Shown here: positions 1 to 64,000 of the stretch, piece by piece
Numbering within the stretch: position 1 is the first letter of the stretch
Layout: the number at the start of each line of letters is the position of its first letter
NCBI RefSeq assembly: GCF_000191885.1
Contig: NZ_AEWI01000024.1
Coordinates: 30,751-94,750, forward strand
Reading direction: 5' to 3'
Origin: Anaerophaga thermohalophila DSM 12881
Lineage (GTDB): Bacteria; Bacteroidota; Bacteroidia; Bacteroidales; Marinilabiliaceae
Length of the DNA: 64,000 bases
The notes under the pieces: model-generated
Told to the model about the DNA's origin: nothing
The model's input: the letters and a program-made list of their open reading frames with translations, nothing else
Databases searched by the model: none
Made by a program: the position numbers and the translations under genes

Positions 1-335
1 AAATGGATGTCTGGCAATATATCTATATGGAGAATATCAAACTGCCATCGCTTTATTTTACACACAAACGTGAAGTTTTCCAACGGGATGGTGTCTGGCT
101 GGCTAAAGCCCCTTTTATGCAGCTTAAAGATGGAGAAAAAGTGGAAGTGCGCGATGTGCGTTGCCGTACCATTGGTGATATGACCTGTACGGGCGTTACT
201 TTATCTACTGCCAATAACATCGAAGATATTATACAGGAAGTAGCAGTAACTCGTGTAACTGAACGTGGAGGAAGAGCCGACGATAAGCGCTCAGATTCTT
301 CTATGGAAGACCGTAAGAGGGAAGGGTATTTTTGA
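1..335 (+). CDS. cysD: Sulfate adenylyltransferase subunit 2, C-terminal part (cut by window edge)
   Basis: The reading frame is open from the left edge and ends in TGA at 333-335, giving about 110 residues. The sequence has the CysD C-terminal hallmarks: a stretch around 'YFTHKREVFQRDG', the 'VRCRTIGDMTCTGV' segment and a basic tail ending 'MEDRKREGYF'. CysD is the PP-loop ATP pyrophosphatase subunit that adenylates sulfate to APS together with the GTPase CysN, which is encoded 127 bp downstream. The N-terminus, including the PP-loop, lies outside the window. Identification rests on sequence resemblance plus the neighbouring cysN. Confidence 0.9.
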   Translation, partial: MDVWQYIYMENIKLPSLYFTHKREVFQRDGVWLAKAPFMQLKDGEKVEVRDVRCRTIGDMTCTGVTLSTANNIEDIIQEVAVTRVTERGGRADDKRSDSSMEDRKREGYF

Positions 336-371
336 GTTCTGGGTTCGGAGTTGTTTTAAATACCCAAAAGT

Positions 372-407
372 GAGTTTGGCAACAAAGATGCTTTTTAGAC
401 CGGGCTC
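372..407 (+). mobile_element. Family A mini-MITE (36 bp) between cysD and cysN
   Basis: A 36-bp element begins GAGTTTGGCAAC and ends GACCGGGCTC. It is flanked by the direct repeat AAAAGT at 366-371 and 408-413. It equals the right end of the 141-bp family A elements seen elsewhere in this window and its two halves are imperfectly complementary. The duplication suggests that this short form itself inserted. Confidence 0.7.
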
Positions 408-462
408 AAAAGTAAATAAACCAATACTGATAATTGGTAATTGATAACTGATAATTGAAAAA

Positions 463-1740
463 ATGAGTGGAAAAGAATCGGGATATTTAGATATGGAGCT
501 TTTGCGGTTTACCACGGCAGGAAGTGTAGACGACGGCAAAAGCACACTAATTGGTCGTTTGTTATTCGATTCCAAGGCCATTTTTGAAGACCAGATGGAG
601 GCCATTGAAAAAGCAAGTTTCCGGTCGGGTGGCGAAAGTGTGAATTTGGCTTTGCTTACCGACGGACTAAAGGCCGAGAGAGAGCAGGGCATTACCATCG
701 ATGTGGCTTATCGTTACTTTGCAACCCCGAAAAGAAAATTCATCATTGCAGATACCCCTGGACATATACAGTACACGCGAAATATGGTGACCGGAGCCAG
801 CACAGCCAATGCTGCAATAATCCTGGTTGATGCCCGGCACGGAGTGCTTGAACAAACACGTAGGCACGCCTATATAGCTTCGCTTCTGCAAATTCCGCAT
901 ATAATAATTTGTGTCAACAAAATGGACCTTGTTGACTACGATGAAGCTGTTTTTGAGCAGATAAAAACCGATATGGAAGATATTTCTTCCAAATTGAGTG
1001 TTAAAGATGTGCGTTATGTCCCCATAAGCGCGCTTGTTGGTGATAATGTAGTTACCCGTTCCAAAAATATGGACTGGTACCAGGGCCCGACACTTATGTA
1101 CCTGCTTGAAAATTTGCACATCGGAAGCGATATTAACCGGGATGATTTCAGATTGCCCGTGCAATATGTCATTCGCCCTCAGTCTAAAGACTTTCCTGAT
1201 TACCGTGGCTATGCCGGGCGTATTGTCAGTGGAAGTCTTAGAGTTGGCGATACCGTAAAAGTGTTACCTTCAGGTTTTACATCAAAAGTTAAATCCATTG
1301 ATTTGTTTACCGAAAGTCTGGAGAAGGCTTTTGCTCCTCAATCTGTTTCTGTAACCCTTGAGGATGAATTAGATATCAGCCGTGGAGATATGCTGGTTAA
1401 AGAGTCTAACGGGCATGGTCCCAAAATCAGCCAGGATATCGAAGTGATGATGTGTTGGTTCAACGACAGAAAAATGATACCGAGAGGTAAATATACGCTG
1501 CGCCATACAACCACCGAAATGAGATGCATGATAAACGAGGTGGAATATAAAATGAATATTAACACCCTCGAAAAGGATACCGATGACCTGGAAGTAGAAA
1601 TGAACGATATTGTGAGGGTGAAGTTGCGTACTACCAAACCCCTGTTTTTCGATTCCTATAATGTCAACAGAAATACCGGTAGTCTTATTCTTATTGATGA
1701 GGGCACCAACGAAACTGTAGCTGCCGGAATGATAGTGTAG
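463..1740 (+). CDS. cysN: Sulfate adenylyltransferase subunit 1 (GTPase)
   Basis: This 425-residue protein is the regulatory GTPase that drives APS formation by CysD in cytoplasmic sulfate activation. All G motifs are visible: GSVDDGKS at 20-27, DTPGH at 97-101, NKMD at 152-155 and SAL at 189-191. EF-Tu-like beta-barrel domains 2 and 3 follow (about 225-425). It is the stand-alone form: there is no C-terminal APS kinase (CysC) extension, and no cysC is in the window. The ATG at 463 follows a spacer carrying a small mobile repeat. A hairpin terminator lies 24 bp after the stop. Confidence 0.95.
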   Translation: MSGKESGYLDMELLRFTTAGSVDDGKSTLIGRLLFDSKAIFEDQMEAIEKASFRSGGESVNLALLTDGLKAEREQGITIDVAYRYFATPKRKFIIADTPGHIQYTRNMVTGASTANAAIILVDARHGVLEQTRRHAYIASLLQIPHIIICVNKMDLVDYDEAVFEQIKTDMEDISSKLSVKDVRYVPISALVGDNVVTRSKNMDWYQGPTLMYLLENLHIGSDINRDDFRLPVQYVIRPQSKDFPDYRGYAGRIVSGSLRVGDTVKVLPSGFTSKVKSIDLFTESLEKAFAPQSVSVTLEDELDISRGDMLVKESNGHGPKISQDIEVMMCWFNDRKMIPRGKYTLRHTTTEMRCMINEVEYKMNINTLEKDTDDLEVEMNDIVRVKLRTTKPLFFDSYNVNRNTGSLILIDEGTNETVAAGMIV

Positions 1741-1763
1741 AAAAAATTTTAATATTTGATGAG

Positions 1764-1797
1764 AACCGTCAATGCCTATGGTGTTGGCGGTTTTTTT
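1764..1797 (+). terminator. Rho-independent terminator of cysDN
   Basis: An inverted repeat (AACCGTCAA with TTGGCGGTT, loop of about 11 nt) is followed by seven T residues. It sits just after the cysN stop codon. Confidence 0.8.
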
Positions 1798-1885
1798 GTG
1801 GGTTTGATTCAACTTCCTGAAAAGTCAGCAAACAGGTAGGAATGTATCGTTCTCGCTATGCAATTGCACAAGATTAATAAACGTT

Positions 1886-1919
1886 AAAACTAAAAAACTA
1901 TTTTGTTTTTTTTAGTTTT
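1886..1919. promoter_or_regulatory. Probable TetR operator (12-bp perfect inverted repeat)
   Basis: AAAACTAAAAAA (1886-1897) and its exact reverse complement (1908-1919) are separated by 10 bp. The palindrome overlaps the -33 box of the promoter of the downstream tetR gene, the expected place for an autoregulatory operator. The sequence is very A/T-rich, so part of the symmetry could be compositional. Confidence 0.6.
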
Positions 1920-1932
1920 CACGCTATTTTTG
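1902..1932 (+). promoter_or_regulatory. Bacteroidota-type promoter for the tetR gene
   Basis: TTTG at 1902-1905, a 19-nt spacer and TATTTTTG at 1925-1932 match the Bacteroidota consensus (TTTG-N19-21-TAnnTTTG) exactly. The expected transcript start is about 1939, 14 nt before the ATG. Confidence 0.75.
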
Positions 1933-1952
1933 AACCGCTCAATAAAAGGAAA

Positions 1953-2582
1953 ATGGAAATTAAGGAAAGAATAATTCAAGGTGCCGGAAAGTTGTTTTTT
2001 GCCCGTGGCATTAAGCGGGTTATAATGGATGAAATAGCATCGGAAGCTGGTGTATCAAAACGTACCATCTATGAAAATTTTGATGATAAAACACAACTTT
2101 TAAAGGAAACCCTCGACTATTTCCAGCATGAGCACGATTGTAATCTCAAAAGAATGACCGAACAAGCTGACAATGTTATTGAAATCATAATTGGGATTTT
2201 GCATTATGGTCTGGAAAGTATTAAAGTGGTAAACCCTCTGTTTATGGAAGACCTGAAGAAATTTTATCCCAACATTTGGGATGAGAGTGTTCGTAAAAGC
2301 CGGGAGTCGGGCCAAATGGAGTTGCAGAGATTATTGGAAAGAGGAAAAAGAGAAGGACTTTTAAGACCGGATATCAACCCGCATCTTGTTGCAAGAATCT
2401 TTTATGAACAAATTACGCTTATTCACAATAATGAAGCATTCCCCATTGATGAATTCCCCCGTAAGGAATTGTTCGAGAATATAGTACTAAATTTTGGTCG
2501 TGGTATTTCCACTCCCAAAGGTGTGGAAATGCTTGAAAAATTATTGTCTGATCCAGATTCGGGAAAGAATGGCCCGGGATAA
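1953..2582 (+). CDS. TetR/AcrR-family transcriptional regulator
   Basis: This 209-residue protein has a TetR helix-turn-helix at about residues 25-46 (core 'MDEIASEAGVSKRTIYENF') followed by a helical ligand-binding domain. It lies directly upstream and in the same direction as the TolC/MFP/RND genes, so it is probably the local repressor of the efflux operon and of itself. The palindrome over its own promoter supports autoregulation. The inducing ligand cannot be told from sequence. Confidence 0.9.
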   Translation: MEIKERIIQGAGKLFFARGIKRVIMDEIASEAGVSKRTIYENFDDKTQLLKETLDYFQHEHDCNLKRMTEQADNVIEIIIGILHYGLESIKVVNPLFMEDLKKFYPNIWDESVRKSRESGQMELQRLLERGKREGLLRPDINPHLVARIFYEQITLIHNNEAFPIDEFPRKELFENIVLNFGRGISTPKGVEMLEKLLSDPDSGKNGPG

Positions 2583-2742
2583 TAGTTTTATCTTAAATCT
2601 GAAAATCTAATGGTTTGTTATTAATAGGATTCTGTATACCAATATCTTGTGTATATCTTAAATCTAACATCTGATAATCTCACCATCTATTGTAATGTTC
2701 TGAGTGTTTAGTAACCTGTTAAAATAGTAAAACCAGTTATTT

Positions 2743-4158
2743 ATGAAAATAATGTTCAGAAAAGTTACCCTTTTACCTGTTATTGTTGCTGTTGTGTTCG
2801 TATTTCCGGGCGCTGGCACAGCACAGGAGGTCTCTGTTGACGATACTTTGCATCTGACTTTGGATAAGGCTCTGGAAATTGCTTTGTCCGAAAACCCGTT
2901 AATTAAAGTGGCAGATAAAGAGATTGAAAAAGTGGACTATTCCCGTAAAGAAGCATGGGCGGGATTAATTCCTTCGATTTCGGCGGAAGGAAGTTACAGC
3001 AGAAATGTTAAAAAGCCCGTTTTGTTCCTATCCGAAGATATGGCAGGTGGTTTAGGTGGCGGTAGTTCAACCATTGAAATAGGGTCGGACAACAGTTATT
3101 CCGCAGCTATCAGTGCTGCAATGCCACTTTTTAATATGTCGCTTTTTAAGAGTATCCAGATGACCGATGTGGAGATGAAAAGCGCTTTGGAATCAGCACG
3201 CCAATCACGGATTAATATGATTAATGAAGTGAAAAAGGCTTACTATAATTGCTTGCTGGCCAACGATTCCTATAATGTAATGTTTCGAAGTTTGCAAAAT
3301 GCAAGAGAAAATTACGAAAACATTCGAAGGATGTTTGATCAGGGAGCTGCGGCAGAATATGATGTTATACGTTCTGAAGTTCAGGTACGAAATCTTGAAC
3401 CTTCGCTGACAGAAGCAAAAAACGGACGTAAAGTATCTGCTTTAATGCTGAAAATTCTTCTTGGGATCGACAGTGACATCCCGCTGGGTTTTGACGAAAA
3501 TCTTGAGGCTTTTAAAGAATTGATAGAAGGAATGCCTTCTGCTCCGGACCAGGATTTATCCAACAACTCCGATATCAGGCAACTGGATATTCAGAAATTA
3601 CAACTTGACAAACAGTTTGAGCTGACCAGAGCCCAACGTTTTCCGACGCTTTCAGCGTTTATTAATTACCAGTTTCAAACGCAGGCCAACCATTTTCGAT
3701 TCGACGACTATCAATGGGCAACCCCGATTGTTGCAGGTTTGCAGTTGCAAATACCCATATTCAGCGGTTTCTCAAAACGGTACCAGGAAAAACAGGTGGA
3801 AGTAAGTATGGAACAGCTGAAATATCAACGCGAAAATGTTGAACGTCAGGTATCGGTATCTGTATTGAATGCCTACTCTTCCATGGAGGCAGCCGCGCAA
3901 AAAATCGAGTCGGCCAGGGTGGCTGTACGTCAGGCAGGACGTGGATACGAAATTTCTCAGGCCCGTTACCAAACCGGAGCTGGTACGCTGTTGGAACTGA
4001 ACGACGCCGAAGTTGCTCTGACACAAGCCCGTCTGAATTTAAACCAGGCTCGTTTCGATTTTCTTACGGCACGTGCCGAATATGAAAAAACACTGGGGAC
4101 AAATCTGCCTGAATTTGCCGAATTGCCGGGATCATCGGAAGAGACTGGCATGGAGTAG
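2743..4158 (+). CDS. TolC-family outer-membrane efflux protein
   Basis: This 471-residue protein starts with a signal peptide (about 1-27, cleavage near 'AGTAQE'). Two outer-membrane-efflux repeats rich in coiled-coil heptads follow (roughly 35-240 and 265-460), with the usual 'LDKALEIALSENP' opening and an 'ARYQTGAGTLLELNDAEVAL' stretch in the second repeat. It would form the trimeric outer-membrane channel of the tripartite pump encoded downstream. The gap to the membrane-fusion gene is 59 bp, consistent with one operon. Confidence 0.92.
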   Translation: MKIMFRKVTLLPVIVAVVFVFPGAGTAQEVSVDDTLHLTLDKALEIALSENPLIKVADKEIEKVDYSRKEAWAGLIPSISAEGSYSRNVKKPVLFLSEDMAGGLGGGSSTIEIGSDNSYSAAISAAMPLFNMSLFKSIQMTDVEMKSALESARQSRINMINEVKKAYYNCLLANDSYNVMFRSLQNARENYENIRRMFDQGAAAEYDVIRSEVQVRNLEPSLTEAKNGRKVSALMLKILLGIDSDIPLGFDENLEAFKELIEGMPSAPDQDLSNNSDIRQLDIQKLQLDKQFELTRAQRFPTLSAFINYQFQTQANHFRFDDYQWATPIVAGLQLQIPIFSGFSKRYQEKQVEVSMEQLKYQRENVERQVSVSVLNAYSSMEAAAQKIESARVAVRQAGRGYEISQARYQTGAGTLLELNDAEVALTQARLNLNQARFDFLTARAEYEKTLGTNLPEFAELPGSSEETGME

Positions 4159-4217
4159 CTTTGATTTCTCAGATGTCTGATAAGAATGTAACCATTTAAC
4201 CTTTAAAATATATATCA

Positions 4218-5246
4218 ATGAACGCAATAAGTTTGAAAAATACTTCCCGCATTTTATCGATTGTTCTTTTCAGTGGTCTGTTAGCTTGTTCGGGACCATC
4301 TAAAGAAGAAGAAGAGAGCGGAACCAGAAAAGTAAAAACCGCTTTTTCGGGGATAGAAAATGTTAAACAGGATATGGATTTTACGGGGAACGTTGTCCCT
4401 TTTGAAAAAAATATTATCAGTCCTTCTATGCAGCTTCGAATTCAGAAAATATTCGTGGATGTGGGCGATGCTGTGAAAAAGGGTCAATTGCTGGTGCAAA
4501 TGGATCCGGCTCAGTTGTTTCAGACTGAAGTGCAATTGAATAACCTTGAAAAAGAATATGCCCGTCTTGATACACTTTACAAGACCGGAAGTGTTTCCGA
4601 ACAGCAGCTTGATCAAATGAAGACTGAACTGGACGTGTTGCGAACCAATTACCAGAATCTTAAGGAAAATACCCGTCTGTTGTCTCCAATCAACGGTGTA
4701 GTTACTGAGCGTAACTTTGAAGACGGAGATATGTACAATATGGCTGCAGGAGCAGGAATTCTTACTGTCATGCAAATTGATCCTGTTCAGGTCGACATTA
4801 ATGTACCGGAACGGTATTTCCCGGCTGTTGTTGAGAACATGGCCGTTTCCATGCAACTGGATGTTTATCCCGACACTTCTTTTGCAGGCCGGGTCTTCCT
4901 GAAGCATCCTACTATTGATCCTGCAACCAGGACTTTTACGGTTGAAACCATATTCCCCAACAAAGAACAACTAATACGTCCCGGAATGTTTGGCCGTGTT
5001 AATATCGTTTTCGAGACTCTCGAAAGAGTGACTGTCCCTGATCTGGCAGTTCAGCGGCAGCAGGGAACCAACGACTCTTATGTGTTTGTGGTAAAAGACG
5101 GGAAAGTAACACGGAAAGAGGTTAAGTTAGGACGAAGAGTGGATGATTTTTATGAAGTAATCAGCGGTTTGGATGAAGGAAAAGAAGTTGTTGTAGAAGG
5201 TCATACAGGACTTCTTGAAGGAACACCTGTCGAGGTGATCCAATAA
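4218..5246 (+). CDS. RND efflux periplasmic adaptor (membrane-fusion lipoprotein)
   Basis: This 342-residue protein has a lipobox LLAC with the acylated Cys at 24, so it should be anchored by lipid on the periplasmic side. HlyD/AcrA-type order follows: a biotinyl-lipoyl half ('KIFVDVGDAVKKGQLLVQMD'), a short alpha-hairpin (about 105-140), a second lipoyl half, a beta-barrel domain and a membrane-proximal domain. It bridges the RND pump and the TolC-like channel encoded on either side. The short hairpin is typical of Bacteroidota adaptors. Confidence 0.92.
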   Translation: MNAISLKNTSRILSIVLFSGLLACSGPSKEEEESGTRKVKTAFSGIENVKQDMDFTGNVVPFEKNIISPSMQLRIQKIFVDVGDAVKKGQLLVQMDPAQLFQTEVQLNNLEKEYARLDTLYKTGSVSEQQLDQMKTELDVLRTNYQNLKENTRLLSPINGVVTERNFEDGDMYNMAAGAGILTVMQIDPVQVDINVPERYFPAVVENMAVSMQLDVYPDTSFAGRVFLKHPTIDPATRTFTVETIFPNKEQLIRPGMFGRVNIVFETLERVTVPDLAVQRQQGTNDSYVFVVKDGKVTRKEVKLGRRVDDFYEVISGLDEGKEVVVEGHTGLLEGTPVEVIQ

Positions 5247-5304
5247 CATTCCGGGTTACTGTGTGTTCATACATTATATTGCGAATCTGATAATACATTA
5301 AGAA

Positions 5305-8300
5305 ATGAGTATATACGAAACGGCGGTAAAGAAACCCATTTCAGTAATACTGATATTTACAGGGGTCATTATTATGGGGCTTTTCTCATTAAGGTATTTG
5401 CCTATTGATCTCTTTCCGGAAATTGATCCCCCCATTATAAGTGTTTTCACGTTTTACGAGGGAGCCAGTGCTGCCGATATTGAAACCAATGTAACCCGCA
5501 TTTTGGAAAATAATCTGAATACGGTTAACAATCTGAAAGAACTTACATCGGTTTCAAAAGACAATACCTCGTTGGTTTTGTTGGAATTTGAGTGGGGAAC
5601 TAATCTTGATGAGGCAGCCAACGATATCCGTGATGCTATTGGACGGGTCGAGACATTTTTGCCCGATGGCGTTGAGAAACCCGTTATTTTTAAGTTCAGC
5701 ACGAGCATGATTCCCATCATGGTTTTGTCGGCTACTGCCGATGAGAGTTATCCTGCCTTGTCAAAAATTCTGGATGACGGAGTGGTTAACCCGCTTAACA
5801 GAATCGAAGGCGTTGGCGCCGTCGCTTTATCGGGCGGGCCGGAACGTGAGATTCAGGTAACTGTTGATCCGCGAAAACTTGAGGCTTACAACATGAGTGT
5901 TGAGCAGATAGGTTCGGTCATCGGTCAGGAGAATCTTAACATGCCCGGCGGGGAACTGGACATCGGAAGCCATACTTACCCGGTTCGTGTTGAAGGAGAA
6001 TTTAAGACCAGCGATGAAATAAAACACCTGGTTTTAGGATATTTTAACGGGAAACCGGTGAAAATGATGGATGTGGCTACCGTGAAAGATACGCTTGCCG
6101 AAATGACTATTGATGAGCGAAGTAACGGAAAAGTAGGGGCCCGTATTGTGATTCAAAAGCAGTCGGGGGCCAATTCCGTCCAGATAGCAAATCAGGTGAG
6201 AGAGCGACTGCCCGAATTGATGCGAAACCTTCCGCCTGATATTCAGATTAATACAGTGGTCGATACCTCCGAATTTATCGTAAACTCGATTAGCAGTCTG
6301 TCTAATACTGTAATGTATGCCGGCATATTCGTTGTTTTGGTGGTATTGTTTTTCCTGGGACGCTGGCGTGCTACATTTATTATTATCCTTACGATTCCGG
6401 TATCACTGATTGTTTCGTTCATTTACCTGTATGCAACCGGTAATACTTTGAATATTATTTCGCTTTCTTCACTTTCGATTGCCATCGGAATGGTGGTTGA
6501 TGATGCCATTGTGGTGCTGGAAAATATTACACGGCACATCGAACGGGGAAGTTCGCCGCGCGAAGCAGCTATTTACGGTACCAATGAAGTGGGCCTGGCC
6601 GTTGTAGCCACCACTTTAGCGGTTGTTGCAGTATTTTTCCCATTGACACTTGTTCAGGGGTTGAGCGGAATAATGTTCCGCCAGCTGGGGATGATTGTTA
6701 CGTTGGTTGTTACCGTTTCTACATTGGCTGCACTTACGTTGACACCAATGCTTTCCTCTCAGATATTACGGTTGATGCCCCCGCGCAAACCGGGTTTTTC
6801 CAAAGCTGTATTTGGTACTATTGAGAATTGGTTAACTAAATTGGACAATTTTTATGAGAAAACGCTTGGATGGGCCGTTAAGCACCGTGCATTCGTGGTG
6901 GTAATTTCTATTGTTATTTTTGGAGCCAGTATTTCATTGATTTCAGTAGTTGGAACAGAGTTTATTCCTCCGTCCGATAATGCCCGTATAGAAGCAACCG
7001 TTGAGTTGCCCATGAACCTGAGACTTGAAAAGACCAAAGAGGTGGCCCGTCAGATTGAAAAAATATGGCAGGAGAAATATCCTGAAATAGAAGTTATTTC
7101 TACCAGTGCAGGTGTGGCCGACGAGAGTAACATATTTTCTGCGTTTGGCGAAAACGGATCTCATATCATTAATTTTACCTTGCGTCTGTCGAACAGCACC
7201 GAAAGAGAAAGAGATATATATCTGATTGGCGACCTGATGCGGAATGATCTGAAGGCGATTCCAATTGTTAAAGACTTTTCCGTTTCGCCAGGTGGTAGCG
7301 GAGGCGGTATGGGAAGTGGTGCCAGTACGGTGGAGGTCATCATCTCCGGATACGACCTTGATGTAACCGGTGAACTCAGCGAAAAAGTTGCTGACAAGAT
7401 GGAAGAAATGGAGGGTTTACGTGATGTGGAAATAAGCCGGGAGGACCCTAAAACGGAATATCAGCTCGTACTCGACAGAGAAAAACTGGGAATGCACGGG
7501 TTAAATACCGCTACCGTTGCCACGGCTATGCGTAATCGTATAAACGGGCTTATAGCAGCGCAGTACCGCGAAGGTGGAGATGAATACGATATCAGGGTAC
7601 GATTTGCAAAACCTTTCCGTAAGTCGATTGAATCTATTGAAAATATTCTTGTGTACAATCAACAAGGTCGTGCTATTCGAATTGGTGAACTGGGCAAGGT
7701 GGTAGAATTTACTGCTCCGCTTTCCATAGAACGTCGCAACCGGCAGCGTGTCATTACTGTTACCGGGTCTTTGTATCAGGCCTCTATTACCGATGTAGTG
7801 AATGAAATTAATAAATATATAGATGAAATTGGAATCCCTCAGGGTGTCGGTATTGATATTGGCGGAACAGCCGAGGACCAGCAGGAGTCTTTTGCTGATC
7901 TTAGTTTATTGCTCGTGCTGGTTATTATTCTGGTATACATCGTGATGGCATCGCAATTTGAATCTCTTCGTTCACCGTTTATCATCATGCTCACTTTGCC
8001 GTTTGCTTTTACCGGGGTATTTCTTGCCCTTTTCATTACAGGAACCACACTTAACCTGATATCAATGATTGGAGGTGTGATGTTGGTTGGTATTGTTGTG
8101 AAAAACGGAATTGTACTCATCGACTACATCAATTTGTTGCGCGACCGGGATATGTCGTTGATACAGGCTGTCGTCGCCGGTGGTAAATCCAGACTTCGAC
8201 CTGTGCTGATGACCACCCTGACAACCATTCTGGGTATGCTACCGCTGGCAATAGGTATTGGTGAAGGTGCCGAAATCTGGCGCCCTATGGGTGTGTCCAT

Positions 8301-8427
8301 TATTGGCGGACTTACGATCTCAACAATGATTACATTGATTCTGATGCCGGTGGTTTACACTATGTTTGGAGCCAATCGTCTGAAGAGTGAACGCAGACGG
8401 ATTGCAAAAATTGAAGAAAGTATATAA
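5305..8427 (+). CDS. RND multidrug efflux transporter (AcrB/HAE family)
   Basis: This 1040-residue inner-membrane pump has the RND 12-TM, duplicated plan, with a first TM at 13-31 followed by a large porter loop. The TM4 aspartate pair is at D399-D400 ('GMVVDDAIVVLENI') and the partner lysine is at K933 ('GIVVKNGIVLIDY'), marking a proton-driven pump. A Gly-rich loop around residue 665-675 resembles that of other Bacteroidota pumps. The residue pattern is of drug/amphiphile exporters rather than CusA-type metal pumps, but the substrate is not determinable. It is the third gene of the tolC-mfp-rnd operon. Confidence 0.94.
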   Translation: MSIYETAVKKPISVILIFTGVIIMGLFSLRYLPIDLFPEIDPPIISVFTFYEGASAADIETNVTRILENNLNTVNNLKELTSVSKDNTSLVLLEFEWGTNLDEAANDIRDAIGRVETFLPDGVEKPVIFKFSTSMIPIMVLSATADESYPALSKILDDGVVNPLNRIEGVGAVALSGGPEREIQVTVDPRKLEAYNMSVEQIGSVIGQENLNMPGGELDIGSHTYPVRVEGEFKTSDEIKHLVLGYFNGKPVKMMDVATVKDTLAEMTIDERSNGKVGARIVIQKQSGANSVQIANQVRERLPELMRNLPPDIQINTVVDTSEFIVNSISSLSNTVMYAGIFVVLVVLFFLGRWRATFIIILTIPVSLIVSFIYLYATGNTLNIISLSSLSIAIGMVVDDAIVVLENITRHIERGSSPREAAIYGTNEVGLAVVATTLAVVAVFFPLTLVQGLSGIMFRQLGMIVTLVVTVSTLAALTLTPMLSSQILRLMPPRKPGFSKAVFGTIENWLTKLDNFYEKTLGWAVKHRAFVVVISIVIFGASISLISVVGTEFIPPSDNARIEATVELPMNLRLEKTKEVARQIEKIWQEKYPEIEVISTSAGVADESNIFSAFGENGSHIINFTLRLSNSTERERDIYLIGDLMRNDLKAIPIVKDFSVSPGGSGGGMGSGASTVEVIISGYDLDVTGELSEKVADKMEEMEGLRDVEISREDPKTEYQLVLDREKLGMHGLNTATVATAMRNRINGLIAAQYREGGDEYDIRVRFAKPFRKSIESIENILVYNQQGRAIRIGELGKVVEFTAPLSIERRNRQRVITVTGSLYQASITDVVNEINKYIDEIGIPQGVGIDIGGTAEDQQESFADLSLLLVLVIILVYIVMASQFESLRSPFIIMLTLPFAFTGVFLALFITGTTLNLISMIGGVMLVGIVVKNGIVLIDYINLLRDRDMSLIQAVVAGGKSRLRPVLMTTLTTILGMLPLAIGIGEGAEIWRPMGVSIIGGLTISTMITLILMPVVYTMFGANRLKSERRRIAKIEESI

Positions 8428-8430
8428 TAA

Positions 8431-8587
8431 GGTTTTGAGTTTCGAGTTCGGAGTTCAGGGTTCAGAGTTAAAGTTTTAACTCAAAACTCAAAACCCAGAA
8501 CTTAAAACCCAAAACTCAGAACCCAAAACTCAGAACCCAAAACCCAAAACTCAGAACTCGAAACTCGAAAACTCGTAAACTCAAAAC
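8431..8587. repeat. Degenerate 7-8-mer tandem array with opposed halves
   Basis: The spacer between the RND gene and the P-II-like gene consists of GAGTTC/GAGTTT-type units that switch, near 8478, to their complements (AACTCAAAACCC-type units). The array is therefore also a large imperfect palindrome. It contains no gene. It may affect read-through into the P-II-like gene. Confidence 0.65.
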
Positions 8588-8596
8588 ATTATAGTT

Positions 8597-8890
8597 ATGA
8601 AAACAGTATTTATTGTATATAATCAGGCGCTAACCGAGAAAGTTGAGCACGTTCTTGATAAGCTCTCCATTCGCGGTTATTCACGATGGCCTCAGGTTCA
8701 GGGACGGGGTACTAAAAACGGAGAACCCCACCAGGGTACACATACCTGGCCCGCCATGAATGAGGCCATACTTACAGTTATTGAAGAATCCGGAATTAAA
8801 GAATTAATGGAACATCTGAATCATCTCAATGATAATGCAGAAATGCAGGGACTCAGAGCCTTTATCTGGGATGCTGAAGTGGGCGTCTGA
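8597..8890 (+). CDS. P-II-like small regulatory protein
   Basis: This 97-residue protein fits the beta-alpha-beta ferredoxin-like fold of P-II/GlnB relatives: a first strand 'KTVFIVYNQ', a helix, a loop with Gly/His/Trp in the T-loop position ('GRGTKNGEPHQGTHTWP'), a second helix and a last strand. The uridylylated T-loop tyrosine of GlnB is not evident. It follows the RND gene on the same strand; related proteins are known next to transporters. A role as a sensor of pump activity or metabolic state is inference. Confidence 0.65.
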   Translation: MKTVFIVYNQALTEKVEHVLDKLSIRGYSRWPQVQGRGTKNGEPHQGTHTWPAMNEAILTVIEESGIKELMEHLNHLNDNAEMQGLRAFIWDAEVGV

Positions 8891-8900
8891 CAATTATGAA

Positions 8901-8946
8901 CACAACAAAAAACGGGATGCCATCTGGCATCCCGTTTTTTGTTGTG
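8901..8946. terminator. Bidirectional terminator
   Basis: A near-perfect palindrome has arms CACAACAAAAAACGGGATGCC and its complement around a 4-nt loop. The A/T-rich outer parts give a T-run on both strands. It separates the rightward P-II-like gene from the leftward outer-membrane protein gene. Confidence 0.9.
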
Positions 8947-8954
8947 TTTTTTAT

Positions 8955-10520
8955 TCAAAATCGCCAGCCCAAAGTGACGGCCAGTTGGTGGTCGGTAGAG
9001 GTCATATCGGCCGGTTCCTGAACATTGTCAGGAATTTCCGGGGAATAATACAATGAATGTATATAAGTCTCTTTATTGTAAAGGTAAGCGACATCAATTG
9101 TCATATTTCCGGTTATGAAGCCCAAACCACCTGTAATATTAAAATGCTTACCGTCCGAATTTAGATAGTCTTCCTGATATGGGTTTTGAAAATAGGCATA
9201 CCCTCCTCTTAAAGCAACCATCGGTGTAATTTTGTATTCGGCTCCTACCCGGAAGTTGTGAGTAGCACGGAAAGTGTTTTTAATAATTTCATTTAAATTT
9301 TTTAGTTCCGAAGTTTCCTGAATTTCGTTGTTTTTACTTTTGTACTTCATTGAGGCATAATCGGTATATTCATAATCGAGTGATATAAGACCTTTGGTAC
9401 CAAATATGTAAGCAACACTTCCGATGGCTTTCATTGGGGTACGGAAATTGAAAGAAAATTCACCCGGGTCTGATGTCATCTCATAATTGTCGGCGTCGAA
9501 AAAGTAAGCTGTAGCCTGCGTTTCATATTCCATTTTCATTGAATAATAGGTCGGGGTGTGAAAAGAAGCACCTAACCTGAGACTATTTACCGGTTTGAAA
9601 ATTGCACCTACTTTTACATTAATTCCGGTTCCGGTAGTCTTTTCATATTCATCGAAAAAGAAATCATCAAGAATCTCAAAACCGTTGTTTAACCTGTAAT
9701 CGATATAAGCATCATAAACTTCATCACTTGCTTGTTCATAGTGTTGCGACTCCTTTTTTTGTGTTAAAGTCGCAATGCCAACACTGGCGCCTGCATAAAA
9801 TTTGTTGGCAATATTTGCTCCAAAAGACAAATCAAAAATTCCTGAGTAGCCCTTTTCAGTAATCATCTTCTTTTGATTTATTCCGTCAACAGGACCCAAC
9901 TCCAGAAATCCCTCATCGTTTACAAATTCGTAAGCATGGATATATTCGTAATAGTCACTTTCGGGAACCAATTCCAGGAGTCTTGCATCATAGGCAATCC
10001 CGGTGTAGAAATCATCCAATTGCTGGGGTGTCAGATCATATGCATTGGCTGCAAACATATGCAGCAATGAGGATTCTACCCCATCATGTTGTATGTAACT
10101 CTTCCTGTTATAGTTATTCGTCCGGTTATATCCTATTCCAAAGTGGGTACTGACGATCCCGTCAGTATTTTCCCGCATCAACCGGAAGGTACCCACGTAT
10201 GATATTTGATTAACCGGGACGCTGAACTTGTCATCGCTTGAGACTGTTCCGTAGTAGTCGCTCTCGGTTGTATTATAGATCAATGACGGGGTAAAGGAGA
10301 ATTCGCTGCTTCTGTATACTGCAATTCCTGCGGGATTAATGCCAATTGCCGAGTAATCGCCGCCAAGAGCTCCCATGGCACCTCCGGGTGCGATACTTCG
10401 GGCCGTTCCTGTAGGACGGTCGTAAGAGTAGTTAAGCGCATTATCTTCGTTTTGTCCTTTCGCCAGGGTGACGGCTAAGAACAAACTAAGTATCGAGACA
10501 AGAAATTTGTACCTGAACAT
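8955..10520 (-). CDS. OmpP1/FadL-family outer-membrane transport protein
   Basis: I chose the ATG at 10520, which gives 521 residues and places a good signal peptide first ('MFRYKFLVSILSLFLAV', cleavage near 'AKGQ'). A longer in-frame version to 10607 would read through a repeat and hide the signal. The mature N-terminus has the family pattern with 'GTARSIAPGGAMGALGGDYSA' followed by 'INPAGIAVYRSSEFSF'. A long beta-barrel follows, ending in an aromatic residue ('TLGWRF'). FadL relatives take up hydrophobic compounds across the outer membrane; the substrate here is unknown. Confidence 0.85.
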   Translation of the reverse strand: MFRYKFLVSILSLFLAVTLAKGQNEDNALNYSYDRPTGTARSIAPGGAMGALGGDYSAIGINPAGIAVYRSSEFSFTPSLIYNTTESDYYGTVSSDDKFSVPVNQISYVGTFRLMRENTDGIVSTHFGIGYNRTNNYNRKSYIQHDGVESSLLHMFAANAYDLTPQQLDDFYTGIAYDARLLELVPESDYYEYIHAYEFVNDEGFLELGPVDGINQKKMITEKGYSGIFDLSFGANIANKFYAGASVGIATLTQKKESQHYEQASDEVYDAYIDYRLNNGFEILDDFFFDEYEKTTGTGINVKVGAIFKPVNSLRLGASFHTPTYYSMKMEYETQATAYFFDADNYEMTSDPGEFSFNFRTPMKAIGSVAYIFGTKGLISLDYEYTDYASMKYKSKNNEIQETSELKNLNEIIKNTFRATHNFRVGAEYKITPMVALRGGYAYFQNPYQEDYLNSDGKHFNITGGLGFITGNMTIDVAYLYNKETYIHSLYYSPEIPDNVQEPADMTSTDHQLAVTLGWRF

Positions 10521-10577
10521 GTTGATAGTGTTTAAAAACTCCATACTTCCGGCGGGGGAAGCATGGGGTTTGAATTT

Positions 10578-10677
10578 ATGAAATGAGTATGGTAAGGTTT
10601 TCCACAATCAGAATATGTATAAGTTCTTGCATGCGAGTTCCATCCGACCTTAATAAATAAATTTTATACGGATGAAA
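10578..10677 (-). repeat. Family B palindromic repeat copy (about 100 bp)
   Basis: It carries the recurrent blocks of the family: a TGGTAAGG/TTTTCCA hairpin half, ACATATTCT, GCATGCGAGTTCCATC and TTTTATACGGATGAAA. It lies in the 5' leader of the OmpP1-like gene and is a little diverged from the other copies. Confidence 0.8.
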
Positions 10678-10696
10678 TGAGGATGCTTCCATTTTA

Positions 10697-12193
10697 TTAT
10701 CGACGTCCGCCACGAATTGTGCGTCCGCTGCCGGAACTGCTGCCCGAACTTCCTGTACTACGGGTACCTGAAGAGCTGCTACCTGAGTAAGAGCTACTAC
10801 TAGTACTGCTGCGATTGAAGCCTGAGGATGAAGAGCTCTTCTGCACTGGTGTGTAGCTTCTGCTTCGAACAGATGATCGTTGTTGTGAACTGCTTCCGGT
10901 GTTATAACTTCTGGTTTGCGAATTTACAGAACTTCGGGTGGTTCTAATGGTATTTGAACTTCCCGATTTCAGGTTGTCATCGGAAGTGGAGCGACTGGTG
11001 CTTCGAACCTGACGTGTATAGCTGCTGGTGCGGTTATACGACGGTTTCGATGCGTTATCGGGCTGGCTATAAGTTGGCGTTGAACTTCTTCTCGTACTTG
11101 TTTGCACAGTTCCTGTTGAAGCACCACTTCCCCGGTAACGACTTATGCTCCTTTCTTCCTGTTCATTACCATCGGATTTAAGGGTTGCTGTTCCCCGGAT
11201 GGCTCTTTGTGTATTACCATCCGTATTTACCACGGTAGTTGAACCATCTGAATTATGGATGATTCTTGTACCGCTGCGTGTCGTCGTCACCGTACGTCCG
11301 TCATCGTTATCTCCGCCTTTCAGGGAATTACGTCCCACAGAAGTTCCTGAATAACGGGTGTTGCTACTCATTGATGGTCTAATACCCCTGTATACATCTT
11401 TTCTGTAGTCCTTATCGTAATATCCGTGATGATAATAGGGATGGTATCCGTAACTGTAATAGGGGTGGTGATAATACGGCCATCCGTAATAGCCACGGCT
11501 ATAGTAAGGGCTGTAAAAAGGATCATACCATCCATACCCGTAATATCCGTAATAATACGGGTCGCCCCAGAATGAACTGTAACCAAAGGAGAAACTCCAT
11601 GGTGTACTCCACCGGTCGAACATATAGCGGTCGTACCACGGATTGCTCCATGTCGGGAATGCATAGGCGTAATTTCCGTCTATATATACGTTCCAGTCGG
11701 GATCATTGAAATAAACAAACTGATCGTAAAGTGGCGACCAATAGGGGATACGGGTAAACGGGCCATGGAAGCGAATCAGCCGTTCGGCATAATCCCTGTC
11801 CATCTCGCTTCCGTCAAATCCACCAACCCAATGTCCTGTTTCGTCGTTGTAATAGATCATGGTATCTACTTCCCCGGTCTCTTCGTCTGCAAGAATGGAA
11901 GCATATTTTTCCTGAATTTCACTAAAATCGCGTGTATCTCTTTGCTCGCGGTCCAACTCACTGCGTTCGTATTCACGAACCAGTTCTCTCTCTTCTTTTT
12001 CGATTTCTTTCTTTTCCTCTTTAGTAATGTCGGGCACCGGAGCAAAAGCCTGCTCCATGTTTTCCTTCGTCAAATCCGGTGCATAATAAATGTCGTCATA
12101 ATATACTCCGGTTGATGCCATTCGGCCGGTAGTGCATCCACCTGCCACTATCAGCAAAACAGCTGTGGTTGTGATTAATACTAATTTTTTCAT
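10697..12193 (-). CDS. Tyr/Gly/Ser-rich lipoprotein of unknown function
   Basis: This 498-residue protein starts with a lipoprotein signal ending AGGC (Cys20). Three zones follow: an acidic/basic charged segment (about 45-100, many E, R and K), a Tyr/Trp/Pro/Gly-rich middle (about 150-260), and a low-complexity Ser/Thr/Arg/Gly tail (about 285-498). A strong GGAGG ribosome-binding site lies 7-8 nt before the ATG. Similar low-complexity lipoproteins occur in Bacteroidota without assigned function. A cell-surface or envelope role is inference from the signal and composition. Confidence 0.75.
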   Translation of the reverse strand: MKKLVLITTTAVLLIVAGGCTTGRMASTGVYYDDIYYAPDLTKENMEQAFAPVPDITKEEKKEIEKEERELVREYERSELDREQRDTRDFSEIQEKYASILADEETGEVDTMIYYNDETGHWVGGFDGSEMDRDYAERLIRFHGPFTRIPYWSPLYDQFVYFNDPDWNVYIDGNYAYAFPTWSNPWYDRYMFDRWSTPWSFSFGYSSFWGDPYYYGYYGYGWYDPFYSPYYSRGYYGWPYYHHPYYSYGYHPYYHHGYYDKDYRKDVYRGIRPSMSSNTRYSGTSVGRNSLKGGDNDDGRTVTTTRSGTRIIHNSDGSTTVVNTDGNTQRAIRGTATLKSDGNEQEERSISRYRGSGASTGTVQTSTRRSSTPTYSQPDNASKPSYNRTSSYTRQVRSTSRSTSDDNLKSGSSNTIRTTRSSVNSQTRSYNTGSSSQQRSSVRSRSYTPVQKSSSSSGFNRSSTSSSSYSGSSSSGTRSTGSSGSSSGSGRTIRGGRR

Positions 12194-12340
12194 AAGGCAT
12201 CCTCCTGTTGTTTTCTATATATATTGAAGCAAATTTTATACCAAAAGGTCTGTTTTTGACGACCGATTGTTAAAAAATGTTTCCTGACATCTAATAGTCT
12301 TTACTTTTGACAAAGCAGAATGGAAATGGTTGAAGCGTTA

Positions 12341-12540
12341 CTAAATAAAAAGCCCGGCTATCAGTGTTGTGGTTAGTCCTCCAAGAGCAATGATGGTTTC
12401 CATTACTGTCCACGATTGAAGTGTTCATAAAAAGTAAATAGCAAGAAGAGTGGCGATGATCAATGCAGAGAAAGGGGGCGTTAATCCTGCAGTGCTGCAA
12501 ATAAGAGCCGCAAAATGGTAAAAAGTTAACTCATTTTTAT
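12341..12540 (-). pseudogene. Possible decayed membrane-protein fragment
   Basis: The 550-bp spacer 12194-12743 has no intact gene. On the minus strand one frame from about 12540 reads two hydrophobic, Gly/Thr/Leu-rich segments ('ALICSTAGLTPPFSALIIAT' and 'METIIALGGLTTTLIAGLFI') interrupted by a single TGA and ended by TAG at 12341. It has no start codon. This may be a relic of a small membrane protein. I cannot name the family and chance is possible. Confidence 0.3.
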
Positions 12541-12743
12541 TATTTTCGTGCCGCTTTCCGAAGCTTCCGGCTATGAGAATTTCATCGTTTGACGCACAGA
12601 AACTTTGGTATTATTCAGGAGGATTGATTTGGTTGAGTTACGGGTGTTTTTGATCTAACTATTATATAACAACGGGATTGGCAAAAAAGAGACTTTTAGG
12701 AGTGGACGCCACAATCTAACATCTAATAATCTAAATAGCAGTC

Positions 12744-14219
12744 ATGGCAAAAGTATTGACCCCAAGAAGTGAGAATTATGCGCAGTGGTACAACGATTTG
12801 GTGATTAAAGCGGGACTTGCCGAGAATTCTGTAGTCCGCGGTTGTATGGTCATCAAACCTTACGGTTATGCAATATGGGAAAAGATGCAACGGGTACTCG
12901 ACGATATGTTTAAAGAGACGGGGCATCAGAATGCTTATTTTCCTTTGTTTATTCCCAAATCGTTTTTCAGTAAAGAAGCCGATCATGTTGAGGGATTTGC
13001 CAAAGAGTGTGCGGTAGTTACGCACTACCGGCTGAAAAATAACCCGGATGGCAAAGGTGTAGTGGTTGATCCGGATGCGAAGCTGGAAGAAGAGTATATT
13101 GTTCGGCCTACTTCCGAAACCATAATCTGGAATTCCTACAGAGACTGGATACAGTCGCACCGTGATCTGCCCATTAAAATAAATCAGTGGGCCAACGTGG
13201 TGCGCTGGGAGATGCGTACCCGCCTTTTTTTGCGTACTTCAGAATTTCTGTGGCAGGAAGGGCACACGGCTCATGCCACCAGGGAAGAGGCCATTGAAGA
13301 GGCCGAAACCATGCTGAAAGTGTATGCCGGTTTTGCCGAAAAATATATGGCAATGCCTGTGCTTCAGGGATATAAAACCGCCAGTGAGCGTTTTGCCGGG
13401 GCAGAGGAAACCCTTACTATTGAAGCATTAATGCAGGATGGTAAAGCGCTTCAGTCCGGAACATCACATTTTCTGGGACAAAACTTCGCACGTGTATTCG
13501 ACGTGAAGTTTCAGAACAAAGAGGGTAAGGAGGAATTTGTCTGGGCTACTTCGTGGGGTGTTTCTACCCGGTTAATGGGCGCTTTGATTATGTCGCATTC
13601 CGACGATAACGGACTGGTGTTGCCTCCAAAACTGGCTCCTGTTCAGGTGGTTATTGTGCCCATTTACAAAAAGGAAGAGGAATTGAGACAAATTGTGGAT
13701 CAGGCCGATAAGATTGCTTTAGCCCTTAAAAAACAGGGTGTCTCAGTCAAAGTTGACGATGATGACAAACATAAACCGGGATGGAAATTTGCGCAATACG
13801 AATTGCAGGGTGTGCCCGTGCGGCTGGCAATTGGCCCGCGCGATATGCAAAACGGTACGGTTGAGCTGGCCCGTCGTGATACACTCACCAAGGAGTTATT
13901 GCCTGTCGAAGGCATTGAAAACCATATTACTGAACTGTTGGATGATATTCAGAACAGCATCTATCAGAAGGCGCTCAATTTCAGAAAAGAAAATACCCAC
14001 ACAGTTGACACCTATGATGAATTCAAAAAGGTACTCAACGAGAAGGGGGGATTTATCCTTGCTCATTGGGACGGTACTGATGAGACCGAAGAAAAGATTA
14101 AGCAGGAAACCAAGGCAACCATTCGTTGCATTCCCATTGATAGCAATCCCGAACCAGGAAAATGTATGGTGACGGGAAAACCTTCCAGACAAAGGGTTGT
14201 GTTTGCAGTATCTTATTGA
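12744..14219 (+). CDS. proS: Prolyl-tRNA synthetase, archaeal/eukaryal type
   Basis: This 491-residue class II synthetase is of the short form without the bacterial YbaK-like editing insertion. Motif 2 is visible around '[18 protein letters not shown]' with 'WQEGHTAH'. Motif 3 lies in '[20 protein letters not shown]'. An anticodon-binding domain follows (about 290-400), and the C-terminal domain typical of this subtype ends '...FAVSY'. It charges tRNA-Pro in the cytoplasm. A strong terminator follows the stop codon. Confidence 0.96.
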
Positions 14220-14241
14220 TTCTTTAGTTGATGACAATAAT

Positions 14242-14274
14242 AACCTGAACTTTGAACCGTTCAGGTTTTTTTTT
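14242..14274 (+). terminator. Rho-independent terminator of proS
   Basis: AACCTGAAC and GTTCAGGTT form a 9-bp stem around an 8-nt loop, followed by a run of T. Confidence 0.9.
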
Positions 14275-14315
14275 GGTAAAAAAAGGTGGTAAACATTTTT
14301 CGCCATTCTATTAAC

Positions 14316-14456
14316 CAGCCCGGTCTAAAAAGCATCTTTATTGCCAAGCCCGTTGTTTTTTTAAATTTTTGCATCCTCATTAACAACAAGTTAACTCCGG
14401 TACAAAAATTTAAAACGCCTTGATTTTGACAAAAATATGCTTTTTATACTGCACTC
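14316..14456 (-). mobile_element. Family A MITE, full length (141 bp)
   Basis: This reverse-orientation copy runs from CAGCCCGGTCTAAAAAGCAT to TATACTGCACTC. It is flanked by the direct repeat ATTAAC (14310-14315 and 14457-14462). Internal arms (GTTTTTTTAAATTTTTGCAT versus CAAAAATTTAAAAC) would fold into a long hairpin. It has no coding capacity. It lies between the proS terminator and pepT. Confidence 0.85.
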
Positions 14457-14479
14457 ATTAACATCAAATTTGATTTTAA

Positions 14480-14552
14480 TGGCCTATTGTAACTTGCATG
14501 TAAGACTTATACATAATTCTTATGGTGGGAAACCTTTTGATGCTCGTTTCAA
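14480..14552 (+). repeat. Degenerate family B repeat
   Basis: The blocks AACTTGCATGTAAG, TTATACATAATTCTTAT and GATGCTCGTTTCAAT match the right three quarters of the family B unit, with substitutions. The rest of the 14220-14737 spacer holds only repeats and A/T-rich sequence. Confidence 0.6.
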
Positions 14553-14660
14553 TTGACATTGAATTATTGTAATAAACTGTAAGTCAGTTTACTGGTTTAG
14601 ATCGTGTATTTGATTTAAAACTCAGAAAGTCAATAATATTTGATTATTCGTGCATTTTTT

Positions 14661-14695
14661 TCTAAAAATCTAAAAATCTAAAAATCTAAAAATCT
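14661..14695 (+). repeat. TCTAAAAA octamer tandem repeat
   Basis: Four perfect units of TCTAAAAA lie 43 bp upstream of the pepT start codon. Copy-number change would alter spacing in the pepT promoter region. Confidence 0.8.
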
Positions 14696-14737
14696 ATTAT
14701 TATCTTGCATTCACAAAAATTAAAAAATTAAAATACT

Positions 14738-15973
14738 ATGACTTCAATAACAGACCGTTTCCTGGAATATACACAATACGATACCCAGTCGGATCCAAAC
14801 ACCGGATTAACCCCAAGCACGCCAGGACAAATGAATTTTTCAAGACAACTGGCTGAGGAATTGAAAGGGATTGGACTGGCTGAGGTGGAATTGGATGAAA
14901 ACGGATATATCATGGCTACTCTTCCTTCGAATATTGAAGAGGAAGTTCCTGTGGCCGGATTTATTGCCCATGTGGATACAAGCCCCGATTTTTCAGGGAA
15001 AAATATTTCACCGAAGGTTGTGGAGGATTATGATGGCGGTGATATTGTACTGAATGCGGAGAATAACATTGTTTTGAAACCATCGGAATTTCCTGAACTG
15101 AAAAAATATATCGGACAAACGCTTATTACCACCGATGGAAATACTTTGCTGGGCGCCGATGACAAGGCCGGAATTGCGGCCATTGTTTCCGCTATGGAGT
15201 ATCTGGTTCAGAATCCTGATATTAAACATGGTAAAATAAGGATTGGTTTTACACCTGATGAAGAGATAGGCGAGGGGGCCAACCTTTTCGATGTGGAAAA
15301 GTTTGGAGCCGATTTTGCCTATACCATCGATGGCGGTGAAATAGGGGAGTTGGAGTTCGAGAATTTTAATGCGGCACTGGCAAAAGTAACGGCCCATGGC
15401 CGGAATGTTCATCCTGGATATGCCCGCGGTAAAATGCGAAATTCAATCAGGATTGCCAACCAGTTGATCATGATGCTTCCACGTCACGAAACGCCGGAGC
15501 ATGCAGATGGATACGAAGGTTTTTATCACCTGATGTCTTTTAACGGAGATGTTGAAAAGACAGAGATGCAATTCTTAATCAGGGACTTTAAGCGTGATCG
15601 CTTCGAGGACCGCAAAGAGGAGATGCAACATCTGGTTAATAAGGTGAACCATGAGTTTGGTGAGGGAACAATGGAACTGGAAATAAAGGATCAATATTAC
15701 AATATGCGTGAGAAGATTGAACCTGTAATGTATATTGTGGATTTGGCGGAAAAAGCCATGCGTGAGGTTGGTGTTGTTCCTAAAATAAAGCCCATTCGCG
15801 GAGGCACCGATGGTGCGCGACTGGCTTTTATGGGATTACCAACTCCTAATATTTTTGCCGGCGGTCACAATTTTCACGGACGATTCGAATTTTTACCCGT
15901 TCCCTCGTTGGAAAAGGCTATGGAAGTGATTCTTAAGATTGCAGAGCTTGTGCCTTCTGTGAAGAAAAACTAA
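14738..15973 (+). CDS. pepT: Peptidase T (tripeptide aminopeptidase)
   Basis: This 411-residue cytoplasmic M20 dizinc aminopeptidase removes the N-terminal residue from tripeptides. Zinc and catalytic residues fit the family: H78 and D80 in '[11 protein letters not shown]', D141 in 'GADDKAG', E175-E176 in '[10 protein letters not shown]', and the late histidine in '[11 protein letters not shown]'. The lid domain spans about 205-330. Length matches E. coli PepT (about 408). The stop codon is followed at once by a family B repeat that leads into the next gene. Confidence 0.95.
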
Positions 15974-15974
15974 T

Positions 15975-16024
15975 ATGCGAGTTCCATCAGACCAATAACT
16001 TAGACTAATTTTATACTGATGAAA
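15975..16024 (+). repeat. Partial family B repeat that supplies the next gene's start codon
   Basis: The right half of the unit (ATGCGAGTTCCATCAGACC, AATAACTTAGAC, TTTTATACTGATGAAA) begins 2 bp after the pepT stop. Its terminal GATGAAA contains the ATG of the SixA-like gene at 16019. Confidence 0.85.
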
Positions 16025-16525
16025 AGATTGATTTTAGTAAGACATGCCAAGACCGAACCATTGACCGATGCAGACAGTGACTTTGAACGGCAACTGAAAA
16101 GACGTGGTCATAAAGATGCCAGATTAATATCGGATCATTTGATCGGGAAACGAATTGTACCCGAAGTCATCATTTCAAGTCCTGCCGTCAGAGCCATTCA
16201 AACGGCCAGGATCATGGCCGGCGCTTTCAGCATCCCTGAATCCAAAATAATTGAAGCACCTTTCATTTATGAAGGGTTTTCTGTCGATCGTTTTATATCC
16301 GGAATTGCCGGGATGGCCGGGAAAAACGATTCGGTAATGGTAGTCGGGCATAACCCCGATATTGCTTTGATGGCCATTCAACTGGCAGGCGATAATTTCT
16401 TTAATTATCCTACCAGTGCCACTGTATCCATTGTTTTTACAGTGACTGAGTGGGATCAGATCAAACCCGGAAGCGGACGAACCGAAATGTTTGTTTATCC
16501 CAGGGAATTGAAGGACAAAAAGTAA
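16019..16525 (+). CDS. SixA-type histidine phosphatase
   Basis: This 168-residue protein belongs to the histidine phosphatase (phosphoglycerate-mutase-like) superfamily. The catalytic RH is at 8-9 ('ILVRHAKTE'), with the second basic patch 'SPAVRAIQTA' and the second histidine in 'VVGHNPDI'. Size and layout match SixA-like phosphohistidine phosphatases, which act on phosphorelay HPt domains in E. coli; the substrate here is unknown. Its ATG and the 45 bp before it lie inside a dispersed repeat. It may be co-transcribed with pepT. Confidence 0.85.
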   Translation: MKRLILVRHAKTEPLTDADSDFERQLKRRGHKDARLISDHLIGKRIVPEVIISSPAVRAIQTARIMAGAFSIPESKIIEAPFIYEGFSVDRFISGIAGMAGKNDSVMVVGHNPDIALMAIQLAGDNFFNYPTSATVSIVFTVTEWDQIKPGSGRTEMFVYPRELKDKK

Positions 16526-16601
16526 GAATAGGATATCCCATGCAGCCCCTGTCTTTACCTCCTCTGCTCAGAGCATTGTCCCGAAGAACATTTTTGTTTT
16601 A

Positions 16602-17474
16602 TCACTGCCGCAAAAGTTTTTTAGTCAGTTTGTCAGGAGTAATCAGGTTGGTTGGCAATAATTCGTGATGGCTGGCCCTGGCCGGGCAGATATCAATTCC
16701 GCCCCGGCGTGTATAAATACAGGCTACCATTAGCTGATCGGGAGTGAACCGATCCCATAATCTTTTGTAGATCATTTCGCAAATTTCTTCGTGAAAATGA
16801 TTTTCGTTCCGGATGGAAACAAGATATTTCAGCAGACCGGTTCGATCCGGGATGTGTGTTCCTTTAATATATATAAAAGCGCTACCCCAATCGGGCTGAA
16901 ACGTTACTTTGCAGTTGCTTCGCAGTAAATGAGTGCCCGCTTTTATGACATTACCTGTTTGTTGATGATCGGGTTTGAGCAGATGAGGGGCTTCCCGGTA
17001 TTCAGAAAACGTTACTTTTTCAATTTCCGGTATTTCTTCAAGTATCCCGAATTCGCCAAAATCAAAATATTTTTTAGGGCTTTTGGGGAAGAAATGAATA
17101 TTAACAGTGGTTTTTAAAACTCTTTCAAGGTCTTGCCTGATTATATTGTGGACTGTTTCTGATGCTTCTTTGGCGTTACTGCCAAAACGCTCCATATTGA
17201 ACGAATTAAGATAAAGCTTTAGTGATTTACTTTCTACAATATACGGGCTGGAGGCAGGATATATCAGCTTAAGTAGCCCCGTTACCGGAAGTCCTTTTCC
17301 GGTGAGAAAACTCACCTCATAGGCATGCCAGACATCATATCCTGTAAAGGGCAGGGTATTTTCTTTTAATCCGTATTCCTTCCGGTTGGGTTGACGGGGA
17401 ACGGTCACCAACACTTCGGGTGCGTAGTGTTTTGGATATTCGGTCGGTTTTCCGAGAAATTTTGCTTCGTTCAT
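16602..17474 (-). CDS. queF: NADPH-dependent 7-cyano-7-deazaguanine reductase
   Basis: This 290-residue protein is the long, two-domain E. coli-type QueF, which reduces preQ0 to preQ1 in queuosine synthesis. Visible features are the QueF motif 'ESKSLKLYLNSFN' (81-93) and the catalytic cysteine C188 with D195 in 'SNCKVTFQPDWGS'. It is the last gene of queC-queE-queF, 11 bp after queE, all on the minus strand. It converges on the SixA gene. Confidence 0.95.
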   Translation of the reverse strand: MNEAKFLGKPTEYPKHYAPEVLVTVPRQPNRKEYGLKENTLPFTGYDVWHAYEVSFLTGKGLPVTGLLKLIYPASSPYIVESKSLKLYLNSFNMERFGSNAKEASETVHNIIRQDLERVLKTTVNIHFFPKSPKKYFDFGEFGILEEIPEIEKVTFSEYREAPHLLKPDHQQTGNVIKAGTHLLRSNCKVTFQPDWGSAFIYIKGTHIPDRTGLLKYLVSIRNENHFHEEICEMIYKRLWDRFTPDQLMVACIYTRRGGIDICPARASHHELLPTNLITPDKLTKKLLRQ

Positions 17475-17485
17475 ATTTGAGATAT

Positions 17486-18343
17486 TTATACCCCTGCTTT
17501 TGAGCCGAACAGATCAATATGCAGACGCGGAGCATAACGCCAACCGTTGCTTATGGCCATTTTCAGTACCATAAGCGACGTGGTTTTTAATTCTTCTTTT
17601 GTAGCTCCGAGAGGCATCAGTAAAATATCATCGGGCCTCCAGTGTGTCAGGTGGGCGAGAAATTCATTTTTTATTTCAACGTAATCGTTGTGCCGGCCTA
17701 CAACAAATTTAAGCTGAAAGTCTTTTTTATTTTTTCGGGAATAGTCGATGAATTTTTGGATGACCTCTGTGTTTCTTCGTTTTTGGGCATGATATGAAAG
17801 AGGCCCGGAAGGCTTTAATTGGTACCACTCTCTTTTTGCGGGAGAGGGATTGGAGTTGGAAAGCTTTGGTGAGAGGCTGAACAAATCGATATATTGGGCA
17901 ACATCTTCGGCAAATAAGGTTCCATTGGTTTCAACGGTCAGGTGCAGGTTCAGCTCTTCTTTCAGTCGCCGGCACAAAGGTGCCAGTGCTTTGTGCTGGA
18001 GCAGGGGTTCTCCTCCTGTAATAACGACATGTTTTACACTTCTGGTGTTTTGTTTTACAAGATCGAAAACTTCACCGGCTTCGGGCTGACGCTCCTGTTC
18101 TGCTTCAAATGAAGCATAAGGTGTATCGCACCGGCAGAAAGAACCGTCGGGAAGTGTCCAGATGCATCTCAGGTTACACCCTGCCAGGCGAACAAATATT
18201 GAGGGAACTCCGGCCAGTTTTCCTTCGCCCTGAATGGTACCGGGAATGCCCAGATTCGTAGCAGGTGATTCTGTTATCGGGTGTCCGTATCTGTCATTCG
18301 TAACCGGGAACACACCTTCGTTTGCCAATACCAATTTACTCAT
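17486..18343 (-). CDS. queE: 7-carboxy-7-deazaguanine synthase (radical SAM)
   Basis: This 285-residue radical-SAM enzyme converts CPH4 to CDG in queuosine synthesis. The cluster region reads C56, C60, C70 and C72 ('CNLRC' then a 9-residue stretch, then 'CRCDTPYAS'), an expanded version of CxxxCxxC with one extra cysteine. SAM-binding 'TGGEPLLQ' follows. The start overlaps the queC stop by 4 bp (ATGA), so the two genes are translationally coupled. No queD was seen in the window. Confidence 0.93.
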
Positions 18344-19014
18344 ATTCTCATCGCTTTGTCTTCCACACCGGCTTCGGCAAAGGCTTTGGCTCTTAAAAGG
18401 CAGCTGTCGCAGGTGCCGCAGGGTTTTTCACCGCCCCGATAGCAGCTCCATGTCATTTCAAAAGGGACATTAAGCTGCTCCCCCAGTTTTATTTCTTCAG
18501 CCTTGGTTTTATGAATAAAAGGTGCATGAACGCGAATGGGGAGATTTTTCTCCGCACCCATAACCGTCCCTTTGTTGATTGCCGTCTCCATGGCTTCTAT
18601 AAATGTTTGGCGACAATCCACATATCCTGAATAGTCAACCTGACTTACGCCAATAAATATATCTCTGGCTCCGATGGCTTCGGCATACGATGCCGCCACA
18701 GAAAGAAATATCATGTTGCGGGCGGGCACATAGGTAACCGGGATGTCATTTCGGTTTATATCTCCATCTTCTACCTCAAGCGACGGATCGGTAAGCGAAG
18801 AGCCGCCCCATTGGCTGAGTTTCATAGAAACGACCTGATGCTCTTTTACGTTTGCTTTTTTGGCAATGGCTTTTGCAGCATCGAGTTCCCGTGAATGACG
18901 TTGCCCGTAATCAAAAGAAAGCGCGTACAGATCGAATCCCCGCGATTTGGCAAGATACAGGGTAACGGTACTGTCCAATCCGCCCGATAATAAAACAACA
19001 GCTTTTTTGTTCAT
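18340..19014 (-). CDS. queC: 7-cyano-7-deazaguanine synthase
   Basis: This 224-residue ATP-dependent enzyme makes preQ0 from CDG and ammonia. The PP-loop is SGGLDS at 10-15. The zinc cysteines are C191, C199, C202 and C205 in '[15 protein letters not shown]'. It is the first gene of the que operon. About 170 nt of leader separate it from a preQ1-type aptamer and promoter, so it should be repressed by the pathway product. Confidence 0.96.
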
Positions 19015-19186
19015 TTTCCATAAAGTTTCGAGGACAGCCGATTATAGAAAAGATCATCCTGGAACCAGAAGCAACAAAACCCGGGGAATGAACATTGAGA
19101 AATTGCAAAACGCGATATCCGATGAGATTGTCGTCAGGTGACGCAGGCATCATGAAAGGCATTTTTGCACATGTTTGGACATGGCC

Positions 19187-19226
19187 CATAGTTTTGTTTA
19201 TAGACAGGATGGTTTCGAACTGTCTT
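19187..19226 (-). promoter_or_regulatory. Candidate preQ1-I riboswitch upstream of queC
   Basis: Read on the minus strand, AGACAG (19225-19220) pairs with CTGTCT (19207-19202). The loop is TTCGAAACCATC, and the 3' tail ATAAACAAAACTATGG could form the H-type pseudoknot. This matches the preQ1-I pattern (stem, UUC...ACC loop, A-rich tail ending ACUA). It begins about 9 nt after the predicted transcription start and precedes queC-queE-queF. I could not run a covariance model. The ligand is inferred from motif plus context. Confidence 0.75.
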
Positions 19227-19240
19227 CTTTATTTTCGGTA

Positions 19241-19248
19241 CAAAGATA
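19241..19248 (-). promoter_or_regulatory. -7 box of the que operon promoter
   Basis: TATCTTTG on the minus strand is a perfect TAnnTTTG box, placing the start about 19234, just before the aptamer. A good -33 TTTG is not visible at the proper distance. Confidence 0.55.
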
Positions 19249-19328
19249 CTAAAACCGGAACTTCTTTGTTTATGGTTATAAGCAAAATGTGCATTTTTGC
19301 AGTTAAAATAACAGAAAAGGTCATTAAA

Positions 19329-20462
19329 GTGAAGGACAACATTCTTTTTGCTATTATTGTATTCTCTTTTTTTACGGAATCTGTAACCCGGGCCCAGCAA
19401 ATACAGCCGGAGGTTGGAATGCCGCCCAATCAGAAGCACGTTACGGTGTTGTATCATCACGGCATTGTAATACCACATCATGCCAATATGATCTATTTCA
19501 TTGATGACTTTTCCCGTGGTATGGAGGTGAATTATGGCTTGTGGCGGTTCGACCGTGAAGGTTGGCAGCAATATTATAATTACCCGGAGGTGGGTGTCGG
19601 CTTTTTTTATAATTCCTATGGCAACCCTGATATCTACGGTCAGGGAATGGCTCTTTATCCCTATCTGCATTTTCCCATTGTTCGTACGTCCAAATTTACG
19701 ATTAAAAACAAGGTGGCAATGGGGCTGGGATATACCAATACCCCTTTCGATTACAAAGAAAATCCATGGAACCAGATTTTTGGTGCACGCCTGAATATTT
19801 ATGTTGGATTCGGCCTTTATACGGGCTACAGAATATTTGATCATTGGTCGGTTTATGGGTCGGCATCGTTTAACCACATGTCGAATGGAGCTGTCAGGAA
19901 ACCCAATAATGGTATTAATACACTGACTTTCAGTCTCGGTACCAGGTACCATTTTCTCAGGGACCATTTGCCCGAACTGAAGAAACGTGAAGCTCCCCGC
20001 ACTAACAAGAGAGATATTCAGATATTTTTGAATTACGGACGTAGTCAGGCCAGCGAATATAATTTCAACATCTACTCATCCGGGAGTCTGACCATAAATC
20101 ATTTGTGGTACCGCTCGGTAAAATCGGCATGGAGTGCAGGAATTGATGCTATATATTTTGGCGCTGCTCCTTATGCTTATCCTGAAAATAATGAATACAT
20201 TCCTCACGATAAAAGGATGTTTTATGGTGTTTTTGGAGGGAGGCACTGGCTAATGGGAAATACATCATTGTTTGTTCAACTGGGCGTTTATGTATATTCC
20301 TATATTGATCCGCCCCAGCCTGTTTATCCCAGAGTTGGCATACGGCATCAGATTACCGACCGATGGATGTTCAATTTTAGTTTAAAAGCCAGTTTTTTCC
20401 GTTCGGAATTTATGGAATTTGGTATTGGTTACAGGATTCCGTATAAAAGCAATACGTTATGA
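19329..20462 (+). CDS. PagL-like lipid A deacylase / acyloxyacyl-hydrolase-like outer-membrane protein
   Basis: I prefer the GTG at 19329 (377 residues), which puts a signal peptide first ('VKDNILFAIIVFSFFTESV', cleavage near 'TRAQQ') behind a GAAAAGG site. An ATG at 19272 is the alternative. The mature part looks like an outer-membrane barrel of the acyloxyacyl hydrolase/PagL type, with 'FNHMSNGAVRKPNNGINTLT' containing the conserved His-x-Ser-NxxxxxxNxG catalytic region of that family. It would trim 3-O-acyl chains of lipid A. The next gene overlaps by 4 bp. Confidence 0.7.
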   Translation: MKDNILFAIIVFSFFTESVTRAQQIQPEVGMPPNQKHVTVLYHHGIVIPHHANMIYFIDDFSRGMEVNYGLWRFDREGWQQYYNYPEVGVGFFYNSYGNPDIYGQGMALYPYLHFPIVRTSKFTIKNKVAMGLGYTNTPFDYKENPWNQIFGARLNIYVGFGLYTGYRIFDHWSVYGSASFNHMSNGAVRKPNNGINTLTFSLGTRYHFLRDHLPELKKREAPRTNKRDIQIFLNYGRSQASEYNFNIYSSGSLTINHLWYRSVKSAWSAGIDAIYFGAAPYAYPENNEYIPHDKRMFYGVFGGRHWLMGNTSLFVQLGVYVYSYIDPPQPVYPRVGIRHQITDRWMFNFSLKASFFRSEFMEFGIGYRIPYKSNTL

Positions 20463-21214
20463 AACGAACAGGTTATATATTTATCGGATTTATTGGTTTG
20501 TTTCTGTCGACGTCGGGATGCAATTATACAGATGCGTTATTGAAAGACGGCAAGATGACAGAAAAAGAATTGACCGTGAAAGCATTCGACCGGGTGGTGA
20601 TAGAAACCTCGGTGCGTCTTGTCCTTGCCAATGGGCCGGAATATGCTGCGCGTGCAAAGGGACTTGATTTTATTCTGTCACGACTGGAGCTTGAGCAGAA
20701 TGGCAAAACATTGGTTATAGATTCGGACGGGATGATAGGTTTTCGTAAAAAACAGATGCCGGAACTCATTCTTTCATCGCCTGAATTAAAACGTATCACT
20801 TCCAATTTTCCGGCCGAAATTACCACTCTCGATACACTTCATATTGAGCAACTCTCTATTGTTGTTAACGGGAGAGGAACTTTTACGCAGTGTGATATGC
20901 TTGTGGACGCCGGACAAATTTCTCTTTCGGTATATGGAAGCAATGCCGGTAATCATATTTTCCGGGGCAAAGCCGGTAAATTACACGTGGTTGTCGAAGG
21001 ACTCTCGAGTGTGGATGCGTCAGAACTGGAAGCAAAAGAGGTCAGATATGTTCAGCGATCGGTGAATGACGGGTATTTGTGGGCTACTGAGAAGTTATTC
21101 GTGAATATGTCGTCTTCCGGCAATATTTTTTATTATGGTAATCCCGACACGACCATCCAAATGGGAGAACCTTTATATGAAGTGGAACTGGGAGAAGTGA
21201 TTCACCTTAAGTAA
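20459..21214 (+). CDS. DUF2807 (head GIN domain) lipoprotein
   Basis: This 251-residue protein has a lipobox STSGC (Cys21). A right-handed beta-helix-like repeat region of the DUF2807/head-GIN type follows: 'AFDRVVIETSVRLVLANGPE' opens the domain, and later strands alternate short polar turns ('VVNGRGTFTQCDM', 'VVEGLSSVDASEL'). Such proteins are very common in Bacteroidota, and their function is unknown. It overlaps the upstream deacylase-like gene by ATGA, so the two are co-expressed. Confidence 0.8.
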   Translation: MKRTGYIFIGFIGLFLSTSGCNYTDALLKDGKMTEKELTVKAFDRVVIETSVRLVLANGPEYAARAKGLDFILSRLELEQNGKTLVIDSDGMIGFRKKQMPELILSSPELKRITSNFPAEITTLDTLHIEQLSIVVNGRGTFTQCDMLVDAGQISLSVYGSNAGNHIFRGKAGKLHVVVEGLSSVDASELEAKEVRYVQRSVNDGYLWATEKLFVNMSSSGNIFYYGNPDTTIQMGEPLYEVELGEVIHLK

Positions 21215-21224
21215 TGCCTGCCTT

Positions 21225-21665
21225 TTAATTGACTTCTATCCCTTCCTTTTTCTCGAGTTCAACCTGTTGGTCAAGTAACTGTTGCAAAGTTTTCGATTTT
21301 AAGTAATCAACAATCATATCATTCAGGCCTTCCCAGAACACTTTCGCGGCACAACTGGCTTCTCTGTCGCACTTGTAGGTCATCGTCAGGCAGTCAATGA
21401 TGCAAATTCCAGGCTCAAAGGCATTGTTAATGTCCAGGATGGTTATTTCAGAAGCCGGTTTGGTCAGTATATAACCGCTTTTTTTGCCTTTAACATTAGT
21501 GATAAGGCCGGCCACTTTAAGTGCATAAATGATGTGGTCGAGGTATTTATTGGAAAGATTTTGCCGTTCGGCAATTTCTTTTTGATAGATACCGTTGTGG
21601 TCTGTTTCGCGGGCAATTTCGATCATTGCCCTGAGACCGTATCTTGTTTTGGTGTTGAATTTCAA
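21225..21665 (-). CDS. Rrf2-family transcriptional regulator with potential Fe-S cysteines
   Basis: This 146-residue protein has an N-terminal winged helix ('TRYGLRAMIEIAR...YQKEIAERQNLSNKYLDHII'). Four cysteines lie at 88, 92, 99 and 105 in the region where IscR/NsrR hold an iron-sulfur cluster. It lies 13 bp after the YceI-like gene in the same direction. It therefore probably belongs to the YceI-porin-YceI unit and may report redox, NO or iron-sulfur status. Confidence 0.88.
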   Translation of the reverse strand: MKFNTKTRYGLRAMIEIARETDHNGIYQKEIAERQNLSNKYLDHIIYALKVAGLITNVKGKKSGYILTKPASEITILDINNAFEPGICIIDCLTMTYKCDREASCAAKVFWEGLNDMIVDYLKSKTLQQLLDQQVELEKKEGIEVN

Positions 21666-21678
21666 AATGGATTTGTTT

Positions 21679-22302
21679 TTAATGATCTAAAGTCAACCCA
21701 AAGTTAATAAAAACTTCATTGTTTACCTTTACCATTCCCATAAATTTGGTTGGTGGTTCCAGACCAAAATCTTTCAGGTCGATGTCTACTTTGCCCCTGA
21801 TGTGCAACTTTTTATCCCGGCATTCTTCTATGTATCCCGGAATTTTATAGGTATGTGTCCGGCCTGCAAGTCCTATTTTGATTTTCGGGACAATGGTTGA
21901 CGGGGGGCCGGCCGGAAGTCTTATGTTATCAAAGAAGATGGTAATATCGATATAAGGATATTCGTTGGCTTTGATGAATTTAAGAAAGTCCTTATACATC
22001 ATTGGGTTGGAAGGTTCAAAATTGTGAGCCGGGATTTTTATGGTCAGCGTTTCCTGCGTCTTTTCTTCTTTTTTATAAGGGGTCGTTTTTTCGTTAAGAT
22101 TCTGAACAAAATGAAAATGGTTGACATTGGTTGAACCGTCAATTTTTATGTAGTCGTCACACCCTTTTGTCTCGACAGGGGTATGGTGCGGTTGTTCCAT
22201 TTCGGGCATCGGTTGCCCCTGAAAGGGCAGAATTCCCAAAAAACAGAAAACCGCAGCCAGCAAAACAAATCGTCCTTTACTCCCGGACTGTCCAAATGAC
22301 AT
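21679..22302 (-). CDS. YceI-like periplasmic/secreted protein (copy 2)
   Basis: I place the start at the ATG at 22302 (207 residues), directly before a signal segment ('RFVLLAAVFCFLGILPF'); an upstream extension to 22371 is unlikely. The YceI core is recognisable: 'KIDGSTNVNHFHF', the 'IKIPAHNFEP' strand region and a closing 'GKVDIDLKDFGLEPPTKFMG'. YceI barrels bind isoprenoid or other amphiphilic molecules. It is a distant paralogue of the gene at 23862-24437, with a porin-like gene between them. Confidence 0.75.
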   Translation of the reverse strand: MSFGQSGSKGRFVLLAAVFCFLGILPFQGQPMPEMEQPHHTPVETKGCDDYIKIDGSTNVNHFHFVQNLNEKTTPYKKEEKTQETLTIKIPAHNFEPSNPMMYKDFLKFIKANEYPYIDITIFFDNIRLPAGPPSTIVPKIKIGLAGRTHTYKIPGYIEECRDKKLHIRGKVDIDLKDFGLEPPTKFMGMVKVNNEVFINFGLTLDH

Positions 22303-22404
22303 GTAAAATCCGGAATGATACTGCCTTTGTTTTACGGGCCACGGTTTCTGATGGTGGAAATTTCTATACATAAATTAAATTACTGTTTTTTAGCTGTTTA
22401 GTCA

Positions 22405-23670
22405 TTAAAAGCTTATGACCGCCTCCAGCATGAGCCCGTTAAATTCCCCTTCGTGCAGGATATTGTCTGTGGCAAAACCGTCGTAAGTCTGGCTGACATA
22501 TTCTGCTTTGGCCAATATGTTTTTGGTCATAAACCAGCCGCCACCGAGTTGAAGACGATTAATGTCGACGTCTTCACCATTAATGGTCTCACCAGACACT
22601 GTGTTGTAGCGTGTTCCTAAATAGAAGTTTTCGTTGTTCCCGAAGCGGTAGAGCAACTCGGCAGAATATTGATTAAATTTCCTGTCGGATTCCTCAGCAT
22701 CGGCTTTACCTTTTGCTTGTTCGATGACGCCAAAAAATTCAAGGCCTTTATATTTAACGAAAGGATTAAACATCAAGGCGGTCAGTTCGTTACTGAAGCC
22801 CGGGTTCCATCTTCCTGAGCGGAAGTTACCCGAAGAAGTGGCATCGGGATCTTCCATAACAAAGTAATAGCGCGAACCGGCGCGGTCGCCACTGTAGAGG
22901 TATGTTTCGGCACTCTCTGCGGTGGTATATACCGAACCGGTGAGTCTTAGCCTGAAATCGTCATTGAGGTAATTGTCGTATCCCAGCTTTGCCAGGAATG
23001 AGGGCTTTGTTTCGCCGGGGTAAGTAACCGATTGGTTCAGCTTTCCGTTGGTAAGTCCTACCATACCAATGAATCCGTTCTTACGGTAATATACTTCTCC
23101 GCCAACCTCTGTTGTAAAACCATCCATGATCAGGTTCCCAACGAAGGGATTGAATAATGCCTGGGCATTGTCCGACCTTCGGAAATGGGCATCACCATAG
23201 TTGTTTTCCATGTGCCCGACACGAATGGTAACATATTGCATAAGATTCTCCATAAAGCCTTCGCGTACAAAATCCAGTTTGTCGATCTGAAAATACCCTC
23301 CTTTTACATAGGGGTCGGTATGGTGACGCGATGAGAGGTAGGTGCGCAGGTGCATCCTGACGCCGTCATACAATTCTACATCAAGGTCGAGATTGGCTGT
23401 TGCCAGATTGAAGTTATTCCCAATTTCAATCAGATCTGCGTTACCTGAATTTTCATGGTCAAGTGCCTGAAACTGCAGCGTAGATGCACCGCCTATGCGC
23501 ACTTTGAGTCCGTCAAAATCGTCGGTGGTGTCTTTGGGAGCTTCAAATTCACTAACGCCTCTTTTGTCGGGGAAACGATAATTATTCAGGTCACGACTTC
23601 CCTGGGCTGATAAATTAACCCCTGGGATGATTAGTAGCGTAACTGCCAAATATAAAAACTGTTTTTTCAT
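22405..23670 (-). CDS. Porin-like outer-membrane beta-barrel protein
   Basis: This 421-residue protein has a clear signal peptide ('LAVTLLIIPGVNLSAQ'). Alternating amphipathic strands end in 'LMLEAVISF', a classical outer-membrane C-terminus. It resembles phosphate-selective-porin-type proteins but lacks features that would set the substrate. It sits between two YceI-like genes on the same strand, so it is probably part of their function, for example providing access for a ligand. No plug domain is present. Confidence 0.75.
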   Translation of the reverse strand: MKKQFLYLAVTLLIIPGVNLSAQGSRDLNNYRFPDKRGVSEFEAPKDTTDDFDGLKVRIGGASTLQFQALDHENSGNADLIEIGNNFNLATANLDLDVELYDGVRMHLRTYLSSRHHTDPYVKGGYFQIDKLDFVREGFMENLMQYVTIRVGHMENNYGDAHFRRSDNAQALFNPFVGNLIMDGFTTEVGGEVYYRKNGFIGMVGLTNGKLNQSVTYPGETKPSFLAKLGYDNYLNDDFRLRLTGSVYTTAESAETYLYSGDRAGSRYYFVMEDPDATSSGNFRSGRWNPGFSNELTALMFNPFVKYKGLEFFGVIEQAKGKADAEESDRKFNQYSAELLYRFGNNENFYLGTRYNTVSGETINGEDVDINRLQLGGGWFMTKNILAKAEYVSQTYDGFATDNILHEGEFNGLMLEAVISF

Positions 23671-23717
23671 AATGGATACTTCGTTTTTAGTGAGTATTGA
23701 TTTTAGGAGGAATTATT

Positions 23718-23860
23718 GAGTGCAGTCTAAAAAGCCTTTTGACCCCTAAATCCCCTAAAGGGGACTTTTTCAAACTGCTGATTTTTAGCAGTTCCCCTTT
23801 AGGGGTCAGGGGGTAAAAATGGTAAAAATCAGCAGTTTGAAGGCTTTTTATACTGCACTC
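23718..23860. mobile_element. Family A element with a different core (143 bp)
   Basis: Both ends carry the family A terminus: GAGTGCAGTCTAAAAAGCCTT and, inverted, AAGGCTTTTTATACTGCACTC. The flanks are the direct repeat ATTATT (23712-23717 and 23861-23866). The interior differs from other copies: it has long arms containing CCCCTAAAGGGG and TTTTTAGCAG, making the whole element nearly palindromic. The right-hand duplication covers the yceI stop codon. Confidence 0.85.
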
Positions 23861-23861
23861 A

Positions 23862-24437
23862 TTATTTTAATGTCAGATTAAAATTTATTGTTACTTCGTC
23901 GGCTGTCTTAATCGTTCCAAACATGACAGTGGGAGGTTCTACATCGAAATCAGTCATTTTTAGAGTTGTTTCACCCGATACAGAAACCTCCTTTTGAGGA
24001 CTGATATTTGCATTTAAGGCTATTTCGATGGGTTTGGTCTCGCCCGCAATGGTCAGGTTTCCGACAATGGTGTAATGTCCGTTCCGGTTGCCTGCTATTT
24101 CCAGGTTTCCGGTTTGTTCAAATTTTATTTCGGGATGTTTCTCCGCCTTTAAAGCCTCATGGGCTTTGTTTCTCATCATGGATTTTTCGCTTGACAAATC
24201 ATTGGCATTTGCAGAAAACCGGGCTTCTGAAATAATGTAACTGCCATTGTCCCTGTTTTCCAGTTGTGCAGTAGCATCAAACGTTGTCATATCCATTTCC
24301 CAGTCGTGCAGGGTTGAGGTACCGGATGCTTTTACGGAGTTATTATCTCCTGTGAGCTTTATGTTTTGACCGGTTAGAAGTTGTGGTACGATGAATAATG
24401 CCAGTATCAGCTCATTCTTTAATATTGATTTTATCAT
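23862..24437 (-). CDS. YceI-family protein (copy 1)
   Basis: The start chosen is the ATG at 24437 (191 residues), just before the signal peptide ('ELILALFIVPQLLTGQ'); an apparent extension to 24617 runs into a mobile element. The YceI signature is good: 'NSVKASGTSTLHDWEM', 'MRNKAHEALKAEKHPEIKFE', and 'NLTIAGETKPIEI' before a closing 'MTDFDVEPPTVMFG'. It probably binds a lipid-like ligand in the periplasm. It is the first gene of the YceI-porin-YceI-Rrf2 series. Its stop codon lies inside a mobile-element target duplication. Confidence 0.88.
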   Translation of the reverse strand: MIKSILKNELILALFIVPQLLTGQNIKLTGDNNSVKASGTSTLHDWEMDMTTFDATAQLENRDNGSYIISEARFSANANDLSSEKSMMRNKAHEALKAEKHPEIKFEQTGNLEIAGNRNGHYTIVGNLTIAGETKPIEIALNANISPQKEVSVSGETTLKMTDFDVEPPTVMFGTIKTADEVTINFNLTLK

Positions 24438-24580
24438 GTTCAAAAAGTTTTTAATATTAATCCTATCACAAAAGTAGCAAAAATTTAATGATACCAAAAC
24501 AGGGCTGATACTAAAAGATTTTTTTTCAAACGTTTCTTTAATAGTCGGTCTGTAAATCTTTTTATGGGTTTTTAGTTTAT

Positions 24581-24721
24581 GAGTGCAGTATAAAAAGCAT
24601 ATTTTTGTCAAAATCAAGGCGTTTTAAATTTTTGTACCGGAGTTAACTTGTTGTTAATGAGGATGCAAAAATTTAAAACAACAAAGAGTTTGGCAACAAA
24701 GATGCTTTTTAGATTGGGCTC
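24581..24721 (+). mobile_element. Family A MITE, full length (141 bp)
   Basis: It runs from GAGTGCAGTATAAAAAGCAT to GCTTTTTAGATTGGGCTC. The flanks are the direct repeat AGTTTAT (24574-24580 and 24722-24728). Internal arms pair GTTTTAAATTTTTG with CAAAAATTTAAAAC. It lies 140 bp upstream of the first YceI gene. I see nothing recognisable in the remaining spacer 24729-25023. Confidence 0.88.
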
Positions 24722-25023
24722 AGTTTATAAATGAGAAATATCCACGCCGAAAAGCACATGAAACGGGCATGACAATGATTGACATAATGGATCGTCAGAT
24801 TTTCAGATAATAGTAACCTATAGACAGAAGTTTAACAGGCAGAAGTAATAAATTTTGTTGAAAAGGATTTTTCAGCTTATAGTGAAAGGATTTATATTGC
24901 TTTGTCGTCAGGGAGGACAGATTGTAAGATGAGAGAAGGAAAATTTCCACACGACAAAGCAGGTAACACACTTAAGTATCTGGATTACAATTTTTTTGTT
25001 TTGCGCAAGATTAACAAAAAAAG

Positions 25024-25962
25024 TCAAATTCCCGGCGGGAACAACTCCATCAGGGGCTGAAGAATATTGGGGGTTTGCTGCAGGTGCACCGGGGGAACAA
25101 TAACTTTAAGAGCAAGTGGTAATATTTGAATATGAGCTTCTTTGCCCAAATGGACGGGTTCGCCATCGACATGCCCGAGCAACGGCTTGTCGTGTTGTAT
25201 GGTGATGTCGCGTGCTTTTATTATTTTGTCGTATTTGCTTTTATCGATAGATTGGTCAACAAGGCTGATCAGCAGAGCTGGTGCTGTATATTTCGGAAAA
25301 TCTTTGATGAGACAAACATCGATGAGACCATCGTCGATAAGTGCACCGGGGGCAATATGAAAATTATTTCCATACTGACTTGAATTGGCAAAACTGATGA
25401 GGAACGCGTTAACATCAATTTTGTGACGATCAATGTCCAGAGAATAATTTTCCGATTTGTATTTGGGAAACTCTTTGGAAATTAATTGCATATAAGCCAG
25501 TGGGCCCCGTTTTTTTTTGCCGGCAAATTTATGACTGATATAGGCATCAAAGCCAATGCCGGCAACATTCAGTGAGAAAAACTCATTAATTTTGATGACA
25601 TCAATGGATTTGACAGCGCCCTCCCGTATTACTTCGAGCGCTTTGTTGACCTTGAAAGGCATTTGAAGAAAACGCGCCAGTCCGTTACCTGAACCGGTGG
25701 GGATAATTCCGAGGGCTGTAGAGGAATGAATCAGGCCACGACCTACCTCGTTGACGGTTCCGTCACCACCAACGGCAACTACAATATCATATTTTCCTGC
25801 GGCGTCTGCGCTTATTTTAAATGCATCTCCGGATTTCCCTGAGTATGCAATTTCAAAATTCAAACCTGAAGGCTTTGTTTCCTGCCTCAGTACTTTCTCA
25901 ATGTCCTTCTGCCGGCCAATACCCGACACAGGGTTTATGATATATAAAACACTTCTGCTCAT
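25024..25962 (-). CDS. Diacylglycerol/lipid kinase family protein (YegS/DgkB-like)
   Basis: This 312-residue protein has the DAGK-catalytic signatures GGDGT at 65-69 followed by 'VNEVGRGL', and 'PTGSGNGLAR' at 88-97. A C-terminal beta-sandwich with 'GHVDGEP' completes the NAD-kinase-like fold. It should phosphorylate diacylglycerol or another lipid at the inner face of the membrane. It is transcribed away from the PAP2 phosphatase gene, which could act on phosphatidate-type products. The in vivo substrate is unknown. Confidence 0.9.
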   Translation of the reverse strand: MSRSVLYIINPVSGIGRQKDIEKVLRQETKPSGLNFEIAYSGKSGDAFKISADAAGKYDIVVAVGGDGTVNEVGRGLIHSSTALGIIPTGSGNGLARFLQMPFKVNKALEVIREGAVKSIDVIKINEFFSLNVAGIGFDAYISHKFAGKKKRGPLAYMQLISKEFPKYKSENYSLDIDRHKIDVNAFLISFANSSQYGNNFHIAPGALIDDGLIDVCLIKDFPKYTAPALLISLVDQSIDKSKYDKIIKARDITIQHDKPLLGHVDGEPVHLGKEAHIQILPLALKVIVPPVHLQQTPNILQPLMELFPPGI

Positions 25963-26133
25963 CCTCCTCGGTTATTTAAAAACATGTAAAGTTACACATA
26001 TATTTTTTGCAGCGATATATTTTGCCGACTTTAGGGACAGACCCTGATTAACTCTTTAGCTGTAGATGTGAGGGCACATTAGTGCTTCAAATTGTAAAAT
26101 TTTTATTTTCTTTGAAGAAAAAACCATGAAGCC

Positions 26134-26826
26134 ATGGAAACGTTAATACAACTCGATCAGGAATTATTATTATATCTCAACTCATTTACATCACCGCTAT
26201 TCGATAACTTTTTCTGGGTGGTGACCAGCAAAAGTATCTGGTTCCCGATGTATGCCTTCTTCCTTTATGTCATATTCCGTAACCAGGGGGTTAAGGGAAT
26301 TATTACTGTTCTTGCCCTGGCATTGATGGTATTACTCTGCGATCAGATTTCTACAAATATTTTTAAAGAAGGTTTTGAACGTCTTCGTCCGTCACACGAT
26401 CCGTCAATCCAGGGACTGGTTGACCTGATAAACGGGAAACGTGGCGGGAAATATGGTTTTGTATCGTCGCATGCTACCAACTCTTTTGGTCTTGCAGTTT
26501 TTTCTATATTGCTGTTCAGATATCGCTGGTATACTGTTTTTATTCTTTTTTGGGCTGCATTGAACAGTTATTCCAGGATATATATGGGTGTTCATTATCC
26601 CGGCGACATCCTGGGTGGAATGATTCTTGGGTCTCTCATCGGTTGGTTTGTTTACTGGCTGTATAAAAAGGTTTCGGCACGTTTTTCTCCTGGCAGTGAG
26701 GCTATATATCCGCTTTCAAAGCATCAGGATTTTTCGGTTGCTTCGGTTCAGACCATTATTATATCCGGAATCCTCACGATTATCGTTGTCTATATTTCTT
26801 CGGTTTTATTGCTTGATCTTATGTAG
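26134..26826 (+). CDS. PAP2-superfamily membrane phosphatase
   Basis: This 230-residue protein has several membrane segments and all three acid-phosphatase motifs: K78 with R85-P86 ('KEGFERLRP'), S111-S112-H113 ('SSHATNSFG'), and S147-R148 with H154 and D158 ('SRIYMGVHYPGD'). Such enzymes dephosphorylate phosphatidic acid, phosphatidylglycerophosphate or undecaprenyl diphosphate. The size and an extra C-terminal TM fit an undecaprenyl-PP phosphatase or lipid phosphatase, which sequence alone cannot separate. Confidence 0.9.
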   Translation: METLIQLDQELLLYLNSFTSPLFDNFFWVVTSKSIWFPMYAFFLYVIFRNQGVKGIITVLALALMVLLCDQISTNIFKEGFERLRPSHDPSIQGLVDLINGKRGGKYGFVSSHATNSFGLAVFSILLFRYRWYTVFILFWAALNSYSRIYMGVHYPGDILGGMILGSLIGWFVYWLYKKVSARFSPGSEAIYPLSKHQDFSVASVQTIIISGILTIIVVYISSVLLLDLM

Positions 26827-26976
26827 CCGGAGTTTAGCCTTTCGTAATTTCTAATCTACTGACAAACAGTATATTATCGGTGGTTATTCATGTAGAAGTA
26901 TAATAATTGTTAAAACCTATAGTTTTGTTGTTAATTCTGTTTTAAATCTGTGGTTTTTTCATTATTTTTATATCAC

Positions 26977-27380
26977 ATGAGTGCGGTATACAAAGCATAT
27001 TTTTGTCAAAATCAACGTGTTTTAAATTTTTGTACCGGAGTTGACTCGTTGTTAATGAGAATTCATCCGTATAAAATTTATTATTAAGGTCGGATGGAAC
27101 TCGCATGCAAGAACTAATACATGTTCTTATTGTGGCAAATTTTACCATGCTCGTTTCATCTTACATTTAATAAGTTGTTACGGCTGTTAGAATTGTTAAA
27201 GTTGTTAATATTGTTTAGGTATTAGTATTTAGAATGTTATAAGTTTTATTACATTAGTTAACAATCTATCGATCCTAACAATTTAATGATCTATCTATGG
27301 CAAATCTTGTCATGTTCGTTTCAAAAATTTAAAACAACAATGAGTTTGGCAACAAAGATGCTTTTTATAGCGGGCTTGTC
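26977..27380 (+). mobile_element. Family A MITE split by inserted repeat DNA
   Basis: The left part (26980-27060) runs from GAGTGCGGTATACAAAGCAT to GTTGTTAATGAG. The right part resumes near 27329 with AAAAATTTAAAACAAC and ends with GATGCTTTTTATAGCGGGCTT. About 265 bp between them include one complete family B repeat. The outer ends are more diverged than in other copies. Confidence 0.75.
27062..27160 (-). repeat. Family B repeat, complete, nested in a MITE
   Basis: The unit runs from TTCATCCGTATAAAATTTAT through GGATGGAACTCGCATGCAAG and ATGTTCTTATTGTGG to CATGCTCGTTTCATC. It interrupts the family A element around it. Confidence 0.85.
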
Positions 27381-27411
27381 ATATCAATAACCTCAAAAAA
27401 CTTTTTCAGTT

Positions 27412-27681
27412 ATGAGTACAACGATAACATTTAATCAGCTCCGGAGGATAAAGGATAGTCTTCCGGAGGGAAGCATGAGATGCATCGCCGAAACGTTAAA
27501 CCTCGACGTAGAAACAGTGAGAAATTATTTCGGAGGGGCCAACTACGATCGGGGTAAAAGCATAGGAATTCACCTGGAACAAGGCCCGGATGGAGGAATT
27601 GTTGAATTGGACGACACCACCATTCTCGACATGGCCAGGGAAATTTTAGAAGGAAGAAGGGAAGTGCACATGACAAATTAA
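27412..27681 (+). CDS. Small putative DNA-binding protein (hypothetical)
   Basis: This 89-residue protein has a probable helix-turn-helix at about 18-42 ('SMRCIAETLNLDVETVRNYF') followed by a 'GGANYDRGKSIGIHLEQGPDGG' segment and a C-terminal helix. Proteins of this size and layout are widespread in Bacteroidota but have no assigned role that I know. Two hairpins follow the gene, so it is a monocistronic unit. The ATG has only a weak A-rich upstream region, normal for the phylum. Confidence 0.7.
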   Translation: MSTTITFNQLRRIKDSLPEGSMRCIAETLNLDVETVRNYFGGANYDRGKSIGIHLEQGPDGGIVELDDTTILDMAREILEGRREVHMTN

Positions 27682-27688
27682 TTTGACG

Positions 27689-27767
27689 CCTTACCATATC
27701 TGGTAGGGTTTTATTATAATATGTTGAACCATAAGGGTGTTTTCGGGTCAGGAAACACCCTTTTTTT
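27689..27767 (+). terminator. Two hairpins terminating the small DNA-binding gene
   Basis: The first stem is CCTTACCA/TGGTAGGG (27689-27708) followed by TTTTATT. The second, stronger stem is AAGGGTGTTT/AAACACCCTT (27733-27762) followed by T-rich sequence. Confidence 0.8.
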
Positions 27768-27775
27768 AAGTAAGC

Positions 27776-27949
27776 AGGATAATTCGATGGTTGTTTTCGG
27801 AGATGGTTGTTCTTGCAGCGAATGCAGGTGGCGCCTGGTCACCTATGGGTGATGTGACTACTATATACCGGCAGGAGAGTTTCTCTCTGTCAAGAAAACA
27901 AATGCTGACTTTGTCTTTGCCTTCAAATATTGATTCCGGTATGAAATGA
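27776..27949 (+). pseudogene. Remnant of an nhaD-type Na+/H+ antiporter gene
   Basis: One forward frame reads 'EMVVLAANAGGAWSPMGDVT', which is the highly conserved NhaD core (consensus AANAGGAWSPIGDVTTTMLW). The frame then degrades and stops at 27949. No start codon or flanking coding sequence remains, so it is a short relic. It lies directly after the terminator of the small DNA-binding gene, and a composite repeat follows about 60 bp later. Confidence 0.65.
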
Positions 27950-28006
27950 CCGTGCTTTTGATGATTTCGCAATGCTGGCAACGACATTTTTGAACGGAGA
28001 TACATA

Positions 28007-28397
28007 TTGAAACGAGCATGACAACGTTTTGCCACAATCAGAACATGTATAACACCATTTAACCTCTAATCATCTAAGAAACCAAAAACAGAGAACAGAT
28101 TCTTCGTCGTGCCTCCTCAGAATGACATTTGACAGTCTGTCATTCTGAGCGGATCGAAGAATCTAAAAAAGCAAACAAATTAAAATGTGATTTTTATTGA
28201 TGTCAATAAAAATAATCTGTGTTCATTTGTGGCATCTGTGGTGAACTCTCAACCTCAACCTCAGCCTCAACCTCAGCCTCAACCTCAACCTTAACCTTAG
28301 CTGCCTGTCATTCTGAGCGGAGCGAAGAATCTAAAATCAATTAAAGCATAATAAGTTGCATCATTCCAATAACTTAGACTTATTTTATACTGATGAA
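28007..28397. repeat. Long composite inverted repeat, left copy (about 391 bp)
   Basis: Its ends are the two halves of the family B unit (AACGAGCATGACAACG at left, ACTTATTTTATACTGATGAA at right). Between them lie the paired motifs GATTCTTCG and TGTCATTCTGAG, and a hexamer array at 28249-28299. The reverse complement of the whole segment recurs at 36855-37303 with high similarity outside the array. It contains no gene. Confidence 0.85.
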
Positions 28398-28408
28398 AAA
28401 GGGGGAGA

Positions 28409-29170
28409 TTATAGCTTGGCACTGATTAGTTTATGACGCTCTTCTTCGGGCAGTTCCCTGACTTTTTTCCTTGTATTTTCCAGCTTTTCAGGTGTGCCGA
28501 TATCAAACCAGATGTCATTTTTTGTTTCATAACCTTTTATAATATGTTCCGATCCCAGCCTCAGATAAAGCTGCATGATCGGGAATACACCCCTTTCCCT
28601 GATAAGGTTAAAAATTTCCGGGCTGACGATGTGCACTCCCTGGAACCCGAAAGGCAGGGTGGGGGAGGCAGACCGTATCATTATTTTTTCACCTGTTTTG
28701 GTGTTTTCCCGTCCGCAGAGTATCATGTTTTTATCAAAGAGCAAATATCTTGAAGTTGGCCGGTCTTTAACCATTAATGATACCAATGGCTTTTCTTCTT
28801 CGTGGAAACGCATGAACGAATTGAGATCGGTTGAGGTAATGATATCGACGTTGTACAGTACCACAGGAGTATTGGCATCGAACAGGCTTCGGGCTTTGAG
28901 CAGTCCGCCACCGGTATCAAGCAACTGGTCTTTTTCGTCTGAAATTAATATTTCCATTCCCGAAGTTTTGTAATTGTTCAGGAAATCGACAACCTGCCGG
29001 TGATGATGATGGATATTCACAACGGTTTTTGTGATGCCTGCGTTTTCAAGTTTTTTTAAAGCGATTTCGAGCATGGTGAACCCGTTTATTTCGACGAGTG
29101 CTTTGGGCTTGTTATTGGTCAGCGGTCGAAGGCGGGAGCCAAGGCCGGCTGCGAATATCATTGCGTTCAT
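28409..29170 (-). CDS. Sugar-1-phosphate nucleotidyltransferase (MurU-like)
   Basis: This 253-residue protein has the nucleotidyltransferase signature 'AAGLGSRLRPLTNNKPKALV' at 7-26, followed by 'TVVNIHHHHRQVVDFL' and 'DTGGGLLKA'. The length fits small MurU/RfbA-like enzymes. An AmgK-like kinase is encoded in the same direction on the far side of the Mrp genes. MurNAc-1-phosphate uridylyltransferase is therefore the most likely role, completing UDP-MurNAc formation in cell-wall recycling. Mannose-1-phosphate or glucose-1-phosphate specificity is not excluded. Confidence 0.78.
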   Translation of the reverse strand: MNAMIFAAGLGSRLRPLTNNKPKALVEINGFTMLEIALKKLENAGITKTVVNIHHHHRQVVDFLNNYKTSGMEILISDEKDQLLDTGGGLLKARSLFDANTPVVLYNVDIITSTDLNSFMRFHEEEKPLVSLMVKDRPTSRYLLFDKNMILCGRENTKTGEKIMIRSASPTLPFGFQGVHIVSPEIFNLIRERGVFPIMQLYLRLGSEHIIKGYETKNDIWFDIGTPEKLENTRKKVRELPEEERHKLISAKL

Positions 29171-29264
29171 GTGCTTAGAGTTGGTTTCTGAGTTTTCCGT
29201 TTTGGGCTACGTGTTTCGTGTTTTGCGTTTCGTGTTTTGGGCTACGTATATCCTGAAGCGTCAG

Positions 29265-29389
29265 CCTTATCCTTATCCTTATCCTTATCCTTATCCTTAT
29301 CCTTATCCTTATCCTTATCCTTATCCTTATCCTTATCCTTAACCTCAACCTTATCCTTAACCTCAGCCTCAGCCTCAGCCTCAACCTCA
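29265..29389 (-). repeat. GGATAA-type hexanucleotide array
   Basis: About 21 hexamers, mostly CCTTAT on the plus strand and then CCTCAA/CCTCAG variants, lie between mrpG and the murU-like start codon. The array begins 94 bp upstream of that ATG. Confidence 0.95.
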
Positions 29390-29424
29390 ATTGATCACTG
29401 ATAATTGATAAATGTGCTAATCCT

Positions 29425-29736
29425 TCATTCCGCTTCGTCAGTCGTTCCGGGGATACCGATGCTGCGTGCTGCCCGGGCAATAACATGGGCGGCAACGGGA
29501 GAGAGGAACACCAGAACACCAAAAATGATGGCCGATTCGAACAAAACAAACCAGTCGCGGAACAGCAGGTTGACCCCGATCAGCAAAAGCAATAGTCCCA
29601 GTGATGATACTTTGGTGACTACGTGCATTCTGGCATAAAGGTTTTTAAAACGCCATATTCCAATGGAGGCAATAAGTACCACCAGGGAGCTGAACAGCAT
29701 AATAATGCCTGCTATTATATCTATTATATCTGTCAT
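29425..29736 (-). CDS. mrpG: Mrp Na+/H+ antiporter subunit G
   Basis: This 103-residue protein has three TM segments and the MnhG/PhaG pattern ('GIWRFKNLYARMHVVTKVSSLG' region and 'PVAAHVIARAA'). It is the last subunit of a complete A-B-C-D-E-F-G cluster. Its start overlaps the mrpF stop by 4 bp. Confidence 0.92.
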   Translation of the reverse strand: MTDIIDIIAGIIMLFSSLVVLIASIGIWRFKNLYARMHVVTKVSSLGLLLLLIGVNLLFRDWFVLFESAIIFGVLVFLSPVAAHVIARAARSIGIPGTTDEAE

Positions 29737-30020
29737 CGTTCTTTGTTTTGTTTGTATAAATACCTTGCAATGATCATAGAACCAAAGGCCAGAATGAAAG
29801 CGATCACCAAAACCACATCGAGGAGTAGTTTTTCACGAGTGTAAATCACATCACATATCATCATCCCGACAATGATAACGCCTATCTGGTCAAGGGCTAC
29901 CACCCGGTCGGGAAGTGACGGCCCCTTAAACAGCCGGAAGAGCGGAAAAATCAGGCTGAGCGAAAAAATGTACAATGCGGTCAGTGCTGTGTATTCCAGA
30001 AAAACAGATGAGTTTTCCAT
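29733..30020 (-). CDS. mrpF: Mrp Na+/H+ antiporter subunit F
   Basis: This 95-residue, three-TM protein has the MnhF pattern ('LFKGPSLPDRVVALDQIGVI'). It overlaps mrpG by 4 bp and follows mrpE by 2 bp. The Mrp complex exchanges Na+ for H+ across the inner membrane. Confidence 0.92.
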   Translation of the reverse strand: MENSSVFLEYTALTALYIFSLSLIFPLFRLFKGPSLPDRVVALDQIGVIIVGMMICDVIYTREKLLLDVVLVIAFILAFGSMIIARYLYKQNKER

Positions 30021-30022
30021 TG

Positions 30023-30340
30023 TTAAAAAGCTTTATAGAGTAAACGTTCAATCTTTCCGGTTACTGCCAGGAAGTTATCCCGGTCGCTGCGGTTGAGCAG
30101 GTGTACAAGTATGGTGTCATTTTCTTCATTGATATCAATACTCATTGAGCCGGGTGTCATGCTGATAAGGTTGAACAACATGACCACTCTCCAACCTTTT
30201 TTGAGTGATGTATGGTATTTGATGAGTATGCCTTTGTCGCCCCGGCTGCCACGAGCTATTTGTATCGCAATGGCCAGACCCGATTCCGTTACTTTATAGG
30301 CATAGTAGATGAAGAAATAAAGAAAATATAACGGCTTCAT
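30023..30340 (-). CDS. mrpE: Mrp Na+/H+ antiporter subunit E (short form)
   Basis: This 105-residue protein has the MnhE core ('LISMTPGSMSIDI...DTILVHLL'). It is shorter than the roughly 160-residue Bacillus MrpE, lacking most of its N-terminal membrane part. A 111-bp spacer of octamer repeats separates it from mrpD, the only sizeable gap in the operon. Its assignment is secure from context. Confidence 0.88.
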   Translation of the reverse strand: MKPLYFLYFFIYYAYKVTESGLAIAIQIARGSRGDKGILIKYHTSLKKGWRVVMLFNLISMTPGSMSIDINEENDTILVHLLNRSDRDNFLAVTGKIERLLYKAF

Positions 30341-30344
30341 TGGG

Positions 30345-30406
30345 TAGATTGTTAGATTGTTAGATTGTTAGACTGTTAGGTTGTTAGGCTGTTAGATTGT
30401 TAGATG
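30345..30406 (+). repeat. GTTAGATT octamer array inside the mrp operon
   Basis: About seven tandem octamers with small variations lie immediately upstream of the mrpE start codon (30340). They interrupt the otherwise tight mrp operon between mrpD and mrpE. Confidence 0.85.
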
Positions 30407-30451
30407 TTATAATATTCATTTGGTCCTTTGTAAAAGCCATTAAATCAATGC

Positions 30452-31954
30452 TTAATTTAGTACAAAATCAATATACAATTGTGGGTTCATCAGGCTTTCG
30501 GCTGCCAGGGTGCAATATTCGACGATGGGTGTGGCAAACACACCGCCCAAAATAATGATAAGGGCCATTCCTCCCGAAGACCATGTCATCCAGGCTGAAC
30601 TATGTTTTAGATCAGCCTCGTAGGTTAGTTTTCTTTGTTTTATTTTTTTATTTTCAGGTTCGGCCTTCCAGAACACTTCCATCCAGATTTTGACCATTGA
30701 AAACAATGTAAAAAAACCGACAAAAAGCGCAACAAGAGCAATGCCCATATATTTGGCTTCAATTCCGGCTTTAATCAGCAGGTATTTTCCGATGAAACCA
30801 CTCAGGGGAGGTAACCCGGCCAGGCTGAAGGCCGAAATAAAGAAAAACGCTGCCCAGAGCGGGTGTTCTTTGTAGAAATTACCCAGTGTTTTCAGGTTAA
30901 GGGTTCCTTTCCGGGTATGCACGTAACCTGCTACCAGGAAGGCATTGGTTTTGGATATCATGTTATGGGCCAGGAAATAGATGGCTCCTGCCAGTCCTGC
31001 CACAGTAAAAAGGCCGAGTCCCATCACTGCGTAACCCACCTGGCTGATGATGTGAAACGACAGTATTTTGCGGAAATCGAACTGCGATGTGGCGGTAATG
31101 ACTCCTATCACCATGCTTAGTCCTGCGACCCATAAAATCAAAGGCTGCCAGAAATCGTTGTGCTGATGCAAAAAGAGCGTGTAGAATCTGATGAGCGAAT
31201 AGATGCCTACTTTGGTAAGTAATCCGGCAAACAAGGCTGTTACTACGGGTGGAGGGGTATGATACGATGCAGGAAGCCAGAAGAAGAAAGGCACCAGTGC
31301 CCCTTTTATGGCAAAGCCCACGAATATCAGTATGAATGAAGGATTGATCTCGGGTGGCATGGTATCAAATTCCATTAGTTTGGCGGCAATATCGGCCATA
31401 TTAAGAGTCCCAAGCTTGCCGTAAAGTAATCCAATGCCGGCCACAAAAAAGAAGGATGATATGAGATTGAGGATAAGATATTTGACCGAACCTTCGAGCT
31501 GGTTACGTTCCCCGCCATGGCTCATTAGGATAAAGGAGGCCATGAGCATGACTTCGAACCACACATAGAGGTTAAAGACATCGCCGGCCAGAAAGCTGCC
31601 GTTGACACCCATCAGTATACCGAAGGCAAAAAGATAAAAGCCGAAACTTTTGCGTTTGACGTCGAGGGCATGCACCGAAAAGGCCATGGTTGCCAGAAAG
31701 ACAATGGCAGCCACCAGCACCATCATGGCACTGAAACGATCGGCCACCAGTGTTATTCCGTATGGCGCCGGCCAATTGCCCATCTGAACCTTTAGCATTC
31801 CTGCACTCCCGGTTTCCAGAACCAGGATAACTGAAACTGCTAAATTAAGAGCGGCTGCTCCTACTGCTACATATTCCCGCCCGTGAAAGTGGCGGAAAAG
31901 AAAAGCAAAGATCATAAATGCCATCGGCAGAAAAACGGGTAACGATACTATCAT
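30452..31954 (-). CDS. mrpD: Mrp Na+/H+ antiporter subunit D
   Basis: This 500-residue, about 14-TM protein is homologous to the complex I antiporter-like subunits NuoM/NuoN. The conserved TM segments carry 'FVGFAIKGALVPFFFWLPAS' and 'HNMISKTNAFLVAG', the lysine-bearing helices of the proton path. It overlaps mrpC by 4 bp. The complete Mrp gene set marks it as Mrp rather than NADH dehydrogenase. Confidence 0.95.
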   Translation of the reverse strand: MIVSLPVFLPMAFMIFAFLFRHFHGREYVAVGAAALNLAVSVILVLETGSAGMLKVQMGNWPAPYGITLVADRFSAMMVLVAAIVFLATMAFSVHALDVKRKSFGFYLFAFGILMGVNGSFLAGDVFNLYVWFEVMLMASFILMSHGGERNQLEGSVKYLILNLISSFFFVAGIGLLYGKLGTLNMADIAAKLMEFDTMPPEINPSFILIFVGFAIKGALVPFFFWLPASYHTPPPVVTALFAGLLTKVGIYSLIRFYTLFLHQHNDFWQPLILWVAGLSMVIGVITATSQFDFRKILSFHIISQVGYAVMGLGLFTVAGLAGAIYFLAHNMISKTNAFLVAGYVHTRKGTLNLKTLGNFYKEHPLWAAFFFISAFSLAGLPPLSGFIGKYLLIKAGIEAKYMGIALVALFVGFFTLFSMVKIWMEVFWKAEPENKKIKQRKLTYEADLKHSSAWMTWSSGGMALIIILGGVFATPIVEYCTLAAESLMNPQLYIDFVLN

Positions 31955-32304
31955 TTTTGGTCGGTCTTACTAAGTTGGTCCAAATCGTGGGTTCCTGTCT
32001 TTTCAAAATACTTGTATTTCAGAGCGAGGATGTATGCAGAAATACCAAGACTGATGACGATAGCTGTTAGTACCAGTGCCTGGGGTAGCGGATCGGTCAT
32101 GGTTTCAAGCGACGCTTTCTCAGCCTGTTCTCCAATAAAGCTGATCCCGTTTCGCTGAATCCCTCCCGACAGGAAGATGATCAGGTTCGTTGCATTGCTG
32201 AGAACGAATACACCCAGTATCAGCTTAACAATACTTCTTCGCAGCAGCAGGTAAACACCGCATGCATATAAAAATCCTATAAATATTGCTATTATGAGTT
32301 CCAT
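31951..32304 (-). CDS. mrpC: Mrp Na+/H+ antiporter subunit C
   Basis: This 117-residue, three-TM protein is homologous to NuoK ('GVFVLSNATNLIIFLSGG', 'DPLPQALVLTAIVISLG'). It starts 1 bp after the mrpB stop codon. Confidence 0.93.
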   Translation of the reverse strand: MELIIAIFIGFLYACGVYLLLRRSIVKLILGVFVLSNATNLIIFLSGGIQRNGISFIGEQAEKASLETMTDPLPQALVLTAIVISLGISAYILALKYKYFEKTGTHDLDQLSKTDQK

Positions 32305-32305
32305 T

Positions 32306-32710
32306 TTAATTTAACACGTCCATTATGTTGGTTATTATTGATACTATCATGCCGGTAACCAGAACAAACACACCGGTGTCGAACAAAAGTGGCGTTCCGA
32401 TATGAATGTTGCCTATCGATAACCAAAGGCCGGTGAGTGGCGGATTCCCGGAGAATGTTGGGATAATGGCTGCCAGAAATGCCAGGAGCAATCCCGTCCC
32501 GATGATATAGCGCGGGTTGGTATGCAGTTTTTTCAGGACGGCTTCGGAACCAAACACTATGGCATAAAACAGGAAGCCTGCCGCAGCTATGATGCCGGCA
32601 ATAAAACCACCACCGGGGCGATTGTGTCCCCGTATCAGAAGAAAGATGGCAAAACCTGCCATCACATATAAAAACAGGTTGGCAATTCGTTCAAGAATCA
32701 AATTCTTCAT
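32306..32710 (-). CDS. mrpB: Mrp Na+/H+ antiporter subunit B
   Basis: This 134-residue membrane protein has the MnhB signature 'RGHNRPGGGFIAGIIAAAGF'. It overlaps the mrpA stop by 4 bp, indicating translational coupling. Confidence 0.94.
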   Translation of the reverse strand: MKNLILERIANLFLYVMAGFAIFLLIRGHNRPGGGFIAGIIAAAGFLFYAIVFGSEAVLKKLHTNPRYIIGTGLLLAFLAAIIPTFSGNPPLTGLWLSIGNIHIGTPLLFDTGVFVLVTGMIVSIITNIMDVLN

Positions 32711-35040
32711 TGTTTTTTCCCTTTTTTATTTAAATCCAGCTGCAGCAATGTAAATACACCGGCTGCAGCTAATGCCAGTACAGTGATTTCTCCCAGTGTG
32801 TCAAGCGCTCTGAAATCGACTAGTATCACGTTAACAATATTGCGGCCGTGCCCTTCCAGAAAACTGTTTTGGGCAAAAAATCCGGATACAGGCTCCTCTA
32901 AATTGACAAACCGTCCTTTCAGCACTACCAGGGTGACCATCACGCCGACACCCGTCGCTATGATGGCATCCCTTATTCTTGTTCTTTTATCGGACAATTT
33001 GGCAAAATGAGGCAGATGGTAAATGACCATCACAAAAATGACCATTACGATGGTTTCGACCAGGAACTGGGTAATGGCAAGATCGACAGCCCCGTAGAAC
33101 ATGTAAAATACCGAGATGCCATATCCCAGTACTCCCAGAGATATAATGGCTGAGAGACGTGAACGGGTAAATACCGCGAAGATGACGGCTAAGAGGGAGA
33201 ATGCAAGAACCATGACCACGTGCATTCTTACAGGACCGGCTTCATCGGAAGGAATCCAGGGGCCTTTGAGCCTGATGAGCTGGTATATTACCAGGGCAAA
33301 CGTGACGGTGAAAAAAGTGATGAGGTAATACCTGTGATAACCATGCTGAATACGGTTTGTTTGCCGGCTTGCAAGCCTGAGGTAATTCGTTATTAACCGG
33401 TTAAAGAGCTCGGGCAAATGGTATTGGTCGGTCCATCGAATGATGGTGTTGACCAGCCTTCCGATAGGTTTTCTGAACAGGAAAATAACCACTCCCATGG
33501 CGACAGTAAAAATGCTCAACAGTAATACCTGATTAAAGCCATGCCATAGAGACAAATGTACATCTATGGTTTCTGATTGTATGAAGTACATGGCATTCGA
33601 CATGGTATTTTCCAGCCATCCCGGGAAAATGCCGAGTACGAGGCCCACAAGTGCCAGAGCAACCGGGCCTGCCAGAAAATTACCAGGTAGTTTGTGTTCG
33701 GGGTGTTTAAGGGAAACCGGTTGTTTGTTTTTCGGTTTTAGAAATATTTCATAGAAAACCAACAACGAAATGGCTACCATCATCATATTGGCTGCCACTC
33801 CAAGCGGAATAACCAGCCACGAGAATTCCGGCATCTGTATTTTAGCATCGTAGATCAGTTCCTTCCCGATAAAACCCAGCATGGGAGGGAGGCCCGACAT
33901 GCTCAGAAGGGCAAGTATTCCCGCTATACTGGTGACGGGCATCGATCTCAGAAGGCCGGACAGTTTGTCTATATCACGTGTCCCCGTATTTTTTTCGATG
34001 ATACCGGCCATCATGAAAAGACCACCCTTGTAGAGTCCGTGTACAATAAAGAAAATCAGGGCGGCCTGTATGGATGCCGTGCTGTTCATGCCTATCAGCA
34101 AAACCATTGTTCCCAGAGCACTAATGGTAGTAAAGGCAAGGATGCGTTTCAGGTCTTTTTGCCCCAGTGAGTAAAAGGCGCCCAGGAACATAGTGATGCC
34201 GCCGGTAAGTACAAAAACGGTTTTCCAGACGACTGTTCCCCCAAGAATGGGATTGAGCCTGAGCAGAAGAAAAATACCGGCGTTGACCATCGTTGCCGAG
34301 TGGAGGTAAGCGCTCACCGGCGTAGGCGCATTCATGGCGCCCGGAAGCCAGAAATGAAACGGAAATTGTGCCGATTTGGTGGTTACTGCCACGAAAATTA
34401 AAAGAAAAACCAGGTAGTAATTGGAATGGGCACCAAACCTGAATCCGCGGGTATATAATTCACTCAGGCTGTATGTTCCGGCCATGTCGCCGATCATGAT
34501 TACGGCAAAAAGCAGGCACAATCCCCCGAAAGCTGTCAGTAAAAGTGCCTGTAAAGCTGCCTGACGGGGTTTTTCTTTGTCGTGGTCGAATCCAATCAAA
34601 AAGAACGAAGTAATGCTTGTAATTTCCCAGAAAATGAATAATACCATCAGGTTATCGGCAAATACAAGTCCCAACATGCCTCCCATAAACAAAACCAGGA
34701 AGAAATAGAATTTGGTGCGACCTGCATATTGGGCCATGTAAAATGAAGAATAGCCAAGTACAAGTCCGCCAATACCACTTACCATCATCCCAAAGATCAG
34801 GCTGAGACCATCGATACGAAAGGAGAAACCCATTTCCGGCAGAAAACCAAATCCTGTCTCTACCAACTTTGAGGTGTCATCGGGAAGGGTGAAGAAAATA
34901 ATGGTGAGCGTGGCAAACAATGCAAAAGGGACAAGCGCCAAAATTCGTCCGGTATAGCTTTTAAACAAGCGGCGAAGGAAAGGAACCATCAGTCCCATTA
35001 AAAAAATCAGTCCTGTAAGTACTACTGTCAGTTGTTCCAT
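32707..35040 (-). CDS. mrpA: Mrp Na+/H+ antiporter subunit A
   Basis: This 777-residue protein combines a NuoL-like antiporter module (about 1-600, with 'TKSAQFPFHFWLPGAMNAPT' and 'VNAGIFLLLR') with a C-terminal region of the DUF4040/MrpB-like type ('ITQFLVETIVMVIFVMVIY', 'FRALDTLGEITVLALA'). This is the canonical MrpA build. It is the first mrp gene transcribed. A 284-bp pyrimidine-rich spacer separates it from the AmgK-RapZ gene upstream. Confidence 0.95.
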   Translation of the reverse strand: MEQLTVVLTGLIFLMGLMVPFLRRLFKSYTGRILALVPFALFATLTIIFFTLPDDTSKLVETGFGFLPEMGFSFRIDGLSLIFGMMVSGIGGLVLGYSSFYMAQYAGRTKFYFFLVLFMGGMLGLVFADNLMVLFIFWEITSITSFFLIGFDHDKEKPRQAALQALLLTAFGGLCLLFAVIMIGDMAGTYSLSELYTRGFRFGAHSNYYLVFLLIFVAVTTKSAQFPFHFWLPGAMNAPTPVSAYLHSATMVNAGIFLLLRLNPILGGTVVWKTVFVLTGGITMFLGAFYSLGQKDLKRILAFTTISALGTMVLLIGMNSTASIQAALIFFIVHGLYKGGLFMMAGIIEKNTGTRDIDKLSGLLRSMPVTSIAGILALLSMSGLPPMLGFIGKELIYDAKIQMPEFSWLVIPLGVAANMMMVAISLLVFYEIFLKPKNKQPVSLKHPEHKLPGNFLAGPVALALVGLVLGIFPGWLENTMSNAMYFIQSETIDVHLSLWHGFNQVLLLSIFTVAMGVVIFLFRKPIGRLVNTIIRWTDQYHLPELFNRLITNYLRLASRQTNRIQHGYHRYYLITFFTVTFALVIYQLIRLKGPWIPSDEAGPVRMHVVMVLAFSLLAVIFAVFTRSRLSAIISLGVLGYGISVFYMFYGAVDLAITQFLVETIVMVIFVMVIYHLPHFAKLSDKRTRIRDAIIATGVGVMVTLVVLKGRFVNLEEPVSGFFAQNSFLEGHGRNIVNVILVDFRALDTLGEITVLALAAAGVFTLLQLDLNKKGKKQ

Positions 35041-35324
35041 ACGGGAAACTTAATAAATCGTCAAATTTGATCGGTTTATGTGTTTTGAGTTCAGAGTTTT
35101 GGGTTTCGTTACGGGGTTCTTTGTTGTTTGGTGCATCGTCTTTGCGTGAGAGTATTCGGGAGTGTTCAGAAAAGTGTGTCATGCCTTTTTATATGGGTAC
35201 ATTGCTCCACTCTTCTCACCTTTCTACCCTTCTACCACTTTCAGTGTCAACACCCACTGGAAGGGTTCAGCTCCATGCCCCGTGCCCCATTTTTACGATT
35301 CAACTCTTCTACCTTTCCCCCCTT

Positions 35325-36770
35325 TCAACTCTTTCCCTCTTCCTTCGGCCATGTCGGCATCTCCTGATGTTTCAGTTCCACATTGACGGGATAGTGTTTA
35401 CGCAGATACCCGGCCAGTTTTTCAGCGCAATATACGGAGCGGTGCTGTCCTCCCGTACAACCAAAATTGAACATTAAATGTTTAAAATTTTGTTCCAAAT
35501 ATTTTTTCACCGATTGGTCGGCAAGAGCTAAAACACTTTCTAAAAATGTTTCCATTTCTTTTTCTCTTTCGAAAAAGGCGATGACATCGGGGTGACGTCC
35601 GGTTTTGTCTTTATATTCTTCATATTTTCCGGGATTGTTAATGCACCGGCAATCGAACACAAAGCCGCCACCGTGACCCGAGGTGTCGACCGGTATTCCC
35701 CGGCGGTATGAAAAGCTGGTGATGAGGACTGTTAAATTCGCCGTATTGCCAACCTCCTGCAGTTTCTCCGATTGTGTAATCTTACGTAAAGCATCGGTCA
35801 GGGCCGGCAGTTCCATGGAAAAGTTAACTTTATCAAGAAGGTATTTCAGGTTTTCGATGGCAAAGGGGATGCTTTTCAGGAAATGCTCCTTCTTTTCGTA
35901 AAATCCACGAAACCCGTAGGCTCCCATTGCCTGCATGATGCGAATCAAAACATATCCGTAAAAATAGTCTCTGAACTCTTTTTCGTTGACCTCAATTTTT
36001 TGTCTGAGTACCGATATGTAGTATTCCAGTAATTCCTCACGAACAGTGGTTGGAAGATCGGCTTTGGCGTCAAAAAGGAGAGAGGCAAGGTCGTATTGAA
36101 GAGCTCCGCGCCGTCCGCCCTGATAATCGATAAACGCGGGCCCCTGGTCGGTTACCATAATATTGCGCGACTGAAAATCGCGGTATAGAAAATATTCGCT
36201 GTCGGCCTGTTGGAGGTAATCGGCAAATTTATGATAATCGTCTTCGAGAAGCTGTTCATCAAAAGGAACACCCGCCAGTTTCAGGAAATAGTATTTGAAG
36301 TAGTGCAAATCCCAGAGCATCGACTGTTTATCGAAACTGTGACGGGGGTAGCAGAGTGAAAAGTCGAGTCCTTTTACACCTTCTACCTGGAAAACTACCA
36401 GATTATCAATAACCCGTTTGTAAAAATCGACAATATTTGACGGCACTGATCTGCCCGACCGGGTGTTGGAAAGCCAGTCGTAGAGCGTAGTATTTCCAAA
36501 ATCCTCCAACAGATAATATTCTTCCGATTCGTCAACCAGATAAATTTCGGGGACGCTCAGGCCAAGTGCTTTAAAATGCCTGCTGAATGCAATGAAAGCA
36601 CGGTTTTCTTTTACATTTTTGTTGACTGCACCCAGCGCATAACGATTGGGCCCGGCAATGCGATAATAGGTGCGCTCCGATCCCGATGGAGGAAGTGGCG
36701 AGATGCTTTCGACGGGCTCGCGGGCCCACTCTTTAAACAATTTTTTGAGTTGATATTGGCTTCCTTTCAA
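35325..36770 (-). CDS. AmgK-like sugar kinase fused to RapZ C-terminal domain
   Basis: This 481-residue protein joins two domains. Residues 1-335 are an aminoglycoside-phosphotransferase/AmgK-type kinase with 'YRDFQSRN' (196-203, catalytic loop) and 'FIDYQGG' (213-219, metal site). Residues 345-475 are the RapZ C-terminal domain, with 'SFSYRRGIP' at its start and 'GCTGGQHRSV' at 437-446. The RapZ N-terminal ATPase domain is absent. AmgK phosphorylates MurNAc at C1, and RapZ-C binds glucosamine-6-phosphate in E. coli. The start is TTG at 36770 behind AAAGGA, since no ATG lies nearby. Function as a ligand-controlled recycling kinase is inference. Confidence 0.85.
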   Translation of the reverse strand: MKGSQYQLKKLFKEWAREPVESISPLPPSGSERTYYRIAGPNRYALGAVNKNVKENRAFIAFSRHFKALGLSVPEIYLVDESEEYYLLEDFGNTTLYDWLSNTRSGRSVPSNIVDFYKRVIDNLVVFQVEGVKGLDFSLCYPRHSFDKQSMLWDLHYFKYYFLKLAGVPFDEQLLEDDYHKFADYLQQADSEYFLYRDFQSRNIMVTDQGPAFIDYQGGRRGALQYDLASLLFDAKADLPTTVREELLEYYISVLRQKIEVNEKEFRDYFYGYVLIRIMQAMGAYGFRGFYEKKEHFLKSIPFAIENLKYLLDKVNFSMELPALTDALRKITQSEKLQEVGNTANLTVLITSFSYRRGIPVDTSGHGGGFVFDCRCINNPGKYEEYKDKTGRHPDVIAFFEREKEMETFLESVLALADQSVKKYLEQNFKHLMFNFGCTGGQHRSVYCAEKLAGYLRKHYPVNVELKHQEMPTWPKEEGKS

Positions 36771-36854
36771 TGTCCTTTGGTTTTTTCTGATTATTCTATC
36801 AAAACAGATTACTGGATTTCAGACCGCGCATTATAATTTTAGCTCATTGAAAAC

Positions 36855-37303
36855 TTTTCATCAGTATAAAATTAGTCTAAGTTATTGGAATGATGCAATT
36901 TATTATGCTTTAATTGATTTTAGATTCTTCGCTCCGCTCAGAATGACAGGCAGCTAAGGTTAAGGTTGAGGCTAAGGTTAAGGTTAAGGTTGAGGCTAAG
37001 GTTAAGGTTAAGGTTGAGGCTAAGGCTAAGGTTAAGGTTGAGGTTGAGGCTGAGAGTTCAGCCACAGGTTGACGTTCAGAGTTCAACACAGATTATTTTT
37101 ATTAACATCAATAAAAATCACATTTTAGTCTGTTTGCTTTTTTTAAATTCTCCCCCTTCGTCAGAATGACAAAGGGCCTCTTGTCATTCTGAGGAGGTAA
37201 CCACGAAGAATCTGTTCCCTGTTTTTGGTTTCTTTGATGATTAGAGGTTAAATGGTGTTATACATGTTCTGTTGTGGAAAAACGTTGTCATGCTTTTTTC
37301 ATC
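36855..37303. repeat. Long composite inverted repeat, right copy (about 449 bp)
   Basis: This is the reverse complement of 28007-28397, including the family B halves at each end, the GATTCTTCGCTCCGCTCAG and TTGTCATTCTGAGG motifs, and a longer GGTTAA/GGCTAA hexamer array (36955-37052). Length differs mainly in the array. It lies upstream of the AmgK-RapZ gene, whose promoter may be inside or just after it. Confidence 0.85.
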
Positions 37304-37634
37304 TTAAATCTTAAATCTAAAAATCTGATAATCTATTAAGACAAACCTTGCCATGCTCGTTTCATCAATATAAATATTTTTTCTTTATACGGGCAAACTG
37401 TGGTGTTGCAGGGGTTGGTAAAAAAAGCTAAAACGCAAAGACGTATGTTGTGTTTATAATTCACACTACTGGCTACTGACTAAAAACTAATGACTAAATT
37501 ACTTATATCTAAAAATCTAACGCTCTATAATACCAATTTCCAATATTCGACTTCTAACCTATAATCTCAAACTTCTGCCTTCTGCCTGTCAAACTTCTGC
37601 CTGTCGGCTTTTTTATCCATTTGTTCCGGTTAGC
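37304..37634. other. Spacer with short repeat debris
   Basis: It holds repeats of the AAATCTAAAAATCTGATAATC type and a partial family B end (CCTTGCCATGCTCGTTTCATC at about 37344-37364). No coding sequence is recognisable. Confidence 0.6.
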
Positions 37635-38339
37635 TTAGAACAAAGCAAACGGGAAAATAGCAGCATATTTCATCCAGGCAAAGAGAACCACAAAAAGCAG
37701 CGAGGGTAAAAGATCGGTTACCTTAATTTTTGCCACATTCAGGATATTCAGGCCCAGGCCGATCAGTAATATGCCTCCTGTGGCCGTCAATTCGTTTACA
37801 ACCGACTGTGCAAAAAAATTGCCCAGCCACATGGACAGTAAGGTGATGCCTCCCTGGTAAATAAGCAGCGGTATTACCGAGAACAAAACACCTATCCCCA
37901 TGGCCGCTGCCAGTGCCATTGAAGAAAATCCATCGAGTACCGATTTGGTGATGAGCAACTCAGGCCCGTTGCCAATGCCTTCTTCAATGGCCCCCAGAAT
38001 GGTGAGCGATCCCATGCAGAACAACAGAAATGAAGTGATCAGTCCTTCGGTAAATCTTTCATCCTTGAAATGAAGCCGGTGTTTGAGGCGCTCCGACAGA
38101 CGGCCCATCTTTTCTTCCAGTTTCAGGGCGCCCCCTGTAATGCCTCCAAAAAGCAGCGATAAAACGACCACAAGTATCCATTGACTTTCGAGGAACATGG
38201 AAACGCCCAATCCTATCGTGAAAAGACCAATGCCTTGAAATACGACTGTTACAACTCTTCGGGGCAGACGGTGCCGGAAAATGACCCCCAGAACACTTCC
38301 GGCAACAACGGTTCCTACATTTACAAGGGTTCCTATCAT
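37635..38339 (-). CDS. DUF554-family membrane protein
   Basis: This 234-residue protein has about seven hydrophobic segments. It opens with the DUF554 signature ('MIGTLVNVGTVVAGSVLGVI'), and later contains 'SVLDGFSSMALAAAMGIGV' and 'TATGGILLIGLGLNIL'. Members are known from many bacteria (YdfK in Bacillus subtilis); the transported substrate, if any, is unknown. It stands alone between repeat-filled spacers. Confidence 0.88.
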   Translation of the reverse strand: MIGTLVNVGTVVAGSVLGVIFRHRLPRRVVTVVFQGIGLFTIGLGVSMFLESQWILVVVLSLLFGGITGGALKLEEKMGRLSERLKHRLHFKDERFTEGLITSFLLFCMGSLTILGAIEEGIGNGPELLITKSVLDGFSSMALAAAMGIGVLFSVIPLLIYQGGITLLSMWLGNFFAQSVVNELTATGGILLIGLGLNILNVAKIKVTDLLPSLLFVVLFAWMKYAAIFPFALF

Positions 38340-38462
38340 GGGCTGCTTTCTTTAATGCCCTGCAAAAATAAGATACACAGGGTTAAGAAAAAAGAAAAAA
38401 AAGGAAAATCGGTCGGGTATGGGGCTTCGAGTCATTTATAATTCAGGTTTTTTTTATTATAT

Positions 38463-38496
38463 GAGTGCGGTATAAAAAGCATATTTTTGTCAAATT
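38463..38496 (+). mobile_element. Left-end fragment of a family A element
   Basis: The left terminus (GAGTGCGGTATAAAAAGCAT, then ATTTTTGTC) is present but the rest is missing. The remaining 38497-38673 is A/T-rich leader for the next gene. Confidence 0.7.
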
Positions 38497-38673
38497 TATT
38501 ATTTTTGAGTTCGTTGAAAAGTTTTAACCGGTCTCGTTTTTTTTAAGCAGAAGAGGCGACGAAATTCTTGATGTATTGTGGATACAGTGATAAGGTCGTA
38601 TTTGATTGCATATCATCAATTTTAAAAAATACAATAAAAATAATTTTTGCCAAATTTCACTAATGTAACAATT

Positions 38674-39225
38674 ATGAAAGAAACCATGAAAGAAATCATG
38701 AAAGAGATGATTAGAATATATATTATTGGATTCTTATCTGTTTCGATTTTGTATGTGATTCTCAAATTATCAATTGATTTATTACTACTCAATGAGGAAT
38801 TGATTGATTCGGTTGAACGAATTATTGAGTTATTACTTTTCGCTCTGGTATTCACATTATTCCAGGGATTTATAATAATTCAGTTCTTAAAGCCAAAAAT
38901 TTCACTTCTTACTTCTGACTCGCCAATTGAGAAAAGATTTGGTAATGTTGAAGAAGAGGTCAGTATAAATAAACAATTTGATTTTGAGAAATTTGTCAAA
39001 TCATTAAAAAATGATTTTGTAATAACCTATTCCGATAAAAATATTATTAAAATCAGGGATAAGTTCAAATTTTGGAGCTGGGGAGCAGCAGCAATGATTA
39101 GTATTGATAAAGAGAACAATACCTTAAAAATTAATTCATTCCCTCTTAACGGCACACCTGGTACAAAGGCAACTATCGATAAAAAATCAAGAAAATTAAT
39201 TGAGAAAAGCATAACAAAAATTTAA
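38674..39225 (+). CDS. Hypothetical two-TM membrane protein, A/T-rich
   Basis: The ATG at 38674 gives 183 residues; an upstream TTG at 38647 is less likely. Two hydrophobic segments (about 15-36 and 52-76) are followed by a soluble, Lys/Asp-rich domain ('FEKFVKSLKNDFVITYSDK') ending with 'KATIDKKSRKLIEKSI'. The gene is clearly richer in A/T than its neighbours, which suggests recent acquisition. It converges on, and overlaps by 4 bp, the amidase gene. I do not recognise the family. Confidence 0.6.
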   Translation: MKETMKEIMKEMIRIYIIGFLSVSILYVILKLSIDLLLLNEELIDSVERIIELLLFALVFTLFQGFIIIQFLKPKISLLTSDSPIEKRFGNVEEEVSINKQFDFEKFVKSLKNDFVITYSDKNIIKIRDKFKFWSWGAAAMISIDKENNTLKINSFPLNGTPGTKATIDKKSRKLIEKSITKI

Positions 39226-40073
39226 ACCTCTTTTACCCATCGTTGGCTGACCCAACCCTGAAGTTCGACCTTTATACGGAGCCAGCCGTTTTTTTCTTCA
39301 ATGATTTTGAGCTTTGTGCCCTTGGGCAGCGGGTCGGAAGCAAGCCGGCCATTTGTCGATGGTTCCTTTCTGATGTTTAAATAATCGGCCGAAACAACGC
39401 CATAGTTGATTGCATGGTATTCTACATTGTCATCAGGCTTTGATGATTCATCATCTTTGCGGCCGGTGAGGACTCTGTTTATGATTTTTTGAAGCGGGAA
39501 TGCCGGACCCGGGTCTGTTTTACGGCCTCGTGATACATCTTCATGTCCTACAATTTCTTTGATGGGGTAATTCTCTTTCAGCAAAAGGCAGAGCGTTTCA
39601 ACCACTTCGATTTGTTTTTCGGTAAAAGCTTCCCATGCTTGTTCCTTGTCGCCGTATTTGTGGGGGGCGAGTACGACCTGGCTATTGTCCACACGCTTGC
39701 CGAAATTTGAGTAATAACCGTCGGCACGTTTTTCCAGCAGTCCCGCATTATCAATCTCAATTCCAATGCTGTAACGGTTTAACCCCGAGCGTCCTCTCCA
39801 TTCGCTGATCCCTGCATGCCAGGCTTTAATATTGAACGGTACCAGCTGAACAATTTCACCTTTTTTGCCTATGATTACATGGGTAGAAGCTTTTGAAGCC
39901 GGATTTTTGAGCCAGTTGACAGATGAGTCGAGGGAACTACCCGCGGTATAGTGTATCACGATGGTATCGGGCAACCCTTCTGAAAATGCATCAGAATGGT
40001 TCGGAGAAGCATCGAAAGATACCGGAATAACATTGTCGTCCGTATTCAGAATATGTTTTTTAATTGTTATCAT
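39222..40073 (-). CDS. N-acetylmuramoyl-L-alanine amidase with SH3 domain (endolysin-like)
   Basis: This 283-residue protein has an amidase-2 domain with the zinc ligands H41 ('IVIHYTAGSS') and H177 plus D187 ('GHEDVSRGRKTDPGP'). A C-terminal bacterial SH3 domain (about 222-283, 'ADYLNIRKEPS...GWVSQRWV') follows. It has no signal peptide. It is preceded, with a 4-bp overlap, by a holin-like gene, so the pair looks like a phage lysis cassette in which the holin releases the enzyme to the cell wall. Confidence 0.88.
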   Translation of the reverse strand: MITIKKHILNTDDNVIPVSFDASPNHSDAFSEGLPDTIVIHYTAGSSLDSSVNWLKNPASKASTHVIIGKKGEIVQLVPFNIKAWHAGISEWRGRSGLNRYSIGIEIDNAGLLEKRADGYYSNFGKRVDNSQVVLAPHKYGDKEQAWEAFTEKQIEVVETLCLLLKENYPIKEIVGHEDVSRGRKTDPGPAFPLQKIINRVLTGRKDDESSKPDDNVEYHAINYGVVSADYLNIRKEPSTNGRLASDPLPKGTKLKIIEEKNGWLRIKVELQGWVSQRWVKEV

Positions 40074-40576
40074 CCTTCAGCAATTTTGGATTTATCGATT
40101 TTGCCGGCATTCGAACCCGTCATTATACGGGTGGCCCTGTTGGAAGCTCCCATCTTTTCTGCTGAACGTCCTACGCCATATATGCCCACAACTGTTCCCC
40201 ATGCCCACCAAAATTCGACAGGCAGCGATATTTGGGGTATTTTACCGGATGGTGTGCCGGCAATGAGTGCTATAACGGGCACCAACACATGAACAATAAA
40301 AATAAAGAGCAGTCCGCCGTAAATAATCGATGGACGCGCCCTTTTGGTAAAGGCGTCGCCCTGTGCCATTTCTGATTTAATGATATCGGCCCTGGATTCC
40401 AGTTCGGTACGATATGTTTCCTCCAGCTCTTTTTCCTTCTGCATGAGCAGACTTTGCATCTCTAATTTGAATTGCTGTTTCTCTTCTTTTGAGAGAGAGG
40501 ATTTGTCGATTATGCCTCCAACGCTTTCGACTACGTCAGACAGACTGCCACTGAAAATTTTGGATAGGATTGACAT
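40070..40576 (-). CDS. Holin-like protein (3TM, gene-transfer-release type)
   Basis: This 168-residue protein has an N-terminal amphipathic/charged helical region (about 20-70, rich in K, E and Q), then hydrophobic segments at about 84-106 and 118-136, and a basic tail. The layout and motif 'KRARPSIIYGGLLFIFI' resemble the 3TM holin family known from gene-transfer agents and prophages. It is translationally coupled to the amidase gene. No capsid, tail or integrase genes surround it. Confidence 0.72.
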   Translation of the reverse strand: MSILSKIFSGSLSDVVESVGGIIDKSSLSKEEKQQFKLEMQSLLMQKEKELEETYRTELESRADIIKSEMAQGDAFTKRARPSIIYGGLLFIFIVHVLVPVIALIAGTPSGKIPQISLPVEFWWAWGTVVGIYGVGRSAEKMGASNRATRIMTGSNAGKIDKSKIAEG

Positions 40577-40784
40577 ATTTGAAATTTTTGATGTGAAAAT
40601 AAAAAGTGATTCGAATGGATAAAATTAAATGAAAGACTGAAAAAAATCAAGCATATTTTGTTAACCAAATAGTCCGTTAAAAAAAGCCAAAACACAGAGA
40701 CGCAATGACACAAGGTTTTTATTATGAGGGAGTTGTGATTTGTTCCATTAATTGTTTAAACAATTAATTACCACACATCAGTAA

Positions 40785-40997
40785 AAGTTTATCGGAGTAT
40801 TGTAAAGTGCCGGTTGCTGTGTTACGCTCGTCCGAAAATTATTCATCCCGAAGTAGCTTTTGTAAGGTTTATAAATAAAAAACCAACAAAAGCACATTCG
40901 GGACTCGGTTTTTGGCTGCTTCGCAAGCCTAGCAACCGACACTTTCTGAACAGACACATGATTTGATACAACTTTTCCCTACTTTATAGACTGGCAC
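40785..40997. repeat. Family C palindromic repeat, copy 1
   Basis: Internal arms AAAGTGCCGGTTGCT (40804-40818) and AGCAACCGACACTTT (40931-40945) enclose a second pair (CATCCCGAAGTAGCTTTTG with CAAAAGCACATTCGGGA). A related element lies at 56645-56808, sharing GTTACGCT, CTGCTTCGCAAGCC-type and CTTTCTGAACAGA blocks. No gene is present in 40577-41115. Confidence 0.7.
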
Positions 40998-41115
40998 TAA
41001 TTATAGAATTTGTACCTTTAGTTCAAATTAAGACGTAAATGAGTGACGAATTTTTGTGTGATATTGAGCATGCTGCCCGGTTGGCAGATTTTTTAAATTT
41101 AACTGTCTATCACCT

Positions 41116-41790
41116 ATGAGAACCAAATTTATTTTACTCTTTGTGTTTGTGACAACTTTTGCAGTTGCACCAATTCATTCGCAGAACAGAGTTGTTACCG
41201 GACGGGTTCTGACGCTGAATGATCTTCCGGTAGCCAACTTTAAAGTAGAGGCCAAAAAGAGCGAAACCGGTGCCATGACCGATTCTGCCGGATGGTTTAC
41301 TATTGTTACTTATCCTAAAGACGTACTGCTTTTTAAAGGAAAGGTGTTTCGTAATGAGAGACTAAGAATTAACCAGCGAACACCGGACACCGTGTACGTG
41401 AACGTGGAATTTATTAATACGCCCGAAAATAAAGAAATAGCTGTCGGGTATGGCTATGTTGAAGAAGACGAATTGTTGCATTCCATTTCTCATTTGGATA
41501 GTGGGCAAGCCGATTTTTCGCAATACAGGGATATATTCGAATTGATAAGGGGGCGTTTTGCCGGAGTACAGATACAGGGAAATGAAGTCATTATTCGTGG
41601 AATCAGTTCTATTAATCTATCCAGCTGTGCGCTTTACGTTGTTGATGGCGTTGTGGTTAGTGATATTAGTAGCATCAACCCATCCGATGTGAAAAGCATC
41701 AATGTATTAAAAGATTCCGGAGCCTCTATTTACGGTAGTCGAGGTGCTAATGGGGTTGTTGTAATTGAAACGAAACGTGGAAATGAATAG
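41116..41790 (+). CDS. Plug-only TonB-receptor-like protein
   Basis: This 224-residue secreted protein has a signal peptide (about 1-22), a CarboxypepD-reg-like beta-sandwich (about 24-95), and a SusC-type plug domain (about 115-222) containing 'DIFELIRGRFAGVQIQG', 'VIIRGISSINLSS' and 'ASIYGSRGANGVVVIETKRG'. It stops exactly where a receptor's barrel would begin, and no barrel follows. It could be a stand-alone adaptor, an alternative plug, or a truncated receptor. The clean end favours a real short protein. Confidence 0.8.
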   Translation: MRTKFILLFVFVTTFAVAPIHSQNRVVTGRVLTLNDLPVANFKVEAKKSETGAMTDSAGWFTIVTYPKDVLLFKGKVFRNERLRINQRTPDTVYVNVEFINTPENKEIAVGYGYVEEDELLHSISHLDSGQADFSQYRDIFELIRGRFAGVQIQGNEVIIRGISSINLSSCALYVVDGVVVSDISSINPSDVKSINVLKDSGASIYGSRGANGVVVIETKRGNE

Positions 41791-41964
41791 GGGTAAGATT
41801 ATCAGGTATTTGTCCGGGGGTATTCAACAAATGCAATGATGCATTCAGTCCGGACGGAAGAATTACTGACCGATGGAGAATACAGACATTTTGGTTTCAA
41901 TAACAATTCTGAATCGTGAATGTGTCAATGCCTGCGTAGCCCCGAAAAAAATGCCTGATTATTG

Positions 41965-41994
41965 TTGTCGAAAAAAATTAAGTTTCTATATTTG
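41965..41994 (+). promoter_or_regulatory. Promoter of tRNA-Leu
   Basis: TTG (41965-41967), a 19-nt spacer and TATATTTG (41987-41994) match the Bacteroidota consensus. Transcription should begin about 42001, 33 nt before the tRNA. Confidence 0.7.
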
Positions 41995-42033
41995 CACCGC
42001 TGTTGAGCGAAACGGCAACACCTGAAAATACTG

Positions 42034-42117
42034 GCCCAGATGGCGGAATTGGTAGACGCGCTAGTTTCAGGGACTAGTGTCCTTTTGGACGTGCAGGTTC
42101 GAGTCCTGTTCTGGGCA
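42034..42117 (+). tRNA. tRNA-Leu (anticodon CAG)
   Basis: The 84-nt gene folds as a class II tRNA. The acceptor is GCCCAGA/TCTGGGC, the D-loop contains GGTAGACGCG, and the anticodon CAG lies at 42068-42070. A long variable arm follows (GTCC...GGAC), then a TTCGAGTC T-loop and discriminator A. It reads CUG codons. CCA is not encoded. Confidence 0.95.
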
Positions 42118-42118
42118 C

Positions 42119-42166
42119 AAAAAAGCTGCAACGGATTATTTATTAATCGGTTGCAGCTTTTTTTTC
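42119..42166. terminator. Bidirectional terminator between tRNA-Leu and rocD
   Basis: AAAAAAGCTGCAACgg and ccGTTGCAGCTTTTTT-type arms form a long stem, with A- and T-runs that serve both strands. Confidence 0.85.
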
Positions 42167-42181
42167 TGATGATTGTTTTTC

Positions 42182-43405
42182 TCAGCTCATCTCAAGAATG
42201 GTTTTCTTGATAATTTCTATGGCTTCTCTTAATTGCTCCTCGTTGATGATAAGCGGCGGCGCAAACCGGATGATATGCTGATGAGTAGGCTTGGCAATCA
42301 GACCGTTTTCCTTCATGGTCACACATACATCCCATGCTTCTTTTCCGTTTTTGGGACGAATCACTATGGCATTGAGCAGCCCTTTTCCCCGCACCGTTTC
42401 TATCATCTCCGAATTGATCTTTTTCATCTCTTCACGGAAAATTTTACCCAGACGTTCGGCATTTTCTTCCAGCTTTTCGTCTTTAACAACCTGAAGTGCC
42501 TCCATGGCCACTTTGCAGGCAAGCGGGTTACCACCGTAAGTGGACCCATGTTCGCCAGGGCGGATCACCAGCATTATGTCGTCGTCGGCCAGGACTGCAG
42601 ATACCGGATAAACACCACCCGAAACAGCCTTGCCAAGAATAAGGACATCCGGATGAACGTCTTCATGATCGCAGGCAAGCATTTTACCGGTTCTTCCTAT
42701 TCCGGTCTGTACTTCGTCGGCCATAAACAAAACATTGTTGGCTTTACAGAGATCGTAGGCCCTTTTCAGGAAACCATCATCGGGAACATAAACACCTGCT
42801 TCTCCCTGTATGGGCTCAACCAGAAATCCCGCAACATTGGGATCTTTTAGCTCTTTTTCCAGAGCATCCGTGTCATTATACGGTATGGTAACAAAACCCG
42901 GGGTGAAGGGTCCGTATCCTCCATAACTGTCCGGATCAGTAGACATACTTACAATAGTTATGGTTCGTCCGTGAAAATTGCCTTCACAGACGATAATCTT
43001 TGCCTGGTTTTCGGGGATTCCTTTTTTCTTGTATCCCCACTTGCGACAAAGTTTAAGGGCTGTTTCATCCGCTTCGGCACCGGTATTCATCATCAGTACC
43101 TTGTCGTATCCGAAATATTGTGTGATATACTCTTCAAACTCTCCCAGGACATTATTGTAGAAAGCCCTGGAAGTGAGTGTGAGTTTCGAAGCTTGCTGGT
43201 TGAGTGCTTTGATAATTCTCGGATGGCAATGCCCCTGATTAAGAGCAGAATAGGCTGACAGGAAATCAAAATAGCGACGCCCTTCAACATCCCAGACAAA
43301 AATGCCTTCACCCTTTTCCAGAACAACCGGAAGCGGATGGTAATTGTGTGCGCCGTATTTTTCTTCACGCGCAATGTAGTCGTTTGTAGTCTTTGGTTGT
43401 TTCAT
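42182..43405 (-). CDS. rocD: Ornithine--oxo-acid transaminase
   Basis: This 407-residue PLP enzyme of aminotransferase class III interconverts ornithine and glutamate-semialdehyde. Visible features are '[20 protein letters not shown]', '[17 protein letters not shown]', '[16 protein letters not shown]' and the PLP lysine at about 259 in '[10 protein letters not shown]'. These match RocD more closely than ArgD or GabT. An extended hairpin repeat lies immediately upstream of its start codon. Confidence 0.93.
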
Positions 43406-43425
43406 ATAATGCCGATTTAATTTAG

Positions 43426-43599
43426 CCTGCTTTATTCATAAGTTTTCGTCATGAGATGTTCAAATATCAAAAAACGCAAGCAACCGCAGACAAATTTGAT
43501 GCAGGAAATAGTGAACTATTTTCAAATCAAATTTGATGAGGACGCTTGTATTTTGCCGATAGTTGAGCATTGTAATAGATAATTTATGAATAATGCAGG
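43426..43599. repeat. Family D long hairpin element (174 bp) upstream of rocD
   Basis: The ends CCTGCTTTATTCATAA and TTTATGAATAATGCAGG are complementary. Inner arms also pair imperfectly (GTTCAAATATC...CGCAAGC with GCTTG...GATAGTTGAGC), so the whole segment could form one long stem. One arm recurs at 53170-53246. Confidence 0.75.
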
Positions 43600-43874
43600 T
43601 TAGGTTTAGAATATGATCGAGACCATTTTCTTTGCTAAAAATATATTTGTGGTACTATCCTTACTTTAGTGATTTATATTATATAAAACATTGTTCAAAT
43701 ATTGCTTCTTTTGATTGATACAATAAGGCAATCTTTGCCATGCTCGTTTCATCTGAGGGAAAAGAACTTCTTAACTTATATATCCTTTACCAACTCTTTT
43801 GAAAGCTGATAGATTTTCAACTTCTGAAAACTATCAATAGATCGTTAGATTTTTAGATATAAGATGTAAGATAA

Positions 43875-43975
43875 TTCATCAGTATAAATTAACTATAAGT
43901 TATTGGTCTGATGGAACTCGCATGCAAGCATTTATACATATTCTTGTTGTGGAAAACCTTGCCATGCTCGTTTCG
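43875..43975 (-). repeat. Family B repeat, complete
   Basis: It runs from TTCATCAGTATAAATTAAC through CTGATGGAACTCGCATGCAAG to CTTGCCATGCTCGTTTCG. A loose fragment of the same family lies at about 43734-43756. The rest of 43600-44297 shows no coding sequence. Confidence 0.85.
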
Positions 43976-44297
43976 TACAACCTTGATATACTGTATTTAA
44001 CAACTAAACCTCTTTAGATGCAAACAATTGTTTTGCAATGTTTTGCAAAAGTTTAACGGAGTATTGAACTATAATACAATATATAAACTACATTAAACTA
44101 TATTTTAACTAACATATAAACAAATTGCAAGTTATCATTAAATTCGTGGTAGAACCATATTTGTTAAAGTCCTATAGCCTGTCCGTATTTTCGGAGCACA
44201 TCTTTATCTCAAAATACGGAAATCTCTTTTTCAAAAACACTGAAATTTATCAGCGATGAAGTAATTTTTTATCAATACTGATTTGGATGTTGAAGTG

Positions 44298-44347
44298 GTA
44301 GGAAGGTAGGAAGGTAGGAAGGTAGAAAGGTAGAAAGGTAGAACGGT
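44298..44347 (+). repeat. GGTAGGAA octamer array
   Basis: About six octamer units (GGTAGGAA, then GGTAGAAA variants) lie in the spacer after the TonB receptor stop codon. Downstream, 44400-44480 holds a duplicated GCTCGGCTCTGCCGCTT with AAGAATCTG ends, and 44489-44510 a short CCTCAA hexamer run. Confidence 0.85.
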
Positions 44348-44517
44348 TAAATGGTGAGTCTGCAGTAATGAGACTGGGAAATAGAGATGTTTGTCATTTC
44401 TGTGTTCGCTCGGCTCTGCCGCTTTGCCTGTAAAGAATCTGTGTCGCTCGGCTCTGCCGCTTGCTTGCAAGAATCTGGGGTGCCTCTCAACCTCAACCTT
44501 AGTCTCTGCCTTTTTTC

Positions 44518-46932
44518 CTAAAACCCGATATTTAGCGATACATTCAGGCGGCGACCGGTAAGATAGTTGGGAACGGCATACTGAAGGTTGTTGACATCGC
44601 TCACCCAATAGTACGATACGGTATTATTGATATCGAAAAGATTAAAGAATTCAAGTCCCAGCCAGGCTTCCTTTAATATATTACTTCTGAATGTACGCGT
44701 AACCCATGGCATCAGGTCTTTTGAGAACCCGATATCTATGCGGCGGTAAGGAGGCATTCTGAAGGTAGCCGTATAGCGGGGCGACCGTGGAGGGCCAAAC
44801 GGAAGTCCCGATCCGTAATATAGACTCAGATGCACCTTAAAAGTGGGATTGTTGGGCAAATAATCCTGAAAAAACATCGAAAAATTGAAGCGTTGATCGG
44901 ATGGGCGCGGTATGTAACCGGGTTCGCCGGGCTTGTCCCATGAATCGGTCAGAATATCTTCTTCGGTTCGCAGCAGCGAGAGCGTAGCCCACGATTCGGT
45001 GCCCGGTACAAATTCACCATGGAGTTTAAAATCCAGTCCAGTGGCAAAACCTTTTGCTTCGTTTTTTCCCGTGTACTGAATGCGTACGTTATCAATTTTG
45101 TATGGAACCAGGTCGTACAGATGTTTGTAATAAATTTCGGTTGAGAATTTGAAAGGACGTTCAAGTACGTAAAAATAATGGTCAAGGCCTGCCAGTATTT
45201 GTCGGGATTTCTGGGCTTCCAGGGTATTGATTTCGCCCGATTGGGGCGGACGGTATTCTTTGTAGAACGGGGGCTGAAAATACCAGCCACCACTTAAACG
45301 GAATCGCGTATTTGGGGTGGAAAAGGGGAGTACTGTGGCCTGAAAACGAGGTGTCAGGTGGAGCTTGCTTTCTTTATCGGACCATATAAGACGGGTTCCG
45401 TAGTTCATCCTTATTTTTCCCCACGAAGGTGTCAGGGTGGTTTGATGCGAAACGAACAACTTTAGATGATTGGTTTTTTGACGGAGCTCGGCATTCAGGC
45501 TGTAACTTAGTTCCATATCGGGATTTCGGGGAATGGAGTACCCGGCAGAGTCGATCAGTTCCCATTCGTTAATGCGGTCATCAAACTGCTCGTTCTGCCA
45601 ATCGACACCCCAACTGATGGAATTGTAGGAATTTACATTGTGCTTTCCTTTTACTGAGATGGTGGTAACGGTTGCCAGCAGATCATTCCTGGCATGTTGA
45701 AGATATTCTCCGATGCCAATATTGGTAGCTGTTTCATTTCCGTTCATTCCTTCAATTTCCTGAAGCCAGTAAGCCCCTGCAATGTCAAAAGCCTCTTGTT
45801 CCAGAGCCCCGTAGTGAGAGGTCTGAAGTTCGTATTGAGCATCTTGCCCGGGGTGAAATTTAAGCTTCACGGCCCCCATTCCTGTTTTAAAATTGTCTTT
45901 TTCCTGTCCGGCAAAATATATTTTCAGCCTTTTCACTTCGTTTATAGTTCCAAAAGTCGTTTCTCTGTCCGAAGGAATAAAATGGTAGCGATTGAGCGCA
46001 TAATATCCCAGTGCTTCGGCCGACAGATGAGGTGAAAACTGATAAGTAAAGAAAATTTGTGCATCGGTGAATTCGGGGTTATAGTCACCTTTAGTATCAA
46101 GGGTTCCCAAAAGATACCTGTTGGTTTTATGTCTGGCGCCGGCCAGCCAGGAAAATTTTCGGTCTGTTGTACTACCCTGAGTATAAACGCCAGCACCCAG
46201 TAAGTTGATGTTAGCACCTGTGGCCAGTGAGTCAGGCTGCTTGTATCGAACATCAAGTACCGAACTCATTTTGTCTCCATAACCAACCCCAAATCCGCCT
46301 GATGAAAAATAGACCGATTCCACCAGGTCGGGGTTGACAATGCTAAGTCCTTCCTGTTGTCCGCTCCGTATAAGCTGAGGGCGGTGTACCTCGAAACCAT
46401 TGAGGTAGACCAGATTTTCGTCGAAGTTTCCCCCACGAACACGGTATTGTGTGCTTAATTCATTGGCCGAAGCTACACCCATCTGAGAACGTACCAATCC
46501 TTCGATGGCATACCCGGCTGGTGAAGGAAGCCGGACCGCAAGGTTGGGTGATATTGTGGTGGTCGTCTGATCGTCCTGGGCCTGTACAGAAATTTTTACT
46601 TCGCTGACTTCCCGGATGCGTTTTTTTAAGGTGATGACGAGCGGGATTTCTTGAATGTCTTCCAGGCTAATGATAATTTGCCTTGGCACGTATTCAATAT
46701 GCGAAATTTGAAGTGATAAAGGGAATTGCGATTGAGTAGTTAGTTCAAAATTTCCTTCATTGTTGGTCGTAGTTCCCGATGAGCGTCCTTCAGCAATGAT
46801 ATTGACCAGTTCTACCGGTTTGCCTTCTTCAGTAACAACCTTTCCGTGTATGGTAATTTTCTCCTGGGCAAATATACTATCCAGGGTGAAAAACAGAAAA
46901 AGTACAAATAGCAAGCAGTGTTTAAAGTACAT
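44518..46932 (-). CDS. TonB-dependent outer-membrane receptor
   Basis: This 804-residue protein has a signal peptide (1-22), a CarboxypepD-reg-like domain (about 26-105), a plug (about 125-225 with 'YRVRGGNFDENLVYLNGFEV'), and a 22-strand-type barrel to the end ('YLTGRRLNVSLNIGF'). It imports an unknown ligand using the TonB system. The absence of a SusD partner sets it apart from SusCD pairs. Its -7 box is TATTTTTG at 46965-46972, and a hexamer array starts around the expected -33 position. Confidence 0.92.
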   Translation of the reverse strand: MYFKHCLLFVLFLFFTLDSIFAQEKITIHGKVVTEEGKPVELVNIIAEGRSSGTTTNNEGNFELTTQSQFPLSLQISHIEYVPRQIIISLEDIQEIPLVITLKKRIREVSEVKISVQAQDDQTTTTISPNLAVRLPSPAGYAIEGLVRSQMGVASANELSTQYRVRGGNFDENLVYLNGFEVHRPQLIRSGQQEGLSIVNPDLVESVYFSSGGFGVGYGDKMSSVLDVRYKQPDSLATGANINLLGAGVYTQGSTTDRKFSWLAGARHKTNRYLLGTLDTKGDYNPEFTDAQIFFTYQFSPHLSAEALGYYALNRYHFIPSDRETTFGTINEVKRLKIYFAGQEKDNFKTGMGAVKLKFHPGQDAQYELQTSHYGALEQEAFDIAGAYWLQEIEGMNGNETATNIGIGEYLQHARNDLLATVTTISVKGKHNVNSYNSISWGVDWQNEQFDDRINEWELIDSAGYSIPRNPDMELSYSLNAELRQKTNHLKLFVSHQTTLTPSWGKIRMNYGTRLIWSDKESKLHLTPRFQATVLPFSTPNTRFRLSGGWYFQPPFYKEYRPPQSGEINTLEAQKSRQILAGLDHYFYVLERPFKFSTEIYYKHLYDLVPYKIDNVRIQYTGKNEAKGFATGLDFKLHGEFVPGTESWATLSLLRTEEDILTDSWDKPGEPGYIPRPSDQRFNFSMFFQDYLPNNPTFKVHLSLYYGSGLPFGPPRSPRYTATFRMPPYRRIDIGFSKDLMPWVTRTFRSNILKEAWLGLEFFNLFDINNTVSYYWVSDVNNLQYAVPNYLTGRRLNVSLNIGF

Positions 46933-46964
46933 ACGGCAACGGGACTCCTTATTTCTTTCAAACG

Positions 46965-46972
46965 CAAAAATA
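46965..46972 (-). promoter_or_regulatory. -7 box of the TonB receptor promoter
   Basis: TATTTTTG on the minus strand fits TAnnTTTG and places the start about 26 nt before the ATG. The region where the -33 box should be (about 46992-46996) is degenerate hexamer repeat, without a TTTG. Confidence 0.55.
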
Positions 46973-47000
46973 GGGAAAATATTGAGGAGAATGAGAATGA

Positions 47001-47112
47001 GGTTAAGGTTAAGGTTAAGGTTAAGGTTAAGGTTAAGGTTAAGGTTGAGGTTAAGGTTGAGGATGAGGTTGAGGTTGAGGATGAGGTTAAGGTTAAGGAT
47101 GAGGTTGAGGTT
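47001..47112 (+). repeat. GGTTAA/GGTTGA hexanucleotide array upstream of the TonB receptor
   Basis: About 18 hexamers (GGTTAA, then mixed GGTTGA, GGATGA and GGTTAA) are preceded by a degenerate GAGAAT stretch from 46984. The array sits directly upstream of the receptor promoter. No gene is present in 47113-47537, which carries a partial family B end (about 47203-47230) and A/T-rich leader. Confidence 0.95.
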
Positions 47113-47537
47113 GCCGTTTAATGATTTGCAACCGGGGATATTATTTCACGCTGAAACGGGTTTTCGGGGTGAGCTCCTCAAGCAGAATGAGTTGAGCTCT
47201 TAAGGCAATCTTTGTCATGCTCGTTTCATTGGCAAGTGTTTGAAATAGTTTAACGGACTATTGGTTTAACATGCAGATTTTCAAAATTGTAAGATTCATT
47301 TTAGACTGGGCTCATCTATAAAAATCTGATAGTCTATTGAATAATGTTGCATACCAGAAATATTATTAATAACTTGAATTCGTTTTTATTGTTTGAATAC
47401 CAGTTGTTTGTTTTTTGCCTTACGAGCAATAAATGTCATTATTTTGTAAAACGGGCATGGAATGACTCAGATTAATACATATTCTCTATTTATTAACAAG
47501 TTTAATTTCAGTTATCTAATCAAAAAACAAAGCTTTT

Positions 47538-48119
47538 ATGAAAAAACAAGCGATTACTTTAGGACGAATTGGTATTTTGTTGCCGATTGCAGTAATAATA
47601 CCAATCATTAACATGTTTGTTGGCATAGCGGTCATCGTTCTTCTTCTGATGTCGCACAATTATTTTTCCAAAGTTTATGAAAAGCCGCTTATTTTTAAAA
47701 AGGCCCTGACCGGTACTATCATTGAAATTGTTGCCAATATTGTTGGCTGGATTATTTTTGTGATTGCAATTGGTTCTGCGGCTTTAAGTATGTCATCCGG
47801 CGGTGAAGTAGAACCCGTCAACTTTCAGAAAATAACGAGTGTTCTTTTTGAAAGCGCTGCGACGATTATCGGGGGCATCATAATACTTGCGGGTTTAATT
47901 ATCGGTTTTTACTTCATCTGGCAGGGCTTGAAGCTGTTGGCAGAACAAACCGGAGTGAAACTTTTTAATACTGCAGGGTTGCTATATTTTATTGGTGCAA
48001 TTGGAATCATTGTTTTTGGTCTGGGTATCATTGTGATCTTTGCTGCGTGGATTGTACATATTGTGGCTTACTTTACAGTGCAGCCTGATGAAAAACCAGC
48101 CGAAGCAACAACCGCATAA
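47538..48119 (+). CDS. Predicted membrane protein, DUF996-like
   Basis: This 193-residue protein has four or five TM segments in two Gly/Ile/Val-rich blocks ('GIAVIVLLLMSHNYFSKVY', 'IIGGIIILAGLIIGFYFIW', 'LYFIGAIGIIVFGLGIIVIF'). The layout resembles DUF996, a family described mainly from archaea. Function is unknown. A polar C-terminal tail ('QPDEKPAEATTA') follows. No partner gene is close. Confidence 0.65.
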   Translation: MKKQAITLGRIGILLPIAVIIPIINMFVGIAVIVLLLMSHNYFSKVYEKPLIFKKALTGTIIEIVANIVGWIIFVIAIGSAALSMSSGGEVEPVNFQKITSVLFESAATIIGGIIILAGLIIGFYFIWQGLKLLAEQTGVKLFNTAGLLYFIGAIGIIVFGLGIIVIFAAWIVHIVAYFTVQPDEKPAEATTA

Positions 48120-48265
48120 ACAGAAATATACCTGTGTTGTCTCATTTTATAGATGACATGACAATAGCGGTGAAATTAAGCAGGGGTGTCACAAAAGTTA
48201 ATGACAGACACTAAATTATCTTTAAGGACATTATCTTTAAGGACATCCCCTTTTTAAGTGTTCAC

Positions 48266-48650
48266 TCACTCTTCAGTATATTCGTTCAGTTCAATATAAG
48301 ATGTCTCTCCGTCATCTATAGTAACATCGGTCATCAATGGCAATGGCAGATCAAAATTTATGCAGCTCTTTCATTCTGCCGTTCCATCAAAGTCATCACC
48401 CTGCAATGTGGTTTCAATAACGTATCCTTCATAGCCGGCATATTCCGGTTCCTGTAACAACGGATGAAACGAGCATGGCAAAGTTTGCCACAATAAGAAT
48501 ATGTATAAATTCTTGCATGCGAATTCCATTCGACCAATAACTTAGATTAATTTTATACTGATGAAAGCGTGTTACCGTCGGCTTCATAGCTCCAGTTAGA
48601 CCGGGTTTCTTTAGTTTTATAAAACTTTAACAAACCTTTGACACCCTTTA
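48266..48650 (-). pseudogene. Decayed gene split by a family B repeat
   Basis: Read leftward, an upstream stretch ('KGLLKFYKTKETRSNWSYEA') is followed by a family B element (48463-48566). A downstream stretch in another frame then reads 'EPEYAGYEGYVIETTLQGDD', has one in-frame TGA at 48371-48373, and continues 'MTDVTIDDGETSYIELNEYT' to a stop at 48266-48268. No start codon remains. The two halves look like parts of one acidic protein, but I do not recognise it. Confidence 0.5.
48463..48566 (+). repeat. Family B repeat, complete (104 bp), inside a pseudogene
   Basis: It runs from GATGAAACGAGCATGGCAAA through AATATGTATAAATTCTTGCATGCG to TTTTATACTGATGAAA. The hairpins TGGCAAA/TTTGCCA and AAGAAT/ATTCTT are intact. 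Confidence 0.9.
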
Positions 48651-48756
48651 ATCATTGCGGTATTACATTTGTTGCGTTAAAAATCACGGGGTTAGACCCG
48701 ATAATTATTTGGGTTTTATAAGGGTAAAAAACGCCGGAATAAAGATTAAAAGAAGA

Positions 48757-50025
48757 ATGAGATACCATTTGATTTTTTTGTGGGTGTTAGTCTTGTTGGT
48801 AGGAGGGATTGACTGGTTACTTTGGAGGTTTTGGAAGAAGGGGGAGCCTTTGCAGGGATTTCGTAAATGGTTTGCTGTTACAGGATTTATCATATTTCCC
48901 ATTGTTTTTTTAGCCGGATTTTTTGCTTTTGGATTACTTATACGGGATGTCGAAAGTTATCATGTATATAATGCATTTGGTATCTTTCTGACCGTTTTTC
49001 TTTTGATTTATCTGCCTAAATTCGTCTTTATTCTGGTTCAGGGGATCGGAAGAGTACAAAAGGTGTTGCCCCGCAGACCAACTCCGCAACGCAAAAGGCA
49101 TTATCCTCCCATATCGCGTGCCAGGTTTCTCAGTCAGGTTGGCATCATTATGGCTACCGCGCCGGTTGTCGGGTTGTTGTTTGGTGTTTTTAAGGGACGT
49201 TTTGCTTTTTATACCCGTCATGTCAACCTTTCATTTCCCAATTTTCCAGGGGCATTCGACGGTTTAAGGATCGTTCAGATATCGGATTTGCACCTCGGTA
49301 GTTTTGGAACCAACCGTGAACCTTTGCGTGAGGCGGTGCAACTCATTAACGACGAGAAGCCGGATATGGTGTTTTTTACCGGCGATCTGGTCAACAATTT
49401 TGCCGGGGAAACAAGGGGGTGGGAAGATATTTTAGGAAAAATAAATGCGCCATTGGGTAAATATGCCATTTTGGGAAATCATGATTACGGCGATTATAGC
49501 TCATGGCCAACAGAACAGCGCAAGGCTGCTAATTTCAAAGGCATCGTTTCGGCATTTCGACGATTTGGATTTCAGCTTTTAAGGAACGAATCTGTCACTA
49601 TTGAGAAGGATGGACAACACTTTGTTATAAGTGGCGTAGAAAATTGGGGCCATCCGCCTTTCCCCCAATATGGCGATTTGGAAAAAGCCTGGAGTGAGGC
49701 CGGAAATGTGCCTTTTAAAATTTTACTTTCTCACGACCCTGATCACTGGGATGCAGAAGTAGTTGGGAAAAAAGACTACGATCTGACTATGGCTGGACAT
49801 ACCCACGGAATGCAGTTTGGTGTTGAAGTGGGTAAATTTAACTGGAGTCCGGCAAAGTATAGGTTCAAGCGATGGGCAGGCCTTTATCGCGAAGGCAATC
49901 AGTTTCTTTATGTAAACCGGGGACTTGGCTATCTGGGTATGCCAGCCCGTGTTGGAATGCCTCCGGAGATAACTGTCTTTGAGTTACATCGTGGGGGACA
50001 ATTCACTGCTGATAAACAGAAATGA
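48757..50025 (+). CDS. Calcineurin-like metallophosphoesterase (membrane-anchored)
   Basis: I chose the ATG at 48757 (422 residues), which directly precedes a hydrophobic segment; an upstream TTG at 48655 adds an unlikely polar leader. Three or four N-terminal TM segments (to about 145) are followed by the phosphoesterase domain with 'QISDLHLG' (D177, H179), 'FFTGDLVN', 'GNHDYGD', 'LLSHDPDHW' and 'AGHTHG'. The build matches YkuE-like proteins. Its TGA stop is partly made by an inserted family A element; the ancestral sequence would have read TAA at the same place. Confidence 0.9.
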   Translation: MRYHLIFLWVLVLLVGGIDWLLWRFWKKGEPLQGFRKWFAVTGFIIFPIVFLAGFFAFGLLIRDVESYHVYNAFGIFLTVFLLIYLPKFVFILVQGIGRVQKVLPRRPTPQRKRHYPPISRARFLSQVGIIMATAPVVGLLFGVFKGRFAFYTRHVNLSFPNFPGAFDGLRIVQISDLHLGSFGTNREPLREAVQLINDEKPDMVFFTGDLVNNFAGETRGWEDILGKINAPLGKYAILGNHDYGDYSSWPTEQRKAANFKGIVSAFRRFGFQLLRNESVTIEKDGQHFVISGVENWGHPPFPQYGDLEKAWSEAGNVPFKILLSHDPDHWDAEVVGKKDYDLTMAGHTHGMQFGVEVGKFNWSPAKYRFKRWAGLYREGNQFLYVNRGLGYLGMPARVGMPPEITVFELHRGGQFTADKQK

Positions 50026-50080
50026 TTGCAGTATAAAAGGCATATTTTTGTCAAAATCAAGGCGTTTTTAGACTGGGCTC
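50024..50080 (+). mobile_element. Family A element with internal deletion (57 bp)
   Basis: It keeps both ends (GATTGCAGTATAAAAGGCAT and TTTTTAGACTGGGCTC) but lacks most of the core. The flanks are the direct repeat AGAAAT (50018-50023 and 50081-50086). Its first two bases complete the TGA stop of the phosphoesterase gene. Confidence 0.85.
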
Positions 50081-50103
50081 AGAAATAATAAGGAATATAT
50101 TTT

Positions 50104-53079
50104 TTATTTGTTGATCAGGAAGCTGTCGAAACTGGTGGAAAACACCACTTCATGAAAAAACGATCTGTCGGCATCGCGGTATCCGCCCCTGTATCCTATA
50201 CTAAAAGGCAGAACAAATCTGAATGCATGGAAATCGCTCATTAATTCAATGCCTTTTGATGTAAATGTATTTGTATAGTAATATGTCAATCCGGTTTCTT
50301 TTTCTTCGAGTTTGAATTTTGCCCGTGCAGCATCAAAAAACAGATTAAGGCGAAACCGTTTGATATAAATTAATCCGGGCAACGACCAGTCGGGATTCCA
50401 AAGCGGCATTTGGTAGGTTCCGTTAAAAACGTACATATTATCGTTCGTAATATATTCATACCCGCGGGGCAGATCGAGCAAGTCGCCGAATTTTTGATAC
50501 ATCCGGTATGGTAAATTTGTGTCAATTTCTTCACCGTTAATTTTATTTTGCCACTCGTTGTCAATGCGTATGGCATGATGTTGTCCGATTCCGGGAAAAT
50601 AAAGCCGGCTGCTGATGCCGTAAACCTTTCCGGCATTGTAATTTCCCCAGGGTGTATGCCTGAAAATGAAACTGAAACTTTGGCCCCATCGTGTATTGAC
50701 ATCGCGTGCTGTTCCTCTGAGTTTATTATGAAAATAGGCGGAGTACTCCATTCCCCAGTAGTCAATATCCGGAATATAAATCATATTGTTTTCTCCGGTT
50801 TCAATCAGGTTTCCATTGTTGCCAATTATAAAAAACGATTGTTCATAATTACGATTGCTAATATTTTGCCATGACAAGCGGCTTTCGAATTGAAGCAAAC
50901 GGCGCCATTTCCCGATACTGAGATCGAGCGGAATACGTGTTCCTGCCTCCAGACTTATATGATTTTCTTTTCCTTGTTGTTCGAGAGTAAACAGGCGGGT
51001 TGTGCTTTCATACATATTATTCCCGAAGGATTCTTTATAGTCGCCCCATTTTAGATCAAAATCTATTATCGGAAACCATCCACGGTAGGTAAGGCCGATA
51101 TTGAACTTTTCACGACTTTTCGATTTTGCGGCATTGTATCCTGCCCGTGTTATCATAGTACCAAGGAGATTCTGGCTCATCAGTGACAGGCCAGGATAAA
51201 GACTCTGGTTGTCAATGTCAATGTATGCGGGGGCCCAGCTGTGAAGGTTTATCAGGTTCCATTTGCTGTAAGGTCTTATCCCGAAGGTATCGGGCTTATA
51301 GTTGGTTTGGATGCGGGGCTCCTGTATTTTGAGCTTTTTTACAAGGTCATTGGTCAAATCAGCCGGCTCTACGCCCTCTTTTACAGTTTGCCAGGCGGGT
51401 ATTTTTACAAGTTGATAGCCCGTTGGCGTATAATTCGAGTAAATAAGAGAATCTTTCCCTCTAAGAGAAGGGAAGGTGGCACCGAATCTTGACTGAGTCA
51501 GTTGTGACGTGATACCGGTTTTAATGTTGGTGCGGAAAATCTCCTCGGAATTTTGTGTTGATGCCGTATACCAGAAGTAATGATCTCTTTTTACAGGGTA
51601 TTTTGGTTCATCGAAGGCAGGCTTCCGAAGCGTTTCCCACTGGTTGGTTTTGGTGTTCAGGCTAACAATACTTTTCCCCGAATCGGAGAGGAGTACCAAC
51701 ACCAGTTCGTCTTTTTCATCACTCCATGAAGGATGCATCGGAAAAGCATTTCCGGGAGTCGGAATTCTTTTTATCGCTTTTCCCTTCCACATATCGATAA
51801 GGGTTATGAAAAATTGATAACCGGTTGTATTTTCTACCACAGCCATGGTGTCCGATCCGGTTTTTAAGGCGGGGGCGAAATAACGTGTTCGGGAGGTTAG
51901 TGTTGACGTTTGCTTTGTAAACCTGTCGTAAACTCTCACGATAGAATAATCTGCATTATTCCAGCGAATATGGGGAGTAAACTCTGTCCATGCTACCCAT
52001 CGCTCATTGGCGGTTATGGGATCACTGTTTCTGCTTCCTGTATAAGCAATTGTTTCTATATCTCCTGAAGATGAGATGTTCACGATACGGGTTCGCTGTC
52101 CAGGCCCGGTTATCTGGGCAAAAACGTCTCCCTGTTCAGTAACTACCGGATATTCGATGTTGGTATAGTCGTCATTTCCCCTGGCGATGAACGCGAAATC
52201 TGAAGTTTTGAGGGTGTCGTCGTAGTTTCTCCATGCTGTAGCAAGACTGTCAAAAACAGCATTGTAAAGCAGACGCTGATTGCGATAACCTGTTTTCCTG
52301 ATCGCTTCTCTGAAGGGGATAAGCGACCAGCTGTTTCGCCCCACATTGTCGATCACCTCTTCCCATATTTCAGCTCCATACCGTTGTCTGACCGCGGCCG
52401 TGAAGTGATAGCCCATTTTGTAGTAATCCGGCACAAATTCTTTGTATGAGCCAAGATAGGCTTTGTCGAAATCGTCATATCCATAGCGGGTCAGCCGTGC
52501 CTTGAGCGGCTGGCTGAACGCAGGCAACCTTCCACGGCCACTTTCCGAAAGTGTGGTTTCGGTGATGACGGCATCACCCTCCATAAACCACATGGGCAGG
52601 TAAGCACCAAGGACAGCTCCCGTGGCTTGCTCCCCTGTAAACCAGGATGCAACTTTTGTAAATCCCTGCCTGAGTTTATCGATCTGTACCACGTGACGAT
52701 ATTCGTGAATGGCCAGTTGTTTCAACCAATCGATTCCGTAGTTATTCTGATCGGGAGACGGATATAGCTCAATACGCCTGGGAGCCCATGATACAAAGCC
52801 ATTGGAAAAGGTGGAGCGTCCGTGTATTATTATATCTATTTTACGTGGTTTATGATTAAGCGAAGCCTCCACTCTGGGGGCAATACTGTCAAGAAAAAGA
52901 GCAAGCTCAGTGGCGGGTTCGGCAAATTCTTCGGGGAAAACCAGCCGGAATCGATCGGTGTTAATCTGTTTCCATTTTACGGAAGCAGGATCGGCTCCTG
53001 ATGTGTAATACTGAGCATTGGAGGTAATAGTGAAGAAAGCAAGAATGAAGATTAGTAATGTGAAAATATTTTTTTGCAT
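50104..53079 (-). CDS. Giant outer-membrane protein: HEXXH peptidase-like domain, beta-propeller and barrel
   Basis: From the ATG at 53079 the protein has 991 residues with a signal peptide to about 22. A peptidase-MA-like domain (about 25-230) has 'HEYRH' at 125-129 and a glutamate at about 167 in 'WFMEGDA', the gluzincin arrangement. A WD40/TolB-type propeller (about 290-570) follows, with repeated short strands around 'HPSWSDEKDELVLVLL'. The last 400 residues look like an outer-membrane barrel. Substrate and partners are unknown; a surface- or periplasm-facing peptidase is inference. Confidence 0.75.
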   Translation of the reverse strand: MQKNIFTLLIFILAFFTITSNAQYYTSGADPASVKWKQINTDRFRLVFPEEFAEPATELALFLDSIAPRVEASLNHKPRKIDIIIHGRSTFSNGFVSWAPRRIELYPSPDQNNYGIDWLKQLAIHEYRHVVQIDKLRQGFTKVASWFTGEQATGAVLGAYLPMWFMEGDAVITETTLSESGRGRLPAFSQPLKARLTRYGYDDFDKAYLGSYKEFVPDYYKMGYHFTAAVRQRYGAEIWEEVIDNVGRNSWSLIPFREAIRKTGYRNQRLLYNAVFDSLATAWRNYDDTLKTSDFAFIARGNDDYTNIEYPVVTEQGDVFAQITGPGQRTRIVNISSSGDIETIAYTGSRNSDPITANERWVAWTEFTPHIRWNNADYSIVRVYDRFTKQTSTLTSRTRYFAPALKTGSDTMAVVENTTGYQFFITLIDMWKGKAIKRIPTPGNAFPMHPSWSDEKDELVLVLLSDSGKSIVSLNTKTNQWETLRKPAFDEPKYPVKRDHYFWYTASTQNSEEIFRTNIKTGITSQLTQSRFGATFPSLRGKDSLIYSNYTPTGYQLVKIPAWQTVKEGVEPADLTNDLVKKLKIQEPRIQTNYKPDTFGIRPYSKWNLINLHSWAPAYIDIDNQSLYPGLSLMSQNLLGTMITRAGYNAAKSKSREKFNIGLTYRGWFPIIDFDLKWGDYKESFGNNMYESTTRLFTLEQQGKENHISLEAGTRIPLDLSIGKWRRLLQFESRLSWQNISNRNYEQSFFIIGNNGNLIETGENNMIYIPDIDYWGMEYSAYFHNKLRGTARDVNTRWGQSFSFIFRHTPWGNYNAGKVYGISSRLYFPGIGQHHAIRIDNEWQNKINGEEIDTNLPYRMYQKFGDLLDLPRGYEYITNDNMYVFNGTYQMPLWNPDWSLPGLIYIKRFRLNLFFDAARAKFKLEEKETGLTYYYTNTFTSKGIELMSDFHAFRFVLPFSIGYRGGYRDADRSFFHEVVFSTSFDSFLINK

Positions 53080-53169
53080 AACAGAGACATCTGGCATGTT
53101 ATTTTTAACCTCAAACCTCTGAGTTCTAATCTCAGCGTTCAGGTTTTTTTTAACAGACTATTAATCTGA

Positions 53170-53246
53170 CCTGCTTTAAATTTGTCTGCGATTGCTTGTG
53201 TTATCTGATATTTGAGCATCTCATGACGAAAGCTTATTGAAGCAGG
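53170..53246. repeat. Family D element, short copy
   Basis: CCTGCTT and AAGCAGG form the ends. The body is about 85% identical to one arm of 43426-43599 in inverted orientation (AAATTTGTCTGCGATTGCTTG, then CATCTCATGACGAAAG). Confidence 0.75.
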
Positions 53247-53258
53247 CTAACTATCTAT

Positions 53259-53399
53259 GAGTGCAGTATAAAAAAGCATATTTTTGTCAAAATCAAGACG
53301 TTTTAAATTTTTGTACCGGAGTTAACTTGTTGTTAATGAGGATGCAAAATTTAAAACAACAACGAGTTTGGCAACAAAGATGCTTTTTAGACCGGGCTC
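53259..53399 (+). mobile_element. Family A MITE, full length (141 bp)
   Basis: It runs from GAGTGCAGTATAAAAAAGCA to GATGCTTTTTAGACCGGGCTC. The flanks are the direct repeat ATCTAT (53253-53258 and 53400-53405). It is very close in sequence to the 24581 copy. Confidence 0.9.
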
Positions 53400-53723
53400 A
53401 TCTATATTTGCAAAAGTAATTGTTTTATTTAGAAGATAACTTCTGAAATGAAACAAGTCCCGATTACTCGGGATGAATTCCATCCGACCATAAAGAACGA
53501 CTTTACTTCAGGGGATACGATAAGCCGGAAATGAATAAAATGTTCCGGTTTCCTGCTTAAATAGCATTGAATGCAGGACTGGGATAGAAACTGGTGAAAA
53601 ATTCGGCATCAGTTTTTGAATTGGAATACAGTTATATATGGAAAGAGGAATAACGTCAAAGTGATTTTTGGTTTTTCCAAAACTTTTTTGTAAATTTTAA
53701 CGGGATCCATAAAAAATTAAGTT

Positions 53724-54075
53724 ATGTCAGAAAACAAAATTTCCTTCGGCGTGACATTAGGCAGTGATGAGTTTAGTAAAAATTGAAGATCACATTTTTA
53801 CGACTCACGAAAGTCTTTTAAAAGAAGAGCCTCAGATTCATCTGGTAGGCAAAAATTGTCTGAAAATTTTAAAGGAATTTGAGGACCGGTTGACACTCAA
53901 ATCGATCAATGAATGGATGTTACTGTCACGGGCTCTTGACCAGACCTGTGGGTTTGAAACCTCATGGGACGACCGGAAAATATTGAAAGAATTGGTCTCG
54001 GGGCAGGAACATCCGGTAAGTTGGTATGCGCACAATTGTAAAGCAACCAATGTTTCCAAATTGTCAACATCATAA
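53724..54075 (+). pseudogene. Possible frameshifted small gene (hypothetical)
   Basis: An ATG at 53724 opens 'MSENKISFGVTLGSDEFSKN' and then stops. A second frame, overlapping from 53764, continues for about 100 residues ('EDHIFTTHESLLKEEPQIHL', later 'SINEWMLLSRALDQTCGFE') to a stop at 54073-54075. One frameshift near 53775 would join them into a protein of about 115 residues. I do not recognise the family. It could be a broken gene or chance. Confidence 0.4.
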
Positions 54076-54239
54076 ACCAGTTAGGGGGTGGCCGGTAAAA
54101 CCATTAATACTTTGCAAAAAAACACTGAAATGCACTGAGAAGTAACTCTGGAGAAGGCTTTTAATTTTCTTATCAGAGTAGCTGTTGTTGAATCAGAGCT
54201 GATAAACCTTACTTCCGTAAAATTCCAAAATAAGACTGG

Positions 54240-54303
54240 AATGAAACGAGCATGGCAAGGTTTACCACTGCAAGAATATTTATAAATTCTCTCATGCGGG
54301 TTC
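54240..54303 (+). repeat. Partial family B repeat
   Basis: ATGAAACGAGCATGGCAAGG, TTTATAAATTCTC and CATGCGGGTTC match the left two thirds of the unit. No gene is present in 54076-54434. Confidence 0.75.
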
Positions 54304-54434
54304 ATTTTTCCTGTGATTGAAAAAATCTAATTGCTGAATTTCTGCTAATCCCAATAATTCCCTGTGATAACAAACCATCATAAAATTAGCGTATATTTAA
54401 TTTGTGTGCATTTTTTAACTTTTTTATTACAGCT

Positions 54435-56507
54435 ATGAAACGTTCACTTCCTTTTATTTTGACGTTTTTCCTTTTGTTAACCTGGCATTGTTCAGATGAC
54501 GAAGAAGAGAAAAACGAACCTCAACCTAAACCGCCTGTCGTAGAATTTATTTCACCCCGGGATGGAGCCTTCTTTAAGAAAGGATCAACAATTTCATTTG
54601 AAATAGAGGCCTCCGATGAAGACGGAAAGATTGTGCTGGTAGATTTAAAGATTGACGGAGAGAGTGTACATCAATGGCAAACGGGGCCATTTATTTATGA
54701 TTTGGATACCAAAGATATGGAAGGCGGGGATTACGTTATAGAATGCTTTGTGGAAGATGATCAGGGTGAATCTTCAACAGAGTCGGTTTCCATAACCATT
54801 ACCGAGGAAGATGTACCGGACCCCATTGCGCCCTATGTGGCATTTATTGCGCCGGAAGATGGCGCAGTCTATGAAAGAGGATCAACGATTTCTTTTGAAA
54901 TAGAGGCCTCCGATGAAGACGGAAATATTCTATTAGTTGATTTATTATTTAATGGGAATAGTGTTCATTATTGGGAAGTGGAACCTTATACCGTTGACTG
55001 GGACTCGAATCATCATCTGGAAATAGGAGAAAACACTGTGGAATGTAGAGTTGATGATGATCAGGGTAAGTCCTCAAAGGTATCCATTTCAATTATCATC
55101 ACTGAGCCTGTTGTCGCAAATTATACAATTAATGGTATTTTGAAATCGGCAGAAACAAATTCTTTTTTGGAAAATATTGAGGTAATTTTTGGTGAAATGT
55201 CCTCTACAACCAATGCGGAAGGCAAGTTTTCTTTTGAGACAAATAATACCGGCGTTGGAACTTTGCATTCCGAAGTATCATATGATTATATTCCGGTTCA
55301 GTATTCATGGGAGTTTGAAGAAAATGAGACGTATGATATTTCTCTTATGGCTTACCCAAAGGTATCAGGAATCAATACTCAAAATTCAGATTTTATCAAA
55401 GGTGTTTCCCTGTTTGACGCCGGTCCCTGGATGGGGCAGGACCTTTATCCGGATGCTTTTAAGCAAACCTTTGAAAGGCTTGAGGATATGAATGCCAACA
55501 CAGTGACGGTATTTGATCCGGTGTTTGTCACCGTTGCAGGTGAAGATTCCGTGGCTATGAGTACCTCGGCGAATATCACTTATTATGCCTGGGACATGTT
55601 GAGTCAAAACCAATACAAAACCCTTTCGGATGAGGCTTCCGCAAGAAATTTGAATATGATGTACTGGTTTGGGGTGTGGCCTCAGGATGAAAAACAACTG
55701 GATGGCAAATCATTTAACGAGATTGTTTTCAGCGGCCAAAAATTGAGTGACTCCTTCTGGGAAGACTGGTTCTCGGAATACACCAGGATACTGAAAGAAT
55801 ACGCTCAAACCGCCGAGTCAAAAAATGTAGAATGGATATCGCTTGGTCATGGCCTTTCCTATGCCACAAGTCCGCAGGCTTTTAGCTCAGTAACTTTGTA
55901 TGAAACTTCGTGGAGTAATCTGATCAGTGAAATAAAAAGTGTATACACCGGGAAAATTGCCTACTTTGGAGTAGTCCGGCCGTTTACTGCACTTAACTAT
56001 TCGGGCAGTTACGAAGGGGCATTCTTTGAAGACGAAAGTTATTCCGATGGATTTATCGACTTGTTTGATGCTTTTGGAATCGTTGTTTCCAATGTGACCG
56101 AAATTCAGAATCCTACTGTTTCGCAAATAAAGAGTGAGATGGACGGGATATTAAACCATTATTCCGGTTTCAGCAAACCATTGATTTTATGGGTTTGGGC
56201 GCCTTCTGTTGACGGGGCAGCCAATACCTATGGGCACCTGGAACCTGTCCTGGATGTTTCCCGTGATGCCGACAGATGGTCTGTCGACTTTTATGAGCAG
56301 GCCGACCTTTACCATGGAATACTGCAGTCCGTCAATGAAAGCAGTGTTAATATTCAGGGTATTGTTTCACATGGGTACATGTATTACGACCGGTTTACAA
56401 AATACGAACCCCGAAATATGAATACTGCTTTTGAAAAGGCTGCATCGGTGAGAGGCAAACCTGCCGAGAAAATTATTCAATACTGGTATGGTGCTTACGG
56501 CAATTAG
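54435..56507 (+). CDS. Lipoprotein with two Ig-like repeats and a glycoside-hydrolase-like TIM barrel
   Basis: From the ATG at 54435 the protein has 690 residues, with a lipoprotein-type signal ending TWHC (Cys19). Two tandem Ig-like domains (about 32-125 and 128-222) share 'GSTISFEIEASDEDG' exactly. A CarboxypepD-reg-like beta-sandwich (about 227-300) follows. Residues 310-690 look like a TIM barrel of the GH113-like kind ('KGVSLFDAGPWMGQDLYPDA', 'PLILWVWAPSVDGAANTYGH'). A surface-anchored enzyme acting on a polysaccharide is inferred. No SusCD genes are adjacent. Confidence 0.7.
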   Translation: MKRSLPFILTFFLLLTWHCSDDEEEKNEPQPKPPVVEFISPRDGAFFKKGSTISFEIEASDEDGKIVLVDLKIDGESVHQWQTGPFIYDLDTKDMEGGDYVIECFVEDDQGESSTESVSITITEEDVPDPIAPYVAFIAPEDGAVYERGSTISFEIEASDEDGNILLVDLLFNGNSVHYWEVEPYTVDWDSNHHLEIGENTVECRVDDDQGKSSKVSISIIITEPVVANYTINGILKSAETNSFLENIEVIFGEMSSTTNAEGKFSFETNNTGVGTLHSEVSYDYIPVQYSWEFEENETYDISLMAYPKVSGINTQNSDFIKGVSLFDAGPWMGQDLYPDAFKQTFERLEDMNANTVTVFDPVFVTVAGEDSVAMSTSANITYYAWDMLSQNQYKTLSDEASARNLNMMYWFGVWPQDEKQLDGKSFNEIVFSGQKLSDSFWEDWFSEYTRILKEYAQTAESKNVEWISLGHGLSYATSPQAFSSVTLYETSWSNLISEIKSVYTGKIAYFGVVRPFTALNYSGSYEGAFFEDESYSDGFIDLFDAFGIVVSNVTEIQNPTVSQIKSEMDGILNHYSGFSKPLILWVWAPSVDGAANTYGHLEPVLDVSRDADRWSVDFYEQADLYHGILQSVNESSVNIQGIVSHGYMYYDRFTKYEPRNMNTAFEKAASVRGKPAEKIIQYWYGAYGN

Positions 56508-56565
56508 CCGTCACCCTGCTTCAGCACCTCTGTTTACAGGGTGGCATAAAATTCCATCAACACCA

Positions 56566-56590
56566 GAAAGCCGGTTTACAGCCGGCTTTC
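56566..56590 (+). terminator. Hairpin after the TIM-barrel lipoprotein gene
   Basis: GAAAGCCGG and CCGGCTTTC form a perfect 9-bp stem around a 7-nt loop. The following sequence is only moderately T-rich. Confidence 0.7.
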
Positions 56591-56644
56591 TATCTTCTTA
56601 ATAAGAGGATACTGCTATGAAAGGGCCTGGTCCTGTAATAATCT

Positions 56645-56808
56645 AAAAAGTGTCTGTCCATAAAGTACTATTTGCCGCGTTACGCTTGACGCCAAAAATA
56701 CCCATTTAAGAAAAGTAAACTCCGTTTTTGGCGGCTTCGCAGGCCTTGCAACTGGCACTTTCTGAACAGATACATCATAAGTATGAAACTTTACAGACGG
56801 CCACTAAA
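56645..56808. repeat. Family C palindromic repeat, copy 2
   Basis: The outer arms AGTGTCTGTCCATAAAGT and ACTTTACAGACGGCCACT are imperfectly complementary, and the inner arms pair GACGCCAAAAA with TTTTTGGCGGC. The left part (GTTACGCTTGACGCC) and right part (GCACTTTCTGAACAGATAC) match the copy at 40785. Confidence 0.7.
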
Positions 56809-56888
56809 TAATAAGTTTCATTTTGCCCTGTTGACTTTTTCAGCATCTCCTGCCTGTCATTTAACTTTTACTGAATTACCCGGGTTCA

Positions 56889-56990
56889 TTCATCCATATA
56901 AAATTTATCTAAGTCATTGGTCGAATGGAATTCGCATGTAAGATTTATACATATTCTTATTGTGGAAAATCTATTTATGTTCATTTCATC
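56889..56990 (-). repeat. Family B repeat, diverged but complete
   Basis: It runs from TTCATCCATATAAAATTTATC through GAATGGAATTCGCATGTAAG to TTCATTTCATC. An accessory stretch (AAATCTTATATCTAAAAATC) and another family B end follow to about 57054. Confidence 0.8.
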
Positions 56991-57061
56991 TTAAATCTTA
57001 TATCTAAAAATCTGATAATCTATTATGGCAAACTTTGCCATGCTCGTTTCATTTAAACAAT

Positions 57062-57097
57062 GAGTTTGGCAACTAAGATGTTTTTTAGAGCGTACTC
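57062..57097 (+). mobile_element. Family A mini-element (36 bp), diverged
   Basis: It has the same extent as the 372-407 copy (GAGTTTGGCAACTAAGATG to GAGCGTACTC). No target duplication is visible here. Confidence 0.6.
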
Positions 57098-57111
57098 ACG
57101 GATGATTTTTG

Positions 57112-57119
57112 TAAATTTG
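57112..57119 (+). promoter_or_regulatory. -7 box for the nucleoid-associated protein gene
   Basis: TAAATTTG fits TAnnTTTG exactly, 24 nt before the ATG. No clear -33 box is present; the upstream position is occupied by the end of a mobile element. Confidence 0.5.
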
Positions 57120-57142
57120 CCGGGAATAGTATTTAGAAGCTT

Positions 57143-58195
57143 ATGATTGACTACTCGCAGGTTACAATAGAAAATCTGGTTATTCATCACATAGGGAGCC
57201 GTACCGAAGGAGAACCTGTCAGGTATTCCAAAAGTCCGGTGCGATTGTTTGATGAAGACACCGTAGGTGATGTTTTGTTGTCATATTTTTTCCGGCCGTT
57301 TAAAAGCGAAGCTTACTTCAATTTTACCGGCGAAAATGAAGCGCCCGAAAATAATCCCATGTTTCAGTGGTTATCAGCCGTTTTTGACAGTCCTGATAAG
57401 CTTTATGATACTTCCCTGAAGGTCGCGGAACATCTTTATGAACAGTCAAATCATCCGAAAATTAAGGGAGGTGAGTTCTACATGGCCTATTTCAGCAACT
57501 GTGTTGTTGACGGCGAAGTAACCGACGGAATCGGTATATTCAAGAGTGAGAATAAAGAAACCTTTCTCAAAGTATATCTTAAAGACCACACATTTGAACT
57601 GGGAGCGCAGGAGGGGATTAACATCAGGAAGCTTGACAAAGGTTGCATTGTTTTTAGTACCGAAAAGGAAGCCGGATACAAAATCTGTATGGTGGATAAC
57701 ATCAACAAAGGACAGGAGGCCCGCTTCTGGCGTGATGATTTTTTAGGACTGATGCCAAGGGAAGACAATTATTATTTTACACGGAACTATCTTAACCTGT
57801 GCAAAGATTTCGTGACCGATGTTTTTAATGACGAGCACGAAGTTCCCAGGCCCGATCAGATTGATATGCTCAACCGGTCAATAAACTTCTTCGATAAGAA
57901 TAATAATTTTAAGAAGGATGATTTTGAACAGCAGGTTATTCGTCAGCCCGAGGTTATTGAAGCGTTTAACGATTACCGTCAGGTATTTGAGGAAGAAAAG
58001 GAGATGCCGCTTAACGACAGTTTTGATATTTCCAGAAGTGCTGTGAAGACAGAGAAGAAGCATTTTAAATCGGTATTGAAACTTGACAAAAACTTCCATG
58101 TGTACGTACATGGCCGTCGCGATAACATCGAGCGTGGTTTTGATCCGGACAAGGGCATGAACTATTATAAGCTCTATTTTGAAGTTGAGCATTGA
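57143..58195 (+). CDS. 37-kDa nucleoid-associated protein (NdpA/YejK family)
   Basis: This 350-residue protein matches the NA37 family: an N-terminal segment 'IENLVIHHIGSRTEGEP', a middle 'GGEFYMAYFSNCVVDGEVTD' and 'GIGIFKSENKETFLKVYL', and a C-terminal half rich in charged residues. It is expected to bind DNA and help organise the nucleoid. The promoter -7 box lies 24 nt upstream. It is not obviously in an operon. Confidence 0.88.
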   Translation: MIDYSQVTIENLVIHHIGSRTEGEPVRYSKSPVRLFDEDTVGDVLLSYFFRPFKSEAYFNFTGENEAPENNPMFQWLSAVFDSPDKLYDTSLKVAEHLYEQSNHPKIKGGEFYMAYFSNCVVDGEVTDGIGIFKSENKETFLKVYLKDHTFELGAQEGINIRKLDKGCIVFSTEKEAGYKICMVDNINKGQEARFWRDDFLGLMPREDNYYFTRNYLNLCKDFVTDVFNDEHEVPRPDQIDMLNRSINFFDKNNNFKKDDFEQQVIRQPEVIEAFNDYRQVFEEEKEMPLNDSFDISRSAVKTEKKHFKSVLKLDKNFHVYVHGRRDNIERGFDPDKGMNYYKLYFEVEH

Positions 58196-58244
58196 TGTCG
58201 CGAGCTTTGAACAGCCGCTTTATGGTGAGACACTATATAATGAT

Positions 58245-58252
58245 TATATTTG
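58245..58252 (+). promoter_or_regulatory. -7 box upstream of the THX gene
   Basis: TATATTTG matches TAnnTTTG exactly and lies about 160 nt before the THX start codon. A -33 TTTG is not at the ideal spacing. Confidence 0.45.
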
Positions 58253-58410
58253 CAGTCAGACTCAAAATCCGCAAGGAATTGTATGAAATTGTGATGTATT
58301 CCTCTCGAATTCAAGAAGGAAAATCTGTCAACGGTCTTCAGAATCATTGAAATTTAATTTAAAACATGAGTTCTTTAGGTATGGATTCAAACATTAAACT
58401 TTAATTGATT

Positions 58411-58521
58411 ATGGGAAAAGGTGATAGAAAAACCAGAAGAGGCAAATTGTTCATGAAGTCGTACGGTAATACCCGACCGCGTAAAAAGAACAAAGCCAAA
58501 GCCAAAACAACAAAAAAGTGA
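58411..58521 (+). CDS. 30S ribosomal protein THX
   Basis: This 36-residue, highly basic protein opens 'MGKGDRKTRRGKLFMKSYG' and continues 'NTRPRKKNKAKAKTTKK'. It matches the THX/bTHX family of small 30S subunit proteins described from Thermus and found in Bacteroidota. It is separately transcribed and followed by a hairpin terminator. Confidence 0.9.
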   Translation: MGKGDRKTRRGKLFMKSYGNTRPRKKNKAKAKTTKK

Positions 58522-58534
58522 ATTAGTGGTTTAT

Positions 58535-58566
58535 TAAAGGTTGTCTGAAAAAGGCAGCCTTTTTTG
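58535..58566 (+). terminator. Terminator of the THX gene
   Basis: AAAGGTTGTC and GGCAGCCTTT form a stem with G-T pairs, followed by T-rich sequence. Confidence 0.8.
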
Positions 58567-58707
58567 TTGAATCCCTTTGATTCTCAGTTGACTTAAGAGA
58601 TGACCATCTGATTCAACGTGATTAGTGCCGCCTCCGGGGTCGGAGGCTACCGGAAGGAACAAAGACCGGAGCGTTTTGCATGAGCTGTTACGCCCGGGTC
58701 TGCTGCT

Positions 58708-59832
58708 CTATAAATGATAGCCTGTAGCATTCATTTCTGAAAGGCGGTATTGCTCATAAGCTTCTTCATTAAGGGGATAGTCCCAGCATCCCTGTCGGTG
58801 AATTTTTTCTCCGCCAAACCCTGTTTTGAAACGATACAAACCGTACATAGGGTGATCGGGATCGGGTTTTGGTGAAATGCCGAAAAGGTCGTATTCGGTG
58901 CACCCGGTTTCTTTGCTTCGGCGTATTGCAGCCCATTGCAGGGCATGACTTGCCTGGAGATTACGATGTTTGGAAGAGGAGGCTCCATAAAGATAGGTAG
59001 CTCTTTTGCCCGACCGGGCCAGAAACATTCCGGCCAGTGGTTCTCCGTCTTTTTCAGCCAGAAGCAAGTCTACCTCACCCGGTGACCATGTGTCATCGGC
59101 ACGGGTGGTAAATATCTGCTCGAAAAAGGATATGTCGTTTGACGCCAAACGATTGCGATGGTATGTTTCGTCATACAATTGATACCATTTTGGTAACTCC
59201 TCCGTGCCAGCATGACGTACTTTCACCCCTTTTCGTTGCGAAAGTCTGATGTTATATCTTGTTTTGGATTTCATCTGTGCCAGAAGTTTATCCTCGTTGT
59301 CGTTAAGATCAAGCATGACGGTATGGGCCGGCAACATGTCCGAAAGGGCTTTTCGTAAACGAAAATGACGAGTGTCAAAATTCATTCGTAATTCCTGTAT
59401 ATGTGCATCGGGTGGCCCAAGCCAGGTACCATCTGCCGAATAAAAGTCATCTTCATTGGCCCAGGGCGATTCCCAGTAAAGATCGTAACGGATGAAAAGA
59501 CAGTCGTCAGTCAGGAAATTTCGCAGCTGTTCAGATATCTCTTCCAGCCATACCCCCCGTCGTTCTTCATCAGGCAGTTGTTCAGGACCAAAAGGTACGT
59601 AAGCCATATAACGTCCGCCACCAAGTTTCCTGAGTGTTATCAGTATATCGCCTTCCCGCTCTTTGTCATTCAGTGAATGCGGGATGGAACCTTCATTCTT
59701 TCCAAGCGAAAGATCGAAGGCATACGGATACCATCCCTGCTTCTTTTTGAGGCGGGCCCAAAAAGCAGTTTGCTGCAATACATTGGTGGGAATGATTTGC
59801 TTTGTTTCCTTGGGTTCCACATCTACGTTCAT
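58708..59832 (-). CDS. FemA/FemB-like aminoacyltransferase (GNAT fold)
   Basis: This 374-residue protein resembles FemAB enzymes: 'QQTAFWARLKKKQGWYPYAF' at the start, 'KSKTRYNIRLSQRKGVKVR' in the middle and 'LFGISPKPDPDHPMYGLYRF' near the end, all features of the lipid II:glycine glycyltransferase family. In Gram-negatives such proteins have uncertain roles in peptidoglycan or lipid modification. Its ATG lies inside a dispersed family B end, GATGAA. Confidence 0.82.
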   Translation of the reverse strand: MNVDVEPKETKQIIPTNVLQQTAFWARLKKKQGWYPYAFDLSLGKNEGSIPHSLNDKEREGDILITLRKLGGGRYMAYVPFGPEQLPDEERRGVWLEEISEQLRNFLTDDCLFIRYDLYWESPWANEDDFYSADGTWLGPPDAHIQELRMNFDTRHFRLRKALSDMLPAHTVMLDLNDNEDKLLAQMKSKTRYNIRLSQRKGVKVRHAGTEELPKWYQLYDETYHRNRLASNDISFFEQIFTTRADDTWSPGEVDLLLAEKDGEPLAGMFLARSGKRATYLYGASSSKHRNLQASHALQWAAIRRSKETGCTEYDLFGISPKPDPDHPMYGLYRFKTGFGGEKIHRQGCWDYPLNEEAYEQYRLSEMNATGYHL

Positions 59833-59856
59833 CAGTATAAAATTAGTCTAAGTTAT
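59828..59856 (-). repeat. Partial family B repeat over the FemAB start codon
   Basis: On the minus strand it reads ATAACTTAGACTAATTTTAT then ACTGATGAA; the ATG of FemAB is inside the terminal GATGAA. Only this end of the unit is present. I see no gene in 59857-60105. Confidence 0.8.
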
Positions 59857-60105
59857 CGCGTATGTATTTACAATACTTTGTTAAACTTTTACAATGCACT
59901 ATAAACCAATTGTTTGTGTTTAAAGAGATTTGTTTATTAAAGTACAGTATATCAAAGTTGTACAAGTCATCTTACATCTTGTATCTAAAAATCTAACGAT
60001 CTATTGAGACACTCTTATGATATTGAAATTATCTTGCATCAAATATATTAATATCTAACGCTTATTGTTGGCACAAAGGAAACAAAAAACATGTGGAATT
60101 AAAAA

Positions 60106-61551
60106 TCAGCTTTTCCAGAAGTCGGCGGTGAAAAGCACGAAAACGGTTGTGAGCTCCAAGCGGCCTAAAATCATCAGAAAAGATAAAAGAACTTTTCCTA
60201 ATTGCGGGATGGACGCAAAATTACCAGCCGGTCCTACAGCACCAAATCCCGGGCCGATGCCTCCCATAGTTGTTAATACAGAGGATGCAGCTGTAAATGG
60301 TTCAACACCCAAAAAAGCCATAATAGCAGAACCGATGGCAAAAGTGACTAAATAGAGCACTATAAAAGAGGTAATAGCATTTACATTCTCATCCTCAATT
60401 CGTTCTCCATTAACACGTATCAATATTATGGAATTTGGATGTAAAAGCCTTTTCAGATTTGCCATGAAACTTTTAAAGGCAACAACATGTCTGATTACTT
60501 TTATTCCTCCACCGGTACTTCCCACACTTGCACCGATAAACATGAGCATGAATATAATTATCCATCCCTGTGCCGGCCATAACAGGTAATTGTCTGTTGC
60601 AAAACCAGTAGCTGTCATTATAGAAATTACCTGGAAAAAGCCGTTACGAAAAGCTTTTTCCAATGAAGTTTCTGTGGAAAAAACCAGTACCAGAGTTACA
60701 ATTAAACCAGCAAAAAATATGAGTCCTATATATGTTTTGAATTCATCGTTGTTCCATATTTTTTTTAAATGTCCTTTAATGAAAAAATAATGAAGTGTGA
60801 AATTTATTCCGGAAAGGAGCATAAATATCATTATTACATACTGGGAGTAGGCTGAAAAATGACCAACGCTTGCATTTTTGGGAGAAAATCCACCTGTAGC
60901 TATTGTCCCAAAGCTATGACATAAAGCATCAAAAAAATCCATATCGCCCGGCAAAAGGAAGATGACTTGTATGACGGTCAGGCCCACGTATATTCCCCAT
61001 AATCTTTTAGCAGTGTTGGCCGTCCTTGGCGTCAGTTTTTCATGTGAAATTCCGGATGCTTCGGATTTAAATAAATTATATCCACCAATTCTCAACATTG
61101 GAAGGATGGCCACAACCAAAACAATAATTCCCATTCCGCCAATCCAATGGGTCAGACTGCGCCAATATAGAACGCTTTTAGGAAGTGATTCAATATCAGT
61201 CAGAATTGATGACCCTGTGGTTGTGAAACCCGAAGCAGTTTCAAAAAACGCATCGGTAAAGCTGCTTATAGAATTTGTAAAAAGAAAAGGCAGAGTGCCG
61301 AATAGAGAAATAATGATCCATGCAAAGGTTACTGTGAGGTAACTCTCGCGTAATCCGAGGCTGGGTTTCAGGTTGATTGACGAACCAATATAGAGTCCTG
61401 CCCCTCCGAGAATGGTGATCAGCGAAGCATAGAAATGCCCCCAGAAGGTAGTTTCGTTGTAAACCCATACCCAGATAAAGTTTGTACACATAAAAAGTCC
61501 CAGGATCATCAGTACCCGGCCAAGTATGTTCAGTACAAATCGAATGTTCAT
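60106..61551 (-). CDS. TrkH/KtrB-family potassium uptake membrane protein
   Basis: This 481-residue protein has the repeated M1-P-M2 plan with selectivity-filter motifs around 'ASGFTTTGSS', 'TIATGGFSP', 'MTATGFATDN' and 'TTMGGIGPGFG'. It would form the K+ channel of a Trk/Ktr system. The TrkA/KtrA regulatory partner is not in the window. A promoter with TATCTTTG lies just upstream, inside the end of the neighbouring gene. Confidence 0.93.
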   Translation of the reverse strand: MNIRFVLNILGRVLMILGLFMCTNFIWVWVYNETTFWGHFYASLITILGGAGLYIGSSINLKPSLGLRESYLTVTFAWIIISLFGTLPFLFTNSISSFTDAFFETASGFTTTGSSILTDIESLPKSVLYWRSLTHWIGGMGIIVLVVAILPMLRIGGYNLFKSEASGISHEKLTPRTANTAKRLWGIYVGLTVIQVIFLLPGDMDFFDALCHSFGTIATGGFSPKNASVGHFSAYSQYVIMIFMLLSGINFTLHYFFIKGHLKKIWNNDEFKTYIGLIFFAGLIVTLVLVFSTETSLEKAFRNGFFQVISIMTATGFATDNYLLWPAQGWIIIFMLMFIGASVGSTGGGIKVIRHVVAFKSFMANLKRLLHPNSIILIRVNGERIEDENVNAITSFIVLYLVTFAIGSAIMAFLGVEPFTAASSVLTTMGGIGPGFGAVGPAGNFASIPQLGKVLLSFLMILGRLELTTVFVLFTADFWKS

Positions 61552-61571
61552 TTGCAGCAGTTTTAGCGCGG

Positions 61572-61601
61572 CAAAGATAATTTTTTAAAGGTCAAAAACA
61601 A
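61572..61601 (-). promoter_or_regulatory. Promoter of the trkH-like gene
   Basis: On the minus strand TTG (61601-61599), a 19-nt spacer and TATCTTTG (61579-61572) match the Bacteroidota consensus. It overlaps the 3' end of the upstream EEP-family gene, so trkH can be expressed independently. Confidence 0.6.
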
Positions 61602-62487
61602 CCACTACCGGGCGGTGATCCGAAATATAATCCTCATAATCATCGAAGCAGTCATCGGGACGTATGGTCATAGTTGTATCCACGTATTCGAACCATTCAT
61701 CGGTGATCAGGATGTGGTCGATGTGAGCAGGCATGTCAGGGTACGACCAGTATTCTCTGCTACCCGTGGCTATTGGCATATCGGCAAAACGATAATTTTC
61801 CGTATCGTCTGTAAAATTAGCAAACACTTCATCGATGGTATTTTCTTCGTCCAACTCGTCGTTGAAATCTCCGAGAATAATGACAAATTCGTCGGGATAG
61901 TGCGCATCAATATATTCTTTAAGCATGTCGGAGGCAATTCTTCTTCTTCCGACGGATTCGCTGTCCCCCATGGCTTTTAAGTGCAGGTTAACAAGCAGAA
62001 ATTCCTGATTGTTCCGACGATGACTAACTTTTATTACAAACGGAGCACGCGGAAAGTAATAGTCGTCATTTTCAGTCTCGTTAAACCATATCGTGGTGGC
62101 CTCTTCAATGAGCAATATTTCCGTCATTTTTATCAGATAGGCAGGAGCCATGCTTTGGTTAGGTTCTGGTGAAATGACATACTCCCATCCATCCAGCTGG
62201 CCGGCCAGTTGCTTTAGCGCTCCCTCGTTGGTAACTTCCTGAAGCGCAATTATATCTGGATTAAGCTGTTTTATGAGGTTGGCCGTGTGCATAACGGTGT
62301 TGTTCTCTTTTGGAAATTGTTCCAGGTTGAAAGTTGCAATTTCCAGATCTTCGCCCTGTTCAAAAGAAACGACACACCCGGAAAAGGTGTTTTCCGTTTC
62401 TGAGTCATCATTCCCGTTATCGCAGGATGCCCATAAAAAAGTAAAGGCAAGAAGAATTAAATAATACGGTTTAATCATGGTGTTCAT
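61585..62487 (-). CDS. Endonuclease/exonuclease/phosphatase-family lipoprotein
   Basis: This protein of about 300 residues has a lipobox ASC (Cys22 counted from the ATG at 62487; 62478 is an alternative start). The EEP catalytic motifs are clear: 'IATFNLEQF', 'DIIALQEVTNE', 'ILGDFNDELDE', 'DHILITDEW' and 'DHRPVVVVF'. It is probably anchored in the envelope and could act on nucleic acid or a phosphoester outside the cell. The gene lies 25 bp after the RsmF-like gene and may be co-transcribed with it. Confidence 0.88.
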   Translation of the reverse strand: MNTMIKPYYLILLAFTFLWASCDNGNDDSETENTFSGCVVSFEQGEDLEIATFNLEQFPKENNTVMHTANLIKQLNPDIIALQEVTNEGALKQLAGQLDGWEYVISPEPNQSMAPAYLIKMTEILLIEEATTIWFNETENDDYYFPRAPFVIKVSHRRNNQEFLLVNLHLKAMGDSESVGRRRIASDMLKEYIDAHYPDEFVIILGDFNDELDEENTIDEVFANFTDDTENYRFADMPIATGSREYWSYPDMPAHIDHILITDEWFEYVDTTMTIRPDDCFDDYEDYISDHRPVVVVFDL

Positions 62488-62512
62488 AGATATTTTTTAT
62501 TGTGGCTGATTT

Positions 62513-63877
62513 CTATATATCCATTCTGATTCGCCATCCTTTGGGAAAAAGGTTGTTTAGACGATTCCCGACATTCTTTACGAAACCAAGAGGAATATGG
62601 TTATAGGTAACGGTCATATAACCTCTGGAAAACCGATTGTCTGTTTTCGGAGTTTCCCCTTTAAGATAATGCAATGCAGCTTCTTTGTCCAGTTCAAGTA
62701 AAGGAAAGGTAGGATTGAATTCCCAGCTGAACGCCAGGGCGGGATCAGGAATAAGATTTTTGCGTCCGCTGGTTCCTATCGGTATTCCATATTCAATAAC
62801 ATTTAGTTTCATTTTCAGCAATTTCAGAATATTTTCCTTTTCTTTAGGAAAGGCTCGCCACTGCTCATTGTCTGCCAGGAATGAATAGCGCCCGGGGTCT
62901 TTTATTATTGTTTTTATCGTGTTGTCAACGACTGGTGTTTTTATTTTCGTTTTTGGCAATTTTGTTGTTTTTTGGGATGAAATTTTTTGGACGGCGGCTA
63001 TAAAGAAGCCTTCACCTTTTACTTTATGTGGATAGAATGCCAGACCGTTCCCGTTTTTAACCGGGATTTCTGTTATTCCCCAATTTTCAGGAACTTTCAA
63101 CCGGATTATTTGTGCATTTTTTTCTTCTGTCAGCCAATTTAAATTCTCTTCATTTTCCCGGGGATTAAAAGTACAGGTGGAATATATCAGCCAGCCTCCT
63201 TCCCTGAGCGCCGGCCACGCATCTTTTAATATGCGACGTTGTCTGAGCGAACACATTGCAGCGTTTTCTTCCGACCATTCGCGGCGGGCAGTATCGCCTT
63301 TCCTGAACATTCCTTCTCCCGAACACGGCGCATCGACAATAATGAGGTCAAATAATCCGGGTAAGGACGAAAATTCATGAGGGTCGGAACGTGAAACTAC
63401 AACATTGGGAGCTCCCCATTTCAACATATTTTCCCTGAGTATACCGGCTCTGGAATGGATGACTTCATTGGTCACCAGCAATCCGTTTCCATCGAGATAA
63501 GAGGCGAGGAGCGTTGCTTTTCCGCCCGGCGCTCCGCAGAGGTCGAGCACATTATGAGACGCGCTGGTTTTGTCCGGTATAAGTGTTTCCAGAATATGCC
63601 AAAGAATCATGCTGCTGGCTTCTTGTGGATAATAGGCTCCGGCATGAAACAACGGGTCTTTGGTGAAAAACGGTTTTTGGCTGAGGTAGAAACCATATTT
63701 ACACCAGGGAACGGTTTCTGTGCTGAATGCGTCTCCCGGTATTTTATGCGGGTTGATACGAACTGAACTTACCGGATGCTGGTTCATACTATGAGTGAAT
63801 GCATCGTACCAGGCTTCTGAAAAGGTATCGCGTATGCGTTTCAGAAAAGGTTCCGGAAGGGGTGTTCTGTTGTTCAT
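62513..63877 (-). CDS. RsmF-like rRNA (cytosine-C5) methyltransferase
   Basis: This 454-residue protein of the NOL1/NOP2/Sun family has 'LDLCGAPGGKATLLA' (SAM binding, about 111-125), the paired cysteines C185 in 'DAPCSGEGM' and C235 in 'YSTCTFNPR', and a C-terminal PUA-like region (about 310-454). Length and the C-terminal domain match RsmF more closely than RsmB. It methylates a cytosine of 16S rRNA in E. coli; the site here is inferred. Confidence 0.88.
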   Translation of the reverse strand: MNNRTPLPEPFLKRIRDTFSEAWYDAFTHSMNQHPVSSVRINPHKIPGDAFSTETVPWCKYGFYLSQKPFFTKDPLFHAGAYYPQEASSMILWHILETLIPDKTSASHNVLDLCGAPGGKATLLASYLDGNGLLVTNEVIHSRAGILRENMLKWGAPNVVVSRSDPHEFSSLPGLFDLIIVDAPCSGEGMFRKGDTARREWSEENAAMCSLRQRRILKDAWPALREGGWLIYSTCTFNPRENEENLNWLTEEKNAQIIRLKVPENWGITEIPVKNGNGLAFYPHKVKGEGFFIAAVQKISSQKTTKLPKTKIKTPVVDNTIKTIIKDPGRYSFLADNEQWRAFPKEKENILKLLKMKLNVIEYGIPIGTSGRKNLIPDPALAFSWEFNPTFPLLELDKEAALHYLKGETPKTDNRFSRGYMTVTYNHIPLGFVKNVGNRLNNLFPKGWRIRMDI

Positions 63878-63954
63878 ACTACACTCGGTTCGTTTGAAAA
63901 TCCGGAAGCAGGGTGCTACCCTTGTTAACTTGCAAAGTAAAACAAAAAATCATT

Positions 63955-64000
63955 GAGCCCGGTCTAAAAAGCATCTTTGTTGCCAAACTCGTTGTTGTTT
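63955..64000 (-). mobile_element. Family A MITE cut by the window edge
   Basis: The reverse-orientation terminus GAGCCCGGTCTAAAAAGCAT followed by CTTTGTTGCC matches the right end of family A. The remaining part lies beyond the window. Confidence 0.85.

Follow-up and report, generated by a model that had tools for sequence, protein, structure and literature searches.

A MITE family with 6-7 bp target duplications in Anaerophaga thermohalophila and its likely IS1182-like parent

The genome of Anaerophaga thermohalophila DSM 12881 contains a family of MITEs that are non-coding, are bordered by duplications of the form ATNN(N)AT and, judging from sequence comparison, are very probably moved in trans by an IS1182-like DDE transposase with similar ends. 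The family is new, but of a known kind of element; no description of it was found in a search of mainly freely accessible literature. It was first predicted from a window of 64 kb, meaning the whole stretch of DNA analysed (C188:30751-94750, where the contig stops at 94750), and the claim of a MITE family with 6-7 bp target duplications proved genuine.

The six copies named in the original prediction are all present in the window at their predicted positions, with their ends and 6-7 bp flanking repeats, and the 20-bp left and right ends are identical at 16 of 20 positions. Three are 141-bp members of sub-family A, located at 14316..14456 (reverse strand, target duplication ATTAAC), 24581..24721 (forward strand, the 7-bp AGTTTAT) and 53259..53399 (forward strand, ATCTAT), the last with one inserted base in its left end. 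An internal-deletion form of sub-family A, 57 bp long, lies at 50024..50080 (forward strand, AGAAAT). A remnant at 372..407 (reverse strand) consists of the right-hand 36 bp of sub-family A with AAAAGT on either side; it starts from a GAG in the interior of the sub-family A sequence and looks as if the enzyme may have used a cryptic end. The 143-bp copy at 23718..23860 (forward strand, ATTATT) had been regarded as a relative of the 141-bp copies; it has its ends in common with them, but its core differs and places it in a second sub-family, C. The predicted span of 23712-53405 is merely a bounding box around several copies and not one feature. Beyond these six, the window holds a 399-bp composite at 26979..27377 (forward strand), in which a family-B repeat lies within sub-family A, a lone left end of sub-family A whose remainder is lost (38463..38482, forward strand), single degenerate ends at 47294..47313 and 57078..57097 (both reverse strand) and the right end of a copy broken off by the contig end (63955..64000, forward strand).

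The target duplications were surveyed in 170 distinct end pairs lying 80-260 bp apart in this genome and in other Bacteroidales loci. An exact duplication borders 99 of them (89 of 6 bp and 10 of 7 bp) and a duplication with one mismatch a further 38; terminal inverted repeats are thus accompanied by an exact or one-mismatch duplication of 6-7 bp in 137 of 170 pairs, and 33 pairs have none. Among 101 exact pairs, repeated loci included, the duplication begins with A in 97 and finishes with T in 100. The target pattern is ATNNAT or ATNNNAT, duplicated mostly over 6 bp and sometimes over 7. A duplication of only 4 bp, with the bordering T...A belonging to the element, is disfavoured because odd border bases are themselves duplicated on both flanks: in the 99 pairs T/T occurs four times at position 1, and C/C and A/A once each at position 6, with 5 and 5 discordant cases.

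Comparison with the closest genome, that of a sister species (G001), reveals insertion differences. Its contig C105 is collinear with window positions 12728-27765 in blocks of 86-95% identity and is missing both the 143-bp copy at 23718, where it has a single ATTATT, and the 399-bp copy at 26979, where it has a single ATCACAT; the right-hand duplicate of the latter in the window has since been altered at two bases. The copy at 53259 is missing from contig C229 of the sister, where GTCTAT stands in place of the window's two ATCTAT repeats. Reciprocally, a copy found only in the sister (C105 6980-7122, flanked by ATAGCT and ATAACT) faces just ATAACA near window position 19309. At 14316 and 24581 the sister locus has been rearranged. 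At 50024 the sister's contig C229 opens with the final two bases of the element; the sequence suggests that the 57-bp form may be common to both species. Insertion polymorphism with empty sites is therefore found for three window copies and one sister-only copy, and because the three empty sites match the pre-insertion sequence predicted for them, conserved structure without polymorphism, the outcome that would have spoken against transposition, is excluded. Copies of the two species are also separated by diagnostic bases: the nearest neighbour is in the same species for 93% of 100 copies (73 own, 27 sister), a value that reached at most 74% in 500 label shuffles. This comparison shows that the MITEs multiplied separately in the two species.

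These insertion differences contradict the idea that the repeats are structured RNAs or REP-like palindromes that are retained because they serve the cell and that did not multiply by transposition. The copies folded from the window are imperfect palindromes along their full length, and the folds of four sequences are far more stable than those of shuffled sequences (z of -5.5 to -8.9). In sub-family A, 208 changes fall in 31 unpaired columns as against 232 single changes in 110 paired ones, and one strand is the better RNA folder in 73 of 73 copies (mean -45.5 versus -34.7 kcal/mol), copies which are not independent of one another. However, strand-preserving wobble changes show no clear excess (72 versus 53 in sub-family A, 18 versus 27 in sub-family C), neither strand folds better in sub-family C (13 of 26), and the target duplications and empty sites speak against such a role as the explanation. 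That the repeats are of this kind is thus exceedingly improbable; they may have a secondary RNA role besides transposition.

The original prediction had proposed a genome-wide search for the 20-bp termini, and, with two mismatches allowed, this returned 386 matches in forward and 396 in reverse orientation (782 in all) in the 4.32-Mb genome, as against 0 forward and 0 reverse matches for a reversed-pattern control. The MITE ends are thus commoner than chance in their own genome. Three contigs (C199, C211 and C188; 591 kb) contain 44 full copies of 135-146 bp, or about 7.4 per 100 kb, which extrapolates to about 320 in the genome. Not one of the 44 falls within an ORF of at least 100 aa, although such ORFs cover 80-82% of the three contigs. 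According to a simple ORF caller, 26 of the 44 occupy co-directional gaps, 16 divergent and 2 convergent ones; as raw counts, all gaps of at least 30 bp on these contigs number 198 co-directional, 62 divergent and 45 convergent. Of 92 paired elements in the initial 767 kb of sequence examined, 53 measure 141 bp and 77 measure 140-143 bp, so the predicted full length of exactly 141 bp holds for those 53. The elements are short (under about 500 bp) and carry no transposase gene, and the longest end pair in that stretch, of 901 bp, was rejected as a parent, being two separate copies flanking an ordinary gene; a pair 2750 bp apart likewise appears to be two copies around a gene.

In the stretches of the own genome that were examined, 99 full copies of 137-146 bp divide into 73 of sub-family A (consensus 141 bp, mean identity 95.5%) and 26 of sub-family C (consensus 142 bp, mean identity 97.2%), which have their ends, but not their cores, in common. 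Copies of 236-473 bp contain at least one family-B unit, always at one place in sub-family A, and such composites seem to move as a unit because some have target duplications of their own (for example C199:82916 and C4:4555). Family B itself is a hairpin repeat of about 100 bp (TTCATCAGTATAAAATT...GATGGAACTCGCATG...CATGCTCGTTTCAT) that occurs free, arrayed or within sub-family A at that place; in the window its units lie at 10577-10664, 15960-16024, 27088-27160, 36857-36898, 43875-43974, 48463-48566, 54241-54303 and 56889-57067. Degenerate 6-bp tandem arrays of the TTAAGG, CCTTAT and CCTCAA types also occupy intergenic positions of the window (36943-37066, 46998-47121 and 29241-29396).

The claim that the transposase must be encoded elsewhere is supported by the small size of the elements, which leaves no room for such a gene, and by the discovery of a likely parent IS in a relative. 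Ends were listed in full for six genomes. In G135, of the same order as the window genome, 19 end matches with a terminal AAAAAC lie close to the edge of a contig. Of these 19 contigs, 16 break off after 45-54 bp of one or other of two identical end sequences, as expected where a long, nearly identical repeat disrupts an assembly. Of the other three, C79 reaches 310 bp inside, in C26 a MITE end intervenes after 40 bp and C233 holds a diverged copy. On C79 an ATG 151 bp from the IS end opens a frame reading MFKANNQPELF..., and a protein search with its 53 residues retrieved 52 proteins, of which 49 have lengths of 548-609 aa; among the proteins retrieved, P0001 (561 aa) is identical at 53 of 53 residues. 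At the opposite end the inward reading gives the residues NIAFIRA followed by a stop codon at 28 bp from the terminus, which is exactly how P0001 finishes, and the diverged copy preserves 25 C-terminal residues at 80% identity. We infer that both ends, although on different contigs, belong to one IS, for which arithmetic from the separate contigs implies a length of about 1.86 kb.

Independently of G135, two other genomes have a similar end ahead of a related transposase start. G457 carries the end GAGTCCAGTATAAAAAG at a distance of 233 bp upstream of MFKPNNEPGLFSFEKEL at a contig end; in G127 a stretch of 405 bp between two such ends (one of them poor, with no target duplication) retains the first codons, MFKPNIQSELFSFDR, the remainder being gone, and looks like a MITE in the making. 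All three proteins scanned (P0001, P0021 and P0040) match PF05598 and PF13751 above the curated cut-offs, and their best NCBIfam match is IS1182 (NF033551) at 111, 104 and 138 bits; because these scores are below the cut-off of 270, the parent is named IS1182-like and not a member of IS1182. Residues D155, D348 and E469, which we take to be the catalytic triad of the transposase, are invariant in 16 aligned proteins. The ends of the G135 IS (GAGTTCAGT and GAGTCCGGT) agree with those of the MITEs, whose sub-family A consensus is GAGTGCAGT and GAGCCCGGT, at just 14-15 of 17 positions. Left/right polarity of the ends is a weak argument, because opposite ends pair A with G at position 7 in just 31 of 103 own pairs and 31 of 62 pairs elsewhere.

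The original prediction recognised no known IS by these ends and proposed a search for a full-length IS sharing them. That search yielded the likely, IS1182-like parent in G135, with its ends on separate contigs, and none in the own assembly, so that ends in common with a likely autonomous element were found in other genomes and not in the same one. A profile search that also recognises P0001 (50 bits) detected no parent in the own genome, just decayed ISNCY pieces on C82, and no relative turned up in the examined stretches of the own genome, which make up less than a third of it. The own-genome parent appears to have been lost or to lie in an assembly gap. P0001 has just distant relatives, of less than 60% identity, in plasmids and phages, and no relative was found in viral_contigs. 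The IS1182-like transposase would bind the 17-20 bp ends and join the element to a target cut with a stagger of 6-7 bp, the gaps then being filled by host repair to give the 6-7 bp duplications; the MITEs may have arisen by internal deletion of such an IS and later acquired other cores.

That no IS1182-like parent was detected in the own genome is also compatible with a mover from another transposase family (ISNCY, IS256 or an IS5-type), in which case the likeness to IS1182-like ends would be convergence. The MITE end and an IS256 end of G104 (GACACTGTCCTAAAAAG) match at 12 of 17 positions, counted by eye, and ISNCY fragments adjoin MITE ends in G135. Each candidate was nevertheless rejected as the parent. 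ISNCY_1 elements have their own distinct terminal repeats (TAGTGYCT..AAGAAAACT) despite the MITE ends beside two G135 fragments, which because of this difference probably lie inside MITEs. The IS256 copies of the own genome have different ends, as do its 8 PF01609 matches, and IS256 is present in just 3 of 10 genomes with MITEs. Moreover, the IS256 family generates duplications of 8-9 bp, as compared with 6-7 bp for the MITEs. A mover from one of these families is accordingly improbable. One decayed ISNCY_1-type element, about 1857 bp long with ends ACTATTTAGT..TGCAAGAAAACT, lies at 465-2321 of L254 (G000 C82).

The parent may be gone from this genome, leaving a fossil family whose members no longer move there, and this has somewhat less than an even chance of being so. 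No parent was found in searches of the own assembly, mean divergence from the consensus is 4.5% in sub-family A and 2.8% in sub-family C, and among the 44 full copies of the 591 kb the target duplication has one mismatch in 9 and is unrecognisable in 8. However, the copies closest to their consensus match it at 99.3% (A) and 100% (C) of positions, and a repeated IS can drop out of a draft assembly, as in G135.

The leaders of two of the related transposase genes contain a further motif. An exact match to TGTTNCACGTGNAACA, which we take to be the parS (ParB-site) consensus, lies in both the G457 leader, 151 bp in from the IS end and 82 bp upstream of the start codon, and the G127 leader, where the distances are 148 and 80 bp; the two belong to two bacterial families (L409, G457 C370, position 4891; L408, G127 C1, position 4759). 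A third is situated 77 bp upstream of the start codon of an IS1182-like gene that is more distantly related (L258, G199 C128, position 800). Of the 52 proteins, 5 have an N-terminal extension starting M[FL]HV[KE] 27 codons upstream; the extended proteins P0039 and P0046 fit an exact parS there, and the other three fit one with one or two changed end bases. In the 2.62 Mb examined, overlapping loci included, there are four distinct parS sites, three of them those of G457, G127 and L258. The leader of G135 contains no parS, and among 28 testable ORFs of 33 transposase loci an exact site was found at L258 alone, the next best having three mismatches. The motif is common in viral contigs, where an IS1182-like transposase accompanied it in none of 120 stretches listed. 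It is conceivable, though rather unlikely, that the parent represents a new IS1182-like group with a candidate chromosome-partition site, through which host ParB would regulate or steer the IS and tie transposition to segregation.

Several described systems resemble the present one in part. In Methanosarcina acetivorans, non-coding MITEs of 160 and 169 bp, in 14 and 7 copies, are assigned to an IS1182-family partner, ISMac2 (PMC3852290); these differ in their archaeal host and far lower copy number, and are compared here by description and not by end sequence. MITECca01 of Cardinium, linked to IS982 (PMC9769881), and BrickBuilt, MITE239 and MITE464 of P. gingivalis, with IS5-type ends (PMC4596501), are Bacteroidota MITEs with the ends of known IS, but the ends and IS families differ from those here, and BrickBuilt duplications are irregular or absent, unlike the 6-7 bp seen here. 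Correia and ERIC elements, with more than 120 and up to 711 copies per genome (PMC10969869), are also short palindromic mobile repeats at high copy, in unrelated hosts, and are likened by description and not by sequence. IS1272, of the IS1182 family, is reported without a target duplication (PMC5678879), which contrasts with the 6-7 bp duplications of the MITEs and counts against an IS1182-like parent; the same text assigns the family the same transposase type and says that some members target palindromes, and ATNN(N)AT is a short palindrome.

In a wider survey, matching ends with at most one mismatch were detected in 5 of the 71 genomes from the taxonomic family and in 23 of the 393 genomes sampled from the order. 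Named genomes contain at least 82 stretches with such ends; most of those listed are from Bacteroidales (Anaerophaga, Marinilabilia, Draconibacterium-labelled MAGs and others), and a few are single matches outside that order. In the 80 listed stretches examined the nearest end pairs are mostly 85-201 bp apart, the longest 437 bp, many with the same kind of target duplication; among the 82 listed no long end pair with a duplication was convincing, the spacings being too short for a transposase gene. The viral_contigs yielded one short element with such ends and no transposase between them, a 131-bp element with a 6-bp duplication, TTTAAT, at 3297-3427 of L341, an IMG/VR contig classed as viral. 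In plasmids no relative of a whole MITE was found; the core of the 143-bp copy (window 23742-23819) has a 76.5% match over 55% of the query on plasmid NZ_CP087141.1 of Spirosoma sp. KNUC1025, where core-like matches occupy four places with no annotated feature.

Thus, an orphan MITE family is now linked to a likely parent. Because its ends occur in 23 of the 393 sampled genomes of the order, the system may be widespread in Bacteroidales, where, so far unnamed, it breaks assemblies and fills intergenic regions. If the candidate parS site works, a link between segregation and transposition becomes testable, and, if that link is true, bursts of MITEs would also be tied to chromosome segregation.
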